Origin: Clavelina lepadiformis
Taxonomy: Eukaryota > Chordata > Ascidiacea > Aplousobranchia > Clavelinidae
Reading direction: 5' to 3'
NCBI RefSeq assembly: GCF_947623445.1
Contig: NC_135241.1
Span: 1,366,501-1,430,500, forward strand
Length of the DNA stretch: 64,000 nt
Shown: positions 1 through 64,000 of the stretch, in pieces
Numbering within the stretch: position 1 is the first letter of the stretch
How the letters are laid out: each line of letters starts with the position of its first letter
Notes under the pieces: model-generated
Told to the model about the DNA's origin: nothing
The model's input: the letters and a program-made list of their open reading frames with translations, nothing else
Database searches by the model: none
Made by a program: the position numbers and the translations under genes

Positions 1-221
1 CCATAATTGCTGACATGAGATAAAAATGTATAATGTTGACCATAGTTGCAAATGAATATTAAGTCTGTAGTATTTATGCTCACGATTTCTAGTTTTTTAT
101 ATTGGCCTAAACTAAATTTACTTTTGAAAGATTCAATGAAGCATGATGTCAATGGTTGACATCGTTAATCTACTCAAGCCAAAGACGGCAATAACAGTTG
201 TCTGCATAGAAGAGTATAAAG

Positions 222-998
222 CAGTGGTCCCCAACCCCCGGTCCGCGGACCAGTACCGGTCCGTAGGTCAGTTGGTACCGGTCCGCACAGGGTACTGTTA
301 ATTAGTGTGGGAACCCCTTTTGTTGCGTAGGCACGCTTGAGTTCTCGAAATCGATTGTCTGGAGAGGCCATTTTATCGCTGGCGTTTGAGTTTGAGCGCT
401 ACTTTCCAAGCACAAAAAACCCACAAACTGGTAAAGAATGGATGCGCAACCCATTTGCCAGCAAACTAGGTGAATCTAGCATGTCTGTGCAAGAAGAAGA
501 TCAACTGCTGGAGATTGCAAATGACGCCAGCCTTAAAGCTATGTTCCACACAACAACTCTGCCAGTGTTCTGGATTAAGGTCATGGCGGAATACCCGGAG
601 ATCGCCACCACAGCGCTTAAAAGCCTATTACCATTTCCGACATCCTATATGTGTGAAGCGGGGTTTTCTGCAATGGCAGCAACCAAAACAAAGCAACGGA
701 ATAACCTGGACGTTAGCAAGACACTTCGAGTGTCATTATCTCCTATTATCCCCAGATGGAATCGTCTCGTTGCAGAGAAACAAGCTCAGGGTTCTCATTG
801 ATTTAACGATGGATTGAAAATTTTGCAAATTTAAATCACTTGATATTCGTTTTAATTCAATTTCAATTTCATTTTGAATGCATGTTCAAATACAAGAAAA
901 TTAAAAAAAATCTGCGTCTCCCCCACCCTTTTAGTGGGTCGCGGTAGAATTATCAAACGTAGACCGGTCCGCGGAGACAAAAAGGTTGGGGACCACTG
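222..998 (+). mobile_element. hAT-family DNA transposon, internally deleted remnant
   Basis: The two ends are inverted repeats beginning cagtggtccccaac (222-235), matched in reverse at 985-998. The element is flanked by a perfect 8-bp direct repeat, gtataaag, at 214-221 and 999-1006. Eight-base target duplications and CAGTGG-type ends are standard for the hAT superfamily. At 777 bp it is far shorter than an autonomous hAT of about 2.5-4 kb. The 5' end is joined directly to the 3' third of the transposase gene, so this is an internal-deletion derivative. It cannot code for a working transposase; the unmutated target duplication suggests a fairly recent insertion. Confidence 0.93.
337..801 (+). 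pseudogene. hAT transposase C-terminal fragment (dimerisation domain)
   Basis: An open frame of about 154 codons inside the hAT element ends in the C-terminal dimerisation block typical of hAT/ZBED-SCAND3-like transposases. It contains LPVFWIKVMAEYP, then LLPFPTSYMCEAGFSAM, and ends near LSPIIPRWNRLV. The N-terminal BED zinc finger and the DDE catalytic core are absent, so this is a fragment without transposase activity. The apparent start codon is only the first in-frame Met or Leu after the deletion junction and is not a real initiation site. Confidence 0.85.
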
Positions 999-1006
999 GT
1001 ATAAAG

Positions 1007-1858
1007 AATTAAAAATGGAAATAAGTATTAAATTGACACCATTGTATAATGGACCCCACATTAAGCTCTGGCGGTTTTGTTCCGGTTTGTTTAATTTCAG
1101 TAAGCAAGTGAGGTAGGGAATTGTACAAGTTAAACAAAAAAAATATCCTTTTTGTCAAAAATCTGTGTGATTCATCCTTAAATATTGTAATTAGATAATT
1201 TTTTTCTGGTTATTGCGCATACATATTTCTTAAAAATGCTTAAAGAAACAGTAAAAATAGACCATAAGTAACAGGAATTTTAGAAAAGAACCTGTCATAC
1301 CAATAATCTGTGAAAAACAAATGTAATTAATATTTGTTTGGAACTATTCGAAAATACGATTTAAAATTCTGGACTAAAAAAAGTTATTCTAGAATATTTT
1401 AAAATACTAAATTATTCCATACCACACATCTATATACTATGACCTACCCTTTGTATTTTTATTAAACTATTTGTTAACAATAATATCTAGCATATTGTGT
1501 ATTCAATGACTTTAATTATGGTTAGTTCCTGAAAATTATTCCTTGATATATGTCTTAAAAACACAATCTCCTTACCAAAAATGTTTTAAAAGAATATTTA
1601 ATTAATAACTTCATAAAAAAACTCGAAACAAAATGTCATATTTAACCAGGATATATACCTTGAGTTACATTCTAAGTGTAATGTAAAAAAAAGTTTTAAA
1701 CAAAATTTGTTCTTATGGTGTTACTAGAGTTAGTACTACTGGTATCATTCAAGTACTGTATTACAATTCACAACGTATTGCTAATGTTGCCCACTGTAAA
1801 TGTAAATCATGCCACTTAATATGTGACAGTAATCTTATCAAAGTTAAGAGCAACTCAC
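1007..1858. other. AT-rich non-coding stretch
   Basis: I see no convincing exon or repeat between the hAT target duplication and the VWA exon. On the minus strand this is the intron or 3' flank following the VWA exon, whose donor is at 1851-1858. The next exon of that gene, if any, probably lies beyond the left edge. Confidence 0.5.
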
Positions 1859-2612
1859 TTTCGCAGATTAGGTCCGCAGTAAAGTTAAACAAAGCTGAAA
1901 TTTCGGAAGCATCATAAACACGATTGGAATATTCTGGTCCAGTCGCTATTACATCTGTATCTACTAGAGCTCCACCAAACCCAAGAGCTATTACTGTGGA
2001 TACTACTTGAAGACTTGCCGCTGGACCGTCAAGACCAGCTGACGTACCATCAGCAAATACAACTGTAATAGCGGGAACATTTTCACGTCGACCGGCGCTA
2101 GGGGTAAATTTTGTCGTTGCTGTTTCTGTCAAGACATTGCCAGTATTAGTTAAACCGGCTGGGTAACTTAGTCCATCAATGGCTGCAAATAACTCGGTTT
2201 TGGTTAGGTGGTCATTCAATTGAAACTGGTCGTTCAACACCCTGCTGTAAACTGCCACTGCAACTTGAACATCATCTGGACCAATCTCGTACTCATTCAC
2301 CAAATCCTTGATCTGAGCCATAATCACATTGAAGGTAGCAATTCCTACAGTATAGGTGCCATCAACTAGAAAAACCAAGTCCATTTTGGCTTCGGTAGTA
2401 CAAGATGGAACAACTGTCAAAAAATCATCCAATCAAAACACAAATCAAAGTTAATGATATGCAGTGACAGGTGAAACAAAAATTTTTAAATTTCATTCAA
2501 GTAAACAACACTTGAAGACAGGAAATCTAGACTTAAGGTCATTGGAAGGTAAAATAAAACAAAGGTCTACATCTTCGCTCACCTGGACTTGGAAACGTCA
2601 TGCAGAAAATCA
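1859..2612 (-). CDS. von Willebrand factor A domain protein, partial (two exons)
   Basis: The main exon runs 2413 to 1859 (555 nt), with acceptor ttgacag and donor GTGAGTTG. It encodes almost a whole VWA domain. The MIDAS motif is DGTYT, with Thr replacing the usual Ser of DxSxS. GLTNTGNVL follows with the MIDAS Thr, and ADGTS fills the TDGxS position. A possible 30-nt upstream exon at 2583-2612 joins in frame to give a Cys-containing lead-in to the domain. The domain resembles the VWA modules of collagen VI, WARP-type and other extracellular matrix or adhesion proteins, where it binds protein ligands through a metal ion. The signal peptide exon and 3' exons were not found. Gene identity is open; the VWA assignment is strong and the small exon is tentative. 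Confidence 0.8.
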
Positions 2613-5600
2613 CTAAAAAATTGAAAGTACTCGTTAAACAGTGTCCCAGAAATTTGGGAACAAATGTTTTATTTTATTAACAACTTTAATACCAAGGTTG
2701 CAGGTTAGCTTACATGAAGTGTATTGTGTATACAATTAAGCAAATGAGATGCATACAGTGTATCTGTATGAATTTAACATTACGATGCCATAGCTTGCAA
2801 AAAAACATTCAATCACATTTTTCACAATCGAAAAGCATTTGTTAAACCAAGTTTAAAAATGCCGCTACATTTTTGGCAAAAGTATTCTCAATTTTCGTGA
2901 ACGTGTCTACTACATTACAATCTGACTGATAAGTTTCCAAAGTAAACGGCTGAGTTGTAGAAAAAATTGTGGTAACAGCAGTTGTCAATAATGGTGGATG
3001 GCACAGAAGATTAACCAGAGTAAGTCATTCAACATGGACTAATGGCTAGCAAGAAAGCTCAAGAGGAAAACTCTGAGCATTTTTTCAAATTTTTTATCGT
3101 TTACTTTAGCGGTTCTTTGCCTTTTTGACCTGATTTCCTAGTGAAGCCAACCACCAACCTCCACCAATTATTTGAATTTTTCTGAAAACATTTTCATTTG
3201 GTTTTAGTCTTTGGTTTTGATCTTAATTAGCCAATTGTACATACATTTATGCTATCTGGCTAGAGTGCAAGTGCTGTAAGCTTCACTCCTGTACATAATT
3301 GAACATTACCAACGAAACAATTTAATTTGATGAATTTATAGCAATCACACATGACAAACTTACAACGAAATGGCAATGAAATGCTAATTTCAAAGTGATT
3401 AGAAACTCTATTCTTAACCAAGTTATCAAACTCGAGCAGAAAATTAAGAAATTTATCTTTTAAAACTAAAATTAAGTTAAGTTAAGTCATTTGGTAAATA
3501 AGACTCGTGTCAAGTCAATTGATATTTGAAACCAAGCCAATAAGAAAGCAAAAATACCATTTTTGGCAATCAGAAATGTTTGGGTTTATTAGAAAGTTTG
3601 CTCCATTTGGTCGCACCATATGCGTTCATAGATAAATAAGTTCATTGTCCGTTACACTTTTACGTTTTATGCCAATGCAGCAGAGACAGTCTTCTGTATA
3701 ATAAACGAAAAAAGGATGATGATACTGGTGCCATAACCAACAAACATATTAGATGTACCAAAACTCGTCTTTCCAAGAATCCTAATTTATTAAACTTATC
3801 GGCGACACAAACAAACACCGCAGTAAGAGTCTGAGGGGCATCTGCTTAGAATTTGAACATTGGCAACTTTACATTCTATTTCTAATCAAGCTTTTGACAT
3901 GCACTTTTTTTAACTCTGACGATTTCAAAATTTCCTCGATATGAACATAATAATTGTAATAACATGTACACGTTTGTGGTAGTGCACTTAGTTTGTCCAT
4001 ACTCTGGTGCATTTGTAGCAACTGTTTTGCCAGACAACTTTAAAACGTACCACAAATTCAAAGTCTGCACAGCCATGTATAATTGAAAACTCTTAACATC
4101 AATTGAGGTAGGTCTATGACTTAACCTTATATCTGTAGGTGTCTTTAGTGAGCGCAGAAGGCTGTAGACTATAAGAGATGCTATCTTGAAAACGACTTTT
4201 ATTATTTGTATAACTGACGTTCACCAAGAAATTGACAAAGTTTTTTATTTCCCACATAGCTTGCAAATTACTTTTCCAAAGGGTTTTATGCAGAAGCAAA
4301 TTTTATAAATTCATCCGTCTATTAAAATCTAATATGTCGGGGAGAGAATTTTTCTATCTAAAAACAATACAAAACTGCAGATTAATAAATTCAGACACCA
4401 CTTGTTAAGTTTACTTTCATTTTTAAGTGCACTGTGTTTGAAAATGAACAAAAGGTTATTTCGATGTAACTGAGCGCTTTCTAGCTTGTGGTAATTAATA
4501 GGTATGATATCATAAAGATATGGGTATGAATTAAGAGCAAAGTATACTTTAGGTTTTTGAAAGATATATAATTTTTTCGCCAGTAGGTGTGTTTCAATTA
4601 ACTAAAATTAAACCGAGAACCTATCACATGTTCTAAACTGTACATAACGCATTTCAATGTAAATTTCAAAACGCCGTTAAGTATTGCGTCACAATGCCAT
4701 GTATTGTATCCATAAATTCAATTGTTGCAAAACAGATTGCAAGACAATTTTCTCTGAAATAAAAAAAGTAGCAAGTACAAAATACTGGCCATTTTTTACC
4801 GTGGTGAATTTTTATTATCGTAACGTCACACATACACGTCTTTAGTGGGATAGTAACCCTCAAATCTCCACCTCTCCCTTTGCCTACGCCACTGGTCAAA
4901 CATGTCATAAGGACAAGCCCAAACTGGAAGGTTGATAATTAATTAATCGTACATAAGGTATGGTAATCGTATACTCAAAAACGGCAAACTTTCCAATCTG
5001 GGGTATAGCCTAATTCATAGCGTACCCATATAGCCTAGGGTAGCCTTTTGCCTTGTAATCAGCAACAAATTTTTAATTTTCATTAACATAATATGGCCAG
5101 CTCATGTGCTGCTTTTAGAAACTTAAACATCTTCATAGTTCTTACCAATAAACAGTGATAATGTGTTCCAACGTATTTGGATGTTCAGATAGTCGGTTTC
5201 TATGGTCACCATGCTGTTTGTCTTCACTTTGCGTCTAAACCACGAGTTTAATTTTTCGACAAAGATTAATCCTCATGACTTGTCATCGAAGTTTCCAAGT
5301 GCTGCTTAAGCCTTGTTAGATCTATTTGGTTCGTCCTCTGCAGCCCTAGATTTTGAATTGACAGGTTGCTAAGAGACAAGTAGGAGATAATCAACTGACG
5401 CGTTTGTGACATAGATATCTGTCGTTATTGTTCTATCTCATTTTATTCTTTTCACTTTTACATTTTTATCCTCGTAATTGGAAAAAATGGAGCGATTTGT
5501 GTCATGTTTATGCCATGCGTCATGTGTCAAGCGTCATGTTACTAAAAAAGTAATTACTACTTTTGACATCAGAAGAAAATGACGTATCACGCCTGCAATG

Positions 5601-5745
5601 ATTGAAGCGAGGAACGGACCGGAAATGGCAGAGAAGCAAGACAGCCTGACTTAGCGGCAATATCGGACGGACACAAACGATGATTATAATTACTTTTAGC
5701 TGTAACCATACTTCGTGTTTTTTGACTGTTGTCACGTTGTTTATC

Positions 5746-5847
5746 TCTTATCGGGCAGAAGATGAGACGAAAAAGTGACGTTTTAAGGGTAGTGACTAAC
5801 TTACTTGCAAGATTTTATTTTGCATCGCTCGGGTGTCCCCGTTACCA
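5746..5847 (-). repeat. Displaced 102-nt copy of a SEA-gene exon/intron boundary
   Basis: This block matches 7396-7497 over the same length with only a handful of differences. At 7396-7497 the sequence spans the last 14 or so codons of a SEA-domain exon, the donor CAA|GTAAGT and the start of the intron. Here it stands alone, without the rest of the exon, so it looks like a partial duplication. Confidence 0.75.
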
Positions 5848-6340
5848 AGGACAAGTCTTCGTAACACATTTAGTTGGTGTCAGATTTTTCTAAATGAAGA
5901 CATGTTTCTAACATCTATACAATAACTTTCAGGCGAAAACATAAGGGTAGTAGGCCTACCAGGCAACTTCAAGGTAGCCTATCCCCCACAAAATCCCATA
6001 TTTTATGGCCAACTGATCATGGACTAAATAGCTTTGAACCGTACAACTATAAAATTAACATGAAGCGTAAAAATTACGGTCAAATGACTTTTGCCATTCT
6101 CTTCAACGTTAAGCATAGCTTTAACCCTGTAACCTTATTAGGTCTATTACCGTCCAACATCAATTTGCAAATTTTAAACGACTTCAAAGCTAGACAATGA
6201 CATGACATGCAACGCTTGGATATGTAATGTTTATTTATTTGTTGTAATGAAAAACTACCTTCGTACAACTTTACAACACAGATTCTTCAAAAAATGCATT
6301 TGTGACAAGAAAATAAAAGCAATAACCAAACAACATAATA

Positions 6341-6384
6341 CATCAGTACATCAGTACATCAGTACATCAGTACATCAGTACATG
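6341..6384. repeat. Microsatellite, (catcagta)n
   Basis: About five perfect copies of the 8-mer catcagta in direct tandem. No spacer structure and no coding potential. Confidence 0.9.
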
Positions 6385-6495
6385 CAGTTTATGTAGTTAA
6401 GAAATAGATTTAATGCAGTCCACGACACGCTTGTGCGACAATTTATTGAAAAACTGTGAATAATTGTCGATGGAAGATGAGGAAACTAAATTCAG

Positions 6496-7944
6496 TCAAG
6501 CGTATTTAATCACAGTTCCAACATTTTGCTGAGCACCACGCGGGCCGCACGGAACAACCTGGCGGGCCGCAGTGCGGTCCGCGGGCCACTGGTTGCACAT
6601 GTCTGACATAGGCCTATAACCAAAAGCAGCTACAGGTACAAGTGCTCCTCCAATAAAAGGCAAGCTCGTAAGCGAGTTCCACGCTGCTGTTTCTGACGTT
6701 GTTCCTCGGGTAGATATTGGGGCCAGGGGGTCATTGATCTCCGAAGTTTCATCATACATCGAAATGTAGGCTACACTAAAATAAACACAATCTTTGCTGA
6801 ATGTCTACCATAAATTTATTTCATGAGATACAGAACGTAGCTTTATTACAAATTTACTAGTCTTAACCATTACTGGCTACGTTATTTCTACATAGAAAAC
6901 ATTACACGATAACTTTGGCATATAACTTTGCTTGTCCAACAAGCGTATCTATTTAACTGACCGAAAAATAACGCAAATAACGTTGTGTCTTTAGGGTGTG
7001 TGTTCGAATTAGGCCTACTGTTACTAAGCATTGTATTAACTCCAATTAGTCTAGCCTACTTCTCATGAAGGTTGTTTACCGGTTATGTTGACTGAGTTTA
7101 AGTCCACTTTATAGCTGCCTCCATTCAAGAATCCGAGGTTTTTCCTGATTACTTCTTTAAACGAACGCATTATCTCTCCCTGTGATTAAAAAACAAGAGT
7201 TTAAAATTGAGAACAGAATTTGGGTCTTGACATGAGGCCTACCTCTAACTTATACCCTAAAACAAGACGATTATATCAACACATTGTACTAGTTAAAAAG
7301 GCAACTTTTTACACAAACTTCTTAGACTACGTTTTATTTGCGTTGACTAAAGAACAGAACACTTATAAAATAATAGTCATTGCAAAAAAAAGACGTCTTA
7401 TCGGGCAGAAGACGAGACGGAAAAGTGACGTTTTAAGGGTAGTGACTAACTTACTTGCAAGATTTTATTTGGCATCGCTCTGGTGTCCCCGTTACCATTA
7501 AAAGCGACGCTCATTCCCTCCGGAATTCTTCTTCTGAGAGCTACAACCTTGACGCTGGCCATATCCAGAGTATGTCTTGGATTCGACCGGACGTGAGAAA
7601 GTGTGTCCATTATCTAAAGCAAATAGGCTGAGCGAGACTGCGACTTCATAGTTCTGTAAATGTCGCTACATCTAAAGAATCTGATCAATGTGCTTCCTTA
7701 TCCATGGACGAACCTGCTTTTGCAGGCGGCTCCGCAATTGCCTGAAACGCTGCGAGAGTTGGTCTGAGTATGACATGTTCATCTCTAAATTTGTGATGCG
7801 AAATGAGCCGCGTAAGAAAATGTTTCTTCTTTTGCCCATCATCATGAAAGGAGTAGTCGCAATATCAACAGGCTTTATAAGAAGCAATTTTATAGTTAGA
7901 GTAACGTGGAATGGTTTGTCAAAAGTGACCCAATCACTGAACGG
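6496..7944 (-). CDS. SEA-domain protein, 3' part of gene (four exons)
   Basis: Four exons join in consistent phase: 7944-7714 (0/0), 7613-7455 (0/0), 7179-7080 (0/1) and 6770-6496. Together they give 255 codons including the stop. The SEA domain runs from GSFRITNLEMN in the first exon, through VKVVALRRRIPEGMSVAFN in the second, to LNGGSYKVDLNSVNIT in the third. SEA domains are self-cleaving extracellular modules next to the membrane in mucin-like and adhesion proteins. The last exon has a hydrophobic stretch (LPFIGGALVPVAAFGY) that may be a membrane segment, then runs in frame into hAT-like sequence before its stop. The 5' limit of the first listed exon is uncertain, and the upstream exons with the signal peptide were not found. 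Confidence 0.72.
6535..6591 (-). mobile_element. hAT-like terminal fragment
   Basis: Reading the minus strand from 6591, the sequence starts cagtggcccgcggaccgc and continues with further GCGGCCCGC words, as is common at hAT ends. I could not find a matching opposite end or a target duplication, so only one terminus is claimed. It lies inside the last open frame of the SEA-domain gene. Confidence 0.5.
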
Positions 7945-10564
7945 CTGTAAAAGTCTTTTATAAAAGCTTCATACACGTTCCCACGTTGGGGTTCAAACGG
8001 TGTAACGGCGGTTAAAATCTTGGCGTATTGAAACTCAAACTTTTTTCAAAGAAAACTTTTTATGGTTGACTTGCAAAATAAAATAAAACTTTAAAGTTGG
8101 CTGAAATATTTTAAGAGAGAAAGAAAGTTCATTGCAGATGTTTTAGTTTTAACAGCAAGATTTCTGGTTTGCAGTTCAAGCGTGTCAACCAACGACGAGC
8201 TCTGTTTGAACAAGCGCAATTACTTGTGATTTGGTTGACATGTTGTGGTCGCATCTAGTTTACAGCAAATTTCATTTCATTGCCGCACTGTTTTTAGAAA
8301 TGGGTTCGTCTAAATAATTTATGTGGTTTATGATCAGATTGTGCAAATGATTAACGAACCCCATTTCGACCCCAATTTACACTTCCTTTTTATTGACTAA
8401 GAATGTGTTACGGGTCTCTCACTGCACGTGGGGTCACTCCAGGTAATGCCAACACGTGATGTAACAAAAATGCCAACACGTGATGTAACAAAAATTTTTA
8501 ATGCAGAAAACGCTGTAAACGATGCGGCAGCGCGGTTTATAATTTTGCAGATGTCCCGGGAAAGGTGTTCGTAAATCGATGCATTTCATATTTTTTAATC
8601 GCATGCGACAATTACTTTCATCTAGTCATCGTCTTCATCTTCATACAACCATCTTTAAACTTTTTGCGGGGTTTTGTTCAAAATTTGAATTGTACTTAGC
8701 CAATTTTTATTGCGGACCATTGAAGAAATTAATGATTACTAAGAGCTCGAAGAGCAAACACCGGCTATGTGACCAGCCGTATAAGCGGGGAAAGCCAGAA
8801 AGGAAGAATTTAGCGTGACGCTTAGATAAAACTGAAGTTCACATTCCATGATGATGTGAATTGATCTTTGTTGCGTGCGATCGAACTAATGCACAACAGT
8901 TCACTGAAGTTATCCACGAATGACGTTTTAGATTATGTAACGATTGTTGAACTTAACTAGTTTGTTAAAAAAAGAATTTGAAAATCTTCTCGCCTGATTT
9001 CACACACGTCATCCGTGAACGACTTAGAGTTGAAAATAACTCACTTCGCAATTAGTCATACAGCGTCGATTGACTCAAGTGCAAACACGCCCGCTAAAAA
9101 TTTGTAAAACAGGATCAAAATTAGTTGAAACGTTTTCATCATTTTTTATAATTAAAGGCAGATTTAGTCAGGTGCAGTGTATTTACTAATTGATAATGAA
9201 ATGTACAGTAGACACGATTGATTGGTTTGTAGCAGCTTTTCGATTTTGAAAGTTAAAAATTGATACCATGCCTACCATTTGTTACTGCATTGTTTTCATC
9301 TTAGTACGAAAACAATAAACCAAAATTGTTTACGTCTCTACTACCATTATGACGCAACAAAATTGTGGCACAACCCTCGCATTCGAGATGTAGTCATGTG
9401 ATCATTTTAATTGAAGCGTCATTATGTTTTAATATCTGCCCGCTTTTCATGGCGTTTCAATATTACAAAGCTTGTTGACTATGATAATATTATGACTACT
9501 CAATCAGACGCTTAATCACAAGATAAAACACCGATATAATTGTTTCCACAAACGTCGAAGGGATAAACTGAGGCTCCCGATGACAGTTAAAAACAAAAGA
9601 AATCGATTTGTCAGCAAAAAAATGGTTAAAAGATCGCAAGTGGACTGAAGACGAAAGTCGCACTTTCCCGCCTAGCTTCAAGCTCGTCATTCTAACTACA
9701 CGTCATACGACGGTCATGCGTATATCTAAGGTAAATCTCGTCACAACGTGTCATAACTTTGTACAGCCGGATGGAGATTTTTCTCCAGGACAAAAATATA
9801 AATTGTGAGAATTTCAAACTACTAAGTTATGTCTAATTCGAGCGCTAGAAAAACTTTGACAGGACGCTTGAAATTGTTAAACTGTTGTCGGTTATTTTAG
9901 TAGGAAGGTGCACGATTGGTTCCAATCAAGGATTCATTTGAGCGCGGAAAAATAAAAAAACAGAAGAATGTTGGTTTAAATTTACACAGATTGCCTCGAC
10001 ACACGCAAAAAGCCATACAGAGAACAACTTTTTACTTTGGGTTTTAAATGCAAAGGAACTAACTTTAGGTTGACTGGTTTATTTCGAGAACGAAAGATTA
10101 ATTATTATTCATAACAATATTGTATTAATTATATTATATTAATTTTGCAACTATTCTTGCGACTAAGTTCAACGATTTGGTGCTTTTGGACGTAATTTAT
10201 TTCTTTCGTAAGCAAAATAAGATTAATTTTTCCTGTATGGTCAAAACAGTTTTCAGATGATTTTCTCGATGACAGAATACATGCAAAAAAAAGATATGCT
10301 GTTCTGTTCGAGCAATTAAAAATGTCTTTAGTAGCTATTTTTTTGAACATTATTGATGATCATAACAATGCAACTGACCCTGTACCAATATTGTTATACG
10401 TTCAATGTTCATCAGTTTAACTACGTCATTCTGATAAACTTTGTGCAAAGTGTTTTGATTTACAAATATTTAGATATCAATACACAACTCTATTTATACT
10501 TTATAGTTTAATAAATTGCATTTACTTTGGTCAGTTAATTATCAAAGTGCTATAAAGCTTTAAC
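7945..10564. other. Upstream region between two divergent genes
   Basis: The SEA-domain gene (minus) and the CUB gene (plus) diverge from this interval. I see no convincing exon, though 5' exons of the SEA gene should be here. It contains a 24-bp direct duplication around 8445-8494, each copy with a CACGTG E-box core, and a further CACGTG near 8425. Most of 8160-9830 is an old paralogue of 53,100-54,380. Confidence 0.5.
8160..9830. repeat. Ancient duplicated segment, partner at 53.1-54.4 kb
   Basis: Collinear blocks match 53,130-54,380. Around 8170-8310 the shared words include gcgtcaaccaacgacg-like sequence and aaatgggttcgtctaaataa. Around 9280-9400 they share aaaacaataaac followed by cattatgacg. 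Around 9680-9800 they share a cttcaagct-type start, then a cataactttgta-like block and atttttctcca. The match is interrupted and diverged. I recognise no coding or transposon signature. Confidence 0.6.
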
Positions 10565-13500
10565 ATGTCTATTAAAGACCTGTTTCACTTTATGTTGGTC
10601 GTCATCTGTTTTCAGCGATGCAAATCTCAGTTTACAGGTAATTTTTAAATAAGTTTAATAAATTGTACAAAAGTATGTACATTTTATTAAAGTGTCTACG
10701 TCTATGGACGTCTTAGATTAAGATTAAATTGAATGATGCACAAAAGATGAATGATCGGATTAGCTACAGATTTTGCAGAAGGATAATTTTGGTGGTAGTA
10801 ACATAACCATTCAACGATTGAAAACTTAATGGTTCGTTCTTAATTCGATTTTGTTTGTATAAAGATCATCTAGAATATAAAATGCATTGGTATTCGGTAT
10901 GCAGTAAAGTCCATACCAGATATTTATACATCAAGTACGTAATAATTTTCCCTTATTCTTTCATGGTAAAGACACAAAAAGCAAGAAAAGTCCGTTCAGT
11001 CTTTAATCAATATAAGCTCCGAATAAAACAAAATAAATGAATTATCTTAATTGGCGAAACAGTGCTGTCAGGAACTTTGCTATTCACGTCTCGTTCATCT
11101 TTGTGCTGTGTGTTTGCAGCTTTTCATCAATTGGCACCTTTCATGCCAATCGAACATTTCACACTCTTTGTTAACCTCGATCCTGCCACTGGAAATGTCT
11201 GTTTTATGGCGACGGGTCTGTACTTTAAGGGTTTTTTAGACGTTATTAGATGAAGTACCCAGGCAAAGGAATAATGTGGAAATATTTTTCCAATCGTATC
11301 CAACATATATCTGTTATTTTCCATAACTATCTTTATGGGTTTTCTCGCTCAAGCTCTTAGAACTGATAAGTGGAAATGTTTTACAATATGAAGAGTTTTC
11401 AGCCTGATGGCGCAATATGCGTTTAACAATAAGAATTCTTTGCCTCTCCGTAGCAAGCATGATTTTATTTATTTTAATTGTCGTTTGCACTAACGCTTTG
11501 ATACACTTAAACATCTTTTTCAGTAACATATATACAAAATTGCGTAAATTACTTTCAGCTGCACCAGCAACAGATGTTGCAACCACGCCAAGCTTAACAG
11601 ATAATGTGAAAACGTGTTGTTTGTTGGTGTCTCCAGTAGAACAATGCATTTATATTCCAAGAATATCGCAAAAGCTCAGTCGAAATGAGATTCTTGTAAT
11701 TTGTGGATGTGGTGCATTACGCCGGCCATGGCTTGATAATCTGAGAAACTCTAACCTGCAATCTTTTTCTACTTAATCTACTTTGTTATTGCATGCAGCA
11801 TGCAATCAAGTGAGCGTTTACAGGTACAGGTTTTCGCGTTTGACCTGAGAAACAAGATGATTTACGGTTTTGAAACGCGTCTGTGGCATAAGACCTTAGG
11901 CCTTTACGTTTTTTAAAAAGTGTTTTTACGAATTTTTTTCGGGCGAATTTTCGTAATTTTTTAGTTTGAAACTTTTGGCTTTGTTAAAACGCAAAAAGTG
12001 ACTGTGACTCGGGTTTATCGAGTCGCCACGCCGCGAAAATACAGATTTTATAACAAAGCAGACCCATGGATGCGCGAATCATAATGTTTTAGTTTTAAAC
12101 CTAATTGTCAGATATCTGTCAAAAATGTACAAGCGCATGTGTTTTGACCAAGTTCTGATAATTTCTTTTTAATCCTCCTTTAAATTGTTTAGTAATCAAT
12201 AAAGACAAACAAAGTTTGTACTTTTTTGCAATCGTTGATCAATATAAATTCCTATTCAGATCTTGCTTGTAATGGGGGTGCGACTATCACAGAAGGAAAC
12301 AATGGAACAAGTGGGTTTATCATCTCCCCAAACTATCCGGGCTATTATAACTACATAAATACTTGCATATGGAATATCGAAGCACCAGCAGACAAGGTAT
12401 TAAGCTGAAAGTTGTAAAAATGGATCGAGACCGAAAATATTTTAATGTAAATTAAATTTTATTCTATTGTTTTCAGCTGATTCGAGTAGAGTTCATCGAT
12501 CTTCGATTGTCTACTTTTTTATCACCTACTGCTGGATTTTACGCCCTTGGCAGTGGAAGCAATGTAAGTTTATTGGCTCTCAGATTAATGTCATAAAGAA
12601 AACAAAATCAACACAGAAACAAAATTTAAAACAAAAAACTACGAGAGTAATTCCTTTGAAGGATGCATTGTTCGGTAAAATAGTAATTTTAAATTTTTTA
12701 TTATTTTTAATGAATTTTTTCCATGAAAAAACCTAAGCAACTAGAAGAATGCGCACTTCAAAGTTCAAGTACCTGTGAATCAGGTTCCAGTTGCCCCTAT
12801 GGTTATCCGACTCTGCCTACAATACAAAGTTTCTATTAAACCAATGAAACTACTGGCAATGGTTTTCATAACATTCAAACTAAGTGGTAACAAACTCCAT
12901 CTAATCTTGGAATCTTTGTCGTACATTTTTTCTTGCCAACGCTCTTTCTGAGCTTTTTTACTAGCTCAATCATTAAATCTTTCTATTCAGTTTTGCCGAT
13001 GTTGCCACTATAAATTAAAATTTTATTTTACATTAGAGTCCTTATCACAAAGGAACGAAATATAACTCCACGTACATATCGACTATAAACCCGGAAACTA
13101 TTGCTATAGTGCAACGTTTGGATCCCATCCCACAAGGCTTTATGATCAAGTGGACATTTATAAGTAAGAGGAATCTGCTTTTTTGTTTGTTTGTGAAACA
13201 AAACACCACGATTGATACTGTTCGAGTTCGTCTGCATTTGTGCATCAACCAACCTAAAGCGTATCTGCGAATTTGAATTTGAAACTTGACCGTTACATTT
13301 TAACTTGAACGACTGACTCGGCCTAAAATCTATTCTAATGCGTATTCGAAAATGGTTCTTGTTGTTTTTATGAGTTTCAGAAACAAATACAAAAATGAAC
13401 AAAATCAGTAGAAAATCAAATGAGTACAGCAAGATAAAATACATGTTGATGTACAGCCGTTTCGCAGATTGGACCTAATACATTAGGGCATACGTGTCAA

Positions 13501-16500
13501 ACTCCCGGCCCGCGGGCCACATCCGGCCCGCTTTACAATAAAACTTGGCCCGCAATGCTGTTTTATACATTGAACTATTTCGGGCCCGCGAGATCATTGT
13601 ACAGTATAACTTACTTTTTTCAAGCAAGAAACAAGATTATAACAAATCGCACAATACAGCAGTTGCCCCACCATACGATAAAATAAATAGATTTATGCTT
13701 GTAGAACGCTTGTAATCTGGGCTGCTTTTTTCTTTATTGCTTGTTAATTCTTTAGTGCTTTTGCAAGGGGATAAATGAAACATAATAATGTAAGTAAGAG
13801 AAGAATAATCAAAAATAGCCCGATCAAAAATTTTCAAAAACATCAAAAATTTGGTGTTGTTTCGCTGCCTGTTCCAATTCATGTTTCGTGTCACAAAAAG
13901 TTCAACCAAGTTTTATCCTTCCGGCCCGCGGCGTTAAATAAGTTTTGAGTTTTCGCCCCTGGTGCGATTGAGCTTGACACACCTGCATTAGGCTAACAGT
14001 CAGTTTACTTTTAATTCTGTTACTTTGCAATGCAGCGAGTCATTATAACGTATGCTGTACAAATACAAGAAAGATAAAACAATTTTTCAGAAACTGAGCT
14101 ATTTTTGTACAATTTCAACAACAAAAAGCAGGTTATTGAGATTATTGCGATACGCTGTCTGAGTTTGTTGATCAAGATCATTTAACATCTGACATTTACA
14201 TTTTTATCTACGCAAAATGGCCCCTGACTCAATTTAAGCCAGGATCCCCACCCAGTCTTAATCCGCCCTTATTAAATGGTCTTTGGATTAAAAACGTAAA
14301 TCTCGGAATAAGACCCTCCTTAAACATATTGAAGGCGACACCATTTCTAAATTGAAATATAACGAGCGTACCGTAAAAGAAAAAGTGACGAAACGACCTT
14401 TATCACTTCAAATTACCTGCAAAATAATTTATAAGTAACTGTTAATAAATCTTTTGAAAACTTGCAGCAAACGACCCTTCAGCAACAACGCCTTCTGCAA
14501 CGAGTAAGTAGAAATGTTTCATGATTTAAAGTGTGTTCTATCGCAATGTTCGATTAACATTTAGAACTTTTCTCATCTTTTAAAGCATATTAACGACCTT
14601 GTGTATTTTTGTTGCAGCTACACCAACAGGCGTCGTTACAACCCCACTTGACCCATATGGTAAGGAAAACATGTTGTTGGTTACCTATGATACGCAATAG
14701 GCTGATACAGAAAAAATTTAGGTTAGAGCACAGAACCGTATGCTGGTATTTTTCTTAGCACTTATAAAGCACAATACATACAAGCAAGCATATTATTTAG
14801 CATCTATTTCTTAGCACTTAAACACTTATAAAGACCGAATACTTACAAAGGCGCTGTTTGCAGTCCTCAAACGCATTTGCACTTTCCACTCATAAGTCAT
14901 AACCAGTGGAGCGTAGAAAATAGAAGGGAAAAAGAATGACGACGTAATTTGAGAGCTCCATAGCGTGCGACTCAAGCTTACGCAGCAAGGATTATTACGA
15001 ATTTTACGGTCGACATCCAAGATGGCGGAAATTATACATCTGATAAGTTATGCGCCCAGCCAAAGTAACGTTCCCATAGATGTGCCAAACGTGGACGTAA
15101 AAAAAACCGAGGACACCGATTGTTTGCGATGTTTCGTGCTACGTTTACAAACTTTCCACCCACAGTGACAAGCATATTTGATGTTTTAGGTTTTATAGCC
15201 TAATATGTTCTTCATATATATTAACTATCAACCTTATAGCTAGAATATGGTGAAGGTTTCGAAGCCTTTCGTCCGAATACGAACAACATCTTCAGAAAAA
15301 TGCGTTTAAGAAGTTGTTGTCTCAAGAAAAAATTCGAAATGTCAAAGTTTGAAAAGTTTACTACCGTTATATGGAAAAGAATGCGTGAAAAGCTTTGCGA
15401 AGCATCAACCTTGACTAAAAACCGCCCCATCGATTTACCACATTGCATAGCAGTTCTCATGACAAAATATAACAGCCAATTCGCGAATCACATAGACTCT
15501 TGAACCTATATTAGTTTCATCAAAATAATAATATCGACGTCAGGTTAAAATTATCAATCCTTTTTTAAATTCATAAAATTCCGCAAATCATAAGCTGAGT
15601 GTATAAAATGTATTTACAAATGTACTTTGAGCTTTCTTTCAGGTAATGTATATCCAGGCATTGGTTTAATGTATACCACTTTGCTTTCAGATTGTAGATC
15701 GATTATAACAGCAGGTGAAAGTGGGAACTTTACATCTCCGAATTATCCAAACAATTATTACAGACCAAACAATACACAATGCGTATGGGGAATCGTTGCA
15801 CCGGCAGATAAGGCATAGAATTGCAAATTGAAAACATGAACAAAAACTCAAATGCATTTTGTTAGTTTTTAACTTTCTAATTTGTTTGTGCAGGTGATAG
15901 AGTTGCGGTTTGTCTTTTATGCATTGGAGGACTGCGTTAATGCATCGCATTTCATTTACTATCCACAACCTGCAGTCCTGGTAAGTTTAACGATGCCAAT
16001 AGAATAAAACCAAACGTTGGAATGAAACCAACACCGCTCATGGATTTAGATCGACTTCATATTCAATTAAATGTGATAAATATAAATCATCATTTTTTTG
16101 ATGAAATTCTTCAAGTTGAACTTGCACGTAATATGGAGATAAAACAACAAATAAGCCTGCTTTTAATATTTCTGGTTACGGTTTACTAGTTCAGTTGATT
16201 ATTTGCATTTAAGTAAGTTACCTAACAGTTTGTTAGATGTTTGCTTTAAGCCCACCTGAATATATTTGGATGACCTACAATAAAAATCTTCCAAACGAAT
16301 CATGTAACTCTTCTTGTAAAATCTTCTCTTTTAGTAGACGATGTGACACTGTCTTTGGTAACATAAAGTCTTTTTTTGAAACTGACTTCATCGATATATT
16401 TTGAATAACTTTCTTACACGACTGATGTACGACCATAGTCATACGACACAAGATAACAGGTTGGATGGATTCCACTGCTGCATGCCACCCCTAGTGGACG

Positions 16501-19500
16501 ATATTCATGTTTGGAAAAACATTTCTAAAAGAAGTCAGCTATATGCGCCTTTGTGAAATGTGATATCTATGGTTCGGCCTGGAATTATTATGCAAAGCAA
16601 ACCAATAATGCTTCTTTGAATGCTCTGTCGCTTAAAAAGACTGAGAACTATTTCCAATTTCTTTAATTGTATCCTGACACCAAAGATTTTGTAACTACTG
16701 GTATAGATTTTCACCTTTTTTTCGTCGAGCTTTCACCAGTTCAAAGGCTGAATCATTCCAAGGTGATTCACTAATGTTGCCGCCATAAATTAATAACCTA
16801 TTTCTTTTTAGGGACCTTATTGTAACGTCACTGAGTTACCTTCTTATTTGTTGATACCATCAAATCAAGTTCAGTTCCATTCTGTAATCACTCGTTCATC
16901 GGAGGCACTACCTTATTTGGTAGAATGGGCAATTATAGGTAAGTGCATAAAATTTTTATTATTTGTTTGAAAAATAAGCAATACAAGAAAACCTGCTGAT
17001 ATACAGCCGTTTTGTATGTCATATAATACCAGGATGCAGCATATAGACCTAGGTATACTTTCTCATATTTGGTGAAGTTGAAAGGTACGACGCATTTAAT
17101 TTTAAAACTTGTTTGTTTTAATCTTTTAGAATGAATGATGATTTTACGAGTTTTATAAAATACTAAACAATCCTTTCGGAAATTTTTAATGCGCTTTGAA
17201 ATCAGCCGTTGATTTGAGTTCTCTCACAAATAAGCCTTTTACCAGGTTATTGCAGCAAGCAGCATTATAACACATGGAATTGTAACCAGCTAACATGCTT
17301 TTGAAATGTACTAGTTTTAAAAAGCTTTTAATGCCAAGACGCTAACATTATTAGCTGGTGCCGACAATGTTTTATGTCACGACCAAATATCTTCTATGGA
17401 TTAAATCATAATGTTGATATGACACGATATGATACGGGTAATACGCAACAACACGCATTTTAGCTCCGGTTGGCCGTTGAAAAAATTTAACATCTTTGAT
17501 GTTGAGAATCATGTCATTAATACCGATTAAAATGATTCAAGTAAAACCATTTTTTGCACAATCATTGTGAAATATCCAATGCGTGATGAATGAGAAAATA
17601 TCACAACCTATGACGAACATCCCTTTGAAGAAAGTGCAGAACCATAACAAGTAATCTTTTTAATCTTGCAGACCCTCCGACAAACTCGACTGAAACTACT
17701 CAATATACTGGTAAGTGAAAAGTTTTTGTGCTGCCAAACGTATTCAGTTAGCCTATTGGTTGCAGTATTTATAGTAATACAGTAAGCTTGTGGTAATATG
17801 CAAAGATTAACGTAAGAACGTATAGTTAATATTTTATACTTCAAGCAGTTCATCGCTTAAAAAGCTAAAAAACGTTTGAAAGGTAAAAGAAAACAAGTGC
17901 TATTGTGTTGTGACAATTGTTGCTATTGTTTATATGCAAAGATTCACGTTAAAACGTTTAGTTAAAATGAGACGCATTTGATATATAATTATTCATGCAG
18001 GGTGTGTATGATAAGCTTCGGTTGATAGATTTTCGGCATTCGAGATTTCATTTTAATACAAAGTTCATTTTGATAAAACGTTCGCTCTGTATTCGATGCG
18101 TGACTTCTCATTACACAATCCTAACTTGTAGCCACTTGAACAAGGCCTCAGCTCAGCATTATGCACATTTATACCCATGATGTGCAGTTGTACGTTCATC
18201 TTTGAAAAAACTCTGATTATGATCAAGTAATTTGTTACTTTCACAGACCCACCAACAACAAGTCCTCCTGAAACCACTCAAGCTACTACAACTGGTAAGT
18301 GGAAATGTTTTATCATTTAAGGAGTTTTCAATCTGATGATGCAATATTAGTTTAAAATATTCTTTGCTATTGTTTATATACAAAGATAGACGTCACAACT
18401 TACAGTTAATTGAGAGGCATTTGATAACTCACGCAGGGTGTGCTCGATAAACCAAAAACAGTTAAACAGCAAAACCAACCAAATACAGTGCATTACATGC
18501 CAAATACCTCAAAGTCTTTCATACAAAAAGGAATGTATTTTGCGCCTTTGTGGTTATATTAGGAGCTTACCATCGACAAAATTTTCAACCTTTGCGCACC
18601 ATTGCGTAATGTAAGTTGATGACTTTTGTGACGCAATCATAAAGTTTTTTGCTCCTATATATGATACTGTAATAAATATAACAAAATTTAAATGACCAAA
18701 TATAGACAAAACAGCGTAGCTTAGTGGAAGTGGAACAAGACATGCAAAATACAAAGTTAATCCAACACAGCAAATTGCATGCAACGAGGATGCGCCACTG
18801 AGCCAACCCAAGCCTACCTTATTTTTCAAAGAATAAATAGTGACAAAGCGTCGGCTTCATCGCGCCATTTTGTCTCTCGCACGACACCTCGTGGGTTAAT
18901 CGAAACACGCAACGCAACTGGAAGGTTGCCATTTTCTATAACATCTCTGGATACTGCCATAACATAAACGTAACATATTCGTTGTTATTACATGTCACAT
19001 CTGCGCATATTTAAGTGTTTAGACGCATAGGAAAGATTGTTTTTTGCAGCTTGCTATACCATCGTTGTTACTGTTAAGTTTTTAATGTCCTCTCTCTTTG
19101 AGTAACAGTTGGCACATCTTTTATTTAAATACAGCTCAGTTAAGTTTCATTCATACCAGCTCATTTCAGGAACTTAAATCAAGACTGGTTGTGCGACTCC
19201 CTGTAGGACACGAGTCGAAAAAAAGACACGTCTGCTTAATCAAGCACGGAAAAGCGCACTGGGCCGCAAGGGAGAACGCAACAAAACACAGCGCAAAAAC
19301 AAATGTAACATTCTCCTCCTTCCCACAAAATTGTAGACACTCAATAAATGTTTACCCAGAAATATAACGCATGTCTTATAAAAACAAAACGGAGTGAAAA
19401 CTAGTAGGTGAATAATGCAAAAATGACATGCAAAAAAAACAATCACTAAATAAACACTCAAACAACAAAGATATAAATCGTTAGTGATAGACGCACTTAA

Positions 19501-22500
19501 ACTGTAAAATATTAGTATAAATAAAATAATATAAAAATATATAATCTTAATATAAAACACGCATAAAAACACGAAAACACACAACGCAACAATTTGCAAT
19601 GAAAACTATACATATACGTGCGTGAGTAAAGTGAAAAGATGCGTTTATTATGGTATTCTACTTTTCAACATCTGGGTAAAAACAAGGTCTACATTTAATG
19701 CGTTGTGGACGATTTGGAGAATGTAAAACACCATCGCTTAAGAAACTATTATTCTTCACTGGGTTCTGAATACTCTCCGGCACTATGTACACCTTCGGTC
19801 GCAGCTGGTAAGTGGACGTGATATCCGGTTCCGGAGTGTAGCATCCACGAAACTGATGGCGGTTGATGATGGCTTCTTCATTTGAAACCTACGTTGTTCC
19901 AACCTTGATTGAACTGTTTGGTTAACTAATTTCATTCGATCTTGAAGATGAAGGGTGTCTTCACATTTTGGGGTAAAAATTGGGGCCTTACTAACAAGAT
20001 CTGCCGGCAACCTAAGATTCCTTCCAGTGAGCAAGTAATGAGGAGAAACTCCAGTTTCCTCGTCAACACTTGAATTGTAAGTAGCGCTAACCGAGGAGAG
20101 CGCGTCATCCCAAGAGGTTGGGTCAAGTTGAACATAATTTTTTGAAATGGCAATTATGGTCTGATTGTTTCTTTCTACAGCACCGTTTCCCATTGCGTGA
20201 TACGGTGTGGTTCTTGTCTTTTTGCAGCCCATTAAGCGTGAGAACTCTTGAAATAGAATACTTTCAAAATTCGGCCCTGGTCGGAGTGAATTGTTTCTGG
20301 AACGCCATGTATCGTCACCCAACGGTGGTAAAGCAAATAAGCAGTATCTTTGGCATTTTGGAATTTCATTGGCCAACACTGCATGTATTTCGTGTAGGTG
20401 TCACATACGACAAGAATGTAACGATTTCCGTTTCGCGTATCGGGTAGACCACTTAATACGTCGATTTAAACTTTCTGCATAGGTGTATTCTCCTCTGATG
20501 GAACTAATGGGGCACGAACAATTCGCCTTGGTAGTTTTCTTAAATCGCAGAAGCAACACTCTTTGCAGTATGTTTCGACCTCTTTGTGGCAAAATGGCCA
20601 GAAAAAACGCTCCTTTAGCCTGACAAACGTTCTTTTGACGCCCATGTGTCCACCTCCATGAATGAAATCGTGAGCAGACTTCAACACATCATTCTTCATT
20701 GTTGAGGGCACCAGCAACTGAGCGTAAACTTCTTTCACAGAATTCTCGTTTCTACGATATAGCATACCATTATGTAGAAAAATTTCACCAAATATATACC
20801 AATAGTGACGCACAGCTTTGCTGTCGTTTTTTAATCTTTTGAATGATGGTCGGCGTTCCTGGCTCATCTACTGAAACAGGCTTTGCAAAACACAGGATTT
20901 TTTTCTGCGCCTTAATAGTGTTTGTTTTCGGTCGACCATCCAGATGCTTCTGAAAAATCCATCAAACACACCTGGTATTTTTTGGCGGAAGTTGAACTTT
21001 CATAGCTGCTGTCAGTTTGAAACGGAAACAAGGAATCTAATTGCTCTGCCCTTATAGTATCACGTGAAGAAGGTCGACGGCTAAGCGAGTCGGCATTCAT
21101 GTGTTTGCTTCCTGCGCGGTGAACTAATTTAAAGTTAAAATTGCACAAAAAATCGAACCCGCAAGCGCATTGTCCATATGTGTCTCTTGATTCCCACAGC
21201 CAACGAAGAGATGCGTGATCTGTTCTAAGCAGGAACTCTTCGGTTAAACAGCAACGAAAAACCTTTAACGCGTGAATGATCGCCGGCAGCTCTTTCCTAG
21301 TTGTTGAGTAATTTCGCTCGGTTTTGGTGAGCGACCTACTACTATAAGAGACGGGATGTTCTTCGCCATCCACTAGTTGCGAAAGAACACAACCAACAGC
21401 TGTGTTACATGCGTCTGTGTCAACAATAAAAGGTTTGGACAGGTCGGGGTATCGGAGATTTTATCAACAATTCTTTAAGCAGCCCGAATGCCTTTTTACA
21501 TTCTTCTGTCCACAGTGCACTAAATTGTTAAGTGGTGATGCAATTTGAGAATAACGTAGAATAAACTTCCGATAAAATAGGATGATAAACCCAAAAATCG
21601 GCGAACTTCTTTCATTTCGACGTTGACCAATTAGAAACGTCTTCTACTTTTTGTGGGTCGCACGATATTCCTTCGTGTGATACAACGTTGCCAAGAAATT
21701 TTAATTTTTCCTTAAGTAAATTACATTTGGAAGGTCCGAGCTTTTGGCCAGATTGCCGAAGTCTGGAGAAAACGTTTTCCAAACGTTCCATATGTTCGTT
21801 AAATGTGCGACCGTACACGATAATATCATCTAACTAAGCAATCGCACCATTCCACTCAACGCCGTTAAGCACCACTCTCATCAAGTGCTGGAAGGTTGAC
21901 GGTGCATTACAAAGTCCAAAAGGCATAACATTAAATTCATAGAGTCCTTTATAACACGTAAAAGCAGTTTTTGGTTTATCGGAGGGTTTCATTTTTATTT
22001 GCCAGTAGCCCGAACGAAGGTCTAAAGTTGAAAAGTAGCGGCAACCAGACAATTGGTCTAAGCTCTCATCAATTCGAGGTAATGGATAACTAGATTTTTT
22101 TGTACAGTCATTCAGCTTAAAGTAATCGATGCAAAACCGCACATCACCGTCTTTTTTGCGAACTAATACAATTGGACTAGCCCAGGGTGATTGAGAAGGT
22201 TGAATAATTTCTTTGTCACACATATCCTCAACTAGTTTATTTACCTTTTGCTTTTGGGGTTCAGACAAGCGTCTTGGGTGCTGTCGTATAGGGAGCGAGT
22301 CTCCAGTTTCGATTGAGTGTTCGACCAGTTCTGTTTGTCCAATATCGCAAGGGTGAAGCGAAAATACATCACGATAGGAAGAGATTACGGAAAACAGCTT
22401 TTGGCGTTCAACTTCTGACAGTTCCAATTTGTCCAAACATAACTCATCATGCAGTGCAGACAACTCAACGTTGGCAAACTTGTTCTCTGTAATAGGAAGA

Positions 22501-25500
22501 ATTGAGTAAGCGTTTGTATATTGTATATTGCCTTCACCTGCAATTGGAACAACTCTTGCAACGGAGGACCCGCTTGGAATTACAACTTCGACGTTTGATG
22601 GATTTGCCAAGCGTAACTGAACTAAATTAGCTTGAGTATAGGTAACATACTCTGCGACTGCAACATTCCATTTCTCTTGAACGTTGTTAAGGCGTTCGAT
22701 CAAAACTTCCACATCTGGCATGTCTGGTTGGCCGTAAAATGTCCCAGGGAGTAACAGTTCGGTAAAAAGAGGAATACGTGCAAAATCTAACTGCTTATGA
22801 ACGACATGACTATTTGCTAGGCCTGGGAATTTTAGTAGGGGAATGGTGCCACCGCCCGCTTTTAAAAACATTTTTTCATAGTCCACGATACACCGGTTAT
22901 GTTGCAAATAATAATCAATTCCTAAGATACAATGATCAGCGATAGAGTCGCAGACATACACATCGACAAAATTTTCAACCTTTGCGCGCCATTGCGTAAT
23001 GTAAGTTGATGACTTTTGTGACGCAATCATAAAGTTTTTTGCTCCTATATATGATACTGTAATAAATATAACGAAATTTAAATGACCAAATATACACAAA
23101 ATAGCGCAGCTTAGTGGCTTTGAACGCATGAATGAGTGAGGCCTAAAAGTAGAAAAAAATGGGATGATGGGATTTACATGAATTTGTCCAATATTGGTTT
23201 AAAAAACACGAGTTGAAAGCTGATCGTTCACACTGATCCACTCGATTATCATTAAAATGGCAAGATAAAATAGTTTCCATAATGTCTTAACGCATTGCCG
23301 AACAACTCTGCAGATTCGTTCAATTATTTACCACATAATCAATGAGATTCTTCAAACGTAAATCGCTTTGTTCGAAAATTAAGAAACATGGATTTCAGTT
23401 GATAGATTTTTGGCATTCCAGATTTCATTTTAATAAAGATTTCATTTTGACAAAACGTTCGCTCTGAATTCGTTGAGTGACTTCTCATTACACAATTCTA
23501 ACTTGTTGCCACTTGAACAAGGCCTCAGCTCAGCATTATGCACATTAATAACCATGATGTGCAGTTGTACGTTCACCTTTGTAAAAACTCTGATTATGAT
23601 CAAGTAATTTGTTATACTCACAGGCCCACCAACAACAAGTCCTCCTGAAACCACTCAAGCTACTACAACTGGTAAGTGGAAATGTTTTATCATTTAAGGA
23701 GTTTTCAATCTGATGATGCAATGTTGGTTTAAGGTATTCTTTGCTATTGTTTATATGCAAACATAGACGTCACAACTTATAGTTAAAATGACAGGCATGT
23801 GATATCTCACGCAGGGTGTGTTCGATAAGCTAAAAAGAGTTAAACAGCAAAGCCAACCGATTACAGTGCATTACATGCCAAATAACTCAAAGTCTCTAAT
23901 ACAAAAAGGAATATAAATTTTGGGGCCTTTGCGGTTATATTAGGAGCTTGCCATCGACAAAACTTTCAACCTTTGCGCGCTATTGCATAATGTGGGTTTA
24001 TGGCTTTTATGACGCAATCATGAAAGTCTGTGCTCCTATATTTGATACTGTAATAAATATAACGATATTTAAAATACCAAATATAGACAAAATAGCGCAG
24101 TTTTGTGGCTTTCAACGCATGAATGAGTGAGGCCTAAAAGTAGAAGAAAATAGGATGTCGAATCGCTTTCGCTGTTAACTATTTTTATTGTTTTTAAGTC
24201 ATTGTAACGCTTGAGTAGGTTTTTCGCCTTTGTTAGTTTAAAGGCGGGCATATGTTCGCGCACAAACGCCATAAAATCATGCATATATGCAATTTGCCTA
24301 ACATAATTGGACACTTTTTGATTCTATTGCCTGACTTAAAGAATGGAGTCCTTGGAGTGATTGTTCCAAACCTTGTGGAACTGGAGAGAGAAGCAGATCA
24401 CGAAGTTGTTCAACAGGAAATCATTCCAATTGTGAAGCTGATACTGAGACCACAAGTTGCAACACACAACCCTGTGCAGGTGAGATTGAACAGATCTATA
24501 TAGGTAAGAGCACAAAAATCTGTTTCGCGCCATGGTCAGCGTTTCTGTTTCTTCTCTCTGTGCCGACATTATGATGCTGATTATTTTGAGATAATGTCGA
24601 TTAATTAATTTAGATCTCAATGCGATGAGAGTTGACTCATCTATAAAACCAGGCTCAATTTCACAGTTTGAAGCTTCGTTTCACCCCTAGAATACACGCG
24701 CTAAGTTTGTATTAACCAAAGATGCCAAACAAAGAGATAAAAATAGAACAAGAACAAACGTTAAAAGCTGGTGCTAATTGATAAAACGCTGCAACGAACA
24801 ACATTCAGGACTTTACAGGGACTTCCAAGCTGATTAAACTTGCTTGTAAGATAATTTATTTTGTAACCGAAACAAAATTTGATACAGTTTTAAACATAAA
24901 AGATATCCGCAATCTATGATTTCTCAATTAAGTCCTTTATAATGTTACGTTTTGTTGCCCTCACTCTTAGATTTACAGATTTACAGGCACATCTTTTATT
25001 TAAAAACAGTTTAGTTAAGTTTTGTTGACACAGCTCATTTCAGGAGATCCAATATAAAACTGACCGTGCAACTACCTGTCGGACATAAGTCGAAAAAAGA
25101 CAAATGTGCTTAATTAAACAAGGGAGAAACGCAATAAATATAGGGCAAAAACGAGTGTAACAATAACGTGCATTCCAGCAATGTTTACATAAATTTGTTC
25201 CAAATTTGGTTTAAAAAACACGAGTTGAAAGCTGATCGTTCACACTGATCCACTCGATTAATTATCATTAAAATGGCAAGATAAAACACTTTTCATAATG
25301 TCTTAACGCATTGCCGATCAACTCTGCAGATTCGTTCAATTATTTACCACATAATCAATGAGATTCTTCAAACGTAAATTGCTTTGTTCGAAAATTTAAG
25401 AAACATGGATTTCAGTTGATAGATTTTTGGAATTCCAGATTTCATTTTAATAAAAAGTTCATTTTTACAAAACGTTCGCTCTGTATTCGATGCGTGACTT

Positions 25501-27428
25501 CTCATTACACAATCCTAACTTGTAGCCACTTGAACAAGGCCTCAGCTCAGCATTATGCACATTAATACCCATGATGTGCAGTTTTACGTTCACCTTTGAA
25601 AAAATTCTGATTATGATCAAGTCATTTATTACTCTCACAGACCCACCAACAACAAGTCCTCCTGAAACCACTCAAGCTCATACAACTGGTAAGTGGAAAT
25701 TTTTATCATTTAAAGAGTTTTCAATCTGATGATGCAATATTAGTTTAAGGTATTGTGTTGTGAAAATTGTTGCTATTGTTTATATGCAAAGATTAATGTT
25801 AAAACTTATAGTTAAAATGACAGGCATTTGATAACTCACGCAGGGTGTGTTCGATGAGCTAAAAAGAGTTAAACAGCAAAGCCAACCAAAAACGGTCCAT
25901 TACAGACTCCAATAACTTAAAGTCTTTCATACAACATATATTTATATATTTTGCGCCTTTGGGGTTCTATTAAGAGCTTTCCATCCACAAAATTTTCAAC
26001 GTTTGACCGCCATTGCGTAATGTAAGGTCTGTGTACTAAACCGTAATGAGCCCACATACCGGTTTTAACGTTTTATATAATTTTCAGCACCAACCAACCC
26101 AACAACACCTAACGCACCAAATGTCACCGGTAAGCTGATATATCTCGTTACATTAAGTCACTTTAGTGATTACATGTGAACAATTTATGGCTTAAATTGG
26201 TTTTAGATCTGATGATATCTTTCAGCCTAAAACCATATTTTAAATTTATCTCGGCAGATTTTACTACAACCAGCACGCCAAATAGGCCTACAATAAGCAA
26301 GTTTACACTTTGCATTTTTATTGAACCCAATCTCAAAATCTACGAAAATAGAAATTTTATTCAAGCTTTTTATTCTTAGTTCCTGTCGGTTTGAATTGTC
26401 CACCAACAAGCGCGACCAATGACAGTTCGTCTGCTTGGCTTTGTGATTACATTCAGTGGAAAGTCGATTTACTACACGACTGGCACCCCGCATTTAGAAA
26501 TTCGTGGTAATCCAAAAAAGCATTCAAATTGATTTTAGTAACACAAACAACTATGTGCTACAAGTGCATTGTCTTATTACTAGATTTATAACACTTTACA
26601 GTCGTTGATTTTGTGGAAAAAAATTTCAAAATACTTGTTAGAAGATGAAATATATCGGATATTTTTGTTACTTGTTAAGTCCATTACTTATATACATAGG
26701 AACGACAATCAGGCAGGGTATTTGCCACACCCATCTTGCTCGACATTGGAAGTTTGCTGCAGAAATCCTAATCAACGACAAGTGATTAATATCCATGGAT
26801 GTTTAATTAGTTATTGCCAAGATGGGTTTTGTAAGTAAAATTACCTGATAAGAAACAGTTTAATGCACACAGTTAGGAATTCACAATAAATAATTATAAC
26901 TTATTTACTAAAGAATCCTCAAAAACCGCATTTTGAAAATTCAAACAATAAGATGTTTGCATTCTCCCAAACAAGAAACTGACATTTTCCATCAGCAATA
27001 GCAATGAACCTATTTGTTTTGCTACAAGGTTACGCAAGTACACAAGTCTTTACGGAACCTATCACGCAAATTAAAAGTTGTTATTATTACGCATCTGTTA
27101 TTGTAAATTTAGCTGTATATTATTTCCGGATGTAAAAAAGCATACACCCTTGATTTCGATCTTTTTGGCATTGGAGATGCAATTGCTTTTTATAAATTAC
27201 TGTGGTGCATAGGTTTCAAAAATTCTACTTTTAAAATACTTCTAAAGTCATGGAATATTTTATAATGTACGTTAGCGCAAACTACTATTCCAGTTCTAAA
27301 ATCAACTTTCCATTTCAGACAAAACTGGGAGTGGATTAAATCTGTGGAAAAATGATTACACTGAATGGCAACAATTCTTTCGTTTGTGGAAACAAGCTCT
27401 TCAGAGTTATAGTGGTGGTACATGTTAG
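10565..27428 (+). CDS. Secreted two-CUB protein with Thr/Pro-rich linkers and Cys-rich C-terminus
   Basis: Seventeen exons join in one phase: 10565-10637, 12260-12396, 12477-12563, 13037-13163, 14468-14503, 14618-14659, 15691-15812, 15894-15980, 16812-16938, 17672-17710, 18247-18294, 23624-23671, 25641-25688, 26088-26129, 26380-26506, 26700-26830 and 27319-27428. They total 1,431 nt, or 476 aa. Residues 1 to about 22 are a signal peptide (hydrophobic core FMLVVICF). CUB1 spans about 25-141 (GFIISPNYPGYYNY) and CUB2 about 168-279 (NFTSPNYPNNYY). The CUBs share exon lengths of 87 and 127 nt, so one arose by duplicating the other. Residues 280-354 are a Thr/Pro linker, probably O-glycosylated. 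The last 120 or so residues hold eight cysteines in a domain I do not recognise. CUB domains bind protein or sugar ligands outside the cell. One intron starts with GC, and CUB2 has an alternative acceptor at 15643. Confidence 0.88.
11346..11600 (+). pseudogene. Two decayed linker exons in intron 1 of the CUB gene
   Basis: At 11,346-11,445 the sequence resembles the end of the repeated 48-nt linker exon (ctcaagct...aactg) and the intron start that follows it (aagtggaaatgtttta, then gagttttca), but the donor reads ATAAG instead of GTAAG. At 11,559-11,600 a good acceptor (ttactttcag) precedes a 42-nt Thr/Pro/Ala frame in phase 1, the same size and phase as the linker exon 14618-14659. Its donor reads ATAATG. 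Both look like former linker exons that lost their 5' splice sites. Leaving them out keeps the gene in frame. Confidence 0.55.
13489..13985. mobile_element. Non-autonomous hAT element (MITE), 497 bp
   Basis: The left end catacgtgtcaaactc and the reversed right end caggtgtgtcaagctc match at 12 of 16 positions. The 8-bp flanks are cattaggg (13481-13488) and cattaggc (13986-13993), a target duplication with one change. Subterminal GGCCCGC words are typical of hAT ends. There is no transposase frame. It lies in the intron after the last exon of CUB1. Confidence 0.85.
17990..18735 (+). repeat. Linker-exon duplication unit 1
   Basis: This unit contains the 48-nt linker exon 18247-18294 with its flanking intron sequence. 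It is near-identical to 23,183-24,150 and 25,185-26,030. The block 18,573-18,735 recurs at 22,963-23,123 and 23,953-24,110. The exon is phase 1 at both ends, so each copy adds 16 residues without breaking the frame. Confidence 0.85.
19066..22962 (-). mobile_element. Ty3/Gypsy-type LTR retroelement, broken fossil
   Basis: On the minus strand this holds recognisable pol parts in normal order: an aspartic protease end near 22.9 kb, reverse transcriptase about 21.6-22.4 kb, RNase H about 20.9-21.5 kb, and integrase with its zinc-binding region about 19.8-20.9 kb. At the 3' side is an LTR-like segment at about 19,066-19,310 that starts TGTTACA after a purine-rich tract and ends TAACA. Several breaks are apparent and its 5' part is missing from this location, so it is not functional. 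It lies in an intron of the CUB gene, in the opposite orientation. Its right edge abuts the host duplication-unit sequence abruptly at 22,963. Confidence 0.88.
22963..23160 (+). repeat. Extra copy of the duplication-unit tail
   Basis: This matches 23,953-24,150 and 18,573-18,735. It begins exactly where retroelement sequence stops and continues into unit 2, so the retroelement lies between two copies of a host repeat unit. Confidence 0.8.
23183..24150 (+). repeat. Linker-exon duplication unit 2
   Basis: A roughly 970-bp unit carrying linker exon 23624-23671. It aligns throughout with 25,185-26,030, including about 400 bp upstream of the exon, and over most of its length with unit 1. The exon differs from unit 1 only at its first base, which changes an Asp codon to Gly across the splice. 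Confidence 0.85.
24151..24984. other. Intron segment, possibly retroelement-derived
   Basis: This stretch lies between duplication unit 2 and an LTR-like fragment and has no counterpart in the other units. Both strands contain modest open stretches that could be remnants of a gag-like region of the neighbouring retroelement, but I see no diagnostic motif. Confidence 0.35.
24985..25161 (-). mobile_element. LTR-like fragment related to the Gypsy element
   Basis: It aligns with about 19,112-19,310, the LTR-like end of the broken Ty3/Gypsy element, in the same orientation, and also begins TGTTAC when read on the minus strand. It is a partial fossil copy placed just before duplication unit 3. Confidence 0.6.
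25185..26030 (+). repeat. Linker-exon duplication unit 3
   Basis: This unit carries linker exon 25641-25688, which encodes the same peptide as units 1 and 2 except for a His near the end. Its 5' part matches unit 2 closely, so it includes the long upstream intron block. The 3' end is less well conserved. Confidence 0.85.
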
Positions 27429-27579
27429 AACACTTGCTCAGATCCATGAACATTATCACGAATCATTGGATAACCTTTTCTGTTTAACATTGTATATTAG
27501 TAACACACTTCCATCATTACCGACTTACTGACAAAGATGAATTAAAAGCAAGTTCGATTTCAACCAAGGTCACGAATTT

Positions 27580-27585
27580 AATAAA
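27580..27585 (+). terminator. Candidate polyadenylation signal of the CUB gene
   Basis: AATAAA lies about 150 nt after the stop codon at 27426-27428. It is a plausible poly(A) signal; the cleavage site cannot be seen. Confidence 0.5.
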
Positions 27586-27728
27586 AAGTATTGGTTCCAG
27601 AATTATATAACTTAATGCTCCTTTCATTACAAACAAACAAAGAGATTTTCAGAATAACAAAATTATTTCAATCATAATTTTAAACTGTACTTTTAATCTC
27701 TTTTAGATACAAAGAGAACTTTTGACAT

Positions 27729-27766
27729 ATTCATTCATTCATTCATTCATTCATTCATTCATTCAT
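27729..27766. repeat. Microsatellite, (attc)n
   Basis: Nine or so uninterrupted copies of attc in tandem, in the intergenic stretch after the CUB gene. Confidence 0.92.
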
Positions 27767-28840
27767 ATATTCATAACATCATCAAGCATTTGCAACTGAA
27801 CCGTCTGCGTACTTAAGATGAAGTGTCACTTTTTTCTAGTCATTTCATAATATTTCTGATTTGTTCATTCTTGTTAAATCACAACTAACAGTTTGCTGTC
27901 AACGTTTGCTGGTGTATATATGAAGATACCCTTTAAGTTTTCCAATTCAGTGCCAATCAAAGTTTGAAAGCTTTTGTGATCATGTTTTGCCGCGTTTCGT
28001 ATATTGACCAAGTTATTTGCTGCAGATTATGATTCGTGTTAATAAAAGAAACTTGTATATCAGCAGTTACGCATGAATAATTAATTCAAGTTTGGCGCCA
28101 ACTATAAAAACAACAAGTCACGTGACTCTTTGTTTGTTGTTTTTGCACCGAATATTTGATGGCACGTTGCCGACTTCGGTAACCAAGTTTTGTGCAGCTC
28201 AAGCACTTTACGACTAACGATGAAAAGTTTTCACATGGACGAGGATTTAACCACAGAATAATATAAAAAATAGAAAATGGTGTCCATGTTTGCTTCTTAT
28301 GTTGCAGGACATTTCACGTAACAAAACTTGGGCTGCGCTTGCCTGATAGTATTTTAACGGGATTAAACCCAGTTTTGTGTTGGTCTTGGTCGGCCTAAGT
28401 GGTTTTAACGTGAAGTAGGATTAATGTAGCCACATGTGTTTAACCTATTTGATAGCTGCTGTTTGCACTTTGTGTCTACATTTTTTATCCTAATTTTACT
28501 GTGAGAATAAATACAAAATCCTAGCCATTATAAACATGAACAGGTTAAAAGATTATTTACCGGTAGCCTATATAGGCCTATGCCTATCCTTTTAGCAGTA
28601 AACCAACTTGAAGACTGGTATTTTTTAGAAAGGAAAAACAAACATAGGCCGCTATGTTACGCCACTAGCCTATGCGTTTGATCAACGATATAAAGAACTT
28701 CTTTATGTCGTTGGTTTGATGCTAGGCCTATAGCCTAGGCCCTAGGGCATTGGCTATAGCTTAAGTGTTTTCAAGTGGATATTCTACTTAACGATTTTTC
28801 ATAGGCTGTTGACTGATTATGTTTTGTTGTAGGTGTACAA
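27767..28840. other. Intergenic region and probable ANKLE1 5' region
   Basis: No exon can be supported between the microsatellite and the first coding exon of ANKLE1. The acceptor ttttgttgtag just before 28,833 implies an upstream non-coding exon and a promoter somewhere in this interval. Confidence 0.5.
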
Positions 28841-31800
28841 ATGTCAGATGTACTTGTTAAAACGGAAAGCTTGTTCAAAGCGATTCAAGACAATCAGTAT
28901 GAGTAAGTAGCCTATTAGACTAGGCCTAGGCGTAGGTTATAACTTATATATTTTTTCAAGTACCGGTATGGTATAGTATGATAATGGTTCATAGGGAAAG
29001 CAGGGCAACTGCACCCCCGGGACTTTTGAAGCCTATACTTGCTGCACCTGGCCGTCAGTGCAAGTTGGCCTTTTTTTAGAGAGTGTAGCCTATATATTTA
29101 TCGGCATAAATAAGGCTTACAGACTATACAATGCACCTATAACGCATCCTCATTTCACCTTGATATTACCTTGTTGCATCCGATCCTCCCAATTTTAGCC
29201 ATCCTGCACCCCCGAAATATCGTTGAAAAGTGGCACCCTTTCCAGACTGGATAATGTTTAACCTCAGACTGAGATAAGTCTTTGTACGACTTAAAGCTGA
29301 TGATTCCTCATCGCTCGAGCTCTAGTAACCGAGTTAGCCTTTGTGTAAGTTTCGATTGTCACATGTCGTTTTGAAGTTTTTTTTATAGTATTACCCAAAT
29401 TTAGTACTGTCCACCAGGTTCACTGAACTGGATCAAGCATGCCATGCCCAACAGTACGGCGCCACTTGGTAGGCCAATCGCACATGCAACTGTAGCCCCC
29501 TTTATTGCAAGGTCAGCACTTGACCCACTCGGTTATCAAGCCAACGAAGTCGCCAGTAAGCTTTAAAATACAGCTTGTTATCCAACAAAGCGGGACTGGG
29601 GTTAAATTTGCTTGCCTAGAGCACAAGAAATTTCATTTTTTTAGTCATCTTTACTTTTGCTATTTTGTAGAATTATAGCCTAAATATATAGTATGATACA
29701 TCATTTATTGTCTTTCCCCTATTCCCCACATCCTACTGTGGAAAGTGTGGCAGCTGCTTGCATGAGATTCATCATTATGCACGCTGAATTTTTCGATGTT
29801 CTTTAATTTATAACAAACAAATTCGGTTGTTGGAACACCAATTTTTAATAAATAAGTAAAAATTGAGGCTTCGGTGCACGCCAAAGTTTGAACCTTTACA
29901 CACACTGTTTCTTAAAGACAACTGCCGTACTTTCCAGTCAGGCTCACAACTGTTTTGTACCCAGGCCTTAATATATTTGGGAGTGTAATAGTACAAGAAA
30001 CCTTGATTGGAAAGTAACTTATTACCAGATTACATAAGAAATCCTGCCGACAAAGATACACATTTTTACGTGATGGCATGCACATAAGCCTCGATTCTTT
30101 ATTATAAATTTGCATTTAAACAACCGGTTTTTTCTTGTTTGTTGTAAATCTACATGAAGATGAAAAAGTAGGTGTCAACATCTTGTATGTGCAGGACAGT
30201 AAGTGTTACACTTTCCACAATGGCAAGAGATGCAGTGATAATAAAACAAATATATAGAGAAGAACTCTGTAATTTGTAGGAAATACTGCACAGAAGTTGT
30301 TGTTTGTGGTCAAGCTGTATCAGGAAAAAAAAATTCATAACTAGGCCTATGCTAATTTTCTCAGGCAAGTTAGTGAGGTTACAAGCTATTATGTTGTTGG
30401 CACAGAGTTTTTATACAATGAGATGACAGTTTTGTGATATCCAATGTCGAGTGAACTCAAAATTTACAACAAAGTATTTGTCCTACATAGATTAAGGCTG
30501 GTCAAAGCTGTCGGCATCTGAACTCATTATTAAAACAATGTGTATATTTAGATCTTTGCTGTAATTCGATTTATCGGTGATGTATTTTCTACATTTTTTC
30601 ATTTAAAGCTAGTTGCTTAGTTACCAGCCAATGTAGTTTACATACCATGTTACATGGTCCATGTACATAATTTTTTACATCAGTCTGAGTGCTAAACTCG
30701 CAATAATGTGATATGTGTCCCGTGTTCTTTATAAATGTAGTGGCAGTACTATTATAATGCTCAGGAGCATGTGTTGTCCGTGTTTGATATCCAGTGGCAC
30801 TACTAATGTAACTGTACTTGCTCCTTTTCATTAGACCTGGTGAATAGTTCTAAATTCGATCAATACAAATGAAAAAATTAAAAGCAAAATAAATAATGTG
30901 TGAAATTTGGAACTTTTACCAACACTAGGTCTGTTTTCGGGGCTCGAGCGATGAGGAATTTCTCACTAGGAGTAAGTCGTGCAAAGACTTTCCTCAGTCT
31001 GAGGTTAAAGATTATCATACATAAGCTCCTGTATCGATGAACATCAATTACAAATTCAACCCGGTTTAAGCATGAAGATTCTATCTGCTTATGACTGAAC
31101 AAAGCTTGACCATCATTCTTTTGGAATTTAACATCACCATTTTTCAATTAAACAGAACAGCGAAGTATCTTCTGGAAAACGGTGCAAATCCAAATCGATT
31201 GTTATTAAACGGTGTAACACCCTTCCACATAGCAATTGCTGCGCAGTCTACTTCTTCATTTGAGTATGTGAATCTTATTTTAGAACATAAAGGGAATCCA
31301 AATGTACAGTAAGTGTATTATGACATATATATTGTACACAACTGTATTAATGACATATATATACGTGTATATATATATATAGTTATTGCTCTTCATCTGA
31401 TTTAAACGCTTTCCTGAAAAAGCTTTAACATTTGTAGTATGATCTTGGTGTTGTTGTTGCAGGAACGTTGATGGCTTGACACCATTTCATATTGCAGCTA
31501 TCTGGGGCAAGGCTGACTGTTTAAATTTGATTCTTCACAACGGAGCGGACATTTCAGTGTGTGATAAAGAAGGTCACGACGTCATGTGGTAACAATTTGC
31601 TTCGAACTTGTGAAAACTTTACAATTGTCATTGGTTAAATGCAAAATGTTCTTGTGTTAAGGTATGCTCGTGAAAATCTCAACTGTAAGTTTATCGTTGA
31701 TGCATTTTTAGCGGACTTGCAGGACAGGGAGACATCTTGTGGTAAGATAATTGATGTGTTGATCGTTAGAGTATTGTGGTTTAACTAGTTTCGTCTTAAA

Positions 31801-34800
31801 ACACTTCTGTTGTAGATGTAGATGTCAGCATATACAACAATGCCAGAACACCCAGTGCAATGCCTTTCCCCAGAATTGTACAAAAGGAATTAATAGAATG
31901 TGCTGTAAAATCTACATCACCTCAAACATGTTCAACATCAAACAGTAGCACCCAGACTAATGGTTTAAACACGGCACTGCATTCTGCAGGAGAATCTACA
32001 TCCAGTGCTGACTCTTGTGCTAGTGATTATGGCTCAACAAATTTTCAGCCAACTGACACATTACATTTTGGCATAAATGCCACTTCCCCTGATCACTGTG
32101 TGGTTTTTATGAAGCCAAACAATGACAATCGTATCAAGCAACATAATAGTTACCTGCACGATACAATGGTTGTTCGTTATGATGGGGATGCTTTTAAAGA
32201 AGTACAGTCTCACGAATATCCATGCGATACTTCATCTAATTGCAGTGATTATGAAATTTCCAGTGTAAGCCCGTTACACTCCGGTTCTTCAGACAATGCA
32301 AATTCCGAGTCAGTTTCAGACAATTCTGTTCATTCTATGTCGTCTCTATCAGAAGAAATCCAAAAGCAAATGCTTCTCAGCACAAAACCCAATGTTGATC
32401 CCAGGCCTGAGGCTTGCAGCAAACCTGCATATTTTCATGGATCAATTCACGATGTGTCTTTTTATAGCGCCGGTGATTCCACTGTTCCTATCAATGTCTC
32501 TGAGCACAACCACAACAGACATCATGATCAATTAACTAGTTTATTAAATAATTCATCTAATCACAAGTGCTGTTCTCATTCGAAAGGTGACCACACAGTA
32601 TTGGAATCTACCCATTTGCCAAACTATACAACCACGTTTTTGCCTAAAGCACCAGATGTCAGCAAAATACATGGTTGGTGTTCATTGTATGACACACTGT
32701 ATAATTGTGTTCGTTAACTCATATTTTCCATAAATTGAAACAAGTAAACGTGTGGTGCAAAGCTAGTCTTACCGTTAAAACAACTTTTTTACATAATGGG
32801 CTGTGGCTTAAATCTGATTTTAGGTAAGGTTTGGTCATTCATAGTTATCTACAATTATTGTTTACGGCAGCTCACCACTGCTATCTGGTTATGAGTGTTG
32901 AGTTGTAATTTGTGAATGGAACTGTTGTACAATTGATTTTTTATTGCAAAAAGCTTTACTTGGAAAACTTTATACAACTATATTTTAAACATTTTACAAC
33001 TATATTGAATGCTGTTTTTTATCTGTGATCCGAATCACTTTAACAATTTAAAATAGGCCTACTATAAAAAATAATCTATTTTAGATTCAAGTCATTCCAT
33101 TTCATTACAATGCACAGATGGTTGCGGTGAGTCCAAGACTCAGTTGGCGTCTTCACTTTGCTCTAGGTTTAAAGCATTTCACATTATGTTTCCATGTTTA
33201 TACTTTTCGTGATTTTATTGTGATCTTACAAGTATGATTGGTATTTCTACAACTTTGTTCAACTGAACAGTTATTTATTGTTGTGCTTCGTTAAACTTCT
33301 TACTATGTTTAGCTCGCTGTCAAGTTCCAACCAAGAAATCAGCATTCCTATTAAGCTCTCTGTGTCTGGGGAATTATCCGATGATAACACAATTATCTAT
33401 GATTGGCAGGTGACTGTTTCAAGTTGCTTTTTGCTTCCTGGTTTGTTAACGAAACCTTGTACTTATATGTGCAAGTATAACTTCTTTGATTGTCCCCGTC
33501 TTTTAGTCACTAGATTGCCAGGATTCCATTGATGAAGTTAGCTGTGAATGGGAAGAAAACGTGCACGTTCCTGATCATATTTCTAAGATGTCAGATGATG
33601 AGATCAGGTAGGCCTGAATGCTCTTCCATATGAGTCCTAATGTGGAATGCAATTTATGAGCTGAGGTTGCTTGCATTGGTCCATCATGAAAAGGTGTAAG
33701 CTGTCACTGCTTCAACAGAAAAAATCTCACGTTTAAATTTATTTTGCACAGTTTTTGCCCACCTAACTTAAATGTTATAACATAGTTACCTAAATCTACC
33801 TCCTACTTTGAACTTAAACTCCAGTAAAACCTAAAATAGCTAAAATCAACTTCCGCATTAGCTTTCTTCTCCCCTACCTGCCAATTTTTCACAACAGGCT
33901 GTGTGACCTACTTACGGTGAAATAGTCACTCTCAAAAGTGTAATATTTCCTTAGAACTCCATTGTAATAACTTACGAATAACTGAGGTTTTATGTTGTTC
34001 TATTAAGGCTGTTACTATTGTTGTTAACTTTTTTATGCTAGTGTAATCCTGGCTGGCTGTATTGAAGTACAACTTGTTATGAAGTAAGGCTAGCTTCCCC
34101 AAAGCTATATACAAAAAATTTGTGGGTACTTTTTTACATTCGGTCACATTTTTCTAAGGCCTGGTAATATGAAATAAAACTGTTTCTGTTTTGTTTTAGG
34201 TATAAATTGTAACTAGAGATATTACCAATATATCACCTTAGTGTTTGTGACATCACAAAGCATAAACATTGTGTACAGGCAATATGAAACATGGCTTAGT
34301 AACAAGTAGGAAGCCTATCATAGTGGTATGTTTTTATTTTGTAGAAATGAATTAATGAAATATGGCCAAAACCCCGGCCCAATCAGGTACGCGAGAATCT
34401 TGTACGAAAAGAGATTGCAGTTGCTCCGCCAGGGCAGGAAGTTCAGCCAAGCAAAATGTAAGTTAAAGGAGTGTTTGTTTGTGTACTGGTGCCTGAACAT
34501 CGCTAACGATTTTTCAATCAGTGTACGTTTATTGATCTTAAAGAAGCTATGTTTGTAGAGCTCTGTTATAATGCCACCTTTTTGTAGCAAGTTGTAGTGG
34601 TTTCTGCATTGAAAACGTCATAATTTTAGCTTTCACTTTTTTCTGTCTCAGCAATTGCATTTTCTCGTGAATTACACTCTGTAATATTGGGGAAGTCCCT
34701 GTCTAAATCAGTGACGTCAGACGACGACCAGCTTCGCAAGGAATTTGATGACCCGAGCGCGAGCCAGAATCTTCGCGGGGGATCTGCCAAGGATAGCTTT

Positions 34801-35937
34801 AACTACCTCTTGCTTGATCCTAGGTATGGTCAGTGTGCCTGCGTTTGGTGATGATTTGCTAACTGGACGGTTATGTGTCCCGGCTAATTTAGTCTTTGCC
34901 AACTTAAGTAACGGTCTAAGTTTAAAGTATTGCGACACACAATACTAAACTGAAACATCTGAAGTTCATGTTTATGGCGTGGATTATAATCGAAATGCGT
35001 AACTACAGTATAAGGATTGCCTCTAAATGAATGTGAATTGATGCACGATGCCTTCCCTTGATTGAACATCACATACAAAGTTGTTCTCACTCATAATCGC
35101 GAAACATTTCCTTCAATAAATCCGCAGAGTTACAAAAAATCTCCCTCAGCGTGCCGACGATATCTCAGAAGCCGAAGCATTAAAAATTTTTGCCGGAGCG
35201 ACTTTCTACGTTGGGAAAGGGAAGAAATCTCGACCGTACGCCCATCTGAAGGAGGCCATCAAACACAGAAATAAGGTTTTTAGTTCTTGTTTCTTTCACC
35301 TTTTTCTTAGTTCCGAGTGGATGACGTCAATGTCAAGATGTTTCATTGGTCTTGAATTTGTGACTGTGTCATCGTTCACTTTTCAAAGGATTTGTAGGAT
35401 TCTATTTATCATAAAATAGTTTTTTGCTGCTCCTTTCCAGAAAAAAATGCGTAGTTGGCCGCGACATAACTAGCTACTGCCTATTGTGCTGGTGATTACG
35501 AGTGCATTCAATCTATTACTATTGCGTCATTGCATTTAAGTGCATATTTCCGCCTTAAAACATATTGCACTGACGCGTTCAAACAATTCAATGTAAAAAT
35601 GAAAACTTTGTTGTGACAGAAACAAAAGTCGCAAAAAATTGAGCACATTAACGAGATATGGGCGAGCGACAACGGCGTCATTTCACTCCACGTGTTCCAG
35701 AACTTGATTCCCTGCGAAGCGTTCACTCGCGAGTCAGCCATGATTGACGCATTTGGTCTTCAGCACTTGACCAATCACGTGAGAGGGAAATGTTACGGTT
35801 CAGCGGCGTCGTGGAGCGGTCCCCGGTTGCGTCAATATGGGACGTTTTTGATTCTCCGGGCTATGCAGATTTTGTTGCTCGAAGGCGAAAGACAAATCAG
35901 ACCGCATCAGATTTCCAAGAAGAAGAAAGTTACTTGA
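28841..35937 (+). CDS. ANKLE1: ANKLE1 orthologue: ankyrin, LEM and GIY-YIG endonuclease
   Basis: Exons are 28841-28902, 31156-31308, 31463-31588, 31662-31741, 31816 to about 32677, 33313-33409, 33507-33607, 34345-34457, 34652-34823, 35128-35275 and 35620-35937. All phases agree, giving about 743 aa. Ankyrin repeats cover residues 1 to about 115 (ETAKYLLENGANPN). A long Ser-rich, low-complexity middle follows. The LEM domain lies near 480-525 (NELMKYGQNPGPI). The nuclease domain starts at SFNYLLLDPR, has TFYVGKGKKSRPYAHL and the catalytic-type Glu in AFTRESAMIDAFGL, and ends LLLEGERQIRPHQI. ANKLE1/LEM-3 enzymes cut DNA bridges and branched DNA late in cell division. The donor of the long exon is the weakest point: the frame stays open to 32,717, and an optional 42-nt exon at 33085-33126 would also keep the frame. 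A poly(A) signal candidate is at 36595-36600. Confidence 0.95.
29250..31018. repeat. Inverted repeat pair in ANKLE1 intron 1
   Basis: About 70 bp at 29,250-29,323 recurs in reverse at 30,940-31,018 (shared words tttaacctcagactgag and cctcatcgctcgag). The arms bound about 1.6 kb with no recognisable protein. They may be the terminal repeats of a small DNA transposon, but I cannot show a target duplication. Confidence 0.6.
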
Positions 35938-36854
35938 CATTAATCTTTCTGTCGTAATCATGCTTTGTGCAGAAGTGATTGTGACAGAACACTGTGATTT
36001 ATAGGTTAATGAGGCCGAATGTGATTTATCGGTAAATGCAATCCTCGTGAAATCATGATTTTTTTACTTTACGTTTTTAACAGACGCACGTGAAAACCAA
36101 CTATTCGAGCAAACAATGTGTTTATGACGAGATAATGCACCATGTTGCGGAAATTTGTCACTACATTGAAGTTATTGTGTTCCGAAGTATTTCTCCTTTC
36201 TTATTGTTGACTTTTTTACTGTTTCTTTCTTTACTGATTGTGTGCTTGGTGTAGTGTGTGGCGCTGTTACATGGCCTCCCTGTAGCTAATATGCTGCTTA
36301 CGAAGCTGTTTATCCTAATTAGTAATTACTCTTCGGGAAGCGAAAATCATGATCAGCGCATTGAAACTGCAATATCTCAACCAGTGCTTCCTAAACTATG
36401 TAAGTGGTAATGCACTTTCCTGGAAGATATAAGTTGAAGTTGTTCTAAGACATTGTGGCGGCTACGCTTTACGAGTTACTGTTTTAAAAAACGTTTGTTT
36501 TTAATAACCACCATATTTTTACTTTGCTTACAGAGCCATGCTTATATAAGTAAGAAGCCGAACACTTAGAACCGACTTTTGATCGTGATCGCTAAATAAA
36601 AGGAAAAGAAATGTTTAAAGCAATAATTATATGTTATTTTCTAAGAATTATGTCTTACAGTCTTTGACTCAGAATAATATTTGGTGTCAAATTTCTTTGA
36701 GAAGAAAAAGGTGTTCAATTTGCACCATAGAAACAAAATAAAAACACACAAGAGCATATTTATTTACAGTAAAGCTGTTTATGGAAAATTACACGCACAT
36801 AACAAAGTTTCAGTGAAACTGTAGCCGATTTTGCTAAACATGAAACGCTAACTA
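35938..36854. other. ANKLE1 3' region and intergenic
   Basis: Apart from a poly(A) signal candidate (AATAAA, 36595-36600), I see no gene or repeat. Sequence homologous to the 46-kb region begins near 36,855. Confidence 0.5.
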
Positions 36855-37757
36855 CGGCTAAAAGTCATTGCTCTTCTGGAAAGTTTTAAAATGTACCTAA
36901 AAAGTAAACGTAAGTACCAAAATACCGAAAATGTAAGCTTAAGTAGGTAAAACACTGAAAATTAAATTTAGACAATTTTGTAAAAAATTTCTTCTTCTAC
37001 ACGTAATGGAGTCTATTGTTACTAGTAAGTCGCCAATGAACCGATTCTTCCTACGTCAGCTTCTGCAAAGCCTGATTTTGAATAAGTCGTCATTGGAGTC
37101 TTTCCTGCCGCCGCAGTTTCTCCGCAATCAAAATAAACCGATTAAATCTTAAACACCAGCGTTTTTTTCGAACTTCAGATGTCCAAGTTTTGATACTTCT
37201 GCCAGCGATTGCCTCTTTTCTGTGTTTGAACCTTTTTTCCTTTCTTGCGTGGTAAGGCGAATACCTTCAGCCGTTATATAAATAGGATTTATCATTGCGG
37301 ACAGATTTCAGGGATCACTTCGTGACGTAATGTGTTTCAGGAGATAAATTAAAATAAGGTTTATATGTTGTATGTTTTATTGTCGCAATTAAGGACAAAA
37401 ATCAAGTGTGGACTTGCCTCTATACACATGAGATTGGCAACAATAGTATCCAGTAACCACACATGAATGCTTTACAACTGAGGTTCTTTTGTGTAAGATT
37501 TCAAAGGAAATTTGGAACAATGTTGAAAGTATTTACTCATTAAAACTTCCCGGGGGGCCTCTTTTGTTTCCTCATTTTTGTTTGATTTCCGGGTGATCTG
37601 TTTCCTTCACAACTAGAAAAACAATGACACTGGCGACGAGCAAGGTATCGTGTCTGTTATTTTTATCAACTTGAATATTTCAAACTGGTTGTTAAACAAG
37701 AATTGTCAAACAAAAAACAACATTTTTGAGTCATTTAACCAATGATACGATCTCTTT
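36855..37757. repeat. Left arm of a 0.9-kb inverted duplication
   Basis: This matches 45,652-46,625 in reverse orientation. One clear block is actagtaagtcgccaatgaa here against its reverse complement near 46,340. The arms enclose GTPase copy A and a decayed multicopy gene, about 7.9 kb. Non-coding as far as I can see. Confidence 0.85.
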
Positions 37758-37760
37758 AGG

Positions 37761-37766
37761 TTTATT
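37761..37766 (-). terminator. Candidate polyadenylation signal of GTPase copy A
   Basis: AATAAA on the minus strand, about 210 nt after the stop of copy A. The equivalent hexamer is at 48758-48763 in copy B, at nearly the same distance. Confidence 0.5.
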
Positions 37767-37977
37767 GATATTTACTATTTCAACACAATTTCCAAATTAA
37801 ATGAACAGCAAAACAAAACGATCGATGTAAAACACGTTGTTTTGTATTTGAGTACAAACGCCAAAGCACGGAATATACAAGACTGGTCACAGACGACAGG
37901 ACGACGACTGGCCAGACAAGACGAAAACATTTTTGCACAAAAACTTAAATCATATAAGAACGAAATAACTAATGGTT

Positions 37978-40900
37978 TCATGAACTCTGCTGTTGAATGA
38001 TTGGGTCGAGCTGTTTTTTTACCAAGCGCTCATATTCTTCCACTTTCTCAGCTGTTACTTTTAAAGCTGCTTTAACGGCGTCAACTGGTATGTTCCTCAC
38101 CGGAGGGGAAGCAAGCGCACCCACAACTGCCCCGGTTGCTGCCCCTATACATGCGCTTTTAGCTACTACAACCGATGCGCCGGTTGCAGCCGTAGCTGCA
38201 GCCGCTGTTGCGGTTTTAGCCGCAGCCACAGCCGCTGTTGCGGTTTTAGCCGCAGCCACAGCCGCTGCTGCGGTTTCAGCCGCACCCACAGACGTAGCCA
38301 CAGCCGTTGCTGCGGTTTCAGCCGCAGCCGCAGCCGCAGCCGCAGCCGTTAATGCCTCTGATGTGGCTACAGTTGCAGCCGCAGTCTTTGATACGACTGC
38401 AACCGCAACCGCTGATCCGGCTACTACCCCACAAACAACACCGCCTGATACTGCGCCTATTATTGTGTATTTGCCGATTGTTTTCCATTGTTCCCAGTTT
38501 TCGTCTTTGGCGGCTTCATACAGTTTATTGGTATCAGGTATGAAGGTATTTCCAAATGAGTCCCGTTCATTTTCAGACAATTCATTGAGAAGTTTCATTG
38601 CCAGCCCGTTGTGTTTATTCTCTAATTCTTTAAACATTAGACAATTCATTTGTGGCCTTTTTCGACCAAACCACTGAAAATAAAATCAATTGAATTTGAC
38701 GAATCTCAGTCGTAGTGTAGAAAGTATCGTAATAAACAAAGCAAAAACGAAACAGAAAACACTGAAAAATTCATACTCACGCTTATTTCCTTTTTAAACT
38801 CCTCTTTGTACCTTTCTATCAGTTCAGAATACTTTTGTTGAGCGTGTGCCACCTTTGCCTGCAAACAAAGGACGTTTAAGGATGCCGATGGTCAGTGTTA
38901 CGGTGATAAATCGCATATATACTGAACATGTATAAGGCAATACTTGCTTTGACTTTCAGGTGAGTTTTGTTAGCTGGGACATAACGTGCGTAATATTTTA
39001 TTGCCAGTGCGATATTGGTTACCGCTTCCCTGGTTAGTTATATTTAAAACATGAATTTTCTTGCTTGTCATATGGTTTGTTATTTAGTTACTTGATTTCA
39101 GATAAAGTTGATTACATGTCACATAGTTGCATATTCATGTAGCCTAATTATTCTTAAATGAGGGTATTTATTGATTTTGAACGAGCAGAGTCGTAACTAA
39201 AGCATAGAATTCAAGTCGCAAGTCAAGTCAAGTCATTTACAATTTAAAACTTCAGCCAAGTCGAGTCATTTACATGTAGTGGCTAGTGTCAAGTAAAGTC
39301 TTTTGGTAAATAAGACTCGATGAGCTAAGTCAAGCCATAGAGCAGCGTGGTCCAACTACTTTTGACTATGGCATAGACTCCCATAGAGTATCTGAAACCG
39401 AGCCATGCTGAAAACAAAATTACGATTTCAATCCACAAAATCTTTTTACAAAGTTCGCTTCGTGCACTGAACGGTGCACATTCGTGGACAAAAAACTTCA
39501 TTTTAAGTCGCACTTTAGTGTAATGGGACAAAATTGTGAAATATTTGTTTTAACTATTTGCTCAATCTTAACCAAAATGAATCGATTCGACTCAAGTCGA
39601 GTCATTTGAAACACTGACTCGAGCCAAGTGAAGTTTTTATGTAATTTCTTTGAAAAGGGACTCAAGTAAAGTCACATCTTTTAAAAAGTTACTCGAGTCA
39701 TTACGACTCTGTGAACAAGTAACCATGGAACCGGCTTCATGACGTTTGCTTTATCAGCCAACGTAGACTTATTGTATTCGCAGGTTTGAATTTATCGAGC
39801 TACTCACTTTCTCTATTTTCAGTTTTTCGTCCATGGATCTGGCCAGTTTATTCCTACCAATCATAACAAGGTCAGGTGAGTTTGGCTTTGTATGTCCGTC
39901 AAATTTCTTCAGAGTTTCTTCTTTCAGTCGAAAGAATTTCTCATTAATATCCTTCTCTGTCACATCAGGTCTGGAGCCCTGCACAAACCCAGGAAAACAA
40001 AAGCCACAAAAGTGATTTAGCAATATAATAAAACGGTTATTTGCTTGAAAAAACTTAAATTTATGTTTATACGTTGATAGTGGTTTAATCACCTTTACGG
40101 AGTTTGTTAAGTTACTGATGAACCACTTTCTGCATTTCTGTGCAACGATCTCGATGTCAACCTATATGCAAGAAAATACCGCATTTTTAGTCTTACTCCA
40201 TAATTTTTTTTCTTTGCAAGAAACATATTTCGTAATTGAAAATAACAGTGACGTTTGCTAAAACATTTTACCTCAATAAAACTTTTGACTTTTCCAAGAA
40301 AATCCTCGTCTAGCGTCTTCGAATGACCTTCCACATATTGATAAAGATCTCTCCCTGTTGCCTGTTGGCCGCCAATCATTTTCAAGACTAGGCCTTGTGG
40401 TGAAAACATTTTCTCACATAACTCCTCAACTTGGCTTGAAAATTTTTCATCAACGTCTACAATTTGGAAATTGTTATAAACTTATATTACTCTGCATATA
40501 AACCAATACCGTATTCCATATTCAGCAAGTATAAGCTAATTATGATGTTTCATGCTGAAATATGCAAGACTAAATGACTAAGTATAACCTCTGTTTATTT
40601 CTAGTTCCTACTGTCACGGGATTATTTTTATGCACCCGTTTTATAGCAATCACAATGTACACTGTTTTTCTGAACCCCTTTTATCGATTGATTTAGTCGG
40701 ACGTGTTTTTTGTTGTGTCATTTTTATGTATGTTTGTTTTATTTCATTGTTGTTCGCATTAGTCATTTTTATGCCTGCTTACGTTCTGCCATATTTTACT
40801 TGTTTATATGTACATGTGTTTTATTCGATCACTAGTGACGTATCGTCTCGCTACCCCGAGCGCTTAATTAGTATTCAGAGTCCCACACTGATTCTCTCAT

Positions 40901-42669
40901 TAGGCCTACATGGAATTTGTTTTTGTGTGGTGTTACGCTCGTCTGAGAAGTGCTGGGCGAGTAGAAAGGTTTTAGTTACGTATGGGTTTTATAGCAGTAC
41001 GATGGATGTTTTTATTTGAAGAAAATGCAATTAAAAGTTATTAAAGCAAACAGAGCTAATTGACTAGCTGTGAAGCATGAAGTTCCTGGATGAGAAAAAG
41101 TTTGGTTACACTACAAACTTTCTATTTGATGTATATCATACTGTAGGCCACAATCTTACCTATTAATCTGCATTGGCTAGTATCGCTCATTCTTGCAACG
41201 TTGTTCCCTGGATAACTCAACACGCTGCAAGAAATGTTGTCAAACGTCGCTTTCATGTCTTCTTGCACTAACCGGTGCTCCTCCGCTCTTCCATGGTTGC
41301 AGGACGGAACCATGTAGTCGAGATATTTTCTTCCTCCATTGAAACCGTAAGTTTCACTTCGCGACCAATCTCGTACCAGAAACAGCAAATCCTACACAAT
41401 TCAATTCAAGTTTTTTCAACCCTATAATAAATCAGCGCGATACAACATCGGTCTGAAATTCTGCTTAATACCTGAAATGGCGATTTTCTTCCACCGCTTT
41501 CTTTTAATTCCTTTGCAAACTTTGTAAGATCCTGTATCGAAAAGGGTCAAAACTTTCAAATAGGGATACTTAGATTCTTGTTTCAACATTAGCTGGTATC
41601 ACTATAATGTATATAGCTGTACAAATGTTTGTTTTTTCCTTTTCTATACAACACTCTTGTAATTACCGTAGTTAGGTATACCCTGATATTGTATAGAGCT
41701 GCAAATGTTTGTATTACGGTTGCTCTTTTTCTACAACATTCACCAATAACTTACGTGAACCCATTGAAGATGCGCGGAATTGATTTCACTTTTCACGTTA
41801 AATATGACGCATGAGCTCATTAATAACGTCAACGCGGCTATCACAGTACCATCAGCCTTAGACGTGTGGAGGTCAAACAGGCCTTGTGTGTCCATAAGAA
41901 AAATAGCAACCTATATATCATGGATGACACGCTGTTAACTGTTTGTACTTGGTCAAAGGAGTAAAGAAATAATCAAATAACCGTGTTATTTACAGGAATA
42001 AAGGAATCTAGGTATAGGGATATTCTTTCATGTTAACCTAGTGGGGACACGGTGACAGCATATCTAAATATACTTGCATATGTTCTACCTACCTTCCCTT
42101 GAAGCCCACCAAGATCACAAATGATTGGTTTGTTCAACATGTCAATACCGGTTGTGACTGGCTCGAAACCATTTTTATAACTGAACCAACTGCGTAGAAG
42201 TTGTGTTTTCTAAAACAACAGATAGTCATACATAACAAATGAAAATCGCAGTTCAAATTAAATATTTAACTCGATGGCGTGTTGTCTGTTTAGCCTAAAG
42301 TTAGTTTACTTTCCGCTACAACATGACAATAAGTCCCTCGTTGATGGCCTACCTTTAAATGCCCCAGCAGGAGGTTGAGCAGAAAAGATTTCCCTGATCC
42401 TGTTGGTCCAACAATCGAGTCGACGACAACCGGTAGATCTTCTGCTTGAAGCAAGATCTTTTTTAATTGATCTGCATCAAGAATAAGAATAGATTTGCCT
42501 TTCTTTGAAACGTTCTTCGTGATCTTTACAACTTCAGCGTCATCAGCTTGACAAATAAAAAAGTTTTTTTCGTCGTTACTGACATGTAGTCTAATGTTCG
42601 AACGCAATAAAAACACATTTTTAAATACAACTTACGAAACTGGCAGACTTTAAAACGAGAATGAGACAT
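37978..42669 (-). CDS. Atlastin-like dynamin-family GTPase, copy A
   Basis: Eleven exons in consistent phase: 42669-42636, 42546-42353, 42209-42093, 41910-41755, 41531-41472, 41391-41160, 40456-40272, 40161-40093, 39978-39808, 38858-38781 and 38673-37978, giving 663 aa. The P-loop GPTGSGKS is at residues 58-65, DTQG at 122-125 and the atlastin/GBP-type RD motif (FLVRDW) at 194-195, followed by YGFNGG. Residues 265-432 match the helical middle domain. DTQG and the sequence around RD favour atlastin over GBP. Atlastins tether and fuse ER membranes. The C-terminus is unusual: hydrophobic, glycine-zipper-like stretches (AVSGGVVCGVVAGSAV and CIGAATGAVVGALA) flank about 90 Ala-rich residues, including 10-residue repeats such as AAVAAAKTAT. 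No break was found, so it is probably functional; its exact role is unknown. Confidence 0.9.
39186..39711. mobile_element. hAT-type MITE in intron 9 of copy A
   Basis: The ends are inverted repeats (cagagtcgtaa at 39186, reversed at 39711). The 8-bp flanks tgaacgag and tgaacaag differ at one base. The interior is rich in AAGTCAAGTC and GACTCGAG words. The same insertion, at the same site, is in copy B at 50,040-50,522, so it predates the A/B duplication. Confidence 0.8.
40612..41110. mobile_element. Solo LTR in an intron of copy A
   Basis: The intron between exons 6 and 7 of copy A contains 499 bp that are absent from the same place in copy B. The insert begins TGTCACGG, ends GGTTACA, and has the 4-bp direct repeat ctac on both sides (40608-40611 and 41111-41114). 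TG...CA ends and a 4-bp target duplication fit a solo LTR left after recombination of an LTR retroelement. It inserted after copies A and B separated. Confidence 0.8.
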
Positions 42670-43711
42670 CTTCGATCCAATGGAAAATCACGCTATATCT
42701 ACAATATAAGTATATACGTATCCAAATGTGACCTTTTTCTATTTATACATTGAAATCAGTTACATAAACATAAGAAATAAAAACATGCGAAGCAAATATA
42801 TTAAATCCTCAAATGTTTTTTTGCTCGATCCACATTTCACAAGATTCCAAACTAACTGCAGTCTGATGAGCGATCTGTTATCAATCAGTGATGAGTTGGC
42901 GTACAGTGGGTTAGTTAATCATTTAAATGTTTACTTTTCAAATGAAAGTTTTATTCTTAGTTATAGTTAGTTAGTTATTCTTAGTTTATTCTTAGTTAGT
43001 TAAAGTTTTTATTCTTGTCTAGTTTTACTTTCGCTTTTCTTGGCTTTAGTTCATTTTCTTAGTTATGTTACTTCTAAAAAACAAACCGTAAAACCTGTGT
43101 TTCTTAAAAATAAACTACATTGCATAGTAGCTGTCTTAGCTATGCCGTCATTGCATGAATGGTGAGGCTATTTTTGCAAGGTGTTGTGTATTCATATTAG
43201 GCCTATATATGCAGTTACACACTGCACCTCATTGCGTGGATGATCTTTATAGGCTACAGTATAAACATTAATTATATGTTTAGACTTTAGACTATAGTTG
43301 TGTAGACTATAAAGATCGATACAATGATGTCAATTTACGTTGTCCGCGGTTCACGTCAGCTCTTTATCAAGGTTATTTAGTTCGTTTAGTGTACAGCAAG
43401 CACCGTAAGGTTTTCTGTAATTGAAATTGCTTCAAGCCCGGAGAAATATTTCTGCTATTCGTCTTCAATTGAAAGCTTAAGTCAAGACTGACGTAGTCGT
43501 AATGTGCTCTTAATCTCAACTTTTGTTTATTGAAGCTAAAACACTGACCTATCGAAGCTTATTACTGATTATTTCTAAATAAAGCAAAGTTACTCATGAC
43601 CTTAAGCCATGTAAAAAGCAGGATTCTATCTGAGAAAATTTCAGAACGTTGGACGAATCACAAAACCAAATCGACCAAAACTACTGATCCTTATAACACC
43701 GGCCTCTGATG

Positions 43712-43840
43712 CTTATAAACGCGCGACACTGAAATGTCGAATTGTTGCTTGAACATTTATTCACCTTCTTTGCTTCCTCATTTAAGTTTCACTTCCTTCT
43801 TGTTTGACGTCACGAACAAAGCGATGAAACTTTAGTTTCG
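43712..43840 (-). promoter_or_regulatory. Copy A promoter: TATA box, CRE and IRF/ISRE-like sites
   Basis: Read on the minus strand, the order is a GAAA-repeat palindrome CGAAACTAAAGTTTC (43,826-43,840), a perfect CRE/ATF palindrome TGACGTCA (43,805-43,812), the ISRE-like GGAAGTGAAACTT (about 43,784-43,796), and TTTATAAG (about 43,712-43,719). All four recur in the same order and spacing upstream of copy C. IRF proteins bind GAAA repeats and ATF/CREB proteins bind TGACGTCA. The gap of about 1 kb to the ATG implies a 5'-UTR intron. Function is inferred from motifs and conservation. Confidence 0.6.
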
Positions 43841-44194
43841 CCCGTATATGTGACGTATTCAATGCCGTGTGTGGCAACTTCAAGTCCTCGACATAAATCA
43901 CTCGATGTGCATTATATCAGCGTATGCGGCGTATGCAATGCAATGTGCAACAATTTGAAGAATTTGACTCAGATCGATAGCTCACTGGGCAACATCAAAA
44001 TTATTCCTCAAATGAAAATGTGTTACCTAGACTAACTTTGGGATGCTAATTCCAAATCTGAAATCAGAATTGGTCTATCACGTCAGGATTTAAGGGTATG
44101 AAAATTCACGAAATTCTGATTTTGCATTGATTCGCACAATATTATAAGGTAGTACAGTATAAGGTATTGTGCAATTTTTTTCCCCAGCGGATCG

Positions 44195-45130
44195 TTGGTC
44201 TTCAATGCATATTGTGTACGGTTAATATTGACATTATTTTATAAATGTCATGTTCTACATGATATAGTTAATGCATCATTGAGTGTTCTTGGCGATGACT
44301 ATACGCACTTGGCTATGGCTATAGGGAGGAGTTATGTGGAGGGAGGGGTTATATGTGGAGACCTTAAAGTTGTGTCACTTTTACTCGGATTGCTGTTGGG
44401 TTACACAAAGCATATGTGTTTTCTCTGTTTGTGGGACAGTCGAGACGATGCAAACCACTATAACACAACCGAATGGCCAATGAGAACTAACTACATTGTT
44501 GGAAGATATAATGTTATAATGTTAAGTGGCAACCCCTAATTGATCCCAGCAAAGTGTACTTGCCACCATATCATATTAAACTCGGCCTGATCAAACAATT
44601 TGTGAAGGCAATGGATGTCAATGGAGATGGATTCCTACATATAAAAGAAAAGTTTGGTGCTATACTAAGTGAAGCTAAACTGAGTGCTGGAATATTTTAT
44701 TTGTTGGCCCCCAGATACGTGATTTGATCCGTGATCCAGTATTTCCATCCAAGCTTAATTCAATTGAATTGGAAGCCTGGAATGCGTTTGTACAGATTGT
44801 ACAAAATTTTCTTGGGAATTATAGGGCAGAAAATTACTCGCTTCTAGTCGACAATTTGCTGGAATAATCTCGCGAAATGAGCTGATGAATGTCACTTAAA
44901 CTGTATTTTCTTCGTTCACACATGGACCTTTTCCCACCAAACCTGGGTGATGTGAGCGACGAGCATGGTGAAAGATTTCACCAAGACACCTCTTTGATGG
45001 AATTGCGGTACAAAGGTCGATTTAACCCTAACATACTACTCCTGGTTTCTCCAGCGTGAAACTGACACTGAACATGCTCGAAATAGCAAGTGTATATTAA
45101 GCATTTTGAGGAGATACAATGCTATTTTTG
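44195..45130 (+). pseudogene. Decayed copy of a multicopy transposon-associated gene
   Basis: Blocks such as ICGDLKVVSLLLGL, CFLCLWDSRDDANHY and, later, GERFHQD match a high-copy protein family that I know from many invertebrate genomes and that behaves like a mobile-element gene. The family has no agreed name that I can give. This copy is a broken fossil with several breaks. I could not define terminal repeats. It lies upstream of copy A, inside the inverted duplication. Confidence 0.7.
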
Positions 45131-45651
45131 CTTGGTTATATCATCCTGGGTTGTGTTAAATTGTGCAATATGATAATGCTGTTATTTTCACTAGCAATTA
45201 TTGTGTTGATGACATCTAATGTTTTGTTCTGCACAGCCAAAGTTAGCTGAAATGACAATTAAGGGTTGTCATGTGCATATATCATATCTCAAAAACGTGG
45301 TGTGTTAGAAAAAAATCTAAGGCCAGATTTAGATTCAGCATGGCCACATTAGTCTAGATAAACTTGAAACGAGCAAGGAATAAAAAATAAGTTGAAAAAT
45401 GTTGCCCAGTGATATAGTCTCTGATCTTTGGACTTTAACTTTGGACTGGCTAATAGACAACAAACAAAGATTTTCGTTATTATTCATAACATTATTCTAA
45501 AAGCCTTTTGCTTTTTATAAAATGTATTTTGTTTGCTGCCTTTACTCGAGCGGCTTATTAATAAGATTTTATGAATTTGGTATTTTTCTCTTTATTGAAC
45601 AATTTCTTTATTGACATTCTTTAATTCTCTCTCCAGACGGTTTGTTCGCAA

Positions 45652-46625
45652 TAAGGGATCGTATCATTGGTTAATGAGTCAAAAATGTTTTTTTGTTTAA
45701 AACTTCTTATTCAACAACCAGTTTGAAATATTCAAGTTGATAAAAATAACAGACACGATACCTTGCTCGTTGCCAGTGTCATTGTTTTTCTAGTTGTGAA
45801 GGAAACAGATCACCCGGAAATAAAACAAAAATGAGGTAACAAAAGAGGCCCCCCAGGTAGTTTTAATGAGTAAATACTTTTAACATTGTTCAAAATTTCC
45901 TTTAAAATCTTACACAAAAGAAGCTCAGTTGTAAAGCATTCATGTGTGATTACTGGATACTATTGTTGCCAATCACCTGTGTATAGAGTTGTACAGAGAC
46001 TACAAGTCCACACTTGATTTTTGTCATTAATTGCGACAATAAAACATACAACATATAATCCTCATTTTAATTAATCTCCTGAAAAACATTACGTCATACA
46101 GTGATCTCTGAAATCTGTCCGCAATGATAAATCCTATTTATATAAAACTTATCAAAAGTTTTAAAACTTATTAGAAGTATCAAAACTTGGACATATGAAG
46201 TTCGAAAAAAAAACGCTGGTGTTTAAGATTTAATCGGTTTATTTTGATTGCGGAAAAAACTGCGGCGGCAGGAAAGACTCCAATGACGACTTATTCAAAA
46301 TCAGGCTTTGCAGCAGCTGACGTAGGAATAGTCGGTTCATTGGCGACTTACTAGTAACAATAGACTCCTATACGTGCAGAAGAAGAAATGTTCTATAAAA
46401 ATGTCTAATATTAACTTTCAGTGTAAAAATCCTAAAAGAACTTTTTATTATTTCTGTATCGCTAACAATTAATTTTAATAAACGTAACTTATCTACGTAA
46501 ACTTCACTCAACCTACTTAATTGTATATTGTCGGTATTTTGCTACATTCTAATATCTTACATGGTACATTTGTGCTTACGTTTATATTTTCGGTACATTT
46601 TACAACTTTCCAAGAGAGCAATGAC
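45652..46625. repeat. Right arm of the 0.9-kb inverted duplication
   Basis: Reverse complement of 36,855-37,757, collinear across the arm with small gaps. It stops where the gag/ORF1-like fragment at 46,628 begins. Confidence 0.85.
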
Positions 46626-46627
46626 AT

Positions 46628-46872
46628 TTATCCGTTGTTTTTTTTATATGGACGAGTGTTCTGCCAATTACGCGATACCACTCCCATGTGGATGCTATAA
46701 AGTTCTTGGAAGTTTTTCCAAAACGGCGCTAGAGGGCCTTAAGTAAAAAGGGCAGTAATATGACAAAAGTGAATTTACAATAGTAGTGTAGCAAGCGTGC
46801 GGACGTTATACCGCAGGCTGGTATTGTGCCAGAGCAGCAAAAGAAGCTCTAAAAGGGAAATATGTTTTGAAA
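46628..46872 (+). pseudogene. 5' fragment of a gag/ORF1-like fossil, inverted partner
   Basis: About 245 bp match the first part of the fossil at 47,481-48,735 but on the opposite strand. Only the 5' region is present. Treated as a broken retroelement-type fossil. Confidence 0.6.
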
Positions 46873-47480
46873 AAGCCGACGTGCAACATTTTTGAACTGG
46901 CAATATCTTTTGGACTTGTCAACTGCTTATTTTTAGTAGCAAGTTTTACTATCTATCGGACCAAGTGTAACGACCGAAAACTATCAATAGAGCTCTCTGA
47001 ATAAGTGGTTAAGGATACTGAAAAATCCGAGAGGTGTTCAGCAAAAAGCAAAAATAAATTAAGCTTTCATTATAGTAAATGAGGGCTTTGCCTGCCATGC
47101 TTTTGTTTTTCATTTTTTAATTGTACTTTGCCATTTATTTTATACTACTGCTTATTTCCTATTTGTTGTTGTCGTGGAAAAAAAGAAGTTACAATGTTTT
47201 TTTATGTGTAGCAAATATTCAATAACCAAAACTCACTTAAAAAGAAAACTTAACCGAAGCTGCACATTAATACTAATGTTCTGACACCAACAGTAGACGA
47301 TGGGCTATTTTTCACACTATACTCCTTGAGAACAAAAATAGCAAAATTTTATGTAACATTTGAATATTTAGAACTAAATCAGATAACAAGAAACATGAAA
47401 AAATGCTTCAAACGGTAACAAACACTTGTTATCGTTGTTTAGAAAGGTGAGGAAGAGATGAAAGAGTTGACTTGTGATAC

Positions 47481-48735
47481 CTAAATATTCATTAAGTTCA
47501 CTGCTGGGTGTTGGGACGGACGGACGACGTATTTTCCGAACTGTACAAGAAATCGATGCTGATCGTCACAATAAGGGGTTATGACCTGATACTCGATCTT
47601 ACACGCCCAACAATTGAATGAAAGACAGTCTTCGCAATTACAGCTTTCAGCATGAAACTTGGGGCAGGTTAAGTTGAATTTCTTTTCGCAGGTTTTCTTT
47701 TTGGGTTGTTGGTCTAAATTTTTTAGACTAGACAGTGGTTTTTTCACGTCTTTATTTTTCTGGATGTTCGGAACTGTTATAGCTTCCACGATTAGGTTCG
47801 ATGCAGCTGCCATCGGTTCGCCAGAAGGTGTTTGACTTGATTGGTTCGTTGACGTCATCATTGATTGTACATCCGGGTTGTTTTTAGATGTTGCGTTAAT
47901 TCAAGTGCGAGGATGGGGGTTTCTTCAGGCTACTGGCAAACTGAGAAAATTCTTTTATGTTGGGGCAAGCAGCTTGCTTGTGACCGATCTTTCCACAAAA
48001 TTTGCTAGTAATTTCTTGACCATGGTAAGTTACGTTAACTTTTCCATTTATATTTTCCATTTATATAAATTCTTAAATTCTTTTCCATTTATATAAATGT
48101 AACTTGGTATTGGGTTTTCTTTAACGTCACATTTCTTCATTTAAACTAAGTTATACGCATACCTGTGCGAAGTTTGAACTTATCAAGTTTGAACCTTGTA
48201 TCCAAGCATAGATTTTCTCTAACGCTGTGACAATTTCTTCATCATGTCTTCAACTTGAACCCATCCGATAGTTACACCAATTGTGTCGGATTCGTGTAAT
48301 CTCACATTTCTCAGTGAGGTTTCTTTTTCTAATGTCGTTGACAGTTCGACAACATCCGATCGCATTTTGCAGGTGATGTCAAACTTCCCACCTTTCATTT
48401 TTGCGATCCCGACCAGCTTGGTAAAAGGGAACTCTCTATTTTGCAGTATCTTGTATTTGTCTTCCATTTAAACTTTTAAAAACATATTTCCCATTTAGAG
48501 CTTCATTTGCCGCTCTGGCATAATTAACTGTGGCTTCTGTCAATACCAGCCTGCGGTATAACATCTGCACGCTTGTTACACTACCACTGTAATTTCACTT
48601 TTGTCATTTTACTACCCTATTAACTTAACGCCCTCTAGCGGCCTTTTGGAAACACTTCCAAAAACTTCACAGCATCCACACGGAAGTGGTTCCGCGTAAT
48701 TGGCGGAGCCATCGTCCAAATTAAAAAAACACTTT
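47481..48735 (-). pseudogene. Broken zinc-knuckle gag/ORF1-like gene (retroelement fossil)
   Basis: Parts in order on the minus strand are an N-terminal block about 48,640-48,735, a folded block about 48,220-48,440 (LVGIAKMKGGKFDITCK), a zinc-knuckle-like segment about 47,960-48,010, and a Cys-rich C-terminal block about 47,500-47,680 (FNCWACKIEYQVITPYCDD). The layout resembles ZCCHC3-like or LINE ORF1/gag-type proteins that are multicopy in deuterostomes. It carries several breaks, so I treat it as a fossil. The family assignment is from memory of motif layout and is moderate. Confidence 0.55.
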
Positions 48736-48939
48736 GTCGTTCACGTTCAGTGAAAGGTTTATTGATATGTGCTGTACAACACAATTTCCAAATTAAATGA
48801 ATAGCAAAACGAATCGATCCATGTAAAACACGTTGTTATGTATTTGAGAACAAACGCCAAAGCACGGAATATACAAGACTGGCCACAGACGAGACGAAAA
48901 TATTTTCGCACAAAAATTTAAATCATAAGAACGAAACAA

Positions 48940-51900
48940 TTAATAGTTTGATGAACTCTGCTGATGGCTTTCATTTCGGCTAAACTCGTTTTCTACAAAG
49001 TGCGCATATTGTTTCACTTTCTTAGCTGTTACTTTTGCAACTGCTTCAACAGCGGCAGCTTCTATGTTCCTCGCCAGAGGGGACACAAGCGCACCCACAG
49101 CTGCCACGGTTGCTGCCCCTATACATGCGCTTTTAGCTACGGCAACCGCTGATCCGGCTGCAACCGTTGATCCGGCTGCAGCCGCAACCGTTGATCCGGC
49201 TGCAGCGGCAACCGTTGATCCGGCTGCAGCGACAACCGTTGATCCGGCTGCAGCTGCAACCGCTATACCGGCAACTACCACACTAACAACACCGCCTGAT
49301 ACTGCGACTATTATTATTGTGTATTGACCGATTGTTTTCCATTGATCCCAGTTCTCGTCTTTGGCGGCTTCATACAGTTGATTGGTATCAGTTCTGAAAG
49401 TATTTCGATATGAGCTCCATTTGTTGTCAGACAGTTCATGGAGAAATTTCAATGCCAGTGCGTTGTGTTTATTCTCTAATTCTTTGAAGATTAGACAATT
49501 CATTTGTGGCCTTTTTCGACCAAACCACTGAAAATAAAATCAATTGAATTTACCGTATCTCAGTCGTAGAGTAGAAAGTATCGTAATAAACAAAGCAAAA
49601 ACGAAACAGAAAACACTGAAAAATTCATACTCACACTTATTGCCTTTTTAAACTCCTCTTTGTACCTTTCTATCAGTTCAGAATACTTTTGTTGAGCGTG
49701 TGCCACCTTTGCCTGTAAACAAAGGACGTTTAAGGATGCCGATGGTCAGTGGTACGGTGATAAATCGCATATACTGTATACTGCACAATTTTATGGCATT
49801 TCTCGCTTTGACTTTCAGGTGAATTTTATTAGCTGGGACATAACATGGGTAATATTTTATTGCCGGTGCAATATTGGTTACCGCTTCCCTGGTTAGTTAT
49901 AATTAAAACATGAATTTGCTTGCTTGTCATATGGTTTGTTATTTAGTTACTTGATTTCAGATAAAGTTGATTACATGCCACATAGTTGCATATTCATGTA
50001 ATTATTCTTAAATAAGGATATTTATTGATTTTGAACGAGCAGAGTCGTAACTAAAGCATAGAATTCAAGTCGCAAGTCAAGTCAAGTCAAGTCATTTACA
50101 ATTTAAAACTTAAGCCAAGTCGAGTCATTTAGATGTAGTGGCTAGTGTCAAGTAAAGTCTTTTGGTAAATAAGACTCGATGAGCTAAGTCAAGCCATAGG
50201 GCAGCGTGGTCCAACTACTTTTGACTATGGCATAGACTAGAGTATCTGAAACCGAGCCATGCTGAAAACAAAATTACGATTTCAATCCACAAAATCTTTT
50301 TACAAAATTCGCTTCGTTTTTCTGAACGGTGTAATGGGACAAAATTGTGAAATATTTGTTTTAACTATTTGCTCAATCTTAACCAAAATGAATCGATTCG
50401 ACTCAAGTCGAGTCTTTTAAAACACTGACTCGAGCCAAGTGAAGTTTTTATGTAATTTCTTTGAAAAGGGACTCAAGTAATGTCAAATCTTTTAAAAAAT
50501 TACTCGAGTCATTACGACTCTGTGAACAGGTAACCATGGAACACGCTTCATGACGTTTGCTTTATCAGCCAACGTAGACTTATTTTATTCATAATTTTGA
50601 ATTTATCGAGCTACTCACTTTCTCTATTTTCAGTTTTTCGTCCATGGATCTGGCCAGTTTATTCCTACCAAGCATAACAAGGTCAGGTGAGTTTGGCTTT
50701 GAATGTTCGTCAAATTTCTTCAGAGTTTCTTCTTTCAATCGAAAGTATTTCTTCTTGATATCCTTCTCTCTCACATCAGGTCTGGAGTCCTGCACAAACC
50801 CAGGAAAACAAAAGTCACAAACGTGATTTAGTTGTCCAATAGTACAGTACAGTATGATAAAACCGTTATTTGCTTGAAAAAATTAAGTTTCTGTTTACGT
50901 TGATAATTGGTTAATTACCTTTATGAAGGTTGTAAAGACTTTGAAGAAACCCTTTCTGCATTTCTGTGCAACGATCTCGATGTTAACCTATATGCAAGAA
51001 AATACCGCATTTTTGGTCTTACTACATATTTACATTCTATTTCGTAATTGAAACTAACAGTGATTTTTGCTAAAACGTTTTACCTCAATAAAAATTTTCA
51101 CTTTTCCAAGAAAATCCTTGTCCAGCGTCTTCGAATGGACTTCCACATATTGATAAAGATCTCTCCCCGTTGCCTGCTGGCCGTCAATCATTTTCAAGAC
51201 TGGGTCTTGCGGTGAAACAATTTTCTCACATAACTCTTCAACTTGGCTTGAAAATTTTTCATCAACGTCTACAATTTAGTAATTGTTATGAAGTTATATT
51301 ACTCAGCATATAAACCAATCCCGTATTCCATATTCAGCAAGTATAAGCTAATTATGATGTTTCATGCTGAAATATACAAGACTAAATGACTAAGCATAAC
51401 CTCTGTTTATTTCTAGTTCCTACAAACTTTCTATTTGATGTATATCTTATACTGTAGGACATAATGTTACCTATTAATCTGCATTCGCTAGTATCGCTCA
51501 TTCTTGCAACGCTGTTCCCTGGATAACTCAACACGCTGCAAGAAATGTTGTCAAACGTCGCTTTCATGTCTTCTTGCACTAACCGGTGCTCCTCCGATCT
51601 CCCATGGTTGTAGGACGGAACCATGTAGTCGGGATATTTTCTTCCTCCATTAAAACCGTAAGTGTCACTTCGCGTCCAGTCTCGTATCAGAAACAGCAAA
51701 TCCTATCCAAATCAATTCAAGTTTTTTCAACCCTATAATAATAATCATCGCGACAGAGCATCGGTCTGAAATTCTGTTTTATACCTGAAATGGCGATTTT
51801 CTTCCACCGCTTTCTTTTAATTCCTTTGCAAACTTGGTAAATTCCTGTATCGAAAAGGGTCAAAACTTTCAAATAGAGATACTTAGATTCTTGTTTCAAT

Positions 51901-52865
51901 ATTAGCTTGTATCAATACTATAATGTATATAGCTGTACAAGTGTTTGTTTTTCCTTTTCTATACAACACTCATAAACTTGTAATTACCGTAGTTACATAT
52001 ACCCTGATATTGTATAGAGCTGCAAATGTTTGTATTTCGGTTGCTCTTTTTCTACAAAATTCACCAATAACTTACGTGAACCCATTGAAGATGCGTGGAA
52101 TTGATTTCACTTTTCACGTTAAATATGACGCATGAGCTCATTAATAACGTCAACGCAGCTATCACAGTACCATCAGCCTTAGACGTGTGGAGGTCAAACA
52201 GGCCTTGTGTGTCCATAAGAAAAATAGCCACCTATATATCATGGATGACACGTCGTTAACTGTTTGTACTTGGTCAAAGGAGTAAAAAAATATCAAATAA
52301 CCGTCTTATATATAGGAATAAAGGAATCTAGGTATAGGGATATTGTTTCACTTTAAACTAGTGTGGACACGGTGACAGCATATCTAAAAAATACTTGCAT
52401 ATGTTCGACCTACCTTCCCTTGAAGCCCACCAAGATCGCAAATGATTGGTTTGTTCAACATGTCAATACCGGCTGTGACTGGCTCGAAACCATTTTGATA
52501 ACTGAACCAACTGCGTAGAAGTTCTGTTTTCTAAAACAACAGATAGTCATACAAAAAAATGAAAATCGCAGTTTAAATTAAAACTTTAACTCGATGGTGT
52601 GTTGTCTGTTTAGCCTAAAGTTAGTCTACTTTCTGCTACAACATAACAATGAGTCCGTCGTCGATGGCCTACCTTTAAATGCCCCAGCAGGAGGTTGAGC
52701 AGAAAAGATTTCCGAGATCCTGTAGGTCCAGCAATCGAGTAGACGGCAACTGGTAGATCTTCTGCTTGAAGCAAGATCTTTTTATTTGATTCGCATCAAG
52801 AATAAGAATGGATTTGCCTTCTTTTGAAACGTTCTTCGTGATCTTTACAACTTCAGCGTCATCAG
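48940..52865 (-). pseudogene. Atlastin-like GTPase, copy B (decayed)
   Basis: Ten of the eleven copy A exons are present in the same order: 52865-52673, 52530-52414, 52231-52076, 51844-51785, 51702-51471, 51268-51084, 50987-50919, 50789-50619, 49712-49635 and 49527-48940. Exon 1 and the shared promoter are missing; similarity to copies A and C stops near 52,910. Exon 2 is 193 nt instead of 194, which shifts the frame before the P-loop, and the P-loop reads GPTGSRKS, losing the second glycine. The remaining exons keep length and frame. The last exon has about four AAAAGSTV-type 8-residue repeats in place of copy A's 10-residue repeats. Without promoter, start and P-loop it is unlikely to make an active GTPase. 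Decay seems recent. Confidence 0.85.
50040..50522. mobile_element. hAT-type MITE in copy B, orthologous to the one in copy A
   Basis: Same ends, orientation and insertion site as 39,186-39,711, with flanks tgaacgag and tgaacagg. It is shorter than the copy A version by a few internal deletions. Confidence 0.8.
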
Positions 52866-52909
52866 CTTGACAAATAATTTTTTTTTTGTCATTACTGACA
52901 TTTAGTGTA

Positions 52910-54754
52910 ATCTGTCTAGAAACCTAGAACATTTTTACCGCGCGTTGGCGCTATGAAACGAAACCTATAACGTTACTTGTACATTCTCATTTTCCATGTA
53001 CATCTACCATTTCTTTTGTACATATCAACGAGTATCCACAAATCTAAGATGATTCCTTGCTTTCTTACGCAAACCGTTACTCTAAATATCTACAACATGT
53101 TTACCGCGTGATAGCGCTTAGGAACCAGTTACTTTGCAGTTCAAACGCGTCAACCAACGACGGGATTTATTTTAACAAGCGCTGCTGCTTGAAATGTGTT
53201 GACGTGTCTCAGTTCGATTCAGTTTACAGCAAACTTTAAGGTTACTGTCGTGCTGTTTTAAGAAATGGGTTCGTCTAAATAATTTTAAAAATTACAACGA
53301 TTTAAACTTTCACTCTCAACCCTAAGCCCTCGTTGTTTCTTTATTTAAATATAAATGATGAATAAATTTGAAGGCAGTGACGTCATGTGTTGGTTCTGTT
53401 CGATCTAGATTATTTGTAACTATGCATCCGCAGTATTCCTGCAGTTTATTCTAGAATTGTTAAGTTTCATGTGACCACTCTTGATTTAGATTTTAAAGTT
53501 GAAAACTGATATTTAGTATTTCTTACTGCGTTGCTATTCCACACAGAGTAACTGAGCATGTGTGCAACAAAATGCTTCACATATACGTGACACAATAGGG
53601 TTGAATAGCTTTGTGTTCTTAATATGAAAACAATAAACAAAAATGTTTCCGTCTATACTTTCGAAGATAGGTGAAGATCATTATGACGTAAAACGTTGTT
53701 GTGCATTCCTGGCAAGTAAGATGTAGCTATGTTATAATTTTAACTCTAACTTCTCGACATAGCAAGATAATAAAATGATGATTGTTTCCAGACTCGTTGG
53801 TTTTAAGATAAACTGGGACTCCAGGTGAAAATCGATTAAAATTACTAAGAAAAAAGTAGATTTGTAAGCAAAGAAATATTTAAAAACCTTCCTAATTTCA
53901 TGAAAAACCGTTTGTAAAGATTTAAAGCTAAACGACTCACTTTTCCTCGCCCGACTTCAAGCTTGTCATTTCATTTCATTCGATTTTGTCACAACGGGTC
54001 ATAACTTTTTATAACTTCAAAGAGACTTTATAGACTTTATAGACTTTTATAGACTCAAAGAAATATTTAAAAACCGCGCAAATTTCATGAAAAAACGGTT
54101 TAAGGGCTTCAAGCTTGTCATTTCATTTTATTCGATTTTGTCACAACGGGTCATAACTTTTTATAACTTAGACTCAAAGAGACTTTATAGACTTTTTATA
54201 GACTCAAAGAGACTTTATAGACTTTTTATAGACTCAAAGAGACTTTACAGACTTTTTATTGACGCCAAGAAATATTTAAAAATCGCGCAAATTTCATGAA
54301 AAGGCGGTTTATGGGCTTCAAGCTTGTCATTTCATTTCATTCGATTTTGTCACAACGGGTCATAACTTTTTATAGACTCATATAAATTTTTCTCCATCAT
54401 TAATGACAATAGTCAGCAAAGATAACATCCAGGTCGACCTCTGTCCCAGTTATATTTCATTTTTCAGCGCGTACCATCACAGACATATTTCCATTTCAAC
54501 TTTTGAAACGAAAAAGGTATCTCAATTTTGGAAATAAATTTATATCAAGAATTCTCACTTGTTGTAAGATGTGAAATAATTTTGAATAAAAATGGAATAA
54601 CCAAGTTCTTGAGTTATTTTGTGCCCTGAGCAAAACTATAAGACACTGTTGAATAGAAAATAATTGTTGCTGATAAAATCATATCATTAAAATACAAAAC
54701 ATTTTTCACCAAAATAAGTTATATCATACAAGCCCATGGTGTATGTTTAATAAA
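52910..54754. other. Non-coding stretch beyond the copy B breakpoint
   Basis: Homology to copies A and C ends near 52,910. From about 53,130 to 54,380 the sequence is instead an old paralogue of 8,160-9,830. No exon is visible before the last exon of the sulfotransferase gene at 54,755. Confidence 0.55.
53955..54375. repeat. Tandem repeats with a nested minisatellite
   Basis: The block cttcaagcttgtcattt, followed by cattcgattttgtcac-type sequence and gggtcataactttttat, recurs at about 53,955, 54,107 and 54,316. Within it, around 54,170-54,260, is a 30-bp minisatellite of agactcaaagagactttat-type units. Single-copy counterpart sequence is at 9,670-9,800, so the array expanded here. Confidence 0.8.
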
Positions 54755-57700
54755 TCAAAAATAGGCTGCAAGATGTAGGCTAAGTTGAACTAAGTCTAGT
54801 TGGTTTAGTTGTTTGTAAAATCTTATTTTAGCAAAAGAATAGAATTCCATTTCAATCTTCAGCTTTTCTCGTAGCAAGTTCTTTTCTGTTCGTCTTGTCC
54901 TGTCTCTTTTTAAAAGAAAACGTTCAATTTCAATACTTAATAAAACTGTTTGAACAGCCTACTCATTTTTGGTTACAGAACAATAAATGTGTTGAAGCAC
55001 CTGTAGCAAAATCTTCCACTTTCACGTCGCTGTTGAAATACCTGTAAAAAGGCAAGAAACTCCTTCAATATAGGTTTGGAAACTGCTGCGCTAATGGTTT
55101 AATGTGAAATCAAATTCGGATGATATACTTCATTAAAGCCATCGTTTTGATAATTCTTAACCTGGGCAGCAGTGCATTGAGAAGTTTCTTTGTGTGTTGT
55201 AAGTCTTCAGTCAAGCCAACGATGGCGTAGCGTTTTGATAAATTCAACTTTGCTTTCTGCAGAGCATAGGTGGTATAGTCTCTGAGCAAAATAGTGCTAT
55301 TAAATGTCGATAAAATTGAGTGAAACAAAGAGCACTTTTTCGTCACCTGCACTTCTTCTCATGACCACAGAAATATGGCAGTTGGTTGAGTACATTAGCT
55401 TTGACGCATGACTTCAAATTCTTTGCAACACATTCTTCCAGCGTCTAAAGGTAAACGAACGACTGAGATTATCTATAAAACTTTACTGAACCTCCTGGTT
55501 GAAGACTATACTTGCAAATATAAAATGTTTCTTTTTAAGACAAGAAAAACAAGTAAATTATATTTATTCAATATACTAATGCCCGAATAAGTAATACTAT
55601 TCTATTAAATAGTTTTAAGTCATAATGAGCTAATAACTATATCCTGCATAACTGTATCTCATGTGTAATATAATTACTGAGGTGAAATTGGGGCGGCATG
55701 TTTTCCTTTCGTCGCATAGAGCGACATGAAAACCCGAACTTGTTTGTTGCCCAACAATAACGTCCACGGCAGTCATCTTATCAACAACACGCCCAACATA
55801 AAGCGAACGGTGCCATACAGCAAACAGCTCCACATCATAGTAATGGGCTAAATTACCATGTGCAGTGTTACATTGCTCTTTGAAGAAGGCCAATTCCTTG
55901 AGGGTTTTCCGTGATCAGCTTCTAACCCGAACCGTTTGTAGTTATAGGTCGATATAAAATGGTCAACTGGTTCTCTTATGACGCTGATGTACATTGGCCA
56001 ATCGCTGATTATTTGGAATGAGAAAATTTAAGATTTTTTAATGTAATTTGCAAAAAAAAGGTAAAGGTTTAGAAAAATTTTTAAAATTATGAATAATACA
56101 GAATACAAGGAAAGCACAAAACACATCTAATGCACACAAATTATGCGAACATATAGGCCTATGCAGTACAGTATATAGCTTAAATGTATGTAAAAACAGT
56201 TTTTTATGACATTCATACTGCTATATTAACGCGTAGATTGCCAAATTTGTTAAAAACTGTCAATTTAGAGTTCTGAGTAGTATACTTTATTTTACCTCTC
56301 AAATTCCAAAAAATGCAAGTGTCGTATATAAATTGTAGGGCGTGGCAGACCGCTAATATTCCGCATCAATTGAAGCTGAATTGTAAGACAAGAAATCAAA
56401 AACATTCTCATGCTGCTTACACTAAAGTTGCTTCTGCAATCCTGACGTAACAAGCAGCGTAATGGCATCACAGTACCTTGTAAAATTCTTAAAATACAAT
56501 TTCTAAAGAAAGTTTTTTGAAAGTGGCTTAAACCAGGGCTTCTCAAACTATGGGTCGCGACCCCAAATGGGGTCGCGTAATGAAATTTTGGGGTCGTAAT
56601 GAAATAGTTTAATTTAGTCTAGTGCCGGTAGGTTGTAGTCTTGCCATGATGTCAATCTGAAGTGGCAAAGTTTTTCAAAAAATCACATGGAAATGACTGC
56701 ATTTTAGGGCCGTTATGTAAGCGGTCCTTAATGACTGTACAACCAGCCCGGCCTGTGCACATGGAAAAAGGCTATTAAATATTTTTATTGTCATGTTAAT
56801 AGGCTATCCATTTCCAAGAAATGTGTTTTTTAAGGATTGACCGCAACCGTTGGTGTGAAATGTCGAACGATAAAATATAACCAACCGTAACAATTGATGC
56901 ATTGTTACGCTATGATTGCTGTATCGTGCTGACCAAAAGTAACCTTACCGCTCGCATTACGATTTCAGAGTAGCCTAGTACTGTAACTAGTTTCTGAAGG
57001 AACCTATGGATTCGATTTTGTGATTCGTGAATTGGGTGCATTTGTATTGTTTTGTTATAGTCTTAATTAGGGTCGGATTATTCGTTTGTTATTTCTTGTT
57101 TTCATTCGTTGCTTTATTTCATGTTCCATTGTTTTTGTTTTCATGTTCCTTTCGATATTGTTTTGCTACTTCGGTAATTGAATTATAAAGCCAAAAATAA
57201 CCGAAACAAATTGGGCCTGTTTTGTTTAGCGGTAATTAGCTGGTTAACCGGTTAACTAAATGGAAATATCTGGATATATCCGTTATCCAGATAGTAAAAA
57301 TTATTGATATCCTAATTAACCCTAGTCTTAATAGACAAAAGAACTAACCCCGTTTTAATGTCATTAACGTGAATGTCCCCATAATGGGGTCGCATAGAAA
57401 TATCTTTTTCAAAATGGGGTCGCAGAACAAAAAAGTTTGAGAAGCCCTGGCTTAAACAATATAACGAAATCTATGAACCTTACCTGTTCAGCTTTGTCTT
57501 CCAGGTAGTGGCTCAGCTTTGGGCGGTATACCCATAAGACATAATACTTTAAAAGGCTTTTTGTTTACGTATTATTGACGTCATAAAGGAACTTGCACAT
57601 TTGGGTACGCGGTTGTAGATTACAATTGACTGGTTCATAATTCTAGTTGTGACTGGATAGGCCCGGTTTAGTTCTTCTGATGTCATTTCCATTTCATCTT

Positions 57701-58529
57701 TATTTTGCTTGGTTGCGTGCATTGTTGCTGCAAAATTGAGTTCAGCCAAGCGGTTATCGAACTTAGCAAAAGGCACGTTTGATATTTGTTTAATCGGTTA
57801 TGTGGGAACTGTAGCGAAGGATATTTACACAGGCCCAGCTTTTGTCGATCCGCAAACAAACATTAAAATGAAACAACGAAGTGTGACGAAACCATAGCCG
57901 CCAACCTAAATTCTTGAATATGGTATAACTAAGCCTTATTGAAACTGGTATTATAGGTCCTCATATTCATGTAGTCCTGCGTGATATTAATAACATGTTT
58001 ATTGTTTATGCACATATCTTGTATTTACTTGAGTGAAAGCTAATATTAATGTGCGTAGTTTGACATAATGGGACTTATTAAACATGATTAACATTACACA
58101 GAGTATGTATATATCTTTGACTTGTTGGTGAGGTCCTCCATCTTACTCGAAAGACTGAATGCGGTCCTAACTGGAGTTTTACTTTTGATAGCAGGGATCT
58201 GCTTTAAATTAATTAGACAGACGGTTGACTTGCATAAGAAATAGCAAGCAACGGACAGAACGCCTTTTACGCACAAAGTTACAAACTGATTATTCTGATA
58301 AGATGTCATTTTGACACCACGCGGTAAATGAAGTAGGGTGATACTGTAAACTGTAAAGTGTAATTAATTAAGCAATGCATACCCAAAGGTTAATTTTACC
58401 TTGCTTAGCCGCCTTCTTTGATGTGAACAGGGTTGTGTCAGTCCACCAGCTATTGTAAACACATCCAAACATTGCAAGTACAATGCACATCGTTGAAATT
58501 AATATCAACATTTGAGTGAATCGAGTCAT
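54755..58529 (-). CDS. Uronyl 2-O-sulfotransferase-like enzyme (one frame slip)
   Basis: Eight exons are recognisable: 58529-58400, 57727-57484, 56375-56296, 56004-55857, 55444-55347, 55281-55162, 55041-55001 and 54903-54755. The start encodes a type II membrane anchor (MLILISTMCIVLAMFGCVY). IVIYNRVPKCASSF is the 5'-phosphosulfate-binding loop, YIRHLHFLEF holds the catalytic-type His, and ISVIREPVDHFISTYNYKRFG is split by us as the 3'-phosphate site (Arg and Ser). LPYFCGHEKKC and AIVGLTEDL follow. These enzymes sulfate uronic acids of heparan or dermatan sulfate in the Golgi. RH.HFL favours UST over HS2ST. Exon 2 is one base short for its phase, between RKQKAF and the later LEDKAEQ, so the model of about 336 aa is frameshifted once. 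This may be an assembly error, an allele or a young pseudogene. All splice sites look intact. Confidence 0.85.
56534..57449. mobile_element. Non-autonomous hAT element, 916 bp
   Basis: The inverted ends cagggcttctcaaact (56,534-56,549 and reversed at the right end) are perfect. The 8-bp target duplication gcttaaac at 56,526-56,533 and 57,450-57,457 is also perfect. Subterminal ggggtcgc words repeat inside both ends. There is no transposase frame. It lies in the intron between sulfotransferase exons 2 and 3. The intact ends suggest recent insertion. Confidence 0.93.
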
Positions 58530-59880
58530 TTTCCCGGTAGGTTTAGGATTAGTTGCTCTGACAAAATCCTACAACGTGCCACAATCAGAAGCTTACCTAC
58601 ATTTTCGAGCCAAAATCTATTGAACAAAACGACATTGAACAACAAGAATTCATAAAAATTGTAAAATCGTTTTTTCTAACTCATTAATTCTGGAAATCTG
58701 ACTTCAGTATAACTGGACGTGTGGGTTGCCCAGAGCTCTATCTGGTCTAAACTATAAGTTAACTAAAATCATTTTTCAGAAGGCTTTCTTTATTAGAATT
58801 GTACTAATATAAAACCGAGCAACGAATCATTAGCTTTGGCAAAGGCGCCTATAAGGGCAGGCAGCTTTACACAACTGGACTTCCCTGGACACTATGGTAA
58901 GCCATACTGGACTGGACATATTGAAGTAGGACAAAAACACGCAATAAATAGGAGAGCTGTGAGTTGGGTTCGTCGTTGTCCGAAGTGGACGGAAACGATT
59001 TAGTCTATGTAGGCTGGTGTAGGAAAACTGGTAGGTGGTGTTTTCGTCCACTTTGTACAACAATGGTCCCAAACCACCATTCCTCTCTTTGTTAACGCGT
59101 AATCGCCGGCAATTAACTATAGCAAGCCATACTGGAGAAAAGTGAATATCGTTACGAGTAAGGTATTGGTTTGGCCAAGTGTGACGGACGAGCAATCACC
59201 GTTAACAAGAGTGAAATGATGGTTAGGATCGTAGTTATTAACAATCAAAGAGTGTTTTAACTCTTAATAATTGGTCCCATGTATAAGATACAACATCTTC
59301 CTGTAGATAATAATAATCCTTAAAATGGTTTTCAAAAATTTATACGAAAATTTTTCTGACAACAACAATTAAGCGGTGTAGGCCTATTTACCTAATTACC
59401 TATAATCATAGCAACTCTTCTTTTACAAACATTTACAAATTACATTAAGCAATTAAATATTAAGATATTTTGTTATTTAAAATAATAACATAAATAATAG
59501 TTTATATAAAAACAACGTTAGGTTAACGACAAACCTAGCAGCATGAAAAAGACCATTAAACACAGACCACGCACAATTAACATACACAGTAGTATTGAAA
59601 TAGTGACTATATAGTATTCTAAAAATGTACAAACAAGTTATCATTCTCGTGGTGCTTCCCGTCACGTCGTCGCTCTCAATATTCCGGAATATGTGTTGAC
59701 TAAGGAGAAAAATACCAAACTCAAAAAAGCTTACCAACTGGTAGCTCTAGTAAAGGCAGCAAACAGCCGACATTTTCAAAAAAGCAAAAGGTTTACAGAG
59801 CAATGTTATAATAACGAGAATGTTTGGTTTGTGTCGATTATAAAGTCCAAATCTAAAGATCAGGGTCTATTTATCTAAGT
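58530..59880. other. Intergenic stretch between sulfotransferase and copy C
   Basis: I see no supportable exon. Two short blocks around 58,890 and 59,125 share the word gccatactgga. From about 59,880 rightwards the sequence is the inverted counterpart of the copy A upstream region. Confidence 0.45.
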
Positions 59881-61067
59881 CAAAATCCTCAAATTGTTGC
59901 ACATTGCATTGCATACGCCGCATACGCTGATCTAATGCACATCGAGTGATTTATGTCGAGGACTTGTAGTTGCCACACACAGCAATGCATACGTCACATG
60001 TACGGGCGAAACCAAAGTTTCATCTCTTTGTTCGTGACGTCAGACAAGAAGGAAGTGAAACTTAAATGAGGAAGCAAAGAAGGTGAATAAATGTTCAAGC
60101 AACAATTCGACATTTCAGTGTCGCGCGTTTATAAGCATCAGAGGCCGGTGTTATAAGGAAGAGTAGTTTTGGTCGCTTTGGTGTTGTGTCACTCTAACGT
60201 TCTGAAATTTTCTCAGAAAGATTCATGCTTTTTTACATGACCTAATGCCAAGCGTAACTTTGCTTTATTTAGAAGTAATCTGTAATAAATAAACAATAAT
60301 TTCTCCGAGCTTGAAGCAATTTTAGTTACAGAAAACCTTAAGGCGCTTGCTGTACTTTTTGGTTAGGAACTAAACAACTTTGATAAGGAGCTGACGTGAA
60401 CTGCGGACAATGTAAAATGACATCATTGTATCGATCTTTATATTCTGCACAACTATAGTTTAAACATATAATCAATGTTTATACTGTAGCCTATAAAGAT
60501 CATCCATGCAATGAGGTACAGTGTGTAACTGTATATAGGCCTAACATGAATGCACAACACCATGCAAAAATAGCGTCACCATTCATGCAATGAAGACATA
60601 ACTAAGACAGCTACTATGCAATGTAGGTTATTTTAGTAGACACAGGTTTGTACGGATTTTTTTTAGAACTAACGTGAAAATGAAAAAACAAGAAAATGAA
60701 CTAAAGCCAAGAAAAGCGGAAGTAAAACTAGACAAGAATAAAAACTTTAACTAAGAATAAACTAAGAATAACTGACAAGCTAACTTTAACTGAGAATAAA
60801 ACTTTCATTTGAAAAGGAAAAATTTAAATGAGTAACTAACCCACTGTACGCCAACTCACCACTGATTGATAACACATCGTTCATCAGTCTGCTGTTAGTC
60901 TGGAATCTTGTGGAATGTAGATCGAGCAATACTACATTTGAGGATTTAACATATTTTCTTCGCATGTAATTATTTAACTGATTTCAATGCATAAATAGAA
61001 AAAGATCACATTTGGATACGTGTATACTTGTATTGTAAATATAGCATAATTTGTCATTGGATCGAAG
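59880..61067 (+). repeat. Upstream duplication shared with copy A (inverted)
   Basis: This matches about 42,670-43,990 in reverse, including aatgcacatcgagtgattta-like and gcatacgccgcatacgctga-like blocks. The whole 5' region of copies A and C therefore duplicated with the gene. Confidence 0.85.
60004..60135 (+). promoter_or_regulatory. Copy C promoter: IRF/ISRE-like sites, CRE and TATA box
   Basis: GGGCGAAACCAAAGTTTCATC (split here as GGGCGAAACC and AAAGTTTCATC) is at about 60,004-60,024, TGACGTCA at 60,035-60,042, GGAAGTGAAACTT at 60,051-60,063 and TTTATAAG at 60,128-60,135. Order and spacing match copy A. IRF-type GAAA pairs close to an ATF site resemble vertebrate antiviral enhancers. Transcription would start near 60,160, with an intron in the 5' UTR before the ATG at 61,068. 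Confidence 0.6.
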
Positions 61068-64000
61068 ATGTCTCATTCTCGCTTTAAAGTCTGCCAGTTT
61101 CGTAAGTTGTATTTAAAAATGTGTTTTTACTGCGTTCAAATATTAGATTACATGTCAGTAATGACAAAAAAATGTTTTGTATTTGTCAAGCTGATGACGC
61201 TGAAGTTGTAAAGATCACGAAGAATTTTTCAAAAGAAGGCAAATCCGTTCTTATTCTTGATACGGATCAATTAAACAACATCTTGCTTCAAGCAGAAAAT
61301 CTACCAGTTGCCATCTACTCGATTGTTGGACCTACAGGATCAGGGAAATCTTTTCTGCTCAACCTTCTGCTGGGGCATTTAAAGGTAGGCTATCAACGAG
61401 GGACTTATTGTTATGTTGTAGCGGAAAATAGACTAAATTTAGGCTAAACAGACAACAAACCATCAAGTTAAAGTTTTAATTTAAACTGCAATTTTCATTT
61501 TTTTTTCTATATCTAACTACCTATTGCATGACTATCTGTTGTTTTAGAAAACAGAACTTCTACGCAGTTGGTTCAGTTATGATAATGGTGTCCAGCCAGT
61601 CACAGCCGGTATTGATATGTTGAACAAACCAATCATTTGTGATCTTGGTGGGCTTCAAGGGAAGGTAGGTAGAACATTTGCAAGTATTTTTAGATATGCT
61701 GTCACCGTGTCCCCACTAGGTTAAAGCGAAACAATATCCTTATACCTATATTCCTGTATTCCCATATATAAAACGGTTATTTGATTATTTCTTTACTCGT
61801 TTGACCAAGTACAAACAGTTAACGGCGTGTCATCCATGACATATAGGTTGCTATTTTTCTTATGGACACACAAGGCCTGTTTGACCTCCACACGTCTGAG
61901 GCTGATGGTACTGTGATAGCCGCGTTGACGTTATTAATGAGCTCATGCGTCATATTTAACGTGAAAAGTGAAATCAATTCCACGCATCTTCAATGGGTTC
62001 ACGTAAGTTATTGGTGAATGTTGTAGAAAAAGAGCAACCGTAATGCAAACATTTGCAGCTCTATAAAATATCAGGATATGCGTAACTACGGTAATTACAA
62101 GTTTATGAGTGTTGTATAGAAAAGGAAAAACAAACATTTGTACAGCTATATACATTATTGTGTTATAAACTAACATTGAAACAAGAATCTAAGTATCCCT
62201 ATTTGAAAGTTTTGACCCTTTTCGATACAGAAATTTACCAAGTTTGCAAAGGAATTAAAAGAAAGCGGTGGAAGAAAATCGCCATTTCAGGTATAAAACA
62301 AAATTTCAGACCAATGTTCTGTCGCGCTGATTATTATAGGGTTGAAAAAACTTGAATTGATTTGTGTAGGAATTGCTGTTTCTGATACGAGATTGGTTGC
62401 GAAGTGACAAGTACGGTTTCAATGGAGGAAGAAAATATCTCGATTACTTGATTCCTTCCTGCAACTATGGGCGAGCGGAGGAGCACCGTTTAGTGCAAGA
62501 AGACACGAAAGCGACGTTTGACAACATTTCTTGCAGCGTAATGCGTTATCCAGGGAACAACGTTGCAAGAATGAGCGATACTAGCAAATGCAGATTAAAA
62601 GGTAACATTGTGGAAAAAACAAAAGTTATACTTAGCGATTTAGTCTTGTTTATTTCAGCACGAAACATCACAACTAGCTTAAACTTGCTGAATTTGGCGT
62701 ACGGGAATGGCTTATATGCGGAATATTTTAACTTCATAACAATTTCCACATTGTAGACGTTGGTGAAAACTTTTCAAGCCAAGTTGAAGAGATATGTGAG
62801 AAAATTTTTTCACCACAAGGCCTAGTCTTAAAAATGATTGACGGCCAACAGACAACGGGAAGAGATCTTTATCAATATGTGGAAGTCCATTCGAAGACGC
62901 TGGACGAGGATTTTCTTGGAAAAGTGAAAAGTTTTATTGAGGTAAAATGTTTTAGCAAACGTCAGTGTTATTTTTAATTACGAAATATGTTTATTGCAAA
63001 GATTGTAAATATGGAGTAAGACCAAAAATGCGGTATTTTCTTGTACATAGCTTGAAATCGAGATCGTTGTTCAGAAATACCAAGAGTGGTTCATCAGTAA
63101 CTTTACAAACTCCGTAAAGGTAATTAAACAACTATCAACGTGTAAATATTAATTTAAGTTTTTTCAAGCAAATAACGGTTTTATTATATTACTAAATCAC
63201 TTTTGTGGCTTTTTGTTTTCCTGGGTTTGTGCAGGGCTCCAGACCTGATGTGACAGAGAAGGATATTAATGAGAAATTCTTTCGACTGAAAGAAGAAACT
63301 CTGAAGAAATTTGACGAACATTCAAAGCCAAACTCACCTGACCTTATTATGCTTGGTAAGAATAAACTGTCCACATCTATGGACGAAAAACTGAAAATAA
63401 AGAAAGTAAGTAGCTCGATAAATTCAAACTTAAGAATAAAATAGGTCTAAACGTTACGAAATATTTTTCTTACAAAGAATGTAAATATGGAGTAAGACCA
63501 AATATGCGGTATTTTCTTGCACATAGGTTGAAATCGAGATCGTTGTTCAGAAATGCCAAGAGTGGTTCATCAGTAACTTTACAAACTCCGTAAAGGTAAT
63601 TAAACAACTATCAACGTGTAAATATTAATTTAAGTTTTTTCAAGCAAATAACGGTTTTATTATATTGCTAAATCACTTTTGTGGCTTTTGTTTTTTTACT
63701 GGGTTTGTGCAGGGCTCCAGACCTGATGTGACAGAGAAGGATATTAATGAGAAATTCTTTCGACTGAAAGAAGAAACTCTGACGAAATTTGACGAACATT
63801 CAAAGCCAAACTCACCTGACCTTATTATGCTTGGTAGGAATAAACTGTCCACATCTATGGACGAAAAACTGAAAATAAAGAAAGTAAGTAGCTCGATAAA
63901 TTCAAACCTAAGAATAAAATAAGTCTAAACGTTACGAAATATTTTTCTTACAAAGAATGTAAATATGGAGTAAGACCAAATATGCGGTATTTTCTTGCAC
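61068..64000 (+). CDS. Atlastin-like GTPase, copy C (cut by window edge)
   Basis: Exons are 61068-61101, 61191-61384, 61548-61664, 61847-62002, 62231-62290, 62370-62601, 62757-62941, 63051-63119, 63235-63405, then second copies 63527-63595 and 63713-63883. All phases agree and all shared exon lengths equal copy A. It keeps GPTGSGKS, MDTQGLFD and FLIRDW. Exons 8 and 9 (69 and 171 nt, both phase 0) occur twice, and a third unit starts at about 63,929, so the helical middle domain gains 80 residues per unit. The opposite strand orientation to A and B shows an inversion. The C-terminal part lies beyond the window. No break seen, so it is probably functional unless the duplication disrupts folding. 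Confidence 0.9.
62978..64000 (+). repeat. Tandem 477-bp duplication of exons 8-9 of copy C
   Basis: Units start at about 62,978, 63,454 and 63,932, with a period of 476-478 bp. Each complete unit holds one 69-nt and one 171-nt exon plus their introns. Units differ by only a few bases, for example a Tyr/Cys change in exon 8 and a Lys/Thr change in exon 9. The last unit is cut by the window edge, so the copy number is unknown. Confidence 0.92.

Follow-up and report, generated by a model that had tools for sequence, protein, structure and literature searches.

Atlastin-like large GTPases with an alanine-rich insertion and, in one copy, five tandem bundle units in the ascidian Clavelina lepadiformis

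Three gene copies on chromosome 2

The window, a stretch of 64,000 nucleotides carried by chromosome 2 (C2) of Clavelina lepadiformis, holds the atlastin-like copies A, B and C of a cluster that also includes a fourth gene, D. Gene A (37978..42669, minus strand) is an intact atlastin-like GTPase gene of 11 exons encoding 663 aa, with GT/AG at every junction and one open frame; on the minus strand its exons 1-6 lie at 42669-42636, 42546-42353, 42209-42093, 41910-41755, 41531-41472 and 41391-41160, and its exons 7-11 at 40456-40272, 40161-40093, 39978-39808, 38858-38781 and 38673-37978. Gene B (about 48940..52899, minus strand) is a decayed copy in which exons 2-11 are recognisable and exon 1 gave no BLAST match; its P-loop exon carries a one-base frameshift and reads GSRKS where A has GSGKS. 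Gene C is inverted relative to A and B, running on the plus strand from 61068 to the window end at 64000 and ending at C2:1433533 (window position 67033). A spliced model from locus L009 gives its full span as C2:1427568-1433533, approximately 3 kb past the window end, and shows an intact gene. Its exons before the bundle units lie at 61068-61101, 61191-61384, 61548-61664, 61847-62002, 62231-62290, 62370-62601 and 62757-62941 (plus strand), and it reaches 19 exons and 975 aa because the bundle exon pair, corresponding to exons 8 and 9 of A, occurs five times. A and C have an identical acceptor at the last exon, none of the three copies has lost the open frame of this exon, and the upstream DNA of A and C is related.

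A, B and C are copies of a single gene, and the family of large atlastin-like GTPases to which they belong is expanded. An earlier note on this DNA had described one intact, one decayed and one extended copy, and this description stands. Its claim of a shared 11-exon architecture holds for A and fails for C, with exons 2-11 seen in B.

The GTPase domain and its family

In a Pfam scan, the GTPase domain PF02263 scored 135 bits in A and 127 bits in C. The best phmmer matches of A in the PDB were atlastins, with 143 bits to atlastin-1 in contrast to 77 to RNF112, 34 to GBP5 and 26-34 across GBP chains. A-C belong to the same superfamily as GBPs and likewise have expanded, clustered and decaying genes and, in C, what would be a longer arm. 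They differ from GBPs in these scores, in carrying DTQG rather than the GBP motif DTEG, in C-termini (QQQSS, SSSNY and SSSNH) without a CaaX end, and in the absence of a GBP_C match from the Pfam scan of A and C; with such weak scores and neither GBP_C nor CaaX, membership of the GBPs was rejected. RNF112 has a comparable atlastin-like G domain, three-helix middle domain and C-terminal hydrophobic region, but the Pfam scan found a RING domain in neither A nor C, and its score to A was only 77 bits.

Common G motifs had been claimed for the copies, and the P-loop, DTQG, RDW and a threonine at what we take to be the switch-I position were indeed found; the exception is the G1 motif, where the P-loop arginine of the atlastin and GBP type is replaced by glycine in A and C, and B has GSRKS. 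The P-loop of A (GPTGSGKS, residues 58-65, 42386..42409, minus strand) was read from the translation, aligned to atlastin-1 chains and compared with paralogue P-loops. Gly61 occupies the site of the human ATL1 P-loop arginine, presumably Arg77. The arginine is kept in 19 of the 21 recognised paralogue P-loops that are readable, including that of D. According to published work, frog RNF112 and GBP1 both need it to hydrolyse GTP, an arginine mutant of GBP1 could not dimerise either, and the RNF112 arginine is not strictly conserved between species. Since this residue is missing, poor GTP hydrolysis is predicted for A and C; as the GBP1 mutant forms no dimers, its loss could signify a dead enzyme and not a stable tether. 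Across exons 2-7, which encode the GTPase domain, pN/pS was 0.51 (p 0.017, purifying selection), and these exons look to be under constraint.

The genome contains one canonical atlastin, on C7, and by hand count approximately 43 atlastin-like loci, A-D included, of which some are probably pseudogenes. The count comprises 42 matches covering the G3 exon (profile approximately 73-127), with A-D in and the canonical atlastin out, and one locus added later. Duplication and decay within the family, which had been suggested from this locus, are borne out by the number of loci and by the frameshift in B, as is inversion by the plus-strand position of C. A tree of 28 rows was built from fetched loci, without a GBP or RNF112 outgroup, using the part from the G domain to the bundle; L020 and L021 were omitted as near-identical to L019, and weak exons of automatic models, mainly far 5' and 3' pieces, were excluded. 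In this tree human ATL1 and the C7 atlastin group together at 100/100. The place of A-C is apart from them, with D at 99/98 and within a C4/C5/C9 clade at 100/99. The proposal that A-C are not simple one-to-one atlastin orthologues is upheld, and such orthology was rejected, with the C7 gene taking that place. Among the matches listed from open-licence literature, there was no paper on an atlastin-like GTPase family in tunicates.

Bundle units and the C-terminal exon

Exons 8 and 9 of A (39808..40161, minus strand) encode a single atlastin-type three-helix-bundle unit of 80 aa, aligned to ATL1 353-415. The exon pair is present once each in A and B and five times in tandem in C, where units 1 and 2 lie at 63051..63405 and 63527..63883 (plus strand) within a 478-base tandem repeat at 62978-64000, and units 3-5 lie outside the window, reaching position 65315. 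All ten unit exons of C are open and in phase 0 with splice sites present, and their introns are 96-100% alike. No other such array was found in the 28 loci scanned. In shuffle tests, the unit of A gave a z of 3.6 against the bundle of the animal's own atlastin and 5.3 against that of L034, but only 1.5 against that of L030. The exon layout had hinted at a second bundle in exons 10-11, but these showed no similarity to exons 8-9 (shuffle z -0.1). In a Pfam scan the repeats of C gave matches other than PF02263, several of them above their cut-offs. The single-unit A gave none of these, and we judge them to be chance matches that the near identity of the five units has amplified.

Behind the bundle, the proteins run through a further stretch into the Gly/Ala-rich hydrophobic tail. 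The last exon of A begins with a probably helical part of 69 aa (38467..38673, minus strand), and a whole-genome search with the first 94 aa of the exon gave no match outside A, B and C at E <= 0.01. There follow, all on the minus strand, a hydrophobic Gly-rich segment (TIIGAVSGG...AVVS, 38389..38466; hydropathy reaching 1.98 across 19 residues) that is conserved in B and C, an Ala-rich repeat insertion with periods of 30 and 42 bases by Tandem Repeats Finder and translation (38176..38385), a second hydrophobic segment seen by translation and hydropathy (38101..38181) and a C-terminal tail (37981..38100). The two hydrophobic segments of A are Gly/Ala-rich and approximately 70 residues apart. 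The hydrophobic moment of the tail is 0.44-0.46 in A, up to 0.45 in the animal's own atlastin and at most 0.34 in C. A filter on hydropathy and Ala/Gly content passed 0 of 217 ORFs in window positions 1-37000 and 3 of 153 in 37001-64000, of which two are the last exon of A and its antisense and the third is the last exon of B.

Gly-rich hydrophobic stretches on either side of an Ala-rich repeat, as first described from this locus, are therefore a feature of the last exon in A, B and C alike. The further suggestion that this C-terminus is an unusual replacement for the atlastin anchor fared less evenly: the Ala-rich insertion was seen in A-C only, whereas terminal exons that are Gly-rich and hydrophobic were likewise seen in D, in L016 from the other clade and at seven sites within the C4 cluster, and two C4 paralogues have Gly-rich terminal exons that are 41% identical over 100 aa. 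No Gly-rich terminal exon was found in many other paralogues within the stretch examined. Since part of the wider family has Gly-rich C-termini, A-C as a group are set apart by the Ala-repeat insertion, and C by its repeated bundle. Structure prediction had been proposed for the C-terminus; an AlphaFold model of the last exon had a pLDDT of 41, was uninformative on the fold and lends support to no reading.

Because all unit boundaries are in phase 0, any number of units could be skipped with the frame kept. This is consistent with the last exon, the array or both lying outside the main mRNA, such that A-C would be shorter soluble proteins in which splicing sets the number of bundle units, as would be the lack of transmembrane segments described for the silkworm BmAtlastin-n and its sisters Atlastin3 and Atlastin4. 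We consider this very unlikely, given that the last exon keeps an open frame in each of the three copies and has an identical acceptor in A and C, and given the conservation at the protein level of Gly-rich terminal exons between the two C4 paralogues.

Within the bundle units, pN/pS was 1.37-1.56, indistinguishable from neutral. Together with the broken state of B, the loss of the P-loop arginine from A and C and the minisatellite nature of the Ala stretch, this may indicate that A-C are duplicates heading to loss by birth-and-death turnover, with catalysis in A and C already lost and the array and Ala repeats arising from unselected slippage. Such an origin appears rather unlikely in view of the full open frames of A and C with GT/AG at each junction, the constraint on exons 2-7, the open last exon in 3 of 3 copies, and the seven regular octads of C, whose four codon differences are all synonymous.

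Like ATL1, ATL3 and Drosophila atlastin, A-C have the G-domain motifs, a bundle behind the G domain and the same order of hydrophobic segments and tail. They differ from these in the P-loop arginine missing from A and C, in the five bundles of C, in hydrophobic segments that are Gly/Ala-rich and split by the Ala repeat, and in belonging to a multi-exon expanded family that sits beside a true atlastin. An atlastin-like head is followed, in the atlastin order, by the bundle and the hydrophobic segments, and in A by an amphipathic tail. This would suit housekeeping paralogues that shape the ER, namely tissue-specific atlastins whose arms and anchors have changed and which have no link to defence. 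Such a role seems unlikely, as a family of approximately 43 divergent loci, with tandem clusters and decay, does not resemble ER atlastins, the genome already has a canonical atlastin, and the P-loop arginine is absent.

A possible GTP-gated tether

We tentatively favour, at somewhat less than an even chance, a reading in which A-C encode membrane-anchored atlastin-like GTPases that act as GTP-gated tethers or coats, most likely for cell-autonomous defence or stress. In atlastin, the three-helix bundle is the part that crosses over. The Gly/Ala-rich hydrophobic tail of A-C would anchor the protein in the membrane, GTP binding would dimerise the G domains, and the bundles would cross over as in atlastin. 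With the P-loop arginine gone, hydrolysis would be slow, and the protein may not cycle as a fusogen but persist for long as a tether or coat that is gated by GTP. Repetition of the bundle in C would lengthen the arm between head and membrane, and so would span a wider gap or pack a thicker coat. The most likely use, by analogy, would be cell-autonomous defence or stress in the fashion of GBPs, fed by duplication, inversion and decay that are still under way.

The precedent for defence by an atlastin paralogue is BmAtlastin-n, for which an antiviral effect is reported. By their published description, BmAtlastin-n and the silkworm Atlastin3 and Atlastin4 are likewise divergent paralogues alongside true atlastins, although they lack transmembrane segments whereas A-C have hydrophobic C-terminal segments.

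Inducible-looking promoters, which the earlier note had also seen, rest on marginal counts in 12 motif tests on A and C. IRF-like motifs upstream of A numbered 8 against 2.4 expected (1 of 300 shuffles), HSE-like motifs upstream of A were at 3 of 300 and ISRE-like motifs upstream of C at 5 of 300, and GAS and NF-kB motifs upstream of A and C were not enriched by the shuffle test. As GAS and NF-kB were not enriched, the upstream DNA of A and C is related and the start site is unmapped, promoter motifs were not used as support. Counted against the tether reading were these marginal motifs, the neutral-like bundle units, a tail that is less amphipathic in C than in A, and the lack of a Gly-rich terminal exon from the examined stretch of many paralogues.

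A bolder and unlikely extension would be that Clavelina has built from atlastin a GBP-like class of cell-autonomous defence proteins, comprising dozens of GTPases, many with Gly-zipper anchors, and a countable lever-bundle module multiplied by exon-pair duplication to five in C, with catalysis abandoned in A-C such that GTP binding alone would suffice to lock the long tethers or coats in place on the membranes targeted. A 2022 review (PMC9005921) asks whether atlastins assumed the defence roles of GBPs in invertebrates that have none, a question that becomes testable in a chordate whose genome has approximately 43 divergent atlastin-like loci next to a single true atlastin. Copy C is in addition a natural experiment in lever-arm length, with the bundle present once or five times in near-identical genes; a genome search with exon 9 found seven places, one in A, one in B and five in C.

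Gene copies and the repeated bundle unit of C

The observation in the earlier note of three atlastin-like GTPase gene copies (A and B on the minus strand, C on the plus strand) is real and richer than was described, and its striking features are the loss of the P-loop arginine and, in C, a three-helix bundle repeated five times. Gene A, modelled by spliced alignment (custom script) to the genome's own atlastin and then refined per exon, is intact, with 11 exons, 663 aa and GT/AG at every junction. B is decayed: exons 2-11 are still present, each exon or piece matching A at 82-99% of nucleotides, with a one-base frameshift in the P-loop exon and GSRKS versus GSGKS in A. C is inverted and extends past the window, where it was traced in locus L009 to 19 exons and 975 aa because the tandem pair of exons 8 and 9 is present five times; the 11-exon architecture ascribed to the cluster holds for A but not for C.

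The array in C has a period of 476-478 bases and two of its five units fall within the window. All ten exons are open, every junction is in phase 0, and the introns are 96-100% alike. Units differ pairwise by only 1-6 non-synonymous and 0-2 synonymous changes, which argues that the array is young. Exon 9 matches the genome in seven places, five of them in C and a single one in each of A and B, and besides the C array no direct repeats at 150-4000-base spacing were found in the 28 loci scanned (L009, L010 and L012-L037).

Both A (135 bits) and C (127 bits) match Pfam PF02263, and the best PDB match is atlastin-1 (143 bits), followed by RNF112 (77), whose chain is named LOC432253 protein and which we take to be the frog protein, and GBP5 (34). 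Exons 8 and 9 align to ATL1 residues 353-415, presumably within its three-helix bundle. In shuffle tests they score z 3.6 against the bundle of the genome's own atlastin, and z 1.5 and 5.3 against the corresponding unit of the paralogues L030 and L034, the L034 unit itself scoring z 12.6 against the own atlastin; the same test detected no homology to the bundle in the stretch at the start of exons 10-11 (z -0.1). From the alignment and these scores, the unit multiplied in C is most likely the atlastin lever, which undergoes its crossover in the course of fusion; excerpts of PMC10954664 describe this mechanism. Between A and C the head is constrained, with a pN/pS of 0.51 over exons 2-7 (41.5/737 versus 22.5/202 sites; Fisher p 0.017), and the bundle units show no departure from neutral (pN/pS 1.37-1.56, p 0.54-0.75), constraint on the arm not being detectable on so few sites.

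Family membership and the P-loop arginine

The searched assembly (209 Mb, 95 contigs), in which the window is C2:1366501-1430500, holds a canonical atlastin gene on contig C7, whose 562-aa open frame includes a hydrophobic hairpin and a tail. In a tree of 28 rows, it is this gene that pairs with human ATL1 (support 100/100); A, B and C lie elsewhere and group together (100/100). D, a fourth gene of the cluster, attaches to them (99/98), and loci on contigs C4, C5 and C9 come next (100/99). Matches to the G3 exon were counted by hand at 42 places at least, a figure that takes in A-D but not the canonical gene, and a further search adds one on C1; some of the family loci will be pseudogenes. The cluster goes on past the window with D (locus L010 from about 1.6 kb), which keeps the P-loop arginine and has a late exon encoding a Gly/Ala/Thr-rich hydrophobic segment (L010:5172-5687, on C2), and with a decayed atlastin-like P-loop exon on the opposite strand, facing D and carrying an in-frame stop (L010:8920-9189, minus). 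Downstream of D, an ORF at L010 7211-7513 resembles a retrotransposon integrase by eye. Elsewhere, three tandem atlastin-like copies at C3:2585, 2596 and 2606 kb (L019-L021) have identical G-domain models, with DTEG and not DTQG. L017 (C2 near 2.38 Mb) encodes a divergent atlastin-like GTPase on its minus strand, followed after about 3 kb, in the same orientation, by a protein kinase domain (oriented 5729-6493; PF07714, 110 bits) that could be a neighbour or part of a fused gene.

The P-loop reads GPTGSGKS in A and C versus GAFRKGKS in human ATL1 wild-type chains. Among 25 paralogue models, of which four have no recognisable P-loop, the arginine is kept in 19 of 21, D included, while L017 has Asn and L033 has Gln. 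The 19 do not count as independent observations, since several of the loci closely resemble one another. According to parts of PMC12012479, this residue is an arginine finger common to ATL1 and GBP1, and is indispensable for hydrolysis in frog RNF112, yet is not strictly conserved among RNF112s. A and C have Gly in its place. GBP1-R48A is reported in passages of PMC11746146 to be GTPase-deficient and not to dimerise. The missing arginine, taken with these RNF112 and GBP1 data, leads us to predict that A and C hydrolyse GTP poorly, and its loss would leave them either inactive or as tethers that are stable in the GTP-bound form.

The terminal exon

The last exon (exon 11 of A, exon 19 of C) is open in A, B and C, and encodes two hydrophobic segments, the first of them Gly-rich, with an Ala-rich repeat between them and a tail after the second. 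The repeat consists of AGSTVAAA octads in C and has periods of 30 and 42 bases in A, and the seven regular octads of C show four codon differences, each of them synonymous. Hydrophobic moment maxima of the tail are 0.46 in A, 0.45 in the own atlastin and 0.34 in C. The opening part of A's last exon has genome matches at A, B and C only.

When up to 3.5 kb downstream of 23 family loci was scanned for such an exon, L015, L016 and L032 passed the filter, D fell just under it, and in most loci none was seen within that stretch. Nor was one seen along about 8 kb of the C9 locus or at the loci on C5 and C6. Some of these absences, those of the 23-locus scan included, may be due to exons that were missed or to the limited length covered. 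L037, in the C4 cluster, also has a Gly-rich hydrophobic terminal exon, which as query finds seven C4 places including itself, one with a stop. The L016 exon has 11 other matches, one of which (C2:459223) runs well into the hydrophobic part while the rest end at or near its start, and that of D matches itself only. Under a stricter filter, none of 217 ORFs passed in a control (window 1-37000), and six of 1471 passed in 252 kb of fetched loci, namely two dinucleotide repeats and the terminal exons of C, L016, L032 and L037; those of D and L015 failed. The terminal exons of L032 and L037 are 41% identical over 100 aa, and are therefore coding sequence, not composition noise. These comparisons argue that a Gly-rich hydrophobic terminal exon is common to part of the family. 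The odd C-terminus singled out by the earlier note thus stands as to its Ala-rich insertion between hydrophobic segments, seen in A-C only, but not as to its Gly-rich hydrophobic exons, which recur in D, L015, L016, L032 and L037.

Possible mechanism and genomic surroundings

The head, the bundle number, the in-frame Gly/Ala-rich hydrophobic tail, the missing arginine, the family size and the decay of B are observed. In the proposed mechanism the bundle-repeat and last exons would be used in mRNA, the hydrophobic tail would be a membrane anchor, GTP would bring about dimerisation, hydrolysis would be slow, and the protein would act as a tether or coat, with C having the longer reach. Use in defence would be the most tentative step. 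As precedent, excerpts of PMC4926086 describe BmAtlastin-n as antiviral in silkworm, and a review, in the portion cited here, asks whether atlastins assumed a defence role in invertebrates that have no GBPs (PMC9005921). What counts against such use is that A-C may be dying copies.

Gene A is flanked by an inverted repeat (window 36952-37717 and 45689-46424) whose three pieces are 143-300 bases long and 92-94% alike; it may be the trace of a segmental duplication or inversion. By eye, ORFs on the minus strand at window 19783-23198 resemble the reverse transcriptase, RNase H and integrase of a Ty3/gypsy-type element, one at 331-801 (plus) resembles a hAT-type transposase C-terminus, and one at 1761-2432 (minus) resembles a von Willebrand factor A domain.
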